DNA of 64,000 nt. Source: Branchiostoma floridae (lineage: Eukaryota > Chordata > Leptocardii > Amphioxiformes > Branchiostomatidae). The number at the start of each line of letters is the position of its first letter. Position 1 is the stretch's first letter. Made by a program: the position numbers and the translations under genes. Below are positions 1-64,000 of this stretch, in pieces. A model generated the notes under the pieces. That model searched no databases. It was not told the origin of the DNA and was given only the letters and a program-made list of their open reading frames with translations. The stretch lies in NCBI RefSeq assembly GCF_000003815.2, contig NC_049985.1, positions 24,390,981 through 24,454,980 of the forward strand. Reading direction: 5' to 3'.

Positions 1-490
1 CTTGAAATACATACCGGTATCATGTAACTATGTATCAAAACTGATTCAAGCATGCAAAAAAAGTTGCCTTCATTATGAAATCAGGAGTGGTCAAAAAGGT
101 TCACATTGAACTTAAACAAGCGGCTGAGCACACAATCAATAGACAGTAGATTCTTGATCTTTCACATCTTTGATTTGTAAGGCTTCACTCAATAGGATCC
201 ATGTTCTGAATTATTTTTTTGAAACATTTGCTTATTAGAAATTGACAAAAATTGATGTCATCCATATAATGATGTAGTGTATAATATAGTGTGGCCTAAC
301 CTCTAACTTGAAGTCAATAAGTGTACTATGAGGCTTTGACAAAGTTTTTTTTTCCCAATATAAGAAGAGCAAAGTTTCAGTTTATCCCGAAGCATACCCT
401 ATGCTTTTCTTCATAATTTATTTTAAAATGTGTTAAGAACTGACCAACTGATATTTAGTGGTTTTGACTTTTTTCCATGGTTTTCTTCAG
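1..490. other. Intron or 5' flank upstream of the first recognisable PARP14-like exon
   Basis: AT-rich sequence ending in a polypyrimidine stretch and an AG acceptor at 489-490. No coding exon is recognisable. The first exon I place starts in the middle of a codon (phase 2 remainder), so this stretch is most likely intron and the true 5' end of the gene lies off the left edge. Confidence 0.5.
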
Positions 491-3400
491 GAATGCACAA
501 GTTCTTCACGAAGGGATCAGGGAGCGGCTTGCTGAAGGGGATAGAGAGGGAGGTGAAATGTGTGATCCAGGTGGGCGGTAAACCACCTGGTGTACCTGTC
601 CGAGACATGGGCGGAGCCAGACCAGCTGCAGCACCTGCAGCACCTGCAGCACCTGGAGGTCTAAAACAGGTAAGAGAGAGAGACCAACTTATCTGAACCA
701 ATCAGAGACCAACTTAGCAGGTGATAGCAATTCTTGAAAATACATCCCAGTAGGTTATCTTTGCAGGTATTGTCAATACTATTGAGTTGCAAAGTGTTGT
801 GTACTAACAGATTGATAAGTTTGTTTCATGCCTATGCACTGTCTGATTAATTTTGTTTTGTATTGATGAAATTCGTTGTCTGTCAAATCACTGAGATGCT
901 GAAAGGTAGCTTTGAACTTGCCACAGCTTCAATGAGATACTGGTACTCATTTGATTTGCTATTCTTTCAAACAAGGACACTTCAGCATCCTTATTTTGGT
1001 TGTATGCTTATGTTTTGACACCCCTATGTGCTGACAACCCTAACTACCTTAACATTGAGTGTGAAGACATACATTTGTAGGGGTGTAGGAACGTAGGTTT
1101 GTCGGGAAACAAGGGTGTCTGAGCATAAGGGTTGTCTATACATAGCATTGTAACATAGGGATGTCGGAACATAGGGCTGTCGCCATATTTCACTGATTTT
1201 TCTATTCCAGATCTGTTACCACACGACGGAAAGGCGGAAGCTGGTAGTGGTACAGGGTAACCTGACCAGTCACAGGGTGGATGTGATGGTCAACACTGCC
1301 AATGGTTCCCTGTCTCATGGGGGAGGGCTGGCAGCTGCAATTGTTAAAGCAGGTAACAATCTGAACATGTCCTTAGTATGTGTGATTGGTACTATTAACA
1401 TGCTTGGCATAACATACCATAAAACTTCAGCAGAAATCTGTTCTTGGTAAGTTTGCAAGTAACAATGTGTTACCACGTTTGAGCCAATTCTCACACCAGG
1501 ATATACTCTAATGACCATGAATAGTTTCCCCTACATCTACTATGATAATTATGGAAAAGTTGATATAAACCTGCCACATTTAAAAAATGATGAATTCAAA
1601 ATGCAGTAGCAGTAACCCCTGAGGTAAGTGTGTACATTTGAGATGTCCCAGTATTCAGTACTGTCTTTAGCTAATCCGTAAAACTGCGTTAAGTATGTGA
1701 TGGATTGTTACGTGGAAAAAATATGTTTTTAGGAGATGTTAACTATTCAGCATTAGATAAATGTTATTCTGACACAATCAAGCAGTGTGAATTTACCCAT
1801 GTGACTATTTACTTTGCCCTCCAGTAGTGACACCTAGCTGCAGGGTAAGTTCATTGTAGAAGCATTATTACAGCAACTGTACTTTTTGCCCTGAGCAAAG
1901 TGCCCGAAATGTTGTGTCAGAAAATCAGTACTCTAGATCAGATTCTGCTCTTTCTCTTCATGCAGGTGGCCAGGAGATCCAGCGAGACTGTACCAACTAT
2001 GTCAAGGACAATGGGAAACTAACTGAAGGGCAGGTGATGTCAACAAAGGGGTACAAGCTTCCCTGCAAGATGGTGGTACATGCCGTGGGCCCACTGTGGA
2101 TTGCAGGTACTGCATTGTTTGTATTGCATGTCACAGTGGTTAGGGAGTGTGCCTCTGAATCTATAGAGAACAGAAGTTCAATTCCTGCCTTTTATTGCAC
2201 ATCTGACATTTACACTTATTGGAAAGAGTTTTGTAGCTGAATGGTATGTAAATGTAATACTATGCTTTATAAGATTATTGTAACATGGAATATACTTATT
2301 GCTTTAAACTGATTTCTCCTTCAAGTTGTCTTTCAATAATTATTTCCCTTCTGACAAACCTACAGATCAAAAGGACTCCAAAGAAAAAGCCCTGAAGATG
2401 GCTGTGGAAAATGCCTTACTGGAGGCCAGAGACTACCACAGTATTGCCATACCTGCCATCAGTTCAGGTGAGGAATTGATCCTACTATGTAAGTACTTGC
2501 CACTGAAGACTATGGGGAAATGCAGATCATGCATAGTCCATGCTATCCTGCTTCAATTCTGATTTTTGTCACCTTAATGATATGGTGTATCTTCATCTTT
2601 CTGCATGCTTTAACATATCAAGAATTCAGTATGTCACCATGATTCTCTATACATGTATTGAATTAAGTTCAAAAACACCAAGTTTTGCAATGTGTTTCAA
2701 AACAGTGTAATAATAGATTTTTAAAAGCTTGTATTCCAAATTTCTACTGTTAACTTCATTATTCTGCATGCATATTTATCTCAATGGAGGTCTCTACTTT
2801 CTTAAGGCTTGTCTGTTACTTGTTGCAGATGCTTTTTTGCAGTCTTAAAGATCGTCTTTTTCATCGTTTTCTATGATGTTTGACTTATTTTTGACATGTT
2901 GTTTTATCAATTTGCTTGACAGGTATTTCTGGCTACCCAATCAAACCCTGTGTGGCTGCTATTGTGGCTGCTGTGACAGCTTTCTTCAACACCAACCCTG
3001 ACTGTGCTCTGTCAGAAGTTCACTTTGCAGAAATGGATCCCCAAAAGACAGACGCCTTCAGAGATGAGCTCTTGAACCGGTATGATATCTGATTATGTAG
3101 CAAACCTTTGAAGATCATAGACCACAACAAGGTTAAATGCATCATAGAGAGCAAGGCTTTTGATGCAAAAATTAGACGAAGAACAAAACATCAACTTTTT
3201 TTCAAGAACATTGAATGATGATTGGCAATTTTTAGATAAATTATGATACTTTCTGTGCTAACGCTAGTTCGCCTTTATTCGCGGGGTAACCTTTATCCGT
3301 TGTATTTAACACCAGGGTATTTCAGGATATCAAGTCGACTGACGGTGGTCTCAAACTGCATTATATTGAGAAAAAAGCAATTTGAAACCACTGTCCATCT

Positions 3401-6400
3401 AGCTGATATCCCTAAATATCCTGTTTTTATGTACAACGGATATAGGTTACCCCGCGAATAAAGGTGGACTAGCGTTACCAATTGGTTTTAATTTTCTCAT
3501 GTTTGTGTAGTGAAATATATTGTTACAAAGAAAGTAAAATACTGTTGATGGTAGACTGCTCTATCCTGAGATGTTGTAAGAATACTCAGTCTGCTAAGAT
3601 TTGGGTTCAATGTCAGAAGTGTCTGCAAGACATATAATGTGAACTCATTCCTCAGCTAACCTACATCTTTCATACTGCAATCGTCCCTCAGTAAGATGTC
3701 TGGAACCACACATATATATATACTTTCTATTTAGAACTTTTATTTGGTCTATTACCTATGACAAACGTGTTTGACATGCCAACAGATTTGGAGGAGACAA
3801 AGTAACGATGACAGGCTCCTCAGACACCACCCCTTCAAGACCGGTCCCTACACCCAGGCCCAGGGCAGCTGGTTCAGATGCTGCCACCAGCCCCAGCAAC
3901 ACTTTAATCACTCCAGAGGGAATCATCATCCAGCTGAAGAAAGGGAACATCACTGCAGAGAAGGTGAAGTCATCCTCCTTTCGCAGGGACATCCAACAGC
4001 GAAACCACCTGTCTGGCTGTACCCTGCTTTCTCAACTGTCACCCTTAGTTCCTGACTGCCCTGCTTATGAATATTAATGAGCCTTACATATGCGAAACCC
4101 CTTTTGAAAAGTGGAAAGCCTATTCTCTGATTGGCTAACAGCTGGTTTGGGGGGGGGGGGGCATCCACAGGAACTAAGAGTGACGGTTGAAAGAGCAGGG
4201 CACATCCAGACAGGCAGTTTCGCTGATGGATATCCCTGCGGAGGAGGATGGATGAAGCTGACTGTCGCACTTTCTTGTTATGTCACTTTTTCATTAAATT
4301 TTATTTATCATTGGTTCTCAGATAAAAAAGAATATGCTAAAACCAAGGACATGAAAAGACAGCCTGAGGGACAGGTTTATGCCTTGGTACACACTTTTAT
4401 AGGAAGTGAGTACAGTAAGTGTAATCATATTTACTTTAACTTTGAATTGGACTTGAGGAACAGAACTACATAATTTTTATGACGTACGTTAGCCTCTGTC
4501 GCCACAACATCACAACCTTGCTTGACCTTTCTTCTCCAGGCTGATGTCCTTGTGAACACAACGAGTGGTGACCTTGACCTTAGCCAGGGTGGTGTTGCTA
4601 AAGCCTTCGGTCAGGCTGGAGGACAAGAACTACAACAGGTGGGTGGGACTCTGTTTGAACCTTTAACCCCATAACAAATTTACAGCCAAATGGCTACTAG
4701 GACAAAGGAGTAAAGAGTTAACAATTCTTTGGAATTCATAGTTCGAAAAAATCAATCTTGTGCTTTGTCTAGGAAGTCATACCATCACATTTTCTATATC
4801 TAAGTGTGAGACAAAAAATTATCATCATCATGGTAAAGTTCAAAATATCTACATTTTGCTTATACAAATATATTAGTTCTTGCTTCAGTAAGAATCATTT
4901 GAATTTGATGTATATAAACTGGTACATTATCCACAGAAAACTCTAAAAATAACATTTTAAAAAGTCGGTAACACGACTGTATTCATTGGAAATAAATAAA
5001 CTAAGTTTTAAAACTAAATATTATCTTTGAACCAGCTCTGAGCATTTTTGAACACAAAGTCTTCCAGTCCTGTCTTTAGACTAATTGCATTGAGTTAATC
5101 ATAAAACTGTACTTTTCAGCTTTGTAACAACCATGGTAAGGCCAATGCAGGAGATATAGTGATAACCCTACGTGCTGGAACCCTCAGGTGTAAACAGGTG
5201 TACCATGCTGTCCTGCCCAACTGGCAAGAGTCTGATCAGGTAACGTAAAACATTCCATCAATCTATGTCTGTTGCATGTCTTAGCACTGGTGTAGCTGTA
5301 ATACTGGGCAGTATACTAGACTAAGTGTATTTTGAGTCTCCTACAAGAGTGTCAACCATGTTTTTGACTCTGAGACAGGAGAAGCGGGTCTTTGGATGCA
5401 TGCATGGACTTTAACCGAATAGCCCTTCTATACGTGCTAGTACGTAATCGAGCAGGCATGGCCGAGCGGTTTACAGCACGGTACCTATCTTCAGTAGATC
5501 CTAGGTTCGAACCCCACTTGCTACATTTTTTTTTCTTTGTTAGACAAATCTCATGTAGTGTTTTTCTGATAGAAGAAAGACCAATTCAGTAATTCGATGT
5601 TTAAAAACTCTTTTTTCGTGTGATTTTGTTTAACATCCAGGCTTTTTCCAAAATACGCACATACGTGCTATTGCGTAATCAAGCCAGCATGGCCGAGCGG
5701 TTTACAGCACGGTACCTATCTTCAGTAGATCCTAGGTTCGAACCCCACTTGCTACATTTTTTTTTTCTTTGTTAGACAAATCTCATGTAGTGTTTTTTCT
5801 GATAGAAGAAAGACCAATTCAGTATGGATTGATGGATGGATGGATGGATGGATGTGGATGGATGGATGGATGGATGGATGGATGGATGGATGGATGGATG
5901 GATGTGGATGGATGGATGGATGGATGGATCAGATGATGTCATAAGTACCATCTGTTTTTCCTTATCGGATAAGTTGAGGAAAAAAACTGAAAGTGAACTC
6001 AAGCAGCTATTCTTGCACTGGTCATACAGAGATCCACTGGTCATACAGAGAAGTCAGAAGCTATTTACAGTATTTCATTTTACTAGAGAATTCTCCTAGC
6101 TCTTTCTGACCAGTATCATCGTAAGGACTGTAGCCATTTCTGGTAGCGTGCATGTCGGGTGAGCAACACAGCTGGAATCAATCTCACAGCTTCTAGTTCC
6201 AGAAACAGGGCCACTTTAACCACTGGATTTTGCGGCAAAAGGAATTAATGTTAAAGTTATTTTCCTCATTGTTTCCCCAGCCCCTGAGAACAATGGTGCA
6301 GGACTGCCTGGAGTCTGCTGATCAAGGTGGTTACACCTCCATATCATTCCCTGCCATGGGTACAGGGAACCTGAAGTACCCTCGTGACGTGGCCGCCAGC

Positions 6401-9400
6401 TGCATGTATGATGAAATACTGTCCTTCAGTCAATCAAACCCTGGAACAACACTGCAGGTAAACATTCTACTATAATTCTGCCACATTGATAGGTAAGCTG
6501 TTTACATTTAATAGGACAGATAGGACATTAAATTGAGGTCCCATGTATGGGGAGAGCCATACCCCAGGCATGTTAAAGAACCCCCACACATGCGATGTTG
6601 CAGTGTGCGTTGGTACAAATTCTTCTTCTGTGAGTGTGGAGTTGGTTATTCACTTCAAAATCAGCCGGATGGAGGCCTGATGAACCTCTGTCTCGTATCA
6701 GCCACATGGTGATTTACAACATTCACCCGGACGGGACACCTGGCGCATCCCTGTCTTGTAAATAGCCAGCGAAAGGGTGTGTCAACCTGTAAGGGGCGGT
6801 ATAACCCTATCGTGTGTAAGCGCGTTGACCAATGATGATAATGACATTTATAGGAGTGATCTTCTTATTCTCATATCTGAAATGTTCAAAACCTTCTCTT
6901 CCCCAGGATGTGGGAATCATTGTGTTTGACCAGCCAACAGTCCAGGCTTTTGAAACAGAGCTGAGGGTCAGACAGGGGGTCCCAGGAGCTTCTGGAACAG
7001 CCTCAGGTGGGCAATTTACCAACAGTTGTGTCCAGCTAACATTTTTAATGATAACAGTAAATTCATCAGTGATTGTGGGGACTTGACACAAGAAGGGGAA
7101 AGCAGTCTGTGACTGTGTTTTGAGTTTGCAGTTGCACTGAGTGACTATCTAGTAAGTATTGCACTATTTCATGATTTTCACTGAAGAGATGTGATGAACA
7201 CAAGATGTAGCTGCATATGTATCAGTGTTTATCTACTACAGTAATCTGTTGTGAACCTGTCTTTTTAGAAAGGTCCTCATCATATTCGATAGTCTATTCT
7301 ATCATCATGGTAAAATAGGTAAATTTAGATATTTTGACTTTGATTTACTGTTGTTGTGAATGTCTCTCTATGTGGCCAGAATTTTTTGCCTGTTTTAATT
7401 GCAGGGTCAGGTCCATACTCGGCAGTGACCACCCCCATGCCTGGTCAGCAGCAGATGACTATTGGAAATGTGACCCTCCAGATTCAGGGAGGTGACCTCA
7501 CTGCTGAAAATGTGGACTGTATCGTCAACGTTACCAGCAAGGATTTGGGTAATAAAATCAGATTCATGGGTTATTTATGTGATGTCAAATGGCAGAGTGG
7601 CTCATAAGCCTAGTGGGCACGGGATTGAGAATTTCTAGCCTTCCTGGCCAGTGTATTGTGTCATTGAAAAGGCACTTAAAATGGCTTTCCTCACTCCACC
7701 CAGCTGTAAAAAGAGGCACCTGTGCAGAACTATGTAATGTAATGTAACAGATTAAATTATCATAATCAGATTTTCAACTTCCGGGATGACGATTGACAAA
7801 TTTAGGTATACTTACCAAATCACATTCACAGTTAGCAACCACCTACACAGGCTATATGAGACCTTCTTCAAGTCCCAGGCATCTTGACAATGATGAAGAA
7901 TGCATAGTTTTTTCTTTTCATGATAGTGCTGATATCAGACATATCTTAGTGCTGATTTTAGAAGTTAATCCTGATTTCTTTCATTAGACATTACCCAAAA
8001 CTTAGTTAAACTAAACTCATGCATTAACAGAAAACAAGAGTAAGACAATTTGCAATTGCACAAAGTTAGGTGTTGTAAGAAACTTTTTAGGGGATATGAT
8101 CTCTTAAATGTACTTTCCTACCTCCCCATCCAGATTTAAGTGGCCCCATGGCTAAGGCCATATGCCAGAAGGCAGGACCCAGTGTAGCAGCACAGTGTCA
8201 ACAGTACATCACAAGGAACGGGCAGCAGGACCATGGGGCTGTGGTCTTAACAGGTGGGAGTTTTGAAAAAAAAAATGGTACCTGAGGATTTATGTATATT
8301 TTCTGAAATTATAACACTTGCACAAGGGCTTCTAATATTTTCAGTTTCCACTACTATTATTCAATTTAAGATTATAGTGATTATGGCTTAGACAAGCAAA
8401 GGAAGAGCTACATGTATCAGAGTTATATATGAAGGCTATTCAGCACCAAGGACAGACACAAATTGGGAAATTCTTATGCAAACAATTGTTCTAAGGACAT
8501 CGTATCAATGTGTTGGTGCCAAAACCTTTCTTACTACAGGTTCACAGTTGGTGCATTCGTTTTTCATGCTTTTCTGCATTTTCTGCCAAATTTGTTGTGT
8601 TTTCTAGCCATCTGTTGACCTTATTTACTATTTACAGGCTTCCAGCAATAATTTCCTAATCAGAAAGTCTGTACACAGCAATGTAAGCTACCCGTTACAG
8701 TAAAACTATCCTTTTTGACTAAATATTGAGGATTTACATGATTTTCAGCACCAAGGACAGACCCACACTAAAAGAAAGAGGATTTTGTTGGATTCTTTGT
8801 TACTATTTTCCTCTGTAGGTGCTGGTAACCTGCCATACAGAGGCATTCTCCATCTGGCACACCCCAATACTAAGGTCCTGAAGAAAAGCATCAAGACCTG
8901 TCTGGAGACGGCTGACAAGAGAGGCTTCAGATCAATCTGTTTCCCTGCTGTTGGGACAGGTGGGTGCTGACCAGTAGGCATGAGACTTGATTTGAGAAAT
9001 TTCTTTATGCAAAGATTCACACACAAAAATTTTAACCAACAGAAAACCAAAAATATCTATTTGCAATAACTTACATTCACAACCCCTTTCCACTCAAAAC
9101 TGCAACTGCTTAGCAACCAAGACTTGAGGGATCTCTCAACAAAGTTCATGATGCAAATTGATTTTTTTTACCTTTTGCATGCTTTGCCGTCTTTTAAATC
9201 ATACTTTACAACATGCACTATATTCCAATTATGAAATCAAAGGTTGCACAAATCCAATTTAGGTCACTGTACAGTCGCTCACCACCTAAGAGAAAATAGG
9301 CCATCGGAATAAGTCAAGTCCATATGAGTTGCGTATTGACATTATTTTGGTTCAGACAAACTTTGAGGCCAAAGAAGTATTTTTGGTTAGATATTCAGGC

Positions 9401-12400
9401 TGCACAATGGTGGGTCAAAGTAAAGAATATTTACTTCTCCCCTGCAAGCTTTATCAAAACCTGTCCAATAAAATGTAAAATACACAATTCAGACTTGTAC
9501 AGACTTGAATATATGCAATTATGTGACAAACACTGAACCCTTACTTAGTGATGAAAATAAAGTTATAGCACAACTCATTTGTCTTTAAATAACATCTCCT
9601 ATCTACTAAGGTGGCTTTAAGATCAGCCCTGACCAGGCAGCCAGTCTGATGCTGGACGGGGTTACAGACTTTGCCCAGAAGGGATCTCCCCAGTCCCTCA
9701 CCACCGTTAGGATCACGGTGTTCCAGCAGCAGATGCTGCACAACTTCCACTCAGAGATGGACCGGAGGGCTCGAGGATTGGGACACAAGTCCAGGGGGTT
9801 TGGTGCAAAAGTCAAAAGCAGATTCAAAAGTAAGATACAACAATTTGATAATCTTGTAAGTTACGTACTAAGCTAATGTAGTAGATAGTATCATGTGCAG
9901 TATAATAAGTCATTGTGAACGCTTTAACCAGTGTTCACTGAATGCCATTCAGTGTCATGCAGTTACACTGCGAGCTTTCAAAAAATACATATTAAATCTT
10001 TAATGAATGAGGAGCTTGTGCATTTTCCCTTCAATGTTGGCTTCCATCTAGACAGAGGGACACTCATAAGAGGTGTCTAAGAAACAATGACAAATTCTCT
10101 CACTTCAAAATGTAGAACAGCTTGTTTTGTACTAACAGTGCCTTACCCTACTGTGTAAAGCTCCTCAATGAGGATGATAATTTGTAATTTGAACAGCAAA
10201 TGTTTGTTTATATTATAACTAAGCAACATTTTTAGGTATTAGATGTTATTTTAGCACTCAAACGTTTTTGATGATGTCAAGTTAGTGACTAAAATCCTGA
10301 CTGTACAAAAGATTTAACATTATATCTTTACAGGATCTTATATATATGTATGATGTCTTAAATACTCTTTATGGTCTTGTACATCCAAACTTGAAGTATC
10401 CTTGCCTTTTGGTGGGCTCTCTTTTTGCCTGAATATTTATTCTAATTTTATATTTTGAGTTTTAGGTACAGTGGGCAGATGAAGAATTTTGAGTTGTCTC
10501 AAATTCCTACTGTATTGAAAAAAGGGAAAAAAAATGATTTTCAATCCACTGTCAAAAGTTGCTACAAACTTTGAACACTCAATGTGTTAACGTTATACTT
10601 GAATGTCTGTTCCAGAGGTTGCCCATTCCCTTGGGAAGAAGAGCCGGGTGGCAAAGATCCTTGGATTCTCGTCGTCTGATGGAAAGCGTAGTGCTGGTGA
10701 CACAACAACGACCCCCACGTCTCTCCTCCTACACTTCTATGGCACAGACAGAGCAGTTGGCGTGGCCAAAAGGAGAGTCCAAGAAACCGTGGACGAAAAC
10801 TTTAAGGAGGAAAAGATTGATGATGCTGCAGTACTGCAGCTGTCCTCTGATGAGGTGGAGATGCTGAAGGCTTATGGACAGCAAAACAATGTGTCCATCA
10901 GAGTTGGTGAGTATTGTATTACCATTACCATCAAAGTTGCATTTTTGTTTGCAGTTGTATGCAGTTGGACAGCATAACTAAAAAAAACACATGACTGTTA
11001 GGAAATTTGGTTCGTAGTTGAGATCTACTATTAATCACCTATTGAAAATAATTTTTATATTTTGGGCCCATTGAAAGCTTTTGTATGTAGTATCGTATTC
11101 TGGACATGGACATTTTTGGTTGGAATATAGCTTTTGTGCTCAGGGAGAAGTGTAGAGTTAGGTCCTCTTTGACTCACAGTTTTGCAGGGGCATTTCGTTT
11201 TTGAATGTCAATTCACTGTTCTTGCAATATTGATTCATGGATTCATTCACAACAAAGTAATGTCTGTATAGATTGGAATAATGTGGTTAAGAAGAGTGAC
11301 TGTCTCTTTACAGCCCCTTCAAGTCACTCAAATATCTGTGACAATAGGCAACTTACAGCATTCTATCACTCCCAAAAAGGTTTGGGCATCACCTGTGTCA
11401 ATTGCTACATGTAGATTGGACTGTTGAGTAGTGTTGCTAAGTAACACACAAAAACTACAAGGAAGGTGTGAAAATTGCTATCAACTTTTGATACAGCAAT
11501 TTTGACATGTTTGAGATCAAATTGAATGTTTTGTGATATACTTTGAATTCTTAGATCAAGGTAGCCGTCACTGCATCACTATTCAAGGCATTTCTGATGT
11601 GGCCTCAGTCATGTCAAAAGTCTGGGAAGTCCTGCACGCTAAGATAGAGGAGAGCAGGAAACTGGAGCAGGCTTTGTCTCTGCAGAAGGACATCTCATGG
11701 TCAGTATAATGCAGGATTTTTATGTTTTTTTACATTGGGTCCCCTAACCCTAACACCTAACCCTAACCTCTAACCCTACTTTTCTAGATGGGAAAGTTTT
11801 CTGCTACCATATCGTTGTCAAAAAGTTTTAAATGGATTGATGTTCTCTCACCCCTTTCTGTATCATTTTCTTTTCATCATACCATTTTGATTTAAAGTTA
11901 ACTACTTTTAGTAAATTTCTTGTTTGATTTAAATGTTATCTGTTTTTTTCCATCTTTCTGAACCAGGTGCTATGAACAGCCAGATGGAACGAACGTCCCC
12001 TTTGACCCCCTCATCAACTTACAAATTGAGGAAGCGTACAAGAAGAACAAGAAAGGGAAGGTTCAGTATGAGGATGATGTGGGTCAGTGTGAGATTGACT
12101 TCAGCACCATGAAGGAGAGGGCATCAGGACAGGTGTCCAATGTCCGCAGGGATGATCTAAAAGCTAGAGCAGGTATGTTGTGAAACTTGCCACCTTGGCT
12201 TGGCTTTTTCTCTTCCTCATCATCACCCTATAGTAAAACTGACCTTGCTACAGTCCATTCCAATGAATATTCCTTGTATTAATGCATTGTTATTATGCAT
12301 TTGTGGGACCGTGTGGCGCAGCGGCAGAATGTTCGAATCTGGCTGCCGTGCTACCGATCTTGTGCCCTTGGGAAAGGCAATTTACACGACTTTCCTCACT

Positions 12401-14201
12401 TTACTCAGGTGAAAATGAGTACCTAGCTTCAGCTAGGGCCGTCCCTCGGATAGGACGTTAAATGGAGGTCCTGTGTATGGGGAGAGTCACACCCCATGCA
12501 CGTTAAAGAACCCCCACACGTGCGATGGTGCCATGTGAGATGGAGCAAACCCTTCTGTCTGGAGTTGGTGATTCACTTCAAATCACAGGGATAGAGGTCT
12601 GGCAAACCTCCATACCGTATCAGCCACATGGTGATTTACATCATTCACCGGGACGGGAGACCTGGTGCATCCCTGTCTTTCTATTCAAAAAGAAGAAAGA
12701 GTATGCCACCCCGTAAGGGGCAGTATAACCCCAACGGTGCTGTAATACACCGTATGACTATGACTGACTGACTGAATGCATTGTTCAATGTCAGGATACT
12801 TTTAGGCATTGTCCACAGTCCACAGAAGGATAGGTTATGAATGTGTGTGCATTGCTAGTCTCCTTTAATCTGGACCAAGCTACTTTTCTATGATCCTGTC
12901 TAACAGTGACCAGTGCAGTTCCATCTCACTGGGATCCCCAACCAAATGACCGCAAGTCCGGGAAGCCAATACTATGCCACCTGGTAAAGTTAAAGTCATC
13001 TTCTGGTGAGTACAAGACTGTGAGCGGCAAGTTTGGACTGGGGAACATCGTGAGTATCGAGAGGGTGCAGAACCCAACACTGTGGAGCCAGTACTGTGCA
13101 CAGAAGCAGAAAATCAGCCTCAAGAACCCTGGAAAGTAAGGCAGCATTTTTGTGCTGTTGTCACTTTTTATTCACTCATACTGCAACATCATGTGAAACA
13201 CACACATACATTGTTACTAAGTTTTCTAGCATTTAGCAAATACAAAGGGACTGTAACAGCAAAAAATGTTTGTGATAAACTTCATAGTTCAAAGCAGGGG
13301 ATGTACATATACAATGTCATGTGAACTGTTTATGACTTAAATTTACCCTGGTACTTTCTTCTATTCTTTACAATTTGATTGAGAAATAATTCTGTATTGA
13401 CAATTTGTTAATCAAAACATGCTTGAGATTTCATAATCTTTTGTCCAGAAATATAGAGCAGGATCTGTGGCACGGGTCTTCAGCTGATTCCTGTGTCAAG
13501 ATTTACCACAATGGTTTCAACAGGAGCTATGCTGGAGTCCATGGTATATACATTTTTTTCGTTTGAATGTCATAGAAATTTAGTACCATAAATCAAACAC
13601 AATATTAGCAATTCCTTCATAGGAGCCCAATAAGGTGCGAGAGCAGTGAATGAAATAACTTTACTCATATTAAATCTATTCAGGTTACTCATATTAGTAA
13701 CATGTATCCTGTCATTCCAGTGTAAGAAAGCAATTGATGAACCTTTTTTTCCACAGCTGGAAATCCTCAACAATTATGCTAATTTTTTCAGGTTTCTTCA
13801 TATGCAACAAAATCGTTTTTTCAACTGAAGAACAGCAAAAATTGGAGTAGTCCAACTCTCTTGTACCACAGCCAGATCATGCTGATTTAAAGGCATAACA
13901 GACCTCCCTACCTTGGTTCCCTACAGGTGTGGCTATTGGCAAAGGGACCTACTTTGCTGTGAATGCCTCCTACTCTGCACAGGGTTCTTATTCCAGTCCT
14001 GATGGCAGTGGACACAAAAGAATGTTCCTGGCCAAGGTGCTGACTGGACTATCCACACCCGGTAACTCCAGCATGATCGTTCCCCCTCCAAGGCCAGGGG
14101 GAGGCCCGCTGGACACGTATGACTCCACCAGTGGTGGTGGCATTTTCTGTGTGTTTCATGATGCTCAGGCATATCCTGAATATCTAATCACGTTTACTTG
14201 A
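491..14201 (+). CDS. PARP14: PARP14-like macro-domain mono-ADP-ribosyltransferase, 20 exons, 5'-incomplete
   Basis: Exons: 491-669, 1211-1352, 1966-2106, 2366-2467, 2923-3079, 3786-3963, 4540-4638, 5120-5239, 6281-6457, 6907-7006, 7405-7548, 8134-8253, 8819-8959, 9611-9829, 10616-10906, 11555-11699, 11967-12172, 12907-13135, 13449-13543, 13927-14201. All introns are GT-AG and the phases chain without a break for about 1086 codons, which strongly supports the model. Macro 1 (exons 2-5) has [20 protein letters not shown] and IAIPAISSG. Macro 2 (exons 6-10) has [20 protein letters not shown] and ISFPAMGTG. Macro 3 (exons 11-14) has [16 protein letters not shown] and [12 protein letters not shown]-like region follows (exons 15-16), then WWE (WCYEQPDG, exons 16-17) and the catalytic domain (exons 18-20). 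The catalytic domain shows LWHGS, GTYFAV and PEYLITF, which is the H-Y-L triad known from the PARP14 subfamily. Transfer of single ADP-ribose units and macro-domain ADP-ribose binding or removal are therefore expected. Exon 1 adds an alanine/proline-rich linker (APAAPAAP). The start codon is not in the window. Confidence 0.9.
1088..1186. repeat. Degenerate 16-18-bp minisatellite in PARP14-like intron
   Basis: Five or so imperfect units built around an 'aacatagggNtgtc' core (for example ending ggtttgtc, gggtgtc, gggttgtc, gggatgtc, gggctgtc). The tract lies just before the acceptor of the 1211 exon. No coding potential is visible. Confidence 0.5.
3261..3475. mobile_element. Palindromic MITE with TA target duplication, PARP14-like intron
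   Basis: A 215-bp element that is an imperfect palindrome over nearly its whole length. It begins acgctagtt and ends with the complement aactagcgt-type sequence; the outer 31 bp match the other end with about 2 mismatches and both arms contain ttattcgcggggtaacc. TA dinucleotides flank both ends (3259-3260 and 3476-3477), as expected for Tc1/mariner-like mobilised non-autonomous elements. Family name not assigned. Confidence 0.8.
3966..4256. repeat. 290-bp imperfect inverted repeat directly after a PARP14-like exon
   Basis: Left arm about 3966-4054 and right arm about 4167-4256 are reverse complements with scattered mismatches; shared blocks include ccagacagg, tttcgctg and gaactaag. The loop of about 112 bp contains a 13-G run near 4148-4160. 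The left arm starts two bases after the splice donor of the 3786-3963 exon, so the pre-mRNA would carry a large hairpin right at the donor site. Confidence 0.75.
5431..5591 (+). repeat. tRNA-like repeat, copy 1
   Basis: Contains a Leu/Ser-type A box (tggccgagcggt) and a perfect B box (ggttcgaacccc) 33 bases further on, at 5451-5522, followed by a T run. The possible acceptor arms pair in 6 of 7 positions, but the T stem is poor (3 of 5), so a decayed tRNA or tRNA-derived SINE head is more likely than a working tRNA. The same 160-bp block recurs at 5662-5823. Confidence 0.6.
5662..5823 (+). repeat. tRNA-like repeat, copy 2
   Basis: Near-identical direct repeat of the block 231 bp upstream, including the tRNA-like part (5682-5753), its T run and the shared tail ending in gaccaattcagt. 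Both copies have identical A and B boxes. A GGAT microsatellite starts immediately after this copy. Confidence 0.6.
5824..5931. repeat. GGAT tetranucleotide microsatellite
   Basis: About 25 tandem ggat units interrupted twice by 'gtggat'. It reads as an open frame of repeated W-M-D-G on one strand and H-P-S-I on the other; this is a by-product of the repeat and not a gene. Confidence 0.9.
6511..6843 (+). mobile_element. 5'-truncated SINE-like element in PARP14-like intron
   Basis: Shares about 300 bp with the elements at 12292 and 45512 (common blocks gttaaagaacccccacac, gtatcagccacatggtga and taaggggcggtataaccc). It ends in a short ATG-type repeat tail. The 7-bp sequence acattta flanks it at 6504-6510 and 6844-6850. 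The head is missing compared with the 12292 copy. Confidence 0.7.
7549..8133. other. PARP14-like intron, nothing recognised
   Basis: Between the donor at 7549 and the acceptor at 8132-8133. No repeat, RNA gene or further exon was identified. The introns at 1353-1965, 8254-8818, 8960-9610, 9830-10615 and 10907-11554 are likewise without a recognised feature, apart from a 19-bp direct repeat at 8439-8457 and 8744-8762. Confidence 0.5.
11741..11779. repeat. Telomere-like CCCTAA tract in intron
   Basis: Six imperfect ccctaa or cctaaccc units in about 39 bp, in the short intron before the WWE exon. The unit matches the metazoan telomere hexamer (TTAGGG on the other strand). It looks like a small interstitial telomeric tract. 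Confidence 0.7.
12292..12774 (+). mobile_element. Full-length SINE-like element with 11-bp target duplication
   Basis: A 483-bp insertion in a PARP14-like intron, flanked by perfect copies of aatgcattgtt at 12281-12291 and 12775-12785. The head carries a tRNA-type A box (gtggcgcagcgg) and a nearby gttcgaatc B-box-like motif. The body is shared with the copies at 6511 and 45512, and the tail is a short tgac repeat. A tRNA-headed head, a simple-repeat tail and variable target duplications are classical SINE marks. The small ORF inside is not a gene. Confidence 0.85.
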
Positions 14202-15059
14202 GTTACCAACTTGAAGATAAAACTGAATTTAGTACTTAGAATGGCTTTAATTGTATCATGTTAGAGAAGATCCCAGAAGATTAAGCCAAAGAAAATGTGT
14301 CTTAAATCCCTGATATGATAACATATTAGCATCATATCCAAAAAAATTAAGTCAAAGATATTCTTCTTAAATTCCTGACATGGTAAAATAAGGACAATAT
14401 GCTGTGATAATGAACTGTGCAAAGGTTCTGTATATGTTAAAAGGTGTAAAAAAAAATTAATATTTCTCTGGCAGTGATATTTTAGATTTACAGAATATCG
14501 AATGGAATTTTTACAAGGATATTTTATCATGGTTGTGAAATTATGAGATAATATGAATGATAATCAGTAAGACAATCTTTGATGTTTGTAAATTTGCAGA
14601 ATAAGATTTTATCATAAATTGTATATTTGCCTTAGAATTTGTGTAAATGTTAAGTGAAGGAATTGATAAAAAGACATAAAATGTCACAACAATTTTAACC
14701 CGAATAACGGCTTGAAAACAAGCAAATTTTACCTACTGCTTGTTAAGTACATTATTGGATATTTGATAGTTGAATAACGCATGCACCAGCTAAGCTATGC
14801 CAATTTTAAGGACATGCTTCACTAAACCTGTCCCAAAAACAATCTTAACTGGCAGGACATTCATACACGCAACAGTCAGTACCTGGACAGTGTGGACTGG
14901 GACTTCACTAAAAGCCTCTTCTAGGCTTTCAATAGTCGCAAGCACCTTCTGTGCAATATGCAAGTTAGAACACTTGCCAGCTGTAAAACAGCCATTTAAT
15001 TTGAATACGGTGTAGATCTTTGTAGCCTATTTTAGATAATGTCTTAAGTTGCGACTATT
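14202..15059. other. PARP14-like 3' flank or UTR, unique sequence
   Basis: AT-rich sequence following the PARP stop codon. I see no exon, RNA gene or repeat shared with the rest of the window. Similarity to the RTK spacers begins only around 15060, so this is the boundary between the two regions. A candidate AATAAA at 15163 already lies in spacer-like DNA. Confidence 0.5.
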
Positions 15060-15857
15060 GTTCACCACAGCATGTTATTGGAAAATTACCAGAGATACAG
15101 AATGCAGAGTTATATATTAACCAGTCTTATAATGCAGTTTTCTTGACATCTCATCAAACACTAATAAATCAACATCGTAAAGCATATCCTTTGTAAAACT
15201 TATTGAATCAACCATGTGCTGCCTTGTACACTGTATGTCATTCGTCTTCAGCAATTAAACTTTTTCGAATATGTGTGGTATTTGTCTGCATTTTTGTCAG
15301 ATGACGCCTTATCATATTTCACCATACACGGCAATGCAATTGTACAGAGAGATCTGCGCCTATTAGTGCAATGTGATCAGTGAAAATTATTACGTTATAT
15401 TGAACCATTTTTTTCTGCCTGATACATGGCCCAATGCATTTTGAGAAGTACAAACAGCTGCAGCGTCATTTGAAGTTCCGTTTAGACTCTTCTGAACCAT
15501 GACGACTGCTTTCGGGGCTATAGAGACTTATATTCACATTTTACTTACATTTGGCATACTACAGCAAAGGATATATGTATATTTGACCTCCTTGGTACAA
15601 CGAAGCACACGTATTCAACAACTGCTATAGCTGTTTTTCTGTGCCAGTATGCAAAACTACGCTCCAACAAAACTTGGGGACCTGAAAGGCTTGCGCATTA
15701 GACGTTAGTCGTTGCAGAAATGTAGTTGACCACACACGCCGTGTGCAACACATAGCTGCAGTCATGCACCTGAATAGAAAAGAGGAACATAAGGTTCAAA
15801 GGTTGAACTTAAAAGAGGAAATGAACAAGATCTGTTTATCCAGATGCCTACGGAGCT

Positions 15858-15990
15858 ATGTTCATCATGAAGACAAACAGTGTGCTCTTCGTCGTCATCG
15901 TCTTCTCGTTTTTTCCAACTGGACATACAAAGTGGTGCAGAGCTAGAGTCGGCCAAGCTTTCGATACCAGACAATGCCGACATGTCGTAA
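15858..15990 (+). pseudogene. Partial RTK leader copy, upstream of gene A (first)
   Basis: Starts with ATG and encodes MFIMKTNSVLFVVIV, clearly the family signal peptide. The frame is lost soon after (a gtggtgcag block replaces gaggtgcac). The following bases still resemble 'cggccaag...atgccgacat' of the real gene. Only about the first 45 codons are represented. Confidence 0.75.
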
Positions 15991-16203
15991 GTTGTCGCAT
16001 GTCGTAACTCTATTACATCATGTGCGTTTTCGTAAAGAATGGGGAAGTGGACTGACCACACATAACGCGTGCGGTGTCCACTTTCTACGTGTCCACGTAA
16101 CAAAATTCACCCGTCTTTGTCCAAAAAGAGGAACCAAAAGTCCAAAGGTAGGGTTAGAAAGAGGAAATATGGATGATCTCTTATTCCCGGCTCATGTGAA
16201 GCT

Positions 16204-16386
16204 ATGTTCAACATGAAGACAAACACTGTGCTCTTCGTCACCAAGATTCGTTTTCTCTTTCTTTCCAACTGGACGTACGGAGAAGTGTTAAGTGCACCTG
16301 TCGTCAAAGATCGCAAAAATCCGAGTTGCGTATGTTGTTCTCTCTGTATCAAGAACGTTTACGTAAAGAAGGAGGAAAGGGATTGA
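16204..16386 (+). pseudogene. Partial RTK leader copy, upstream of gene A (second)
   Basis: A 60-codon ORF starting MFNMKTNTVLFV and keeping LSNWTYGEV, then diverging after a small insertion and ending at a stop in the stretch 'gtaaagaaggaggaaaggga'. It is a second decayed copy of the gene's 5' end, 327 bp upstream of gene A. It could also act as an upstream ORF if transcription starts before it. Confidence 0.7.
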
Positions 16387-16465
16387 CCACATATAACATC
16401 GCACATTTTTTTCGGCTTCTATACGTAGCTGCTGTCACCCACCACGTCACAAAAGAGGAACAGAA

Positions 16466-16478
16466 AGTTCAAAGGTCA
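16466..16478 (+). promoter_or_regulatory. DR1-type motif upstream of gene A
   Basis: AGTTCA-A-AGGTCA, 53 bp before the ATG. This fits the known HNF4/RXR-type DR1 consensus (RGKYCAAAGKYCA) at every position. Binding is not shown; the site would fall inside the 5' UTR if the upstream TATA-like motif is used. Confidence 0.4.
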
Positions 16479-16530
16479 GACTTAAAAGAGGAAATGGGGA
16501 AGACCTGTTAAGCCAGCCGCTTGTAGAGCT

Positions 16531-19386
16531 ATGTTCAACATGAAGACAAACATTGTGCTCTTCGTCATCGTTCGTCTTCTCGCTCTTTCCAACTTGACGT
16601 GCGGAGAAGTGCACCTGTCGGCCAAGATCGCAGAGAATGCCGACATTGGACAGCAAGTTATCCGCGTTCTACCAACCACACCGGGAGCCAATGAGGAAGT
16701 TCCGTGTGATATCATAGACGGAAACATCCACGGGCGCTTCGGTGTGACTCAGTACTGTGTGATTGTAGTCGTCCGTCCTTTAGACTTTGGTATAAAGCAA
16801 AGGTATAACCTGACTGTAAACGTCCCTGGGACAACCGAGACTCGTTTTGTCGACGTACAAGTCGAGGACGTGGACGGATATCCTCCTATCTACAACGACA
16901 CCTGCGAAATGCCAGTCGTAGCGAAAGACATAACACCCGGGCATGTTGCCTTTAACGCGCCAGTGCGTGCAGAGTACATGGAGAAAAGTGGAGGACTATT
17001 CACTTGGAAAGCTGACACCAAAAATCATCTGCAATCGCGAAGTGAGAAGATATCGATGTATACAAAGGTCTATACTTACTCCGGCAGTGACTGTGTCGCT
17101 GTAGTTCTGTTCGGTGTCTATAATGCGAAAGACGTGAGAGCAGTGACCAGTTTGTGGCTTTTACATGCGTGCTTTAGATGTTTTCATCCACTTGACCCGA
17201 AGCATGTCTTTGAAATACGGATAATCAACGGGAACCATATTCCATGTAACTCTTTAAGTGGTCTAGATTTGGCGCAAACGCACGTCACAAAGTCATATGC
17301 CTGGACCGGATACAAGTTCAAGTGGTTAATTTCTTTTCCACTACAGTCTACAGAAACGCAGCGCTTCATCTGCGAACTTCCCGGAGGGAAAGTTCCTGTG
17401 CACTTAAGCCGAGGTGGAAATGTTTTTGATGAAATATTTGTGACTAGACTGGAAACTAAAATCCAGCCTATCGGGTGTCCGCCAAACAAATACGGTTTGG
17501 CCTGTGAGCAGAACTGCACTTGTGAGAATGACGCCCGCTGCCATGGGTTGAACGGTGCCTGTAAGTGTCAGCCTGGGTGCAAAGGTGTCGTCTGTGACAT
17601 ACCTCACAGTACCGTTGCCATCATCGCGACTCCTAGCGACTCAAGACAGGTTTACATCAAGAGTTCGTTGACATTACACTGCAAGTCTTTCCATCTGGCT
17701 GTTGTGAAGATGGTTTGGACATTTCCTAATGGTACAAGAAGGAGGCTACTTGGCACTCAAGAAGACCAAATCAGGATCGAAAGCATCCAATCCGAACACA
17801 ACGGTACCTACACCTGTACTGGTATTACTGAAGACAAAACGGAAGTTACCGCCTATTACGAGGTACAAGCAGTCACCTGTCCTCCCGGCAAAAGAGGCAA
17901 ATTGTGCGAAGAGGACTGCAACTGTCTACACGGTACCAGCTGTGACCGGTGGGCCGGCTGTGTCTGTCTGCCGGGATGGACAGGAAAACTTTGTGAGACC
18001 AAATGCCCAGACGGCACGTACGGACGGGGCTGCAGCGGTGAGTGTTCATGTCAGAATGGTGCCGTCTGCGATCCTAGCGACGGTCAGTGTAACTGCACCG
18101 AGGGGTGGTATGGCATGCATTGTACCCGTCCATGTTTAAGTGGTCGGTACGGGTGGAGATGTCGGCAGGCCTGTGATTGTAAGAACAACGCCACATGCCA
18201 TCACGTAGATGGGAGCTGCACATGCGCGCCGCCTTGGACAGGACAGCGATGTGACGTCATCAAAGCCGAAACATCTCTGCTACCACTACAGATCTCCATA
18301 CCCCTTTTATTGACGCTGCTTGGTGTCTTGGCAGCATCAGTGGCTCTTTACAAATGGAGGACGTCCACGCAAATGAAACGAGACAAAGACCAAGAGGAGA
18401 CGCAGGTGTTATTCGAACTTCAAAGTATGGAAGAAAACCTCGCACAGAGTCTACAGCCTGGCTGGCTCAAACGGTGGGAGAGGAAGGCAAAAGATCTGAC
18501 TCTGGGTGATCTGATTGGTCAGGGCGCATTTTCGTTCATCCGGAAAGGGCGTTTACGTACCGGGAACGCCGACTTCCCTGTTGTGGCGGTCAAGTCCGTC
18601 CGTTCGACGGACAGACTGTGCTATCGAGCGTTCTATCGTGAAGCAGCAATGCTGGTTGCTTTGGACGAAAACGGCAAAGAACACAACCCTGATGGGCATC
18701 CCAACATTATCAAGCTGTTTGGTGTCATCACCAAGTCCACACCAAAGTGTATTCTCTTGGAATATGCTGCCAAAGGTGATCTCCTGCAACTTTTGAAACA
18801 GCAGAATACAGATAATGTTGCTCGTCTCCTGAGCAGCTTTCTCCGCTACGCAGTCCACACATCACGTGGTCTGAAGGAGCTCCGACGTCTGCGCATCGCT
18901 CACGGTGACGTGGCCGCTCGAAACGTCCTCATCAGTAGAGGCGACGTCGCCAAGCTGTCTGACTTCGGCCTGGCCCATGACGTGTACACCACAACCACGT
19001 ACATCTCCTCAGGTAAGAACGACGCGGAGGAACTCCTCCCTCTAAAGTGGATGGCTCTGGAGTCGCTGGAGACTCGCAAGTTCACGTGTGAGAGCGACAC
19101 GTGGTCGTTCGGCGTGCTGCTGTGGGAGATCGCCGCGTTCGGGGAGGAGCCCGCCTATCAGCACGAGATCCAGCTGAGTTGTCCCAGGTTGGTCGGGATC
19201 CTGAGACAGGGATATCGTCTGCAGAAACCACCCGGATGTCCGGACAGGCTGTATGACGTCATGAAGTCGTGTTGGCAGGAGGACCCGTCAGCCAGACCAG
19301 AGCCTGTAGACCTTGAGCAGAAGCTGACAGACTGTCGTGAAGAAATAGATCCACTGTTCGTCATTGAGAAGGTGACCACACTTTAG
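16531..19386 (+). CDS. RTK gene A: intronless cadherin-like/EGF/Ig receptor tyrosine kinase
   Basis: 951 codons, uninterrupted. The signal peptide is about residues 1-25. A cadherin-like repeat spans about 30-121 (AENADIG, RPLDFG..QRYNLTV, VQVEDVDGYPP). An unrecognised type 1 domain spans about 122-312. An EGF-like module is at 316-355, an Ig-like domain at 360-446 (C384, HNGTYTC), three EGF-like modules at 450-574, and the membrane span at about 586-606. The kinase is at about 656-935: GQGAFS loop 663-668, VAVK K688, helix-C E704, HGDVAARN 791-798, DFG 811-813, KWMALE 839-844, WSFGVLLWE. The tail is only about 15 residues and ends VTTL. The HRD arginine is glycine. EGF module 1 has cysteine (residue 350) where sister genes have tryptophan. 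It is expected at the cell surface as a tyrosine kinase; the ligand is unknown. Kinase motifs recall STYK1 and the EGF block recalls Tie receptors, both from memory only. Confidence 0.92.
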   Translation: MFNMKTNIVLFVIVRLLALSNLTCGEVHLSAKIAENADIGQQVIRVLPTTPGANEEVPCDIIDGNIHGRFGVTQYCVIVVVRPLDFGIKQRYNLTVNVPGTTETRFVDVQVEDVDGYPPIYNDTCEMPVVAKDITPGHVAFNAPVRAEYMEKSGGLFTWKADTKNHLQSRSEKISMYTKVYTYSGSDCVAVVLFGVYNAKDVRAVTSLWLLHACFRCFHPLDPKHVFEIRIINGNHIPCNSLSGLDLAQTHVTKSYAWTGYKFKWLISFPLQSTETQRFICELPGGKVPVHLSRGGNVFDEIFVTRLETKIQPIGCPPNKYGLACEQNCTCENDARCHGLNGACKCQPGCKGVVCDIPHSTVAIIATPSDSRQVYIKSSLTLHCKSFHLAVVKMVWTFPNGTRRRLLGTQEDQIRIESIQSEHNGTYTCTGITEDKTEVTAYYEVQAVTCPPGKRGKLCEEDCNCLHGTSCDRWAGCVCLPGWTGKLCETKCPDGTYGRGCSGECSCQNGAVCDPSDGQCNCTEGWYGMHCTRPCLSGRYGWRCRQACDCKNNATCHHVDGSCTCAPPWTGQRCDVIKAETSLLPLQISIPLLLTLLGVLAASVALYKWRTSTQMKRDKDQEETQVLFELQSMEENLAQSLQPGWLKRWERKAKDLTLGDLIGQGAFSFIRKGRLRTGNADFPVVAVKSVRSTDRLCYRAFYREAAMLVALDENGKEHNPDGHPNIIKLFGVITKSTPKCILLEYAAKGDLLQLLKQQNTDNVARLLSSFLRYAVHTSRGLKELRRLRIAHGDVAARNVLISRGDVAKLSDFGLAHDVYTTTTYISSGKNDAEELLPLKWMALESLETRKFTCESDTWSFGVLLWEIAAFGEEPAYQHEIQLSCPRLVGILRQGYRLQKPPGCPDRLYDVMKSCWQEDPSARPEPVDLEQKLTDCREEIDPLFVIEKVTTL

Positions 19387-20185
19387 AAATAGAGCCAGTT
19401 GTCAGGTAGATATTAATGTGTGGACTCAACTCTAAATCATCACACGACTCTTCATTTTGAATCAAGTATAAGCTATTGTAGGCAGTTGAACCCTAGAAGC
19501 CAATTATAACTATACGTAAACATACTACCTTTATTTATATAAGTTAAGTTCAATATGCGTTTGTTAGAAGAAAAAGATAGCAACTTTTGTCAACAACACA
19601 AGATATACTTGTAGAACACTTGTCAGTGATATAGACTAAAGTTAAAGTTATTCTTTCATAGTTTTTATCTAGTATTATGTGTATATAATGGTGTGTTCGT
19701 TCGTTTGAGTGCAAAGGAACCCACAAATCACTAACATGACAGAGTCAAGATTCGGTCCACCACACTCGTATGGTATTTTACATATGATGCACATACCAGA
19801 GGTTCAATAGATCATGTAGTTTGCTCTTCTGTTATGATATTCTTACAAACCTTTGCCAAAGACAAATAAATAGACAATATGTTTATTAAACCATTTCATC
19901 TTCATACAATGTATGCCACTACTACAACATATTCTATTAAGACAGTCTTGAAAACAGTGTAGCCTATTAGATCCGCTTCAATGGGCAACATTCGGTATTA
20001 CTTTTGGTCTAGATAATGACTTTATTGAGCAAAATTATCCGGTCACTCCTATAAAAGAGCTTCGGTTGTACATACTTCGAGATGTTTTACTACTGCAAGG
20101 ACAAATGCAAAATGCAACAGGTGTTCGAAGGACCCAAACCTTTCTATGATCATGTTTGTGTGTATATCTTTACTATTTACATACT

Positions 20186-20570
20186 ATTCCGCGAACATAT
20201 GTACTCAAACCTCACTCTACATTCCGTTAAAAATTCTTGATTTCATATTATAGATCCCGATTAAGTGACACATTTACTATTGATAACTTATGTACCTGGA
20301 CAACTACCTGCTGATGCTCATTATGCATAGCGACATAGCTTTACCGTTTGATCTCCTATTATTCTGTTATTCCTAATCATTATTGACCTTGTTATTTTGT
20401 CATTATTTTATTGTATGTATTACTTTAGTATTTGATGTCAGGCTTGTCTTACATTTATTGTTTTTATCCTAACTTTGTATATCTTTGGGGGGAGTCGGCT
20501 CGTAGAGGAATTAGATTTCTGTTGCTGGCTCTCCTCAGATTGTACTCAATCTGTAAAGTGGAATAAATAT
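20186..20570. mobile_element. 385-bp insertion in spacer A-B, absent from the sister spacer after gene C
   Basis: The spacer after gene C reads straight through (ttatttacatgct then gtaaaccttac, about 29563-29585), while here about 385 extra bases intervene. The insert ends in aataaatataa. A retroelement 3' end is a guess; no terminal repeats or clear target duplication were found. Confidence 0.55.
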
Positions 20571-21294
20571 AAACCTTACCACAATCAAGATATAAGTAGA
20601 CGGATCGATCGTGATAAATCTTAATCACCAAAAATGGACGATAAAGATATTTCTATTAACTGATAATTTTTCTTTTAGTGTCCTCATCATTATTCCAGAT
20701 AAGGTGACTTAGTTTTGGCTATAACGTTATGTTATACGGTTATTAACACCGGGAAACAAATGCAAAGAAAAAAGCAGACCTATTATCTTCATTCGTAACA
20801 ACAATGTATTGCTGTTTGCTGACACCTCATCAAATACCCTTTATTTAACTTCATAAAGTATATCCTTCGCAACACTTCATGAATAAGCCATGTGTTGCTT
20901 TGTACACATTGCAATTGCAATTATGTTATGAATGTGTCTTACATGTGTTTACTTTAGTGTAAGATGATAATTACATATCATTAGCGTCATGTTTTCATTT
21001 GACATGTAAATTAATTTATACAAAGAGCCCAGTGTCTACTAGTGTACTCGATGCCATCTGTGAAAAGGTGGTGTATGAACTATCTATCTAAACCCAGGTT
21101 CCCTGTCACAGTTCAGGGCTTTAAAAGAAGCGCAAGCAGCACATTGTCTTGTTTATAGTTGCGTTTACTCTGTAATGATTGAACCGTGACTTCTGCTGGC
21201 GGTGGTACAGAGACTTCTGGCCACATTGTCTCTTGCCTGTGGCGTTCCACGCACAAGACGCAGTCACCCGTCTCGTCACAAAAGAGGAACCCAA

Positions 21295-21307
21295 AGTTCA
21301 AGGGTCA
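21295..21307 (+). promoter_or_regulatory. DR1-like motif upstream of gene B
   Basis: AGTTCA-A-GGGTCA, 45 bp before the ATG. It is the same element as before A, C, D and E with one change in the second half-site. No TATA-like motif was found at the usual distance for this gene. Confidence 0.35.
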
Positions 21308-21351
21308 GACACGATAGAGGAAGTAGGGAATAACTGGACGCGTGTGAAGCT

Positions 21352-24201
21352 ATGTTCAACATGAAGACAAACACTGTGTTCTTCGTCTTTATCGTTCGTC
21401 TACTCTTTTATACAAACTGGACGTACGGAGAGGTGCACCTGTCAGCCAAGATCGCAGAGAATGCCGACATTGGACAGCAAGTTTTCCGCGTTCTACCGAC
21501 CACACCGGGAGCCAATGAGGAAGTTCTGTGTGATATCATAGACGGAAACGTCCACGGGCGCTTCGGTGTGACTCACTTCTGTGTGATTGTAGTCGCCCGT
21601 CCTTTAGACTTTGGTATAAACCAAAGGTATAACCTGACTGTAAACGTCCCTGGGACAACTGAGACCCGTTTTGTTGCAGTACAAGTCGTGGACGTGGACG
21701 GATATCCTCCTATCTACAACGACACCTGCGAAATGCCAGTCCTTGGAAACGACAGGCCACCTGGGCATCTTGCTTTTAACGCATTGGTGCATGCAGAGTA
21801 CATGGATACAAGCGGAGGGCTATTTACTTGGAAAGCTGGCACAAAAGATTATCTGCAATCGCTAGGTCAGGAGATATCGATGTATACAAATGTCTATACT
21901 TACGCAAGCAGTGACTGTGTCGCTGTAGTTCTGCTCGGTGTCTCTCATGCAAACGATTTGAGAACGGTGACCAGTTTGTGGCTTTCACAAGCGTGCTTTA
22001 AATGTTTTGACCCATATAACTCCAAGCGTGTCTTTGAAATACAAAGAATCGACGAGGACGGTATTCCATGTAACTCTTTAAGTGTTCTAGATTTGGCGCA
22101 CACTGTCACAAAGTCTTATGTATGGACTAAATACAACTTTAAGCTGTTAATTTCTTTTCCACTAATGTCTACAAAAACGCAGCGCTTCGTATGCGAAATG
22201 CCACAAGGTCATGGAGGACGATTTCCTGTGTCCATCAGCAAAAGTGAAATTGTATTTGTTACTAGACTGGAATTTGAGACTCAGCCAGTCGGGTGTCCTC
22301 CGAGCAAATACGGTTTGACCTGTGAGCAGAACTGTACTTGTGAGAACGGCGCCCGCTGCCATGGGTTGAACGGTGCCTGTAAGTGTCAGCCTGGGTGGAA
22401 AGGTGTCGTCTGTGACATACCTCACAGTACCGTTGACATCATAGCGACACCTAGCGACTCGCGACGGATTCACAACCAGGGTTCGTTGACATTACACTGC
22501 AAGTCTTTCCATCTTTCTGTTGAGACAATGATTTGGACATTTCCTAATGGTACAAGAAGGTGGTTACGTGGCACTCAAGAAGACCAAATCAGGATCGAAA
22601 GCATCCAGTCTGATCACAACGGTACCTACACCTGTACTGTTATTACTGAAAACGAAATGGAAGTTACCGCGCGTTACGAGCTACAGGCAGTCAACTGTCC
22701 TCCCGACAAAGGAGGCGAAATGTGCGAAGACGACTGCAACTGTCTCCACGACGCAAGCTGTGACCGGTGGGCCGGCTGTATCTGTCCGCCGGGATGGACA
22801 GGAAACATTTGTGAGACCAAATGCCCAGACGGCACCTACGGACGGGGCTGCAACAGCGAGTGCCCATGTCAAAATGGCGCCGTCTGCGATCCTACCGACG
22901 GTCAGTGTAACTGCACCGAGGGGTGGTATGGTGTGCATTGTTCCCGTCCATGTTTAAGTGGTCGGTACGGGTGGAGATGTCGGCAGGCCTGTGAGTGTAA
23001 GAACAACGCCACATGCCATCACGTAGATGGGATCTGCACATGCGTGCCGCCCTGGACTGGACAGCGATGTGACGTCATCCAACCCGAAACATCGCTGCCA
23101 CTACAAATCTCCTTACCCCTTTCATTGACGCTGCTTGGTGTCTTGGCAGCATTAGTGGCTCTTTACAAATGGAGGACGACAAAACGATTGAGACGAGACG
23201 AAAACCAAGAGGAGACGCAGGTGTTACTCGAACTTAAAAGTATGGAAGAAAACCTCGCACAGAGTCTGCAGCCCGGCTGGCTCAAACGGTGGGAGAGGAA
23301 GGCAAAGGATCTGACTCTGGGCGATCTGATTGGTCAGGGTGCATTTTCATTTATCAGAGAAGGGCGTTTACGCACCAGTAATGCTGACGTCACAGTTGTG
23401 GCGGTCAAGTCCGTCCGTTCGAAGGACAGACTGTGCTATCGAGCTTTCTATCGCGATGCAGCAATGCTGGTTGCTTTGGACGAAAACGGCAAAGAACACA
23501 ACCCTGATGGGCATCCCAACATTATCAAGTTGCTTGGTGTCATCACAAGGTCCACACCAAAGTGGATTCTCTTGGAATATGCTGCCAATGGGGATCTCCT
23601 TCAACTTTTGAAACAGCAGAATAGAAATAACGTTGGTCGCCTACAGGGCAGGTTTCTCTGTTACGCAATCCACATATCAAGTGCCCTGAAGGAGCTCCGA
23701 CGTCTGCGCATCACTCACGGTGACGTGGCCGCTCGAAACGTCCTCATCAGTGGAGACGACGTCGCCAAGCTGTCTGACTTCGGTCTGGCCCATGACGTGT
23801 ACACCACAACCACCTACATCTCCTCGGGTAAGAACGACGCGGAGGAACTCCTCCCTCTGAAGTGGATGTCTCTGGAGTCGCTGGAGACTCGTAAGTTCAC
23901 GTGTGAGAGCGACATGTGGTCGTTCGGCGTGCTGCTATGGGAGATCGCCGCGTTCGGGGAGGAGCCCGACTATCAACACGAGATCCAGCTGAGTTGTCCC
24001 AGGTTAGTCGGGATCCTGAGACAGGGATATCGTCTGCAGAAACCACTCGGATGTCCGGACAGGCTGTATGACGTCATGAAGTCGTGTTGGCAGGAAGACT
24101 CGTCAGCCAGACCAGAGCCGGCAGAACTTGAGCAGAAGCTGACAGACTGTCGTGAAGAGATAGATCCACTGTTCGTCCTAGAAAAAGTGTCCACACTTTA
24201 G
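21352..24201 (+). CDS. RTK gene B: intact, type 2 ectodomain
   Basis: 949 codons with the same domain order as gene A. The variable domain is type 2 (AEYMDTSGGLFTWKAGTKD, SQACFKCFDPYNSK, PQGHGGRFPVSIS) and is nearly identical to that of gene J. EGF-like modules use CECKNNATC, and the membrane segment is about LPLSLTLLGVLAALVALY. In the kinase the helix-C residue is aspartate (FYRDAAML) where sisters have glutamate. The catalytic loop reads THGDVAARN, DFG is intact, KWMSLE replaces KWMALE, and the C terminus is VSTL. The start was chosen because MFNMK is shared by all full copies and follows an array-wide leader sequence. Confidence 0.92.
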   Translation: MFNMKTNTVFFVFIVRLLFYTNWTYGEVHLSAKIAENADIGQQVFRVLPTTPGANEEVLCDIIDGNVHGRFGVTHFCVIVVARPLDFGINQRYNLTVNVPGTTETRFVAVQVVDVDGYPPIYNDTCEMPVLGNDRPPGHLAFNALVHAEYMDTSGGLFTWKAGTKDYLQSLGQEISMYTNVYTYASSDCVAVVLLGVSHANDLRTVTSLWLSQACFKCFDPYNSKRVFEIQRIDEDGIPCNSLSVLDLAHTVTKSYVWTKYNFKLLISFPLMSTKTQRFVCEMPQGHGGRFPVSISKSEIVFVTRLEFETQPVGCPPSKYGLTCEQNCTCENGARCHGLNGACKCQPGWKGVVCDIPHSTVDIIATPSDSRRIHNQGSLTLHCKSFHLSVETMIWTFPNGTRRWLRGTQEDQIRIESIQSDHNGTYTCTVITENEMEVTARYELQAVNCPPDKGGEMCEDDCNCLHDASCDRWAGCICPPGWTGNICETKCPDGTYGRGCNSECPCQNGAVCDPTDGQCNCTEGWYGVHCSRPCLSGRYGWRCRQACECKNNATCHHVDGICTCVPPWTGQRCDVIQPETSLPLQISLPLSLTLLGVLAALVALYKWRTTKRLRRDENQEETQVLLELKSMEENLAQSLQPGWLKRWERKAKDLTLGDLIGQGAFSFIREGRLRTSNADVTVVAVKSVRSKDRLCYRAFYRDAAMLVALDENGKEHNPDGHPNIIKLLGVITRSTPKWILLEYAANGDLLQLLKQQNRNNVGRLQGRFLCYAIHISSALKELRRLRITHGDVAARNVLISGDDVAKLSDFGLAHDVYTTTTYISSGKNDAEELLPLKWMSLESLETRKFTCESDMWSFGVLLWEIAAFGEEPDYQHEIQLSCPRLVGILRQGYRLQKPLGCPDRLYDVMKSCWQEDSSARPEPAELEQKLTDCREEIDPLFVLEKVSTL

Positions 24202-25560
24202 AGATTGAGCCATTTTTTTTGGAAACTAGAAAAGTGAAGGTTATACACTCTATTTTATAAGACTTTTTGCTCGTCTCGTTTGAATTAGGTGTACACTATT
24301 CTTCTAGACCACCGTACCCATGAAAGCCAATCATGAGTCGTTTACCATACAAACTATCTTAAATTCCATGCTAAAATATATAGATAGTATCTTTGGTCAA
24401 AACAAGTAGATATTCTTGTTGAAAAGTTGAAAGTGATATAGTCTAGTTATTCTTCAATAGGTTTTTACATCTACTGCGATACGAAAGTATGTTACATTTT
24501 ATCTGATATGTAGTGGCATTTCCTTGGTCATGTCTGTAACGATTTATAAACTCGTTTTTCTTGCCACAATCAAGCTTTAAGTAGCCGGACTGTTTACAAT
24601 GATAAATCGCAATTACCTTAAAAGGTTAATTTAGGTTATGACTTACTGATGTTTTTTTTTTATTCTTTCTTCATCTTTATTAATTTACTGATTAAGTGAA
24701 TTAGTTGTGGTTATGTAACGTTATATATTATTGATACCAAGAGATACAAAATGTAACGAAGCCAGTCTTATTTTATTCATTGGCGTGCTGTTTACTGACA
24801 TTTCATCAAATATAATTTGTCTTTCGCAACTACACTCTTACGAATGAATCTGGTATGTGTCTTCATTTCTGTAGAATGACAATTACACGGTATGAGCAGC
24901 ATATTTTCACCATACATGGCAATGCAATTCGTACAAAAAGCCCTGAGTATAGGGATATGCAATGGAATATCTGAAAAGGCTTGCGTTGTATTGACCTATG
25001 TAACATACCCAGAGGTCTTAGTCATGCATGGCCCACTGGATTTGAAGAAGTACAAACATCGCCTTTTGTTTTGAAGTTCCGTTTGGACTGAACTGAACAG
25101 TGACGACTACTAGCGGGGTATAAAGACTTCTAGCCACATTTTTTGCTTACCTTCGCCATCCCACAGCCAATATATTTATTAATGGGATGCGTGTATTTGA
25201 CCTCCTTATTAAAAAAAACGAAGTATACACCTACTAGTACTTCAATAACCACTGTAGCTGGTTTTCTATATTCTAGTATGTAAAACTATGGTCCAACAAA
25301 ACATAGGGACCTGAAAGTAATCTTGCGCATAAAATGTTAACCGTATGCTATGTTTATATTTTGCCACACGTTTTGTTCTCAATATTTCATGTACATTTTG
25401 GACAAAACGAGGACTTGGGTCGACCACACATGACATGCACAGTTTTCTCGTTCAAAACACATAGCCGCAGTCACGCGTCTAACCAGAAAAGAGGAACCAA
25501 ATGTGCAAGGGTGAATTTTGAAAGCGGAAGTTGGAATATGTTGACGCCTGTAAACCTAAT

Positions 25561-25701
25561 ATGCTCTTCGTCGACATCGGTCGTCTTCCTTTTTTCCGAC
25601 TGGACGTACAGAGAGGTGCATCTGTCGGCCAAGAGATCAGAGAGTGTCGAGCTGTCGCCTATTGTGCTCTCTGTGCTTCATGTACGTTTTCGTAAAGATT
25701 A
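25561..25701 (+). pseudogene. Partial RTK leader copy upstream of gene C
   Basis: Encodes MLFVDIGRLPFFRLDVQRGASVGQ in shifting frames. Its DNA matches the family leader (ctcttcgtc...ggtcgtctt, gactggacgtac, gaggtgca, tgtcggccaag). It ends in the ctctctgtgcttcatgt block also found after the relics before F, G, I and J. Confidence 0.7.
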
Positions 25702-25720
25702 AAGAAGTGGATCTGACCAC

Positions 25721-25727
25721 TATATAA
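25721..25727 (+). promoter_or_regulatory. TATA box upstream of C
   Basis: TATATAA, 140 bp before the ATG. Equivalent positions read atataac before A (16391), TATAAAA before J (59530) and cataaaa before I (55029). The constant distance argues for a core promoter placing transcription start about 105-110 nt upstream of the ATG. Confidence 0.5.
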
Positions 25728-25795
25728 ACGGCGCACAGTTTCCGCCTTCTACACGTACCTGCAATCACTCACCACGTCACAAAAGAGGAACAGAA

Positions 25796-25808
25796 AGTTC
25801 AAAGGTCA
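25796..25808 (+). promoter_or_regulatory. DR1-type motif upstream of C
   Basis: Identical AGTTCA-A-AGGTCA to that before gene A, at the same distance from the ATG. The surrounding 120 bp are almost identical to the gene A leader, so this is shared by descent. Confidence 0.4.
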
Positions 25809-25860
25809 GACTTAAAAGAGGAAATGGGGAAGACCTGTTAAGCCAGCCGCTTGTAGAGCT

Positions 25861-28798
25861 ATGTTCAACATGAAGACAAACATTGTGCTCTTCGTCATCG
25901 TTCGTCTTCTCGCTGTTTCCAACTTCACGTACGGAGAAGTGCACCTGTCGGCCAAGATCGCAGAGAATGCCGACATTGGACAGCAAGTTATCCGCGTTCT
26001 ACCAACCACACCGAGAGCCAAGCAGGAAGTTCTGTGTGATATCATAGACGGAAATGTCCACGGGCGCTTCGGTTTGACTCACTTCTGTGTGATTGTAGTA
26101 GCCCGTCCTTTAGACTTTGGTATAAACCGAAGGTATAACCTGACTGTTAACGTCCCTGGGACAACTGAGACCCGGTTGATTGACGTACAAGTCGAGGACG
26201 TGGACGGATATCCTCCTATCTACAACGACACCTACGAAATGCCAGTCCTAGGAAAAGACATATCCTCCGGGCATCTTGGTTTTAACGCGTCAGTGCGTGC
26301 AGAGTACATGGAGAAAAGTGGAGGCCTATTCACTTGGAAAGCTGACACCAAAAATAATCTGCGATCGCGAGGTCAGGAGATATCGATGTAAACAAATGTC
26401 TATACTTACTCCGGCAGTGACTGTGCCGCTGTAGTTCTGTTCGGTGTCCATCATGCGAACGACGTAAGAACCTTGGCCAGTTTGTGGCTTTTACATGCGT
26501 GCTTTAGATGTTTTCATCCACTTGACTTGAAGCGTGTCTTTAAAATCCGGATAATCAACGGGGACCATATTCCATGTAACTCTTTAAGTGATCTGGATTT
26601 GGCGCACACGCACATCACAAAGTCATATGCCTGGACCGGATACAAGTTCAAGTGGTTAATTTCTTTTCCACTACAGTCTACAGAAACGCAGCGCTTTATC
26701 TGCGAACTTCCCGGAGGACAATTTCCTGTGCACTTCAGCCGAGGTAGAAATGTCTTCGATGAAGTATTTGGGACTAGACTGGAAACTGAGATCCAGCCAG
26801 TCGGGTGTCCGTCAAACAAATACGGTTTGGCCTGTGATCAGAACTGCACTTGTGAGAACGGCGCCCGCTGCCATGGATTGAACGGTGCCTGTAAGTGTCA
26901 GCCTGGGTGGAAAGGTGTCGTCTGTGACATACCTCACAGTACCGTTGCTATCATCGCGACCCCTAGCGACTCGCGACAGATTCACATCAGGGGTTCGTTG
27001 ACATTACAGTGCAAGTCTTTCCATCTGGCTGCTAAGAAGTTATTTTGGACATTTCCTAATGGTACAAGAAGAAGGCTACGTGGGACTCAAGACGAAATCA
27101 GGATCGAAAGCATTCAGTCCGAACACAACGGTACCTACACCTGTACTGTTATTACTGAAGACGAAACGCGCGTTACGAGCTACAGGCAGTCAACTGTCCT
27201 CCAGGCAAAAGAGGCGAATTGTGCGAAGATGACTGCAACTGTCTCCATGGTGCCAGCTGTGACCGGTGGGCCGGCTGTGTCTGTCCGCCGGGATGGACAG
27301 GAAAAATTTGTGAGACCAAATGCCCAGACGGTACGTACGGACGGGGCTGCAGCGGTGAGTGCACATGTCAGAATGGTGCCTTCTGCGATCCTAGAGACGG
27401 TCAGTGTAACTGCACCGAGGGGTGGTATGGTATGTATTGTACCCGTCCATGTTTAAGTGGTCGGTACGGGTGGAGATGTCGGCAGGCCTGTGACTGTAAG
27501 AACAACGCCACATGTCATCACGTAGATGGCAGCTGCACATGCGCGCCGCCCTGGACCGGACGGCGATGTGACGTCATCCAACCCGAAACATCTCCGCTGC
27601 CCCTACAAATCTCCATACCTCTTTTATTGACGCTGCTTGGTGTCTTGGTAGCATTACTGGCTCTTTACAAATGGAGGACGACCACTCGGATGAGACAAGA
27701 CGAAGACCAAGAGGAGACACAGGTGTTACTCGAACTTAAAAGTATGGAAGAAAACCTCGCACAGAGTCTACAGCCTGGCTGGCTCAAACGGTGGGAGAGG
27801 AAGGCAAAGGATCTGACTCTGGGCGATCTGATTGGACAGGGCGCATTTTCGTTTATCAGAGAAGGGCGGTTACGCACCGCTAACGCTGAAGTCACAGTTG
27901 TGGCGGTCAAGTCCGTCCGTTCAAGGGACAGACTGTGCTATAGAGCGTTATATCGTGAAGCAGCAATGCTGGTTGCTTTGGACGAAAACGGCAAAGAACA
28001 CAACAATGATGGGCATCCCAACATTATCAAGCTGTTTGGTGTCATCACCAAGTCCACACCAAAGTGTATTCTCTTGGAATATGCTGCCAAAGGTGATCTG
28101 CTGCAACTTTTGAAGCAGAAGAATACAGATAATGTTGCTCGTCTCCTAGGCAGCTTTCTCCGCTACGCAGTCCACACATCACGTGGTCTGAAGGAGCTCC
28201 GACGTCTGCGCATCGCTCACGGTGACGTGGCCGCCCGAAACGTCCTCATCTTTGGAGACGACGTCGCCAAGCTCTCAGACTTCGGTCTGGCCCATGACGT
28301 GTACACGGTCTGGCCCATGACGTGTACACCACAACCACGTACATCTCCTCAGGTAAGAACGACGCAGAGGAACTCCTCCCTCTGAAGTGGATGGCTCTGG
28401 AGTCGCTGGAGACTCGCAAGTTCACATGCGAGAGCGACACGTGGTCGTTCGGCGTGCTGCTGTGGGAGATCGCCGCGTTCGGGGAGGAGCCCGACTATCA
28501 GCACGAGATCCGGCTGAGTTTTCCCAGGTTGGTCGGGATCCTGAGACAGGGATATCGTCTGCAGAAGCCACCCGGATGTCCGGACAGGCTGTATGACGTC
28601 ATGAAGTCGTGTTGGCAGGAGGAACCACCAGCCAGACCAGAGCCTGTAGAACTTGAGCAGAAGCTGACAGACTGTCGTGAACAAATAGATTCACTGTTCA
28701 TCCTCGAGAAGGTGCCACACTTTAGAAATAGAGCCAGTCTTAGGCAGATATTAATGTGTGGGCTCAACTCTAAATCATTATACGACTCCTTATTTTGA
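25861..28798 (+). pseudogene. RTK gene C: pseudogene with four lesions, type 1 ectodomain
   Basis: Leader and first codons match gene A. Lesion 1 is a nonsense TAA at 26389-26391, where sisters have TAT. Reading resumes in the same frame. Lesion 2 is a 10-bp deletion at about 27166, at the end of the Ig domain, shifting the frame. Lesion 3 is a 23-bp tandem duplication (28283-28305 and 28306-28328) just after the DFG codons. Lesion 4 is a 1-bp loss at about 28714 that destroys the family stop at 28723 and the VTTL tail; reading runs on to 28798. Between lesions the EGF modules, membrane segment and kinase are well preserved, so inactivation is recent. The membrane segment (GVLVALLALYKWRTTT) closely matches gene J. 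Confidence 0.88.
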
Positions 28799-30719
28799 AT
28801 TAGATATCAAATGTAAGCTATTTTAGGCAGTTGCACCCTTAAAAGCCAAATATAACAAGTTTGCCATACGTATACATACTTCCTTTATTTGTATAAGTTA
28901 AATTCAATATGTGTTTGTTAAATAAATGACAATGATCTTGTTAAATAAAAAAGATAGCAACTTTTGTCAACAATACAAGATATTCTTGTAGAACACTTGT
29001 CAGTGATATAGAATAAAGTTAAAGTTAATCTTTCATAGTTTTTTATATATATATATTATTATATATAATGGTGTGTTCCTGCGTTTGAGTGTGAAGAAAC
29101 CATAAATCACTAACGTAAAATAGCCAAGATTCGGGCCACCACACGCCTATGGTATTTTACATATTATACTCATACATGTACCAGAAGTTCAATAGATTAT
29201 GCATTTTGCTCTTCTGTTATAATATGATTATAAACCTTTGCCAAATACAAATAAACAGACATTATGTTTGTTAAACCATTTCATATTCACTAGTGTATGC
29301 CACTAAGTACTGCAACATATGCTATTAGGACAGTCTTGAAAACAGCCTAGTCTATTAGATCCGGTCCAATGGGCGACGTTCGGTATTACTTTTGGCCTAG
29401 AAAATGACTTCAGGGAAGATATTGTCCAATCAAATCTACGCAAGAGCTTCGGTTGTACAAACCTTCGAGATGTTTTACTACTACAAGGACAAATGCAAAA
29501 TGCAACAAGAGTTCGGAGAACCTAAACATTTCTATGATCATGTCCGTGTGTATATCTTTATTATTTACATGCTGTAAACCTTACGATAATCAAGATATAA
29601 GTAGCCGGAATGATTGTGATAAATTCTAGTCACCATAAACAGACGATAAAGATTTTAATTAACTGATGGTGTTTTTTTTTGTCTATTCATTAAGATAGAC
29701 TAGTTTAGGTGGTTTAGTTGCGGCTATAACGTCGTATGTTATACGGTTATAACACCGGAAAACAAATGCAAAGAAAAAAAGACCTATTTTCTTCATTGGT
29801 AACAACAATGTAGTGCTTTTTGCTGACGCCTCATCAAATGCCCATTCTTGAATGCTGATTTTGAGTTAAGCCCATGACGTGAACAAGACGAATAAACAGA
29901 CATTGAACATTTTGTAAATACCCATATTCTCTTCTTCGCAAGCTCCGAAGAGAACTATGTTTTCCGACTATTTCACGGACAAGTATACACACCGTTAGGG
30001 TAGTGAGCTCACCGTCACGAGTACGGTCGGGCATTTATTGGTTCATCAGACTCAACAACAGGGCAATTTCTATTTTACACATAGGTTCATCAGTGTTAAC
30101 AACTTCTGTTTACACATTATTGGTCTCATATCCTACCCCAAGCAGTCTTGCTACGAGGTGGCGACCGTTAGCCTGGTTGCCAAATTGTTGCCATGACAAT
30201 GTTGCAAAATCAACGACGTTGGCGATTAATAAGTAACGCAGTTATTTAACCTCAGCCAAGAGGGAGAATATCTCACAATGACACTTACACAACCGCATGA
30301 ACAACACAGCGACTTGGCCATATACAGCACTAAAAAGTCATGTCAGTAGGTCTAAGTTGCATACTTGCATATCAAGCTTCAATTCATAACAGAACGTACA
30401 CGAGGTCAGCATGCGCCACACAGTGGCTCAACTTTACACACACATCTACTGAATCCCACAAGCAGTCACTCTGTGAGCACAAACAATAGCGTAAGGGTTT
30501 GATCTCTCTCAAGATTGCATAGAGACTAGGTTAAGATACAACTGAGCGCAAAAGCTATACCAGAAACAGACCATAGAGTATAATTAACAACATAAGCGTC
30601 TTGAAGTCAGATAAGTGAGGGTAGGGTTGGGTGGGAAATATGACCGTACTCAGTGAAGGAGAAGCCACGAATCAGTCGAACCGCAGAGCGCTATGCGCAT
30701 CCGTTCTGCGCAGCCTTCT

Positions 30720-30950
30720 CTACGACAGGTCATGCGCCTGATCGCGGTTTGTCCTGGTTTGACCTCTTTGCATGGGTGTAAATAAGTGCCCGTTGTGCAA
30801 CAAAAAGACCTCAGACCTACATAATGTTTATACTCTTTCACATCTACAGGTTTTGCCCTGTACAACTATGTACATATTTCGTGCATGGCAAAATGACAAC
30901 GAGCGCTGTAGCTTTCGAAACATTTGCAAGGTTTGATCCGTTTATTTGTG
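30720..30950 (-). repeat. Inverted copy of the D/E upstream block
   Basis: The reverse complement of this stretch (ctacataatgtttata..., gcatggcaaaatgac, tttcgaaacatttgc) matches 31806-32010 and 37740-37945, with moderate divergence. It forms an inverted pair with about 850 bp between the arms. Confidence 0.65.
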
Positions 30951-32081
30951 GCTGCCTTTTTAACAGATCAACTTGATCCCATTAGCTAACCCCACCATGT
31001 GATAGCCCAGTTTCTCTCCTTTAAATGGATACAAAAGTCACCGGGTTAATTTATGGAGCAATGTTTTGCCTCGAAATTATGTGCGAACATACGCAAATCA
31101 CGGTGGTGACGTTTCAGTCTGGTTGTAGCTACCCACGCACACTACCCTGTGTTTAGACCGTATTCTTATACTTTTCACATAGTGTCACAGATCTCATTTC
31201 TTGGTAAGAGAAGCGGAATGGGTGCGGCTGTCACATGCAATATAATAAGTGACATGATGATAGACAAGTGTACATTGACACAGGGTTTTAGTACAAAATA
31301 AGAATTTTAAAAAATCATTAGTTTTCAAGTCAGTCTGTTTCGAACTCCTGGTCCGAACCTGGGTTCGAACGATGGAAACCAGCCGGTACGTTCCATTTTT
31401 CGTGCCGCGGGGGTCAGTCCTAATGTTGCAAGTTCAACCAGCGTTTGGAAAAGTTAACAAAACTAACAGCTCATGTCTTGCCATCGCAAATAGAATTCCT
31501 GAAACCTACCAAATTAAAACTGACATTATCCAAAAGCCAGAATAAATGGGATTCATGTGCAAGCAAACTGATATCAATACTTCATGTCAGAGAGTTGTAT
31601 AGCATAGTGAAAGATCAGTGTGTGAGGTTTGTCGTTCGAAAAAAAGACGCTGGGAATTTGACATGTTGTTACATAATTTCGGGGCAAAAAGTTGCTCCTC
31701 AAATTAACATGGAAACTTTGGTATCAATTTAAAGGTGAGGAACTATGCTATCACGCTGTGGGGTTAACTAATGGGATCAAGGTGAACTGTAAAAAAGACA
31801 GCTACCAATACACGGACGGAAAATTGCCAATGTTTCGAAAGCAACAGCGTTCACTGTCATTTTACAATGCACGAAATATGTACATGGTTGTACTGGGCAA
31901 AACCTGTAGATGTGAAAAAGTATAAACATTATGTAGGTCTGAGGTCTTTTTGTTGCACAACAGGCAGTTGTTTTCACGCAGCGGGGTCAAATCGGGTCGC
32001 GACAAAAGCCGTATCTTAGAGAATAACGCGTTCTGGGGTGACCTGCGGTTCGACTGGTCTCATCACAAAAGAGGAACCCAA

Positions 32082-32094
32082 AGTTCAAAGGTCA
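32082..32094 (+). promoter_or_regulatory. DR1-type motif upstream of D
   Basis: AGTTCA-A-AGGTCA, 53 bp before the codon after the leader, at the same relative position as in A, C and E. No TATA box is present at 130-140 bp; a tataaac lies at 31921. Confidence 0.4.
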
Positions 32095-32146
32095 GATTTA
32101 AAAGAGGAAATGGGGAAGACCTTTAAATCTGGACGCGTGTGAAGCC

Positions 32147-33578
32147 ATGTTCAACATGGAGACAAACACTGTGTTCTTCGTCGTCATCGTTCGTGTTCTC
32201 TTTCTTTCCAACTGGACGTACGGAGAGAGGCACCTGTCGGCCAAGATCGCAGAGAATGCCGACATTGGACAGCAAGTTTTCCGCGTTCTACCGACCACAC
32301 CGAGATCCAATGAGGAAGTTCCGTGTGATATCACAGAAGGAAACGTCCACGGGCGCTTCAGTGTGACTCACTTCTGTGTGATTGTAGTAGCCCGTCCTTT
32401 AGACTTTGGTATAAACCAAAGGTATAACCTGACTGTAAACGTCCCTGGGACAACCGAGACACGTTTTGTTGACATACAAGTCGAGGACGTGGACGGATAT
32501 CCTCCTATCTACAACGACACCTGCGAAATGCCAGTCCTAGGAAAAGACATATCCTCCGGGCATGTTGCCTTTAACGCGTCACTGCGTGCAGAGTACATGG
32601 AGAAAAGTGGAGGACTATTCACTTGGAAAGCTGACACCAAAAATTATCTGCAATCGCGAGGNNNNNNNNNNNNNNNNNNNNNNNNNNNNNNNNNNNNNNN
32701 NNNNNNNNNNNNNNNNNNNNNNNNNNNNNNNNNNNNNNNNNNNNNNNNNNNNNNNNNNNNNCACTGACGTCACGGTTGTGGCGGTGAAATCAGTTCGTTC
32801 AAAGGACAGACTGTGCTATCGAGCTTTCTATCGTGAAGCAGCAATGCTGGTTGCTTTGGACGAAAACGGCAAAGAACACAACCCTGATGGGCATCCCAAC
32901 ATTATCAAGCTGTTTGGTGTCATCACCAAGTCCACACCAAAGTGTATTCTCTTGGAATATGCTGCCAAAGGTGATCTCCTGCAACTTTTGAAACAGCAGA
33001 CTGGAAATAACGTTGCTTGTCTACTGGGTAGCTTTCTCCGTTACGCAGTCCACATATCACGTGCCTTGAAGGAGCTCCGACGTCTGCGCATCGCTCACGG
33101 TGACGTGGCCGCTCGAAACGTCCTCATCAGTGGAGACGACGTCGCCAAGCTGTCTGACTTCGGTCTGGCCCATGACGTGTACACCACAACCACGTACATC
33201 TCCTCATGTAAGAACGACGCGGAGGAACTCCTCCCTCTGAAGTGGATGGCTCTGGAGTCGCTGGAGACTCGCAAGTTCACGTGCGAGAGCGACACGTGGT
33301 CGTTCGGCGTGCTGCTGTGGGAGATCGCCGCGTTCGGGGAGGAACCCGACTATCAGCACGAGATCCAGCTTTGTCCCAGGTTGGTCGGGATCCTGAGACA
33401 AGGATATCGTCTGCAGAAACCACCCGGATGTCCGGACAGGCTGTATGACGTCATGAAGTCGTGTTGGCAGGAGGACCCGTCAGCCAGACCAGAGCCGGTA
33501 GAACTTGAGAAGAAGCTGACAGACTGTCGTGAAGAAATAGATCCCCTGTTCATCCTCGAGAAGGTGACCACACTTTAG
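32147..33578 (+). CDS. RTK gene D: interrupted by assembly gap, type 1 ectodomain
   Basis: The 5' part, 32147-32661, encodes the signal peptide, cadherin-like repeat and start of the type 1 domain (172 codons). The 3' part, 32762-33578, encodes the kinase from TDVTVVAVKSV to the tail EKVTTL. By comparison with gene E about 1.5 kb is missing where 100 Ns stand, so the apparent frame relation across the gap means nothing. The kinase keeps VAVK, YREAAM, HGDVAARN and DFG. One codon is lost near 33370 (QLCPRL where sisters have QLSCPRL) without a frameshift. Whether the gene is intact cannot be told. The 5' end is nearly identical to gene E. Confidence 0.8.
32662..32761. other. Assembly gap (100 N)
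   Basis: Exactly 100 unknown bases, the usual placeholder for a gap of unknown size. It lies inside an RTK copy, as expected when near-identical tandem repeats collapse or break during assembly. Confidence 0.98.
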
Positions 33579-36500
33579 AAATCTAACCATCTTTAAGGAA
33601 ACTAAAAAAAGGAATGTGACAGTCCATATTTTATAAAACTTTTCGCTCGTCTCGTTTGAATTAGGTGTACACTATTCTTCTAGACCACCGTACCCACGAA
33701 AGCCGATTATGAAACGTTTACTATAGAAACTATCTTAAATTCCTTGTATTTTTGTTAAATTATAAAGATAGTATCTTTGGTCAAGACTATTAGATATTCT
33801 TGTGGAAAAGTTGTCAGTGATATAGTCTAGTTATTGTTCGATAGGTTTTTATATCTACTGCCATGTGCTATGTATGTTATATTGTGTCTGACATGTAGTG
33901 ACATTTCTTTGGTCATGTCTGTACCTATTTCTAAACTCTTCGCATGTCGTTATCCTTGCCACAGTCAAGCTTTAGATAGCCTGACTGTTTACAATGGTAA
34001 ATCGCAATCACCTTAAAAGCTTAATAGAGGTTAGATTTACTGAGGGTTTTTTTTCTTGGTCTTATTCAATATACCAATTAAGTGATTTAGTTGTGGTTAT
34101 ATAACGTTATACATTATCAAGTGATACTAAGATATACAAAATGCAACGAAACCTATCTTCTTTTATCTATTGGCGTGCTGTTTCCTGACTTTTTATCTAA
34201 TATAATTTTGTCATTCGCAATTACACTCTTACAAATGTATCTGGTATATGTCTTCATTTTTGTAAAATGACAATACATGGTATGAGCAGCACATATTAAC
34301 CATACATGGCAATGTAATTTTGTACAAAGAGCCCTGCGTCTATTGATATGCAATGGAATCTCTGAAAAGGCTTGTGTTGTATTAAACTATGTAACATACC
34401 CAGAGGTTTCTGACATGCATGGTCCACTGGATTTGAAGAAGTACAAACATCGAAGTTCCGTTTAGACTCAACTGGACCGTGACGACTGCCAGCAGGAATA
34501 TAGAGCCTTCTAGTCCAATGTTTGCAAGCTTGGGCATGCTATAAGTGAGATATGTATATTTGACCTCCTTGGTGCAACAAAGTACACTTATTCCACAACG
34601 CACTGTACCTGGTTTTCTATGGCAGTATGCATGTAAAACTACGTTAAAATAAAATTTAAGGACCTGAAAGTAGTCTGGCACATTAGAATGAAGGGGCCTG
34701 ACCAGGCTTGACATGTGCACAGTTTCCGCCTTCTGCACGTAGCAACATTCACTCGTCTCGTCACGAAAGGGGAACCAACGGTTCAAAGGTCAAAGTTGAA
34801 AGAGGCTATGAGGAAGACATGTTAATCCAGACATATTATAATAATGAAAAATATTCATAAAAAATCAATGAATAGCGCTGGAACGAAAATTTAAAAAGGG
34901 TTTATGACCAGGCGCCACCCCGCATTTTTTTGGCTGCAGATCACGCTGTGTACCTATTTACGTTACCATGGTAACGGACGAGTCTACATTTCCAAGGGTC
35001 GTTATTACTGTTACTTTTCTTGTATCGTACTCTACTGGATATAGAAGCCATTTGAAAGAGGACTAAGGTTCTAAAGCTATCTTTCTTGATGCAAACTACA
35101 TCCAAGTTATTTTTTGCAATCGCCGCCTTCTCTCGAACGCCCCTCCAACACCCCCCCCCCCAAACCCGGGCTAGGCGACACCTATAAAAGGCCAATCAGA
35201 AAGGCTCAGTTCGGCTTGCCCGCCTCTGGTATAAGGGAGCTTGAAACGCAGCTAACATAAATTTCTAGTCGTTAAGCTCTGTTTTGACTTTACTATAGTA
35301 CCTTCACCCGATCCTCTATAGAACCGTTTATTTTACGTAGAAAGATCCGGATGAATCTCGTCGTGCCTGTCGTGCTGATATCCCTTACACGACTATTCTC
35401 TGAGATATATTCCAATGAAACAAAGACAAAGTCGCAAAGAGAACACTACTCAGTCAAACTCATACACAGACTGATCTAATGAGTCTTTGCGACACGTCAA
35501 AAGCGTCAGCCTCGAGGCTTTTGCACTTTGTCCAACATTGGCCTTTGTCTGCCGCTAGGTGGCGCTTTCATGCCTATCATGATCTCGTACTTAATTACCT
35601 TCCAGAGGCTAATTCATTACCGTAAGACACCCAAACTTTCAGAGATGATGAAGAAAACGACATTCTTTCCTTTGATAGATTTTTTCAATAATACATTAAA
35701 CTTAATGTCTCATTGATGTATTACTCCGCGAGTGGGTACCCTAAAAGAGATCCGAGCCAAAAATGAACGGCTGCACGGACGCATGTTTTTAGCGGTGAGA
35801 AATTCCCTTTTAGCCAGCGGAACTGATCTCAAAAGTTAGATTGGTGAAAGCTTGTTTGTAACTGAAGATATTAGCAGGAACAGTTTTGCAGCCGCGCGCT
35901 AGGTCGGAGGTACACAGCCCTGGGTTCTGAGTGGTGCGGTTGTACACTCAAAGCGCAAAAAGTGCCTTTTGTGGGGATTGACTAATCGTAGTTTGTAATT
36001 GCTATAAAAAAAGAACCAGTCTCTATTTGACGTTGGCAATTTTTTCCCACGATATAGGGCAAATGTGCTCAACATAGAATGAAAAATCTGCTAAAATTTT
36101 ACGTAGCGTCATTATGAACGCGCCCTTGAAAAACACGAATTATAACATGTAACGGGAGGTGCCCCAACACGGTACTCTTTTTCTTGCGCTCAAACTCATG
36201 GCGCTCCATCGCTAGTTGCCTGAGAGTGGTCAAATTTTGATGACTGAATTTTTTACTCATAGATTTGAACAACATACTTGAATAAGAAATGCATTCATGT
36301 GGTTCATGAACCTTTCGCGCTGCGTGTTACAAGCGGCAAACACTGAGAGACAATTTCGTGTATGTAACCTTCCAATTTTGTGCTACGCTGGACAGTGTGC
36401 CTAACTCGGTACGCTTTTTTTTATATTATGCTCTCTTCAGAAGTAAGTGGTAAATTTAAGTACACAAAAAAAATCAATAGTATGATATTTTAGCTTTCTT

Positions 36501-37411
36501 TTGACAGTAAAATCGTGACTGTATGTACTTCTTGTCTCACATGAGGAGGGCTGTACCTAGAACAATCCAGCTGATGTTTTACGGGCAATGGGCTGAATGC
36601 ATTGATTGTGAATGCCCGACTAAAAAAACCATTACGAAAAAACGACACCGCCAACATCAACAAAACTCCGTCTGATTATATGACAATATCATCTACATCT
36701 CTCTGTCAAGTCTTATTTTCATAGACAGCACGAATCATTTGTTACAGTCAGATAAATCTTTGGAGCGTTCTCTAGTCTGCCACCTTCATGGCCACACTCC
36801 CTTGGGAGTACAATGGTGGCGATGTTTATGTCGCTTCCTTTTGGTTGCTTTTCTACTCAACAAACATTTGAATACCCACATTCATAGTGTTTTATGGAGC
36901 TTTATTTATGTGTATCATGGCAGTTGTATGACTGCTTGGATGAGTTCGTATAGTTAGCGACACAAGCCGCCAATACGCAGAGGCCGGTGACCGCAGTGAT
37001 TCAGCACTGTCAACATTACTGTTAGAATTCTGCTGTTAAAAAAACATGAAGTAAATATGTTAAAGTATACTTGGAATGCAAATTAAAGCTGTGTGCATGG
37101 ACTTGGTTTATTTACCTTTGTAATCAGCCTAGTCAGTGGCAACAAACACGGTGTACTTATGGATAATAAGATCAGCAAAAAATCCGTACCGTCTTACGAC
37201 GGGGACCGTCTTAGGGCGGCCCCCGTTAAGTCTATGGAAAGAAGAAACTCATCAATGAGACCTTGAGTGCCTAGGCCAGTGACTAGCCCCTTGCTCCCCT
37301 CGTAATATTTCTCCAGATATATGTTTTCGTAAATATTCAAGAATGTAGAATGGGGTAGACTGCACCCGACTTGTGTTTTCGCATTCCACACACACAAGAC
37401 CCAGTCAACCG

Positions 37412-38078
37412 TCTCAAATAGAATTCCTGAAACCTACCAAATTAAAACTGACATTATCCAAAAGCCAGAATAAATGGGATTCATGTGTAAGCAAACTGAT
37501 ATCAATACTTCATGTCAGAGAGTTGTATAGCATAGTGAAAGATCAATGTGTGAGGTTTGTCGTTCGAAAAAAAGACGCTGGGAATTTGACATGTTGTTAC
37601 ATAATTTCGGGGCAAAAAGTTACTCCTCAAATTAACATGGAAACTTTGGTATCAATCTAAAGGTGAGGAACTATGCTATCACGCTGTGGGGTTAACTAAT
37701 GGGATCAAGGTGAACTGTAAAAAAGACAGCTACCAATACACGGACGGAAAATTGCCAATGTTTCGAAAGCAACAGCGTTCACTGTCATTTTACAATGCAC
37801 GAAATATGTACATGGTTGTACTGGGCAAAACCTGTAGATGTGAAAAAGTATAAACATTATGTAGGTCTGAGGTCTTTTTGTTGCACAACAGGCAGTTGTT
37901 TTCACCCTTGCAGCGGGGTCAAATCGGGTCGCGACAAAAGCCGTATCTTAGAGAATAACGCGTTCTGGGGTGACCTGCGGTTCGACTGGTCTCGTCACAA
38001 AAGAGGAACCCAAAGTTCAAAGGTCAGATTTAAAAGAGGAAATGGGGAAGACCTTTAAATCTGGACGCGCGTGAAGCC
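37412..38078 (+). repeat. Segmental duplication shared with 31488-32146
   Basis: About 660 bp nearly identical to the sequence before gene D, with identity continuing into both genes. The two copies diverge abruptly upstream (cgcaaatagaattcc versus ctcaaatagaattcc), marking a duplication breakpoint. Confidence 0.85.
38014..38026 (+). promoter_or_regulatory. DR1-type motif upstream of E
   Basis: AGTTCA-A-AGGTCA within the block duplicated from upstream of D. Same relative position as before A and C. Confidence 0.4.
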
Positions 38079-40949
38079 ATGTTCAACATGGAGACAAACA
38101 CTGTGTTCTTCGTCTTCATCGTTCGTGTTCTCTTTCTTTCCAACTGGACGTACGGAGAGAGGCACCTGTCGGCCAAGATCGCAGAGAATGCCGACATTGG
38201 ACAGCAAGTTTTCCGCGTTCTACCGACCACACCGAGATCCAATGAGGAAGTTCCGTGTGATATCATAGACGGAAACGTCCACGGGCGCTTCAGTGTGACT
38301 CACTTCTGTGTGATTGTAGTAGCCCGTCCTTTAGACTTTAGTATAAACCAAAGATATAACCTGACTGTAAACGTCCCTGGGACAACTGAGACCCGGTTGA
38401 TTGACATACAAGTCGAGGACGTGGACGGATATCCTCCTATCTACAACGACACCTGCGAAATGCCAGTCCTAGGAAAAGACATATCCTCCGGGCATGTTGC
38501 CTTTAACGCGTCACTGCGTGCAGAGTACATGGAGAAAAGTGGAGGACTATTCACTTGGAAAGCTGACACCAAAAATCATCTGCAATCGCTAAGTGAGAAG
38601 ATATCGATGTATACAAATGTCTATACTTACATCAGCAGTGACTGTGTCGCTGTAGTCCTGTACGGTGTCTATAATGCGAAAGACGTGAGAGCAGTGACCA
38701 GTTTGTTGCTTTCGAATTCACATGCGTGCTTAAGATGTTTTCATACACTTGACCCGAAGCGTGTCATTGAAATACAGATAATCAACGGGGACCATATTCC
38801 ATGTAACTCTTTAAGTGGTCTAGATTTGGCGCAAACGCACGTCACAAAGTCATATGCCTGGACCGGATACAAGTTCAAGTTGTTAATTTCTTCTCCACTA
38901 CAGTCTACAGAAACGCAGCGCTTTATCTGCGAACTTCCCGGAGGACAATTTCCTGTGCACTTCAGCCGAAGTAGAAATGTCTCGGTGTTCCATGAAGTAT
39001 TTGTGACTAGACTGGAAACTGAGATCCAGCCAGTCGGGTGTCCGCCGAACAAATACGGTTTGGCCTGTGATCAGAACTGCACTTGTGAGAATGACGCCCG
39101 CTGCCATGGATTGAACGGTGCCTGTAAGTGTCAGCCTGGGTGGAAAGGTGTCGTCTGTGACATACCTCACAGTACCGTTGCCATCATCGCGACTCCTAGC
39201 GACTCAAGACAGGTTTACATCAAGAGTTCGTTGACATTACACTGCAAGTCTTTCCATCTGGCTGTTGTGAAGATGGTTTGGACATTTCCTAATGGTACAA
39301 GAAGGAGGCTACTTGGCACTCAAGAAGACCAAATCAGGATCGAAAGCATCCAATCCGAACACAACGGTACCTACACCTGTACTGGTATTACTGAAGACAA
39401 AACGGAAGTTACCGCCTATTACGAGGTACAAGCAGTCACTTGTCCTCCCGGCAAAAGAGGCAAATTGTGCGAAGAGGACTGCAACTGTCTACACGGTACC
39501 AGCTGTGACCGGTGGGCCGGCTGTGTCTGTCTGTCGGGATGGACAGGAAAACTTTGTGAGACCAAATGCCCAGACGGCACGTACGGACGGGGCTGCAGCG
39601 GTGAGTGTTCATGTCAGAATGGTGCCGTCTGCGATCCTAGCGACGGTCAGTGTAACTGCACCGAGGGGTGGTATGGCATGCATTGTACCCGTCCATGTTT
39701 AAGTGGTCGGTACGGGTGGAGATGTCGGCAGGCCTGTGATTGTAAGAACAACGCCACATGCCATCACGTAGATGGGAGCTGCACATGCGCGCCGCCCTGG
39801 ACCGGACATCGATGTGACGTCATCCAACCCGAAACATCTCCGCTGCCACTACAGATCTCCATATCACTTTCATTGACGCTGCTTTGTGTCTTGTCAGCAT
39901 TGGTGGCGTTTTACAAATGGAGGACGGGCACTCGGATGAGACGAGACGAAGACCAAGAAGAGACACAGGTGTTACTCGAACTTAAAAGTATGGAAGAAAA
40001 CCTCGCACAGAGTCTACAGCCCGGCTGGCTCGAACGGTGGGAGAGGAAGGCAAAGGATCTGACTCTGGGCGATCTGATTGGTCAGGGTGCATTTTCGCAC
40101 ATCAGAGAAGGGCGTTTGCGCACCGCTAACGCTGACGTCACAGTTGTGGCGGTCAAGTCCGTCCGTTCGAAGGACAGACTGTGCTATCGAGCTTTCTATC
40201 GCGAAGCAGCAATGTTGGTTGCTTTTGACGAAAACTGCAAAGAACACAACCCTGATGGGCATCCTAACATTATCAAGTTGTTTGGTGTCATCACTAAATC
40301 CACACCAAAGTGTATTCTCTTGGAATATGCTGCCAAAGGTGATCTGCTGCAACTTTTGAAACAGCAGAATACAGATAATGTTGCTCGTCTACTGGGTAGC
40401 TTTCTCCGCTACGCAGTCCACACATCACGTGGTCTGAAGGAGCTCCGACGTCTGCGCATCGCTCACGGTGACGTGGCCGCTCGAAACGTCCTCATCAGTG
40501 GAGACGACGTCGCCAAGCTGTCTGACTTCGGTCTGGCCCATGACGTGTACACCACAACCACCTACATCTCCTCAGGTAAGAACGACGCGGAGGAACTCCT
40601 CCCTCTGAAGTGGATGGCTCTGGAGTCGCTGGAGACTCGCAAGTTCACGTGCGAGAGCGACACGTGGTCGTTCGGCGTGCTGCTGTGGGAGATGGCCGCG
40701 TTCGGGGAGGAGCCCGACTATCAGCACGAGATCCGACTGAGTTGTCCCAGGTTGGTCGGGATCCTGAGACAGGGATATCGTCTGCAGAACCCACCCGGAT
40801 GTCCGGACAGACTGTATGACGTCATGAAGTCGTGTTGGCAGGAGGACCCGTCAGCCAGACCAGAGCCGGTAGACCTTGAGCAGAAGCTGACAGACTGTCT
40901 TGAAGAAATAGATCCACTGTTCATCCTCGAGAAGGTGACTACACTTTAG
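38079..40949 (+). CDS. RTK gene E: intact, type 1 ectodomain
   Basis: 956 codons with the full domain order. The signal region (METNTVFFVFIVRVLFLSNW) and cadherin-like repeat match gene D. The variable domain is type 1 with small insertions (LLLSNSHACLRCFHTLD, NVSVFHEVF). The Ig and EGF block is nearly identical to gene A at the DNA level (39160-39780 against 17600-18230; one amino-acid change, LSGW for LPGW), suggesting gene conversion. The kinase has GQGAFSHIREG, VAVK, YREAAM, HGDVAARN, DFG and KWMALE, all intact, with an unusual LLWEMAAF. The tail is VTTL. Predicted active at the cell surface. Confidence 0.92.
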   Translation: MFNMETNTVFFVFIVRVLFLSNWTYGERHLSAKIAENADIGQQVFRVLPTTPRSNEEVPCDIIDGNVHGRFSVTHFCVIVVARPLDFSINQRYNLTVNVPGTTETRLIDIQVEDVDGYPPIYNDTCEMPVLGKDISSGHVAFNASLRAEYMEKSGGLFTWKADTKNHLQSLSEKISMYTNVYTYISSDCVAVVLYGVYNAKDVRAVTSLLLSNSHACLRCFHTLDPKRVIEIQIINGDHIPCNSLSGLDLAQTHVTKSYAWTGYKFKLLISSPLQSTETQRFICELPGGQFPVHFSRSRNVSVFHEVFVTRLETEIQPVGCPPNKYGLACDQNCTCENDARCHGLNGACKCQPGWKGVVCDIPHSTVAIIATPSDSRQVYIKSSLTLHCKSFHLAVVKMVWTFPNGTRRRLLGTQEDQIRIESIQSEHNGTYTCTGITEDKTEVTAYYEVQAVTCPPGKRGKLCEEDCNCLHGTSCDRWAGCVCLSGWTGKLCETKCPDGTYGRGCSGECSCQNGAVCDPSDGQCNCTEGWYGMHCTRPCLSGRYGWRCRQACDCKNNATCHHVDGSCTCAPPWTGHRCDVIQPETSPLPLQISISLSLTLLCVLSALVAFYKWRTGTRMRRDEDQEETQVLLELKSMEENLAQSLQPGWLERWERKAKDLTLGDLIGQGAFSHIREGRLRTANADVTVVAVKSVRSKDRLCYRAFYREAAMLVAFDENCKEHNPDGHPNIIKLFGVITKSTPKCILLEYAAKGDLLQLLKQQNTDNVARLLGSFLRYAVHTSRGLKELRRLRIAHGDVAARNVLISGDDVAKLSDFGLAHDVYTTTTYISSGKNDAEELLPLKWMALESLETRKFTCESDTWSFGVLLWEMAAFGEEPDYQHEIRLSCPRLVGILRQGYRLQNPPGCPDRLYDVMKSCWQEDPSARPEPVDLEQKLTDCLEEIDPLFILEKVTTL

Positions 40950-42301
40950 AAATCGAACCATCTTTTAGCAAACTGAAAATGTGAAGGTTACAGTCACTAT
41001 TTCATAAGACTTTTCGCTCGTCTCGTTTGAATTAGGTATACAATATTCTTCTAGACCACCGTACCCATAAATGCCAATTATAAGACATTTACCATGATAC
41101 AAACTATTTTAAATTCAATGTATTTTTGCTAAAATACAAATATAGTATCTTTGGTCAAGACAAGTAGATATTCTGGTTGAAAAGTTGTCAGTGATATAGT
41201 CTAGTTATTCTTCGATAGTTTTTTTTACATCTACTGCGATATGCAAAGTATATTACACTGTATCTGATATGTAGTGGCATTTCCTTGGTCATGTCTGTAA
41301 CGATTTATAAACTCTTTTTTCTTGCCACAATCAAGCTTTAAGTAGCCTGACTGTTTACGATGATGAATCGCAATTACCTTAAAAGGTTGAGGTTTAGACT
41401 TACTGATGTCTTTCTTTCATTCTTCATCTTCATCAATATAACAGTTAAGTGAATTAGTTGTGGTTATATAACGTTATATATTATCAAGTGATACCAAGAG
41501 ATACAAAATGCAGCGAAACCAGTCTTATTTTATTTATTTATTGGTGTGATGTTTACTGACATTTTATTAAATATAATTTGCCATTTGCAATTACACTCTT
41601 ACGAATGTATCTGTATGTGTCTTTATTTTTGTAAGATGACAATTACATGGTATGAGCAGCATATTTTACCATACGTGGCAATGCAATTTGTACAAAAAGC
41701 CCTGTGTATAGTGATATGCAATGGAATCTCTGAAAAGGCTTAGATTGTATTAAACTATGTAACATACCCAGAGGATTTTGTTATGCATGGCCTACTGCGT
41801 TTGAAGAAGTACAAACATCGCCGGTTGTTTATTGTTCCGTTTAGACTCAACTGAACCGAGACGACTGCCAGCGGGGATATTGAGACTTCTAGCCAAATGT
41901 TTGCTAACGTTGGGTATGCTATAACTAATGAGATATGTATATTCGACCTTCTTCGACAATGGTACAACGAAATACACTTATTTCACAACGCACTGTAGCA
42001 GGTTTTTAATACAATGATGCAAAACTAAACTCCAACAAAACTTAGGCACCTGAAAGTAGTCTTGCGCATAAGAAGTTGATCATACGCGATGTTGATATTA
42101 TGTCCCACGTTTTGTCCTCTATATTTCTTGTACTTTTGGACAGAATGAAGAATGAGGTTGACCACAAAAAACATTTGCATAGTTTTCCGCGCTAAACACG
42201 TACAGTCACGCGTCTCGTCAGAAAAGAGGAACCAAAAACATCAAGGACAAAACTTGAAAGAGGAAATTGGAATATATGTTGATCCAGACGGCTGTAAACC
42301 T
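40950..42301. other. Spacer E-F
   Basis: Common spacer type with no insertion seen. It ends in the leader-type sequence gaaaagaggaaccaaaaac...gaaagaggaaattgg before the relic at 42302. No TATA box is visible close to F. Confidence 0.6.
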
Positions 42302-42451
42302 ATGTTTAACATGCTGTTCGTCGTCATCGGTCGTCTTCCTTTTTTAACCGACTGGACGTACGGAGAGGTGCACCTGTCGGCCAAATCGCAGACAAAGCAA
42401 AGTGGTCGCATGTTGTGCTCTCTGTATCATGTAAGTTTTCGTAAAGAAGCT
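42302..42451 (+). other. Leader relic fused in frame to gene F
   Basis: Encodes MFNMLFVVIGRLPFLTDWTYGEVHLSAK followed by SQTKQSGRMLCSLYHVSFRKEA, then runs in frame into the normal MFNMKT start of F. Before G, I and J the same relic is separated from the gene by about 150 bp more. Here that segment, with the TATA/5' UTR region, is missing. Confidence 0.7.
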
Positions 42452-45316
42452 ATGTTCAACATGAAGACAGTCACTGTACTCTTCTTCGTCATCGTTTGTC
42501 TTCTCGTTTATACCAACTGGACGAACGGAGAGGTAAACCTGTCGGCCAAGATCGCAGAGAATGGCGATATTGGAGAGGAAGTTATCCGCGTTCTACCAAC
42601 TACGCCGGGAGGCAAGGAGGAAGTTCCGTGTGATATCATAGAAGGAAACGTCCACGGCCGTTTCAGTGTGACTCACTACTGTGTGATTGTAGTAGCCCGT
42701 CCTTTAGACTTTAGTATAAACCAAAGGTATAACCTGACTGTAAACGTCCCCGGGACAACCGAGACCCGCTTAGTCAACATACAAGTCGAGGACGTGGACG
42801 GATATCCTCCTATCTACAACGACATCTGCGAAATGCCAGTTCTAGCAAACGACAGGGCACCTGTCCCGCTTGCTTTCAACGTGGCAGTGACTGCGGAATA
42901 CATGGGAAAAAGTGGAGAGCTATTCATCCTGAAAGCTGACACCAAAAAGTATCTACAACCGGGAAGTCAGGAGATAACGATGTATACCATGGCCCAAATT
43001 TACGCCAGCGGCGACTGTCACGCTGTGTTTGTAGTCGGTGTCCATCACGCGAACGACTTGAGAACGGTGAACGGTTTATGGCTTTCATATAATCGTTGCT
43101 TCCAATGCTTTGACCCACTTGACTCTGAGCATTTCTTTCAAATCCGAATCATCCATGATGACTATATTTCATGTGACTTTTCAAGTGGCCTGGATTCAAC
43201 TATCATTGACAGGGCTAGGCAGTCTTATGTCTGGAATAAATACAAGTTCAAGCTTTTAATTCATTCCAAATTACGGTCTACAGAAAAACACCGCTTCGTC
43301 TGCAAAATTCCACAGAGAAGACCAATTTCTGTGTTAACGAGGCAAAATCACGCATATGATGAAATCTTAATGACTAGACTGGAAACTGAGATCCAACCAG
43401 TAGGGTGTCCACCGAACAAATACGGTTTGGCTTGTGAGCAGAACTGCACTTGTGAGAATGGCGCCCGCTGCCATGGGTTGAACGGTGCCTGTAAGTGTCA
43501 GCCTGGGTGGAAAGGTGTCGTCTGTGACATACCTCACAGTACCGTTGCCATTATCGCGAATCCTAGCGACTCACGACAGATTCACATAAGGGGTTCGTTG
43601 ACATTACACTGCAAATCTTTCCATCTGGCTGTTGAGAAGATGGTTTGGACATTTCCTAATGGTACAAGAAGGAGGCTACGTGGCACTCAAGAAGACCAAA
43701 TCAGGATTGAAAGCATCCAGTCTGAACACAACGGTACCTACAGCTGTACTGTTATTACTGAAGACGAAACCGAAGTTCACGCGCGTTACGAGCTACAGGC
43801 AGTCAACTGTCCTCCCAACAAAAGAGGTGAATTGTGCGAAGACGACTGCAACTGTCTCCATGGTGCCAGTTGTGACCGGTGGGCCAGCTGTGTCTGTCCG
43901 CCGGGATGGACAGGAAACATTTGTGAGACCAAATGCCCAGACGGCACCTACGGACGGGGCTGCAGCGGTGAGTGCCCATGTCAAAACGGTGCCATTTGCG
44001 ACCCTAGCGACGGTCAGTGTAACTGCACCGAGGGGTGGTATGGCATGCATTGTACCCGTCCATGTTTAAGTGGTCGGTACGGGTGGAGATGTCGGCAGGC
44101 CTGTGACTGTAAGAACAACGCCACATGCTATCACGTAGATGGCAGCTGCACATGCGCGCCGCCCTGGACTGGACAGCAATGTGACGTCATCCAAACGGAA
44201 CCATCTCTGCTACCACTACAGATCTTTATACCTCTTTCATTGACGCTGCTTGGTGTATTGGCAGCATTAGTGGCGCTTTACAAATGGAGGGCGGCAACAC
44301 GGATGAGACAAGACGAAGACCAAGAGGAGATACAGGTGTTACTCGAACTTAAAAGTATGGAAGAAAACCTCGCTCAGAGTCTACAGCCCGGCTGGCTCAA
44401 ACGGTGGGAGAGGAAGGCAAAGGATCTGACTCTGGGCGATCTGATTGGTCAGGGCGCATTTTCGTTTATCAGAGAAGGGCGTTTGCGCACCGCTAACGCT
44501 GACGTCACAGTTGTGGCGGTCAAGTCCGTCCGTTCAAAGGACAGACTGTGCTACCGAGCTTTCTATCGTGAAGCAGCAATGCTGGTTGCTTTGGACGAAA
44601 ACTGCGAAGAAAACAACCCTGATGGGCATCCGAACATTATCAAGTTCCTTGGTGTCATCACAAAGTCCACACCAAAGTGTATTCTCTTGGAATATGCTGC
44701 CAAAGGTGATCTGCTGCAACTTTTGAAACAGCAGAATACAAATAACGTTGCTTGTCTAGTGGGCAGCTTTCTCCGCTACGCAGTCCACATATCACGTGCC
44801 CTGAAGGAGCTCCGACGTCTGCGCATCGCTCACGGTGACGTGGCCGCTCGAAACATCCTCATCAGTGGAGACGACGTCGCCAAGCTGTCTGACTTCGGTC
44901 TGGCCCATGACGTGTACACCACAACCACGTACATCTCCTCAGGTAAGAACGACGCGGAAGAACTCCTCCCTCTGAAGTGGATGGCTCTGGAGTCGCTGGA
45001 GACTCGCAAGTTCACGTGTGAGAGCGACACGTGGTCGTTCGGCGTGCTGCTGTGGGAGATCGCCGCGTTCGGAGAGGAGCCCGACTATCAGCACGAGATC
45101 CGGCTGAGTTGTCCCAGGTTGGTCGGGATCCTGAGACAGGGATATCGTCTGCAGAAACCACCCGGATGTCCGGACAGGCTGTATGACGTCATGAAGTCGT
45201 GTTGGCAGGAGGACCCGTCAGCCAGACCAGAGCCGGCTGAACTTGAGCAGAAGCTGACAGACTGTCGTGAAGAAATTGATCCACTGTTCGTCATCGAGAA
45301 GGTGACCACACTTTAG
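42452..45316 (+). CDS. RTK gene F: intact, type 3 ectodomain
   Basis: 954 codons from the family start MFNMKTVTVLFF. The frame stays open upstream to 42152, so a longer product starting at 42302 (1004 codons) is possible. The ectodomain is type 3 (ELFILKADTKK, SYNRCFQCFDPLDSEHFFQIR, VWNKYKFKLLIHSKLRS, ISVLTRQNHAYDEIL). The cadherin-like repeat, EGF, Ig and membrane segments follow as in A. Kinase motifs GQGAFS, VAVK, YREAAM, HGDVAARN (then ILI), DFG and KWMALE are intact, and the tail is VTTL. The DR1-like motif seen before A to E is absent. Confidence 0.92.
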   Translation: MFNMKTVTVLFFVIVCLLVYTNWTNGEVNLSAKIAENGDIGEEVIRVLPTTPGGKEEVPCDIIEGNVHGRFSVTHYCVIVVARPLDFSINQRYNLTVNVPGTTETRLVNIQVEDVDGYPPIYNDICEMPVLANDRAPVPLAFNVAVTAEYMGKSGELFILKADTKKYLQPGSQEITMYTMAQIYASGDCHAVFVVGVHHANDLRTVNGLWLSYNRCFQCFDPLDSEHFFQIRIIHDDYISCDFSSGLDSTIIDRARQSYVWNKYKFKLLIHSKLRSTEKHRFVCKIPQRRPISVLTRQNHAYDEILMTRLETEIQPVGCPPNKYGLACEQNCTCENGARCHGLNGACKCQPGWKGVVCDIPHSTVAIIANPSDSRQIHIRGSLTLHCKSFHLAVEKMVWTFPNGTRRRLRGTQEDQIRIESIQSEHNGTYSCTVITEDETEVHARYELQAVNCPPNKRGELCEDDCNCLHGASCDRWASCVCPPGWTGNICETKCPDGTYGRGCSGECPCQNGAICDPSDGQCNCTEGWYGMHCTRPCLSGRYGWRCRQACDCKNNATCYHVDGSCTCAPPWTGQQCDVIQTEPSLLPLQIFIPLSLTLLGVLAALVALYKWRAATRMRQDEDQEEIQVLLELKSMEENLAQSLQPGWLKRWERKAKDLTLGDLIGQGAFSFIREGRLRTANADVTVVAVKSVRSKDRLCYRAFYREAAMLVALDENCEENNPDGHPNIIKFLGVITKSTPKCILLEYAAKGDLLQLLKQQNTNNVACLVGSFLRYAVHISRALKELRRLRIAHGDVAARNILISGDDVAKLSDFGLAHDVYTTTTYISSGKNDAEELLPLKWMALESLETRKFTCESDTWSFGVLLWEIAAFGEEPDYQHEIRLSCPRLVGILRQGYRLQKPPGCPDRLYDVMKSCWQEDPSARPEPAELEQKLTDCREEIDPLFVIEKVTTL

Positions 45317-45511
45317 AAATCGAACCATCTTTCAGGCAACTTAAAAAAGTGAAGGTTAGAGTCTAAATTCTTTAAGACTTTTTGCTCGTTTCGTTTGAAT
45401 TAAGTGTACACTATTCTTCGAGACAGCAGTACCCATGAAAGTCAATTATGAGAAGTTTACCATACATACTATCTTAAATTCCATGAATTTTTGTTAAAAT
45501 ATAAAGATAGT

Positions 45512-45884
45512 CATCATCATCATCATCGGTCGACGTGATCAAATGTAGACATGTTCGCACATGTCTACACACGACGGGGTTATACCGCCCCTTACGGGGT
45601 GACATACCCTTTCGTAGGCTAATTACAAGACGGGGATGCGCCAGGTCTCCCGTCCGGGTGAATGATGTAATTCACCATGTGGCTGATACGAGACAGAGGT
45701 TCGCCAGGCCTCCATCCGGGTGATTTGAAGTGAATCACCAACTCCCGACAGAAGGATTTGCACCAACGCACACCGCACCATCGCACGTGTGGGGGTTCTT
45801 TAACGTGCATGGGGTATGGCTCTCCCCATACACGGGACCTCCATTTAACGTCCTATCCGAGGGACGACTCATTTTTCACTTGAG
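45512..45884 (-). mobile_element. SINE-like element, 5'-truncated, with 10-bp target duplication
   Basis: On the minus strand it matches the body of the element at 12292 (shared gttaaagaacccccacac, gtatcagccacatggtga and ccccgtaaggggcggta), but begins at tactcaagtgaaaaatgagt, lacking the tRNA-like head. The tail is an ATG repeat (catcatcat on the + strand). The sequence taaagatagt flanks it at 45502-45511 and 45885-45894. Sister spacers carry a single copy there (ataaagatagtatcttt, for example about 58199). Confidence 0.9.
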
Positions 45885-46739
45885 TAAAGATAGTATCTTT
45901 CGTCAAGACTAGTAGATGTTCTTTAAAAAAGTTGTCAGTGATATAGTTTAACGTTATTCTTCGATAGGTTTTTATATCTACTGTGATGTGCTATGTATGT
46001 TACATTGTGTCTGATATGTAGTGACATTTCCTTGCTAAGGTTTTTCTAAACTCTACGCATGCCGTTATCCTTGCCACAAACAAGCTTTAAGTAGCCTTTG
46101 ATAAATCGTAATCACCTTAAAAGGTTAATAGAGGTTTGGACTTACTGATGTTTTTTTTTCTTTCTTGATCTTCATCAATATAACAGTTAAGTGATTTGGT
46201 TGTGGTTATATAACGTTATACATTATCAAGTGATACCAAGAGATACAAAATGCACCGAAACCAGTCTTATTTTATTTATTGGCGTGTTGTTTACTGCCTT
46301 TTTATTAAATATAATTCGCCATTTGCAATTACACTCTTACGAATGAATCTGGTATGTGTCTTCACTTTTGTAAGATGAAAATTAAATGGTATGAGCAGCA
46401 AATTTTACCATACATGGCAATGCAATTCGTACAAAAAGCCCTGCGTCCAGGGATATGCAATGAATCTCGCTCTGCAAAAGCTTGTGTTGTATTAAACTAT
46501 GTAACGTACCCAGAGGTTTCTGTCATGCATAGCCCACTGCATTTGAAGAAGTACAAACATTGCCGTTTGTTTTGTAGTTCCGTTTAGACTCAATTGAACC
46601 GTGACGACGCCAGCTGGAATATAGAGCCCTCTAGCGAAATGTTTGCCTAGGATGGGCATGCCTTAACCAATGAGATAAATATATTTGATATTATTGGTAC
46701 AACGAAGTACACTTATTCCTCAACGCACTGTAGCTGGTT

Positions 46740-47794
46740 ACCTCCATGAAATGTCATGGAGGTTATATTTTACCCTGTGTTTGTCTGTCTGTCTGTCTGT
46801 CTGTGTGTGTGTAAACAAGATAACTCAAGAACGGCTTGGTGGATTGGTTTCATACTTGGTGTGTTGGTAGGGTGTGATGAAAGCTGGAAATGATTAGATT
46901 TTGGGCCCCCTAGCGGCTTCCCTTGGTACTGCAGCGCAACTTCCGGGTTTGCTATCTCGTGTTCTGAGCAAGCTATGGTCACGATTTTGAAGTGTTAGAT
47001 AGCTCTTGTGCTTAGGAATAAGTGACATAAGTTTGGGCCCCCTAGCGTCTAGTTTGGGAAAGCAGGGGCATTTTTGTCAAAAACTTCTGAAGACGATAAC
47101 TCAAGAAGGGAACAACGGATTTTCATCATTTTTGGTATGTAGGTACCTTAGACAATGTTTTACAAGATAAAATACTAATTATGCAAAACAGGAGTACATT
47201 TGCATAATTAATGAGAATATTCTATCATGGCAGTTTTTTCAATGTATCTCTTGTTCCAGACATGCTATGATCTTGACATTTTGGTGGTAGATAGCTTTTG
47301 GTGTCATGACAAATTGGGGCAAGCTTCAGCCCCCTAACATTTAATTGTGGAACTGCATGGGTGTTTTTGTCAAGACACTCCAAAGAGGATAACTGCAGAA
47401 AGGAACGACGGATTGCCTGCATTTTAGGCATGCGGGTAGCTTGGGCAAAGATGTTTATAATGATATACATGTTATGCAAATGAGGACTTAATTTGTATAA
47501 TTAATGAGGAAATTGTATAGTTCCATTGTTTTCAATAACTGGACCTCAATACATATAACACATGTTAATTATGATAGGTGGAATATAAGCAGATACCAAA
47601 TATGGTAATGAGGAACTCATTTGCATAATTTATGTAAAAATTGCAAAACCGCTTTATGACTAATAATGGGTACATGTGTACGTTAGTCAATGATGAACAA
47701 CCCCATCCATAAATTATGTTAATGTGTTAGTCAATTGCATGAAATTTACGAAAGCTCTAAATTTTCATGGAGGTATGAGGTCGCCGAACTCTAG
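46740..47794. mobile_element. 1.05-kb insertion with terminal hairpin and internal repeats
   Basis: Starts with a perfect hairpin (acctccatga, loop, tcatggaggt) and carries ttcatggaggt again near the right end (47762-47774), giving an inverted terminal match of about 12 bp. Sister spacers read through at this point (gctggttttcaatgc near 54550; aaggttttcaatgc near 59062). Internally, three related units of about 280 bp begin with gataact(c/g)(a/c)agaa at 46819, 47095 and 47388. A CTGT run lies at 46784-46806. No transposase is encoded. Family not recognised. Confidence 0.7.
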
Positions 47795-48124
47795 TTTTCA
47801 ATGCAATTATGCAAATCCAACATATAACAAAACTTAGGGACCTGAAAGTAGTCTTGTGCATAGGAAGTTGATAGTATGTGATGTTTGTGCATAAGAAGTT
47901 GATAGTATGTGATGTTGATATTATGCCCCACGTTTTGTCCTCCATATTTCATGGACGTTTGGACAGAACGGGGAATAAGGTTGACCACAAATGACATGTA
48001 CAGAGTTTTCCGCGCTAAACACGTACAGTCATGCGTCTCGTCAGAAAAGAGGAACCAAAAACATCAAGGATGAAACTTGAAAGAGGAAATTGGTATATAT
48101 GTTGATCCAGACGGCTGTAAACCT

Positions 48125-48274
48125 ATGTTTAACATGCTCTTCGTCGTCATCGGTCGTCTTCCCTTATTTCCGACCGGAGGTACGGAGAGGTGCACCTGTC
48201 GGCCAAGATCGCAGACAAAGCAAAGTGGTAACGTGTTGTGCTCTCTGTATCACGTACGAAGTCTTCGTTAAGAA
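48125..48274 (+). pseudogene. Partial RTK leader copy upstream of gene G
   Basis: MFNMLFVVIGRLPLFPTG, then a frame change and the block cggagaggtgcacctgtcgg...agacaaagcaaagtgg, ending in ctctctgtatcacgt. Same relic as before F, I and J, 302 bp before the G start. Confidence 0.75.
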
Positions 48275-48426
48275 TGAGGAAGGGGACTGACCACGTTAAA
48301 TGTGTACACAGTTTACGCCTTCGTCATGTAGCTGCAGTCACCCACGACGTCACAAAAAAGGAACAAAAAGGTAAGACACGATAGAGGAACTTGGGAATGT
48401 CTGTTAAGCTGGACGTCTGTGAAGCT

Positions 48427-51276
48427 ATGTTCAACATGAAGACAGTCACTGCACTCTTCGTCGTCATCGTTCGTCTTCTCGTTTTTAGCATCTGGACGTA
48501 CGGAGAGGTGCACCTGTCGGTTAAGATCGCAGAGAATGCCGACATTGGGGTGCAAGTTATCCGCGTTCTACCGACCACACCTGGAGCCAAGGAGGAAGTT
48601 CCGTGTGATATCATAGACGGAAACGTCCACGGGCGCTTCAGTGTGACTCACTACTGTGTGATTGTAGTCGCCCGTCCTTTAGACTTTGGTATAAACCAAA
48701 GGTATAACCTGACTGTAAACGTCCCTGGGACAACTGAGACCCGTTTTATTGACATACAAGTTGAGGACGTGGACGGATATCCTCCTATCTACAAAGACAC
48801 CTGCGAAATGCCAGTCCTTGGAAACGACAAGACACCTAGAAATCTTGCTTTCAACGCGGCAGTAATAGGGAAGTACATGGAAAAGAGTGGAGGGTTATTC
48901 ACTATGAAAGCTGATGCCAAAAATTATCAGACATCGCAAGCTGAGAAGATGCATACAACGGTACAAAGTTACGCCAGCAGTGACTGTCTCGCTGTGTTTA
49001 TAGTCGGTATTCGTCACGCGAATGACTTGAGAACGGTAAACGGTTTTTGGCTTTCATATAATCGTTGCTTCCAATGCTTTGACCCAGTTGACTCTGAGCA
49101 TTTCCTTCAAATCCAAATCATCCATGATGACCATATCTCATGTGACTTTTTAAGTATTCCGGATTCAACTATCATTGACAGGGCTAGACAGTCTTATGTC
49201 TGGAATAAATACAAGTTCAAGCTTTTAATTCAATTCAAAGTACGGTCTACAGAAAAACACCGATTCGTCTGCAAATTTCCACAGAGAAGATCAATTTCTG
49301 TGTTAACGAGACGAAATCATGCATATGATGAAATATTAATTAGTAGCCTGGAATTTGAGATCAAGCCTATCGGTTGTCCACCGAACAAATACGGTTTGAC
49401 CTGTGAGCAGAACTGTACTTGTGAGAACGGCGCCCGCTGCCATGGGTTGAACGGTGCCTGTAAGTGTCAGCCTGGGTGGAAAGGTGTCGTCTGTGACATA
49501 CCTCACAGTACCGTTGCCATCATCGCGACTCCTAGCGACTCGCGACAGATTCACATTAAGGGTTTGTTGACATTACACTGCAAATCTTTCCATGTGGCTG
49601 TTGAGAAGATGGTTTGGACATTTCCTAATGGTACAAGAAGGAGGATACGTGGCACTCAAGAAGACCAAGTCGTGATCGATAGCATCCAGTCTGAACACAA
49701 CGGTACCTACACCTGTACTGGTATTACTGAAGAGGAAACGGAAGTTCACGCCCGTTACGAGCTACAGGCAGTCAACTGTCCTTCCGGCAAAAGAGGTGAA
49801 TTGTGCGAAGAGGACTGCAACTGTCTCCATGGTGCCAGATGTGACCGGTGGGCCGGCTGTGTCTGTCCGCCGGGATGGACAGGAAGAATTTGTGAGACCA
49901 AATGCCCAGACGGCACCTACGGACGGGGCTGCAGCGGTGAGTGCCCATGTCAAAACGGTGCCATTTGCGATCCTAGCGACGGTCAGTGTAACTGCACCGA
50001 GGGGTGGTATGGTATGCATTGTACCCGTCCATGTTTAAGTGGTCGGTACGGGTGGAGATGTCGGCAGGCCTGTGACTGTAAGAACAACGCCACATGCTAT
50101 CACGTAGATGGCAGCTGCACATGCGCGCCGCCCTGGACCGGACAGCGGTGTGACGTCATCCAACCCGAAGCATCTCTGCTACCACTACAGATCTCTATCC
50201 CCCTTTCATTGACGCTGCTTGGTGTCTTGGCAGCTTTTTACAAATGGAGGGCGGCAACTAGAATAAGACAAGACGAAGACCAAGAGGAGACGCAGGTGTT
50301 ACTCGAACTTAAAAGTATGGAAGAAAACCTCGCACAGAGTCTACAGCCCGGCTGGCTCAAACGGTGGGAGAGGAAGGCAAAGGATCTGACTCTGGGCGAT
50401 CTGATTGGTCAGGGTGCATTTTCGTTAATCCGGGAAGGGCGTTTACGCACCAGTAATGCTGACGTCACAGTTGTAGCGGTCAAGTCCGTCCGTTCTAAGG
50501 ACAGACTGTGCTATCGAGCTTTCTATCGCGAAGCAGCAATGCTGGTTGCTTTGGACGAAAACGGCAAAGAACACAACCCTGATGGGCATCCCAACATTAT
50601 CAAGCTGTTTGGTGTAATCACCAAGTCCACACCAAAGTGTATTATCTTGGAATTTGCTGCCAAAGGTGATCTTCTACAACTTTTAAAACAGCAAGCTAGA
50701 CATAACAGTGCTCGTCTACTGGGTAGATTTCTCCGCTACGCAGTCCACATATCACGTGCCCTGAAGGAGCTCCGACGTCTGCGCATCGCTCACGGTGACG
50801 TGGCCGCCCGAAACGTCCTCATCAGTGGAGACGACGTCGCCAAGCTGTCTGACTTCGGTCTGGCCCATGACGTGTACACCACAACCACGTACATATCCTC
50901 AGGTAAGAACGACGCAAAGGAACTCCTCCCTCTGAAGTGGATGGCTCTGGAGTCGCTGGAGTCTCGCCGGATCACGTGCGAGAGCGACACGTGGTCGTTC
51001 GGCGTGCTGCTGTTGGAGATCGCCGCGTTCGGGGAGGAGCCCGACTATCAGCACGAGATCCAGCTGAGTTGTCCCAGGTTGGTCGGGATCCTGAGACAGG
51101 GATATCGTCTGCAGAAGCCACCCGGATGTCCGGACAGACTGTATGACGTCATGAAGTCGTGTTGGCAGGAGGACCCGTCAGCCAGACCAGAGCCGGTAGA
51201 ACTTGAGCAGAAGCTGACAGACTGTCGTGAAGAAATAGATCCACTATTTATCGTCGAGAAAGTGACCACACTTTAG
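48427..51276 (+). CDS. RTK gene G: intact, type 3 ectodomain, shortened membrane span
   Basis: 949 codons from MFNMKTVTALFVV. The frame is open slightly further 5' (an ATG at 48397), but the family start is preferred. The ectodomain is type 3 with a changed segment (TMKADAKNYQTSQAEKMH). The membrane segment is four residues shorter than in F (GVLAAFYKWR against GVLAALVALYKWR) through an in-frame 12-bp loss near 50235. The kinase has GQGAFSLIREG, VAVK, YREAAM, HGDVAARN, DFG and KWMALE, and carries an LLLEIAAF variant and ESRRITCESD near its end. The tail is VTTL. Predicted active kinase. Confidence 0.9.
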   Translation: MFNMKTVTALFVVIVRLLVFSIWTYGEVHLSVKIAENADIGVQVIRVLPTTPGAKEEVPCDIIDGNVHGRFSVTHYCVIVVARPLDFGINQRYNLTVNVPGTTETRFIDIQVEDVDGYPPIYKDTCEMPVLGNDKTPRNLAFNAAVIGKYMEKSGGLFTMKADAKNYQTSQAEKMHTTVQSYASSDCLAVFIVGIRHANDLRTVNGFWLSYNRCFQCFDPVDSEHFLQIQIIHDDHISCDFLSIPDSTIIDRARQSYVWNKYKFKLLIQFKVRSTEKHRFVCKFPQRRSISVLTRRNHAYDEILISSLEFEIKPIGCPPNKYGLTCEQNCTCENGARCHGLNGACKCQPGWKGVVCDIPHSTVAIIATPSDSRQIHIKGLLTLHCKSFHVAVEKMVWTFPNGTRRRIRGTQEDQVVIDSIQSEHNGTYTCTGITEEETEVHARYELQAVNCPSGKRGELCEEDCNCLHGARCDRWAGCVCPPGWTGRICETKCPDGTYGRGCSGECPCQNGAICDPSDGQCNCTEGWYGMHCTRPCLSGRYGWRCRQACDCKNNATCYHVDGSCTCAPPWTGQRCDVIQPEASLLPLQISIPLSLTLLGVLAAFYKWRAATRIRQDEDQEETQVLLELKSMEENLAQSLQPGWLKRWERKAKDLTLGDLIGQGAFSLIREGRLRTSNADVTVVAVKSVRSKDRLCYRAFYREAAMLVALDENGKEHNPDGHPNIIKLFGVITKSTPKCIILEFAAKGDLLQLLKQQARHNSARLLGRFLRYAVHISRALKELRRLRIAHGDVAARNVLISGDDVAKLSDFGLAHDVYTTTTYISSGKNDAKELLPLKWMALESLESRRITCESDTWSFGVLLLEIAAFGEEPDYQHEIQLSCPRLVGILRQGYRLQKPPGCPDRLYDVMKSCWQEDPSARPEPVELEQKLTDCREEIDPLFIVEKVTTL

Positions 51277-52478
51277 AAATCGAATAATCTTTTAGGAAAC
51301 AAAAAAAAGTGAAGGTTACAGTCCATATTTCAAAAGACTTTTCGCTCATCTCGTTAGGTGTACACTATTCTTCTAGGCCACTGTACCGATGAAAGCCAAT
51401 CATGAGACGTTTACCATACAAACTATCTTAAATTCCTTGTATTTTTGTTAAATTATAAAGATAATATCTTTGGTCAAAACAAGTAGATATTCTTCTTGAA
51501 ATGCTGTCAGTGACATAGTCTATTTATTCTCTTTGATAGGTTTTTACATCTACTGCGATATGCAAAGTATATTACATTTAATGTATCTGATATGTAGTGG
51601 CATTTCCTTGGCCATGTCTGTAACGGTTTATAAACTCGTTTTTCTTGCCACAATCAAGCTTTAAGTAGCCGGACTGTTTACAATGATAAATCGCAATTAC
51701 CTTAAAAGGTTAATTTAGGTTATGGCTTACTGATGTGTTTTTTTTATTCTTTCTTCATCTTCATTAATTTACTGATTAAGTGAATTAGTTGTGGTTATGT
51801 AACGTTATATATTATTAAGTGATACCAAGAGATACAAAATGTAACGAAGCCAGTCTTATTTTATTCATTGGCGTGCTGTTTACTGACATTTCATCAAATA
51901 TAATTTGTCTTCCGCAACTACACTCTTAAGAATGAATCTGGTATGTGTCTTCATTTCTGTAGAATGACAATTACACGGTATGAGCAGCATATTTTACCAT
52001 ACATGGCAATGCAATTCGTACAAAAAGCCCTGAGTATAGGGATATGCAATGGAATATCTGAAAAGGCTTGCGTTGTATTGAACTATGTAACATACCCAGA
52101 GGTCTTAGTCATGCATGGCCCACTGGATTTGAAGAAGTACAAACATCGCCTTTTGTTTTGAAGTTCCGTTTGGACTCAACTAAACAGTGACGACTACTAG
52201 CGGGGTATAAAGACTTCTAGCCACATTTTTTGCTTACCTTCGCCATCCCACAGCCAATGGGATGCGTGTATTTGACCTCCTTATTAAAAAAAAAAAACGA
52301 AGTATACACCTACTAGTACTTCAATAACCACTGTAGCTGGTTTTCTATATTCTAGTATGTAAAACTATGGTCCAACAAAACATAGGGACCTGAAAGTTAT
52401 CTTGCGCATAAAACGTTAACCGTATGCTATGTTGATATTTTGCCACACGTTTTGTTCTCAATATTTCATGTACATTTT
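51277..52478. other. Spacer G-H
   Basis: Very similar to spacer B-C (24202-25395) until it is cut off at 'catgtacattttgg', where kinase sequence of H begins. It therefore lacks the leader, promoter and ATG of a normal unit. No insertion was seen. Confidence 0.65.
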
Positions 52479-53400
52479 GGCTCAAACGGTGGGAGAGGAA
52501 GGCAAAGGATCTGACTCTGGGCGATCTGATTGGTCAGGGCGCATTTTCATTTTCAGAGAAGGGCGGTTACGCACCGCTAACGCTGACGTCACAGTTGTGG
52601 CGGTCAAGTCCGTCCGTTCGAAGGACAGACTGTGCCATCGAGCTTTCTATCGTGAGGCAGCAATGCTGGTTGCTTTGGACGAAAACGGCAAAGAACACAA
52701 CCCTGATGGGCATCCCAACATTATCAAGCTGTTTGGTGTCATAACCAGGTCTAGGCCAAGGTGTATTCTCTTGGAATATGCTGCCAAAGGTGATCTCCTG
52801 CAACTTTTGAAACAGCAGACTAAAAACAACGTTGCTTGTCTACAAGGCAGCTTTCTCCGCTACGCAGTCCACATATCACGTGCCCTGAAGGAGCTCCGAC
52901 GTCTGCGCATCGCTCACGGTGACGTGGCCGCCCGAAACGTCCTCATCAGTGGAGACGACGTCGCCAAGCTGTCTGACTTCGGTCTGGCCCATGACGTGTA
53001 CACCACATCCACGTACATCTCCTCAGGTAAGAACGACGCGGAGGAACTCCTCCCTCTGAAGTGGATGGCTCTGGAGTCGCTGGAGACTCGTAAGTTCACG
53101 TGCGAGAGCGACACGTGGTCGTTCGGCGTGCTGCTGTGGGAGATCGCCGCGTTCGGGGAGGAGCCCGACTATCAGCACGAGTTCCGACTGAGTTGTCCCA
53201 GATTGGTCGGGATCCTGAGACAGGGATATCGTCTGCAGAAACCAACAGAATGTCCGGACAGACTGTATGACGTCATGAAGTCGTGTTGGCAGGAGGACCC
53301 GTCAGCCAGACCAGAGCCGGCAGAACTTGAGAAGAAGCTGACAGACTGTCGTGATGAAATAGATCCACTGTTCGTCATCGAGAAGGTGACCACACTGTAG
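52479..53400 (+). pseudogene. RTK fragment H: kinase-only remnant fused to spacer
   Basis: Starts abruptly in the juxtamembrane codons (LKRWERKAKDL region) directly after spacer DNA; signal peptide, ectodomain and membrane span are missing. A 1-bp loss near 52549 puts the glycine-loop codons out of frame with the rest. An ORF from an ATG in spacer DNA (52429) reads the first 26 kinase codons in the wrong frame and then enters the true frame at REGRLRTANAD. From there VAVK, YREAAM, HGDVAARN, DFG and KWMALE are intact to the VTTL tail and stop at 53398-53400. A soluble product would lack the glycine loop, so this is probably dead. Confidence 0.85.
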
Positions 53401-54004
53401 AAATCGTCCTAGCTTCCAGGGAATTAAAATAGTGAAGGTCAGAGTTTAAATTTCATAAGACATTTCGGTCGTCTCGTTTAAATAAGTGTGCACTGTTCTT
53501 TTAGGCAACACAGACCATGAAAGCCAATTATGAAACATTTAGCATACAAAATGTATTTTGTTAAAATATAGTAGATATTCTAGCAGTAAAGTTGTCAGTG
53601 ATATAGTCTATTTATTCTTCGATAGGTTTTTATATCCACTGCGATGTGAAAAGTATGTAACACTGTGTCTGATATGTAGTAACATTTCCTTGGTCATGTC
53701 TGTACCTATTTCTAAACTCGTTTTTCTTGCCACAATCAAGCTTTAATTAGCCTGACTGTCTACGATTATAAATCGCATCCATCTTAAAAGGTAGATAGAG
53801 TTTTGGACTTACTGATGTTTCTTTATACCAGTTAAATGATTTAGTTGTGCTTATACAACGTTATACATTATCAAGTGATACCAAGAGATACAAAATGCAA
53901 CTTACAAGTCATATTTTATTCATTAGCGTGCTATTTACTGACATGTACATTTCATCAAATATAATTTGTCTTTCACAATTACCCTCTTACGAATTTATCT
54001 GGTA

Positions 54005-54182
54005 CAGTCAAACCTGTCTATAGTGGCCACTCAACGGACTGGACAAATGTGGTCACTATAGACAGGTGGCCTCTGTATAGAGGTGGCAATTTGTAGATAA
54101 AATACCCAATGGACCGACAAAAAGTAGCCACTATGGACAGGTGGCCCCTCTGTAGAGGTGGCCCCTAATACAGGTTTGACTG
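54005..54182. mobile_element. 178-bp MITE with TA duplication and visible empty site
   Basis: Ends are inverted (cagtcaaacctgt and acaggtttgactg), and several internal blocks (ctatagacaggtggc, gtagaggtgg) also repeat. TA flanks it at 54003-54004 and 54183-54184. Sister spacers read atctggtatgtgtctt with a single TA (for example 24848-24862 and 51938-51952), which is the pre-insertion state. This is Tc1/mariner/pogo-like behaviour; no transposase is present. Confidence 0.88.
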
Positions 54183-54857
54183 TATGTGTCTTCATTTTTG
54201 TAAGACGACAATTACATGGTATGAGCAGCAAATTTTACCATACATGGCAATGCAATTTGTCCAAAAAGCCCTGCGTATAGTGAAATGCAATGAATCTCTG
54301 AAAAGGCTTGTGTTGTATTAAACTATGTGACATACCCAGAGGTTTCTGTCATGCATGGTCCACTGCATTTGAAGAAGTACAAACATCGCCGTTCGTTTAT
54401 TGTTCCGTTTAGACTCAATTGAATCGTGACGACTCCCAGTGGGGATATAGAGCCTTTTAGGCAAATGTTTGCTTACGTTGGGTATGTTATGACTAATGAG
54501 AAATGTATATTCGACCTTCTTGGTACAACGAAGTACGCTTATTTCACTGTAGCTGGTTTTCAATGCAATTATGCAAAACTAAACTCCAACAAAACATAGG
54601 CAACTGAAAGTAGGCTTGCGCATTAGAAGTTGATCTTATGTGATTTTGATATTATGCCCCACGTTTTGTCTTCCATATTTCATGTACATTTTGGACAGAA
54701 AGAGGAATGAGGTTGACCACAAATGACATGTACCTAGTTTTCCGCGCTCAACACCTGCAGTCACTTGTCTCGTCAAAAAAGAGGAACCAAAAATATCAAG
54801 GGAGAAACTTGAAAGAGGAAATTGGAATATATGTTGATCTAGACGGCTTTAAACCTA

Positions 54858-55010
54858 TGTTTAGCATGCTCTAATTTGTCGTCATCGGTCGTCTTCCCTT
54901 TTTTCCGACAGGACGTACGGAGAGGTGCACCTGTCGAAAAAGATCGCAGACAAAGCAAAGTGGTCACGTGGTGTGCTCTCTGTATCATGTACTAAGTCTG
55001 CGTAAAGAAT
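54858..55010 (+). pseudogene. Partial RTK leader copy upstream of gene I
   Basis: Starts ATG TTT AGC ATG CTC then an immediate TAA; the rest of the leader (gtcatcggtcgtctt, ggacgtacggagaggtgcac) is still readable. It lies 304 bp before the I start. Confidence 0.7.
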
Positions 55011-55161
55011 GAAGAAGTGGACTGACCACATAAAACGTGTACACAGTTTCCGCCTTCGTCATGTAGCTGCAGTCAGCCACGACGTCACAAAAGAGGAACA
55101 GAAAGGTAAGACACGATAGAGGAAATTGGGAATACCTGTTAAGCTGGACGTCTGTGAAGCT

Positions 55162-58017
55162 ATGTTCAACATGAAGACAGTCACTGTACTCTTCGTCGCC
55201 ATCGTTCTTCTACTCGTTTATACCAACTGGGCATACGGAAAGGTGCACCTGTCGGCCAAGATCGCAGAGAATGCCGACATTGGACAGCAAGTTATCCGCG
55301 TTCTACCGACCACACCGGGAGCCACGGAGGAAGTTCTGTGTGATATCATAGACGGAAACGTCCACGGGCGCTTCGGTGTGACTCAGTACTGTGTGATTGT
55401 AGTCGTCCGTCCTTTAGACTTTAGTATAAACCAAAGGTATAACCTGACTGTAAACGTCCCTGGGACAACCGAGACCTGTTTTGTTGACGTACAAGTCGAG
55501 GACGTGGACGGATATTCTCCTATCTACACCGAAACCTGCGAAACGCCAGTTCTAGCAAACGACAGGGCACCTGCCCAGCTTGCTTTCAACATGGCAGTGA
55601 CTGCGGAATACATGGGAAAAAGTGGAGAGCTATTCATGCTGAAAACTGACACCAAAAATTATCTCCAACCGGGACGTCAGGAGATATCGATGTATACCAA
55701 GGCCCAAAGTTACCCCAGCGGTGACCGTCACGCTTTGTTTGTAGTCGGTGTCCGTCACGCGAACGACTTGAGAACGGTGAACGGTTTATGGCTTTCATAT
55801 AATCGTTGCTTCCAATGCTTTGACCCACTTGACCCCGAGCATTTCTTTCAAATCCGAATCATCCATGATGACTATATTTCATGTGACTTTTTATGTGGCC
55901 TGGATTCAACTATCATTGACAGGGCTTGGCAGTCTTATGTCTGGAATAAATACAAGTTCAAGCTTTTAATTCATTTCAAAGTACGATCTACAGAAAAACA
56001 CCGCTTCGTCTGCAAACTTCCACAGAGAAGACCAATCTCTGTGTTAAGGAGACAAAATCATGCATATGATGAAATATTAATAAGTAGCCTGGAATTTGAG
56101 ATGCAGCTTATCGGTTGTCCACCGAACAAATACGGTTTGACCTGTAAGCAGAACTGCACTTGTGAGAATGTCGCCCGCTGCCATTGGTTGAACGGTGCCT
56201 GTAAGTGTAAGCCTGGGTGGAAAGGTGTCGTCTGTGACATACCTCACAGTACCGTTGCCATCATCGCGACCCCTAGCGACTCGCGACAGATTTACATCAA
56301 GGGTTCGTTGACATTAAACTGTAAATCTTTCCATTTGACTGTTGAGACGATGATTTGGACATTTCCTAATGGAACAAAAAGGAGGCTACAAAGAACTCAA
56401 GAGGATCAAATCAGGATCGAAAGCATCCAGTCCGAACACAACGGTACCTACACCTGTACTGTTATTACTGAAGACGAAACGGAAGTTCACGCGCGTTACG
56501 AGCTACGGGCAGTCAACTGTCCTTCCGGCAAAAGAGGTGAATTGTGCGAAGACGACTGCAACTGTCTCCATGGTGCCAGCTGTGACCGGTGGGCCGGCTG
56601 TGTCTGTCCGCCGGGATGGACAGGAAAATTTTGTGAGACCAAATGCCCAGACGGTACGTACGGACGGGGCTGCAGCGGTGAGTGCCCATGTCAGAATGGT
56701 GCCTTCTGCGATACTAGTGACGGTCAGTGTGACTGCACCGAGGGGTGGTATGGTATGTATTGTACCCGTCCGTGTTTAAGTGGTCGGTACGGGTGGAGGT
56801 GTCGGCAGGCCTGTGACTGTAAGAACAACGCCACATGCCATCACGTAGATGGGAGCTGCACATGCGCGCCACCTTGGACAGGACAGCGGTGTGACGTCAT
56901 CCAACCCGAAACATCACTGCTACCACTACAGATCTCTATACCCCTTTCATTGACGCTGCTTGGTGTCTTGGCAGCATTAGTGGCTCTTTACAAATGGAGG
57001 ACATCTACGCAAATGAAAAGAGACGAAGACCAAGAGGAGACGCAGGTGTTACTCGAACTTAAAAGTATGGAAGAAAACCTCGCACAGAGTCTACAGCCCG
57101 GCTGGCTCAAACAGTGGGAGAGGAAGGCAAAGGATCTGACTCTGGGCGATCTGATTGGTCAGGGCGCATTTTCGTTTATCAGAGAAGGGCGTTTACGCAC
57201 CGCTAACGCTGACGTCACAGTTGTGGCGGTCAAGTCCGTCCGTTCGAAGGACAGACTGTGTTATCGAGCTTTCTATCGCGAAGCAGCAATGCTGGTTGCT
57301 TTGGACGAAAACTGTAAAGAACAGAACAATGATGGGCATCCTAACATTATCAAGCTGTTTGGTGTCATCACCAGGTCTAGGACAAGGTGTATTCTCTTGG
57401 AATATGCTGCCAAAGGTGATCTCCTGCAACTTTTGAAACAGCAGAATAGAAATAACATTTCTTGTCTAGTGTGCAGCTTTCTCCCCTACGCAGTCCACAT
57501 ATCACGTGCCCTGAAGGAGCTTCAACGTCTGCGCATCGCTCACGGTGACGTGGCCGCCCGAAACGTCCTTATCAATGAAGACGACGTCGCCCATGACGGT
57601 CTGGCCCATGACGTGTACACCACAACCACGTACATCTCATCAGGTAAGAACGACGCGGAGGAACTCCTCCCTCTGAAGTGGATGGCTCTGGAGTCGCTGG
57701 AGACTCGCAAGTTCACGTGCGAGAGCGACACGTGGTCGTTCGGCGTGCTGCTGTGGGAGATCGCCGCGTTCGGGGAGGAGCCCGACTATCAGCACGAGAT
57801 CCGACTGAGTTGTCCCAGGTTGGTCGGGATCCTGAGACAGGGATATCGTCTGCAGAAGCCACTCGGATGTCCGGAAAGGTTATATGACGTCATGAAGTCG
57901 TGTTGGCAGGATTACCCGTCAGCCAGACCAGAGCCGGTAGAACTTGAGCAGAAGCTGATAGACTGTCGTGAAGAAATAGATCCACTGTTCGTCCTCGAGA
58001 AGGTGACCACACTTTAG
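55162..58017 (+). CDS. RTK gene I: type 3 ectodomain, kinase lacks DFG (probable pseudokinase)
   Basis: 951 codons, open throughout. The ectodomain is type 3 (YNRCFQCFDPLDPEHFFQIR, VWNKYKFKLLIHFKVRS). EGF module 1 is altered (CKQNCTCENVARCHWLN). In the kinase the glycine loop, VAVK, YREAAM and HGDVAARN are intact. The segment VAKLSDFGLAHD of sisters is replaced by VAHDGLAHD (57592-57600 codes HDG). The Mg-binding aspartate is thus histidine and three residues are lost. It also has PYAVH for RYAVH and LQRLRIAHGD. The tail is VTTL. The ectodomain and frame are preserved, so a signalling-dead or scaffold receptor is possible; recent loss before decay is the alternative. An upstream TTG-led extension (55126) is not used here as the start. 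Confidence 0.9.
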   Translation: MFNMKTVTVLFVAIVLLLVYTNWAYGKVHLSAKIAENADIGQQVIRVLPTTPGATEEVLCDIIDGNVHGRFGVTQYCVIVVVRPLDFSINQRYNLTVNVPGTTETCFVDVQVEDVDGYSPIYTETCETPVLANDRAPAQLAFNMAVTAEYMGKSGELFMLKTDTKNYLQPGRQEISMYTKAQSYPSGDRHALFVVGVRHANDLRTVNGLWLSYNRCFQCFDPLDPEHFFQIRIIHDDYISCDFLCGLDSTIIDRAWQSYVWNKYKFKLLIHFKVRSTEKHRFVCKLPQRRPISVLRRQNHAYDEILISSLEFEMQLIGCPPNKYGLTCKQNCTCENVARCHWLNGACKCKPGWKGVVCDIPHSTVAIIATPSDSRQIYIKGSLTLNCKSFHLTVETMIWTFPNGTKRRLQRTQEDQIRIESIQSEHNGTYTCTVITEDETEVHARYELRAVNCPSGKRGELCEDDCNCLHGASCDRWAGCVCPPGWTGKFCETKCPDGTYGRGCSGECPCQNGAFCDTSDGQCDCTEGWYGMYCTRPCLSGRYGWRCRQACDCKNNATCHHVDGSCTCAPPWTGQRCDVIQPETSLLPLQISIPLSLTLLGVLAALVALYKWRTSTQMKRDEDQEETQVLLELKSMEENLAQSLQPGWLKQWERKAKDLTLGDLIGQGAFSFIREGRLRTANADVTVVAVKSVRSKDRLCYRAFYREAAMLVALDENCKEQNNDGHPNIIKLFGVITRSRTRCILLEYAAKGDLLQLLKQQNRNNISCLVCSFLPYAVHISRALKELQRLRIAHGDVAARNVLINEDDVAHDGLAHDVYTTTTYISSGKNDAEELLPLKWMALESLETRKFTCESDTWSFGVLLWEIAAFGEEPDYQHEIRLSCPRLVGILRQGYRLQKPLGCPERLYDVMKSCWQDYPSARPEPVELEQKLIDCREEIDPLFVLEKVTTL

Positions 58018-59362
58018 AAATCGCACCATCTAAGACTTAAGCAGCGAAGGCTACAGTCCATACTTCATAAGACGTTTTGCTCGTTTTGTTTGAATTAGGT
58101 GTACACTATTCTTTTAGGCCACCGTACCCATGAAAGCCAATTTTGAGACGGTATTACCATACAAACTATCTTAAATTCCATGTATTTTTGTTAAAATATA
58201 AAGATAGTATCTTTGGTCAAGACTAGTAGATATTCTTATGGAAAAGTTGTCAGTGATATAGTCTAGTTATTCTTCGATAGGTTTTTACATATACTGCGAT
58301 GTGCAAAGTATGTTATATTGTGTCTGATATGTAGTGACATTTCCTTGGTGTTCTCTGTACCTATTTATAAACTCGTTTTTCTTGCCACAACCAAGCTTTA
58401 AGTAGCCTGACTGTTCACAATGATAAAGTGCAATCACCTTAAAAGGTGAATAGAGGCTCGGACTAACTTTTGTATACCAGTTAAATGATTCAGTTGTGGT
58501 AATATAACATTATACATTATCAAGTGATACCACGAGATAAAAATGCAACAAAAAGAGTCTTATTTTATTCATTGGCATGTTGTTTCCTGACATTTCATGA
58601 AGTATAATTTGTATTTCGCAATTAAACTCTTACGAATGTATCTGGTATGTGTCTACATTTTTGTAAAATGACAAAACATGGTATGAGGAGCACATTTTAC
58701 CAGTTAGAATGTTTTTTTGCAAAATCATGCCCATACATTACAATGTAAATCGTACAAAGAGCCATGCGTCTGGTGATATATGATATGCAGTGGAATCTTT
58801 AACATGGCGTTGAGTGTATCAAACTAAGTAACATACCCAGAGGTTTCTGTCATGCATGGCCCACTGCGTTTGAAGAAGTAAAAACAGCACCGTTTGTTTT
58901 GTAGTTCCGTTTAGACTCAATTGAACCAAGACGACTGCCAGCGGGGATATACAGCCTTCTAGCCAAATGTTTGCTTACGTTTGGCATGTTATAACCAATG
59001 AGATATGTATATTCAACATCCTTGGTACAATGAAGTACACTTATTCCACAACGCACTGTAGAAGGTTTTCAATGCAATTATGCAAAGCTAAGCTCCAACA
59101 AAACTTAGAGACCTGAAAGGAGGCTTGCGCATAGGAAGATGATCGTATGCGAATGACATTCTGCCACACGTTTTGTCCTCCATATTTCATGTACTTTTTG
59201 AAGAAAATGAGGAATGAGGTTGACCACAAATGACATGTGCACAGTTTTCCGCGCTCAACACCTACAGTCACTCGTCTCGTCAAAAAAGAGGAACCAAAAA
59301 TATCAAGGGAGAAACTTGAAAGAGGAAATTGGAATATATGTTGATCCAGACGGCTGTAAACC

Positions 59363-59512
59363 TATGTTTAGCATGCTCTTATTTGTCGTCATCGGTCGTC
59401 TTCCCTTTTTTCCGACTGGACGTACGGAGAGGTGCACCTGTCGATCGCAGACAAAGCAAAGTTGTCGCATGTTGTGCTCTCTGTATCATGTACTAGGTCT
59501 TCGTAAAGAATG
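59363..59512 (+). pseudogene. Partial RTK leader copy upstream of gene J
   Basis: MFSMLLFVVIGRLPFFPTGRTERCTC then frame decay; ends in the ctctctgtatcatgt block. Same relic as before F, G and I. Confidence 0.72.
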
Positions 59513-59529
59513 AAGAGGTGGACTGACCA

Positions 59530-59536
59530 TATAAAA
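59530..59536 (+). promoter_or_regulatory. TATA box upstream of gene J
   Basis: TATAAAA, 130 bp before the ATG, followed by a cgtgtacacagtttccgcc block conserved before I, G and C. It is the best TATA match in the array. Confidence 0.55.
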
Positions 59537-59659
59537 CGTGTACACAGTTTCCGCCTTCGTCAAGTAGCTGCAGTCAAACAAGACGTCACAAAAGAGGAAC
59601 AGAAAGGTAAGACACGATAGAGGAAATTGGGAACACCTGTTAAGCTGATCTGTGAAGCT

Positions 59660-62512
59660 ATGTTCAACATGAAGACAGTCACTGTATTCTTCGTCGTCAT
59701 CGTTCGTCTTCTCGTTTTTTCCAACTGGACATACGGAAAGGTGCACCTGTCGGCCAAGATCGCAGAGAATGCCGACATTGGACAGCAAGTTATCCGCGTT
59801 CTACCGACCACACCGGGGGCCACAAAGGAAGGTCCGTGTGATATTATAGAAGGAAACGTCCACGGGCGCTTCGGTGTGACTCAATACTGTGTGATTGTAG
59901 TAGCCCGTCCTTTAGACTTTGGTATAAACCAAAGGTATAACCTGACTGTAAACGTCCCTGGGACAACCGAGACCCGTTTTGTTGACATACAAGTCGAGGA
60001 CGTGGACGGATATCCTACTATCTACAACGACACCTGTGAAATGCCAGTCCTTGGAAACGACAAGACACATGGGCAGCTTGCTTTTAACGCATTGGTGCAT
60101 GCAGAGTACATGGATACAAGCGGAGGGCTATTTACTTGGAAAGCTGGCACAAAAGATTATCTGCAATCGCTAGGTCAGGAGATATCGATGTATACAAATG
60201 TCTATACTTACGCAAGCAGTGACTGTGTCGCTGTAGTTCTGCTCGGTGTCTCTCATGCAAACGATTTGAGAACGGTGACCAGTTTGTGGTTTTCACAAGC
60301 GTGCTTTAGATGTTTTGACCCGTTTAACTCCAAGCGTGTCTTTGAAATACAAATAATCGACGAGGACCGTATTCCGTGTAACTCTTTAAGTGGTCTGGAT
60401 TTGGCGCACGCTGTCACAAAGTCTTATGTATGGACTAAATACAACTTTAAGCTGTTAATTTCTTTTCCACTAATGTCTACAAAAACGCAGCGCTTCGTAT
60501 GCGAAATTCCACAAGGTCATGGAGGACGATTTCCTGTGTCCATCAGCAAAAAAGAAAATGTATTTGTTACTAGACTGGAATTTGAGACTCAGCCAGTCGG
60601 GTGTCCTCCGAGCAAATACGGTTTGACCTGTGAGCAGAACTGCACTTGTGAGAACGGCGCCCGCTGCCATGGGTTGAACGGTGCCTGTAAGTGTCAGCCT
60701 GGGTGGAAAGGTGTCGTCTGTGACATACCTCACAGTACCGTTGCCATCATAGCGACCCCTAGCGACTCGCGACGGATTCACAACCAGGGTTCGTTGACAT
60801 TACACTGCAAGTCTTTCCATCTTTCTGTTGAGACGATGATTTGGACATTTCCTAATGGTACAAGAAGGTGGTTACGTGGCACTCAAGAAGACCAAATCAG
60901 GATCGAAAGCATCCAGTCTGATCACAACGGTACCTACACCTGTACTGTTATTACTGAAAACGAAATGGAAGTTACCGCGCGTTACGAGCTACAGGCAGTC
61001 AACTGTCCTCCCGACAAAAGAGGCGAATTGTGCGAAGACGACTGCAACTGTCTCCACGACGCAAGCTGTGACCGGTGGGCCGGCTGTATCTGTCCGCCGG
61101 GATGGACAGGAAACATTTGTGAGACCAAATGCCAAGACAGCACCTACGGACGGGGCTGCAACAGCGAGTGCCCATGTCAAAATGGCGCCGTCTGCAATCC
61201 TACCGACGGTCAGTGTAACTGCACCGAGGGGTGGTATGGTGTGCATTGTTCCCGTCCATGTTTAAGTGGTCGGTACGGGTGGAGATGTCGGCAGGCCTGT
61301 GAGTGTAAGAACAACGCCACATGTCATCACGTAGATGGGAGCTGCACATGCGCGCCGCCCTGGACCGGACGGCGATGTGACGTCATCCAACCCGAAACAT
61401 CTCCGCTGCCACTACAAATCTCCATACCTCTTTTATTGACGCTGCTTGGTGTCTTGGTAGCATTACTGGCTCTTTACAAATGGAGGACGACCACTCAGAT
61501 GAGACAAGACGAAGACCAAGAGGAGACGCAGGTGTTACTCGAACTTAAAAGTATGGAAGGAAACCTCGCACAGAGTCTACAGCCCGGCTGGCTCAAACGG
61601 TGGGAGAGGAAGGCAAAGGATCTGACTCTGGGCGATCTGATTGGACAGGGCGCATTTTCGTTCATCCGGGAAGGGCGTTTACGCACCGCTAACGCCAACG
61701 TTACAGTTGTGGCAGTCAAGTCCGTCCGTTCAAAGGACAGACTGTGCTATCGAGCTTTCTATCGCGAAGCAGCAATGCTGGTTGCTTTGGACGAAAACTG
61801 CAAAGAACACAACAATGATGGGCATCCTAACATTATCAAGTTCCTTGGTGTCATCACCAAGTCCACACCAAAGTGTATTCTCTTGGGATATGCTGCCAAA
61901 GGGGATCTCCTGCAACTTTTGAAACACCAGAATAGAAAAAACATTGCTTGTCTAGTGGGCAGCTTTCTCCGTTACGCAGTCCACATATCACGTGCCCTGA
62001 AGGAGCTTCGACTTCTGCGCATCGCTCACGGTGACGTGGCCGCCCGAAACGTCCTTATCAGTGAAGACGACGTCGCCAAGCTGTCAGATTTCGGTCTGGC
62101 CCATGACGTGTACACCACAACCACCTACATCTCCTCAGGTAAGAACGACGCGGAGGAACTCCTCCCTCTGAAGTGGATGGCTCTGGAGTCGCTGGAGACT
62201 CGCAAGTTCACGTGCGAGAGCGACACGTGGTCGTTCGGTGTGCTGCTGTGGGAGATCGCCGCGTTCGGGGAGGAGCCCGCCTATCAGCACGAGATCCAGC
62301 TGAGTTGTCCCAGGTTGGTCGGGATCCTGAGACAGGGACATCGTCTGCAGAACCCAGTCGGATGTCCGGACAGGCTGTATGACGTCTTGAAGTCGTGTTG
62401 GCTGGAGGACCCGTCAGCCAGACCAGAGCCGGCAGAACTTGAGCAGAAGCTGACAGACTGTCGTGAAGAAATAGATCCACTGTTCATCCTCGAGAAGGTA
62501 ACCACACTTTAG
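59660..62512 (+). CDS. RTK gene J: intact mosaic, type 2 ectodomain
   Basis: 950 codons. The first 130 codons and the upstream DNA are like gene I (MFNMKTVTV, TTPGAT). From about LAFNALVHAEYMDTS to the last EGF module the sequence is almost identical to gene B, including CNSECPCQNG, GVHCSRPC and CECKNN. From SCTCAPPWTGRRC through the membrane span it matches C (GVLVALLALYKWRTTT). The kinase has F-like features (IIKFLGVITKSTPK, VGSFLRYAVHISRALKEL). The motifs GQGAFS, VAVK, YREAAM, HGDVAARN and DFG are intact. The hinge-region LLEY of sisters is LLGY here, and DVLKSCWLED replaces DVMKSCWQED. The tail is VTTL. This looks like a gene built by conversion. Confidence 0.92.
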   Translation: MFNMKTVTVFFVVIVRLLVFSNWTYGKVHLSAKIAENADIGQQVIRVLPTTPGATKEGPCDIIEGNVHGRFGVTQYCVIVVARPLDFGINQRYNLTVNVPGTTETRFVDIQVEDVDGYPTIYNDTCEMPVLGNDKTHGQLAFNALVHAEYMDTSGGLFTWKAGTKDYLQSLGQEISMYTNVYTYASSDCVAVVLLGVSHANDLRTVTSLWFSQACFRCFDPFNSKRVFEIQIIDEDRIPCNSLSGLDLAHAVTKSYVWTKYNFKLLISFPLMSTKTQRFVCEIPQGHGGRFPVSISKKENVFVTRLEFETQPVGCPPSKYGLTCEQNCTCENGARCHGLNGACKCQPGWKGVVCDIPHSTVAIIATPSDSRRIHNQGSLTLHCKSFHLSVETMIWTFPNGTRRWLRGTQEDQIRIESIQSDHNGTYTCTVITENEMEVTARYELQAVNCPPDKRGELCEDDCNCLHDASCDRWAGCICPPGWTGNICETKCQDSTYGRGCNSECPCQNGAVCNPTDGQCNCTEGWYGVHCSRPCLSGRYGWRCRQACECKNNATCHHVDGSCTCAPPWTGRRCDVIQPETSPLPLQISIPLLLTLLGVLVALLALYKWRTTTQMRQDEDQEETQVLLELKSMEGNLAQSLQPGWLKRWERKAKDLTLGDLIGQGAFSFIREGRLRTANANVTVVAVKSVRSKDRLCYRAFYREAAMLVALDENCKEHNNDGHPNIIKFLGVITKSTPKCILLGYAAKGDLLQLLKHQNRKNIACLVGSFLRYAVHISRALKELRLLRIAHGDVAARNVLISEDDVAKLSDFGLAHDVYTTTTYISSGKNDAEELLPLKWMALESLETRKFTCESDTWSFGVLLWEIAAFGEEPAYQHEIQLSCPRLVGILRQGHRLQNPVGCPDRLYDVLKSCWLEDPSARPEPAELEQKLTDCREEIDPLFILEKVTTL

Positions 62513-63613
62513 AAATCGAACCATCTTTTAGGAAACTAAGAAAAGTGAAGGTTACAGTCCATATTTCAAAAGACTTTTCGCTCATCTCGTTAGGTGTACA
62601 CTATTCTTCTAGGCCACCGTACCAATAAAAGCCAATTATTAGACGTTTACCATACAAACTATCTTAAATTTCATGTGTTTTTGTTAAAATATAAAGATAA
62701 TATTTTTGGTCAATACTAGTAGATATTCTTGTAGAAAAGTTGTCAGTGATATAGTCTAGTTATTCTTCGATAGGTTTTTGTATCTACTGCGATGTGCTAT
62801 GTATTTTATAGTTTGTCTGACATGTAGTAACATTTCTTTTGTCATGTCTGTACCTATTTCTATGACTCTTCGCATGCCGTTATCCTTGCCACAGTCAAGC
62901 TTTAAATAGCCTGACTGTTTATGATAATAAATCTTAATCACATTAAGAGCTTGATAGAGGTTTGGACTTACTGACGTTTTTTTTTTCTTCTTGATCTTAT
63001 TCAATATACCAGTTAAGTGATTTAGTTGTGGTTATACAACGTTATACATTATCAGGTGATACCTAAATATACAATATACAACTAAACCTGTCTTATTTTA
63101 TTCATTGGCGCGCTGTTTACTGACATTTTATCAAATATAATTTTTCTTTCGCAGTTACGCGCTCTTACGAATGTATTTGGTATGTGTCTTCATTTTTGTA
63201 AAATGACAATACATGATATGAGCAACACATTTTACAATAAATGGCAATGTAAGTCGTACAAAGTCGTAAGCCTTGCGTCTAGTGATATGAAATGAATCTC
63301 TGAAAAGCCTTGTGTTGTATTGAACTATGTAACGTACCCAAAGGTTTCTGTTATGCATATTTGGTCCACTGCATTTGAAGAAGTAAAAACAGCACCGTTT
63401 GTTTATTGTTCCGTTTAGACTCAACTGAACTGTGACGACTGTCATAGAACAAAATGTTTGTTTACACTGGGCATGTTATAACCAATGAGATATTAGACCT
63501 TCTTGGCACAACAAAGTACATTTATTCCACAACGCACTGTAGCTGATTTTCTATGCAATTATGCAAAACTAAGCTCCAACAAAACTTAGGGACCTGAAAG
63601 TAGGCTTGCGCAT
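62513..63613. other. 3' spacer of gene J, last spacer of the array
   Basis: Common spacer type, aligning with the others until 'aggcttgcgcata' at about 63602-63614, where similarity stops. The usual 5' leader block does not follow. An AATAAA occurs at 62926. Confidence 0.6.
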
Positions 63614-64000
63614 AATGGGGACGACATTTGTTTGTTTTTCCGTATCTTCGAATCGTGTAAGATTTCTGGTGATCGATAATATCGATAATATTTACATATT
63701 GGATTTTTGTAACATTTGGAGTAAACTAAGCGAGGGAGTCAGGTATCTCCATTTCTTGTCGTCTTATAATTTAGCGCAAAAAGGAAAGGAAACTGAAATG
63801 TGACGAACGCGTTTTTTTATTACCACTTCCACCACCAGAATCTGGACAAAACATCACTGTAGGTTTTCAACATTTTAAACTGTCTACTTGTCTACTTAGG
63901 ATATACTATATATGCCACTGCCTTTTATATCATAATTTCCTTGAATGGATAAAAAAAAATTAACGACAATATAAACTAGAATATGGACCATATTGTAAAT
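63614..64000. other. Unique sequence beyond the array
   Basis: AT-rich DNA with no similarity to the array and no gene I can support. A 65-codon ORF (63606-63803) straddles the border and is likely chance. Confidence 0.45.

Follow-up and report, generated by a model that had tools for sequence, protein, structure and literature searches.

The analysed stretch of 64,000 nt, hereafter the window, corresponds to C7:24390981-24454980 in a genome of 513.4 Mb and 431 contigs. ORF calling revealed seven single-frame genes in the same orientation (plus strand), encoding proteins of 949-1054 aa and spanning positions 16531-62512. The first, copy A (16531-19386; 951 aa), was recognized from its ORF and Pfam matches as an intact intronless receptor tyrosine kinase (RTK), and copies B, E, F, G, I and J align to it from end to end with 79-90% identity. 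Copies B (21352-24201; 949 aa) and E (38079-40949; 956 aa) are intact and share the class of their variable outer domain, described below, with copies J and A, respectively. Copy F (42152-45316) is also intact; upstream of its family start at 42452, and in frame with it, lies part of a second signal-peptide unit. The same intact state was found for copies G (48391-51276; family start 48427) and J (59627-62512; family start 59660), the latter having a variable domain that differs from that of copy B by a pS of 0.03. Copy I (55126-58017; family start 55162) has an open frame but lost its DFG motif: it reads VAHDGLAHD at the site where the other six open copies have DFG, and is by its sequence probably a pseudokinase.

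Three further copies lie between these genes on the same strand. The initial annotation had counted seven open and three damaged copies; all seven open frames were found where it placed them, and damage was confirmed for only two of the other three. In copy C (25861-28714), an in-frame stop codon breaks the reading frame, which also changes twice, the second time at a 23-bp tandem duplication (28283-28329, plus strand). Copy H (52478-53400) is 5'-truncated, retains only the kinase part and contains one frame change. Copy D (32147-33578), in contrast, is merely interrupted by an assembly gap of 100 N (32662-32761) and is open on either side of it. As had been claimed, the open copies contain no intron, in that each of the seven frames reads through at the level of the DNA. 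The window copies have flanking DNA in common, with homology of 0.8-1.5 kb in many pairs, and thus arose by DNA-level duplication. Outside the window, at a distance of ~90 kb (C7:24543906-24545806), there is another copy that appears to be split in frame. The neighbouring gene has one macro-domain exon. Searches for tRNAs and Rfam families gave no match in the 64,000-nt window.

Pfam searches on the seven frames bore out the domain order proposed previously: a cadherin repeat, an unassigned (variable) domain, EGF, Ig, three EGFs, a membrane span and a tyrosine kinase. The signal peptide, the ectodomain and the single membrane span were recognized by eye in the sequence. In copy A, the signal peptide is followed by the cadherin repeat (residues 27-122), the variable domain (residues 123-314; positions 16897-17472, plus strand) with four cysteines conserved family-wide, EGF1 (315-357), Ig (358-448), EGF2-4 (449-577), the transmembrane/juxtamembrane part (578-650) and the kinase (651-935). 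Matches to PK_Tyr were obtained in all seven open copies (E 1.8e-55 to 4.3e-64), and the Ig and EGF matches in these copies were weak to moderate. The cadherin repeat stayed below the Pfam gathering score in all seven, and one of 15 family members scanned passed it (L038, 31.0 vs 28.8 bits). Since a 25-member family profile matched solved cadherins, including a single CELSR1 repeat at E 1.5e-8, we take the cadherin repeat of the family to be real, as judged by profile comparison.

The motifs VAVK and HGDVAARN are present in all seven open window copies and DFG in six; the catalytic motifs looked for are thereby kept in six window copies, with copy D interrupted by the gap. The window kinases are of the non-RD type (HGD), and a kinase need not become inactive through the absence of this arginine alone. 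HGD was found in the 21 sampled members nearest to those of the window (C7, C8, C11, C15), and HGD or HCD recurs in a group of members from C18, C8:13.99 Mb and C13. Members sampled from C12 and from distant clades have HRD, with the exception of a C12 member in which this motif could not be located. Across the 37 family proteins examined, DFG is present in 36 and a class I PDZ-ligand-like C-terminus in 23.

The window array represents one cluster among many in an expanded family of type I RTKs. Using copy A as a query, we found homologues on C1, C5, C7, C8, C11, C12, C15, C17 and C18, mostly in open frames of ~850-1000 aa (a lower bound, with 48 scored of 681 candidates). A C12 query gave at least 53 matches (49 scored of 722 candidates), and a kinase-family search at least 141 (134 scored of 1265 candidates). 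Homologues on other contigs at 41-59% identity to copy A, and more distant ones too, are likewise intronless. Eight further places were fetched; seven of them each contain a single open frame (889-980 aa) encoding the family ectodomain and kinase, and the remaining one is mostly N. In the intact members examined, one uninterrupted frame of ~890-1050 aa encodes the protein, in some with fewer EGFs after the Ig domain.

A probe with the EGF1 motif returned 150 rows (the tool's counts being lower bounds), of which 114 were kept; as rows were hand-chosen by frame as well, this count leans towards long frames. The retained places fall into 22 clusters and 34 single places (56 in all). Frames of at least 850 aa contain 77 of the 114, on 14 contigs (13 besides C7), frames of 300-849 aa contain 31 and shorter frames the other six. 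The 36 rows left out were weak or secondary EGF hits and include six short-frame hits of 47-50 bits on C3, C4, C8 and C14; C4:3811392 (47.3 bits) was retained, lying inside a 923-aa frame. At one of the left-out short-frame hits, C3:2848056, the EGF exon was the sole match within 7 kb.

The initial annotation had suggested searching for an intron-bearing parent, and short-frame EGF1 hits led to a multi-exon relative at C6:18.267-18.296 Mb. Profile searches assigned two exons of this gene to cadherin, one to EGF, one to Ig (E 2.6e-4) and eight to the kinase, with no significant profile match for the three later EGFs; a second Ig piece, a transmembrane exon and exons resembling the variable domain were recognized by eye only. 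Its kinase contains seven GT-AG introns (phases 1, 1, 0, 0, 2, 1, 2) that splice cleanly in silico. The last of them, of phase 2, is located in the helix that precedes the CW motif and fits the phase-2 position at helix alphaH that an excerpt of a published study gives as common to longDE kinases (PMC8662651). Because of this fit to a reported common position, the C6 introns appear to be ancient, and the absence of introns a derived state. A second multi-exon gene, on C200, has EGF, Ig and weak kinase (E 0.009) pieces in separate frames.

A tree of 28 kinases rooted with EGFR, from which 14 close paralogs had been left out and which contained three outgroups only, united the sampled intronless genes in one clade (support 83). 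The C6 gene, whose kinase sequence contained some letter errors, was sister to this clade with a joint support of 100, and RET and FGFR3 formed a group (89) outside both. The kinase tree proposed previously, with STYK1, Tie and other RTKs, was thus realized in part: the family kinase was placed outside RET plus FGFR3, with RET, FGFR3 and EGFR as the other RTKs in the sample. Among the kinases compared, the family kinase is nearest to RET/FGFR. None of the C6 kinase introns occurs in the full-length members sampled from each clade. One member on C13 has a single GT-AG phase-0 juxtamembrane intron; since this member nests well inside the intronless clade, a gain is simpler, and the intron was likelier gained than retained.

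The pattern sought for a retrogene was found in that the family lacks introns and the related C6 gene has several. The proposal of a retrocopy followed by tandem duplication stood up in these respects, given the multi-exon relative, the single intronless clade and the shared flanks, but the retroposition itself did not take place in this array, because the homologues on other contigs are intronless too. The simplest account of the sequences is one retroposition at the root, before the whole family arose, and the sister position of the multi-exon C6 gene supports it well. Around a dispersed copy on C15, the only one examined in this respect, no shared direct repeat of at least 9 bases was present, and hence no target-site duplication; poly-A runs of at least 9 occur near only two of the seven window copies, far from the stop. 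The case for retroposition therefore rests on introns and phylogeny. The missing poly-A and target-site marks are weak evidence against a retrogene, as such marks decay with age. Compared with eleven C8 copies, the homology of the C15 copy ends no more than ~135 bp from the ATG and ~155 bp from the stop. As a single case, this hints that a later move was RNA-borne, although flank homology is also short between some C8 copies that are widely spaced on one chromosome.

Other origins were weighed against this account. One retrocopy at the window locus followed by local tandem duplication would explain the flank homology inside the window; we rejected this narrow form as barely conceivable given the intronless homologues (41-59% identity) on other contigs and the EGF1-containing frames of 850 aa or more that occur on 13 contigs other than C7. 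Introns might instead have been lost singly, or the family might never have had any, with no founding retroposition. The lack of a clear poly-A or target-site duplication where these were looked for suits such a history, and the phase-0 juxtamembrane intron of C13 could be its remnant. We nevertheless regard it as distinctly improbable: the kinase of the sister gene is interrupted by seven introns, one of which fits a reported common position, sampled full-length members of each clade lack all seven, and the nesting of C13 makes a gain simpler. That the ORF is the cargo of a spreading mobile element is more doubtful still, and we consider it very improbable. The scatter of the 114 retained hits over 56 places or clusters, 34 of them single, would fit such spreading, as would the homology of C15 to the eleven C8 copies that stops near the frame ends; clustered copies, however, share ordinary flanks, and the sole dispersed copy examined closely, that on C15, is not bordered by a shared direct repeat of at least 9 bases.

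The initial annotation missed the main feature of these genes, a divergent outer domain. The variable domain is membrane-distal, follows the cadherin repeat and comprises ~190 aa. Four cysteines characterize it among 31 domains compared, two of them invariant and two nearly so. A profile of these 31 domains gave only three matches in the PDB, all to myomesin and at E 0.16 or worse. Member-by-member Pfam searches of the domain reached a best E of 0.006, the families being unrelated and each appearing in one member. None of these PDB or Pfam matches is convincing. A structure model of the cadherin repeat and variable domain from the seven window proteins had a mean pLDDT of 32.6 and was unusable.

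In all four clusters tested, the synonymous divergence of the variable domain is ~2-4 times that of the remainder of the same genes. Pooled pS for the domain versus the rest was 0.349 vs 0.139 in C7 (seven genes), 0.278 vs 0.101 in C8 (eight genes) and 0.540 vs 0.131 in C12 (six genes), where misalignment may inflate the figure; the C8 and C12 tests used fetched full-length genes, not every member. The synonymous difference rises near residue 120 and falls near residue 315 in these three clusters, in which the edges were mapped. In C10, a distant cluster of four genes, domain dS was 0.39-0.49 vs 0.20-0.23 for the rest in five of six pairs, while the sixth pair, of two non-adjacent genes, showed the reverse (0.076 vs 0.198). 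Non-synonymous and amino-acid change is also higher in the variable domain. At p<0.05/45, domain pS was significantly higher in 16 of 21 C7 pairs, 16 of 28 C8 pairs and 14 of 15 C12 pairs, and no single pair in these clusters was significantly lower after correction. Domain pS fell below that of the rest in 13 of the 18 non-significant pairs.

The domain does not diverge at a uniformly raised rate: the C7 domains form three classes (A/E, B/J and F/G/I), with a domain dS of 0.03-0.31 within and 0.34-0.85 between classes, compared with 0.11-0.18 for the rest in every pair. Inside a few classes, the similarity of the domain roughly equals that of the rest or exceeds it. In C12, the domain and rest trees reject each other (AU 1.7e-6 and 1.1e-6); in C8, the rest data reject the domain tree (AU 1e-80), while the reverse is weak (AU 0.016, SH 0.064). 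The two C7 trees share their main splits (AU 0.035 and 0.12), so that this case is one of branch length, not conflict. High divergence between classes, yet a similarity to the rest within them, indicates old variable-domain classes on a homogenized frame. Averaged over C7, C8 and C12, dN/dS was 0.44-0.52 overall, revealing purifying selection in these three clusters, and 0.43-0.62 for the variable domain, which points to constraint; positive selection is not demonstrated. GC3 is lower in the variable domain of 20 of 20 cluster genes, and was rejected as a mark of conversion because 14 of 15 other genes show the same (two genes could not be parsed).

The contrast could also arise if the domain simply evolves faster, by relaxed constraint or as a mutational hot spot, without any exchange or recognition role. 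Its somewhat lax dN/dS (0.43-0.62), its lower GC3 in most genes examined and the main splits shared by the C7 trees are compatible with this. Relaxed constraint, however, does not raise dS, and a hot spot would lift all pairs, whereas 13 of the 18 non-significant pairs are lower in the domain and one C10 pair departs in that direction (dS 0.076 vs 0.198). The conservation of the four cysteines among 31 sequences and the tree conflict in C8 and C12 likewise oppose this reading, which we consider unlikely.

We consider it probable that, as a whole, the family is best explained as a retroposed RTK that was multiplied and carries variable-domain classes on a homogenized frame, serving recognition. 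The spliced mRNA of an intron-bearing RTK would have been reverse-transcribed and inserted once, after which tandem duplication and moves to new chromosomes would have raised the number of intronless genes. Within a cluster, the cadherin repeat, EGFs, kinase and flanks would be kept similar by gene conversion and unequal exchange, with older variable-domain classes being retained and sometimes swapped as cassettes. In the protein, the variable domain may form a recognition head on a stalk of cadherin repeat, Ig and EGFs, and bind a ligand or partner. The target may be a microbe, self or non-self, or a partner cell. Ligand binding would cluster the receptors and activate the common kinase, which would signal with the help of the PDZ-ligand-like C-terminus in many members. 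Diversified recognition, a role deduced from sequence, most probably explains why the domain classes are kept. More tentatively, the ~100 intronless receptors might constitute a germline-diversified recognition system derived from the retroposed RTK, with one signalling frame and old, distinct classes of a presumably undescribed four-cysteine domain that are shuffled by gene conversion between neighbours; a function as an innate immune, self/non-self or cell-identity set is possible.

Large RTKs are normally multi-exon and few. If the proposed history is true, the growth of a retroposed RTK into ~100 single-exon receptors with a variable outer domain would be, for an invertebrate chordate, an uncommon way of diversifying its receptors. 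How a variable domain evolves under gene conversion could further be tested in this family, and kinase surveys that depend on introns may overlook or misclassify such genes. The contrast in variable-domain divergence in all four clusters is new here, and an excess divergence of outer domains between neighbours is as might be expected of recognition receptors.

D'Aniello et al. (2008) reportedly described an amphioxus RTK expansion of the RET/FGFR kind (TIE / FGFR / PDGFR / RET; EXTK), and are said to have used kinase-domain intron positions and counted 118 kinases. The intronless family may be part of this EXTK expansion. Among the matches listed in a search of the open-access literature, no title or abstract start described the family. 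For B. floridae, 337 retrocopies, 235 of them intact, are given in an excerpt of a published survey, in the main text of which the word kinase is absent (PMC3136929).

With respect to established classes, the family resembles RET in the cadherin-like repeat of its ectodomain, and RET is the best single-stretch match among solved chains for copy A and for the multi-exon C6 kinase; for member L034, FGFR3 scores above RET. The ectodomain of RET comprises four cadherin-like domains and a cysteine-rich domain, and is not known to contain Ig or EGF. By profile and Pfam matches, the family has one cadherin repeat, with EGF and Ig instead, and differs in this from the RET class; in the tree with three outgroups only, the RET kinase groups with FGFR3 (89) outside the clade of the family and the C6 gene (100). 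A likeness to TIE lies in the combination of Ig and EGF modules with a tyrosine kinase. TIE receptors have FN3 repeats and several Ig domains, and no FN3 family was listed by Pfam for the 15 proteins scanned, which sets them apart from TIE.

A different kind of likeness exists to the clustered protocadherins, in which, according to an excerpt of a published analysis, the distal repeats differ and the proximal ones are homogenized by gene conversion (PMC1852091). As far as that excerpt describes them, both systems consist of tandem large single-exon ectodomain units with a divergent distal and a homogenized proximal part. Unlike protocadherins, the genes of the family each encode a kinase of their own and vary in a part that is no cadherin repeat, and no shared constant exon is known. 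The clustered protocadherins are the closest parallel in evolutionary regime: the family works alike without being a member.

Copies D and E, of which the former is interrupted by an assembly gap, share a stretch of 98% identity (window positions 31481-32657 and 37409-38589) that adjoins this gap; the stretch may reflect either a recent duplication or an assembly effect. Inverted repeats of ~300 bp with 84-85% identity lie between copies C, D and E (window 30758-31082, 31671-31977 and 37599-37923) and perhaps represent a small mobile element. In the intact copy F, the signal-peptide region is partly duplicated, in frame, upstream of the start codon position common to family members (window 42152-42452).

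Elsewhere in the genome, the C8 cluster (C8:24055573-24094103) contains two classes of the membrane-distal variable domain in alternation. The genes follow the order b a b a a b a b, a pattern suggestive of duplication of a two-gene unit. The C13 member exhibits one GT-AG phase-0 intron in the interval between membrane span and kinase (L031:2098-2433), which may be either a remnant or a gain. The kinase of the C6 member L051 (C6:10359500-10364000) does not have an in-frame hinge region, and its C-terminal part resumes in a different frame ~120 bp further on; this frame switch perhaps corresponds to a young intron, or the locus may be a pseudogene. Long N runs break both the C7 family member L050 and L040, a kinase locus of unassigned family on C16.

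In the region neighbouring the array, an exon at window 1860-2237 encodes a macro domain (E 1.4e-10) and appears to belong to a PARP14-like gene.
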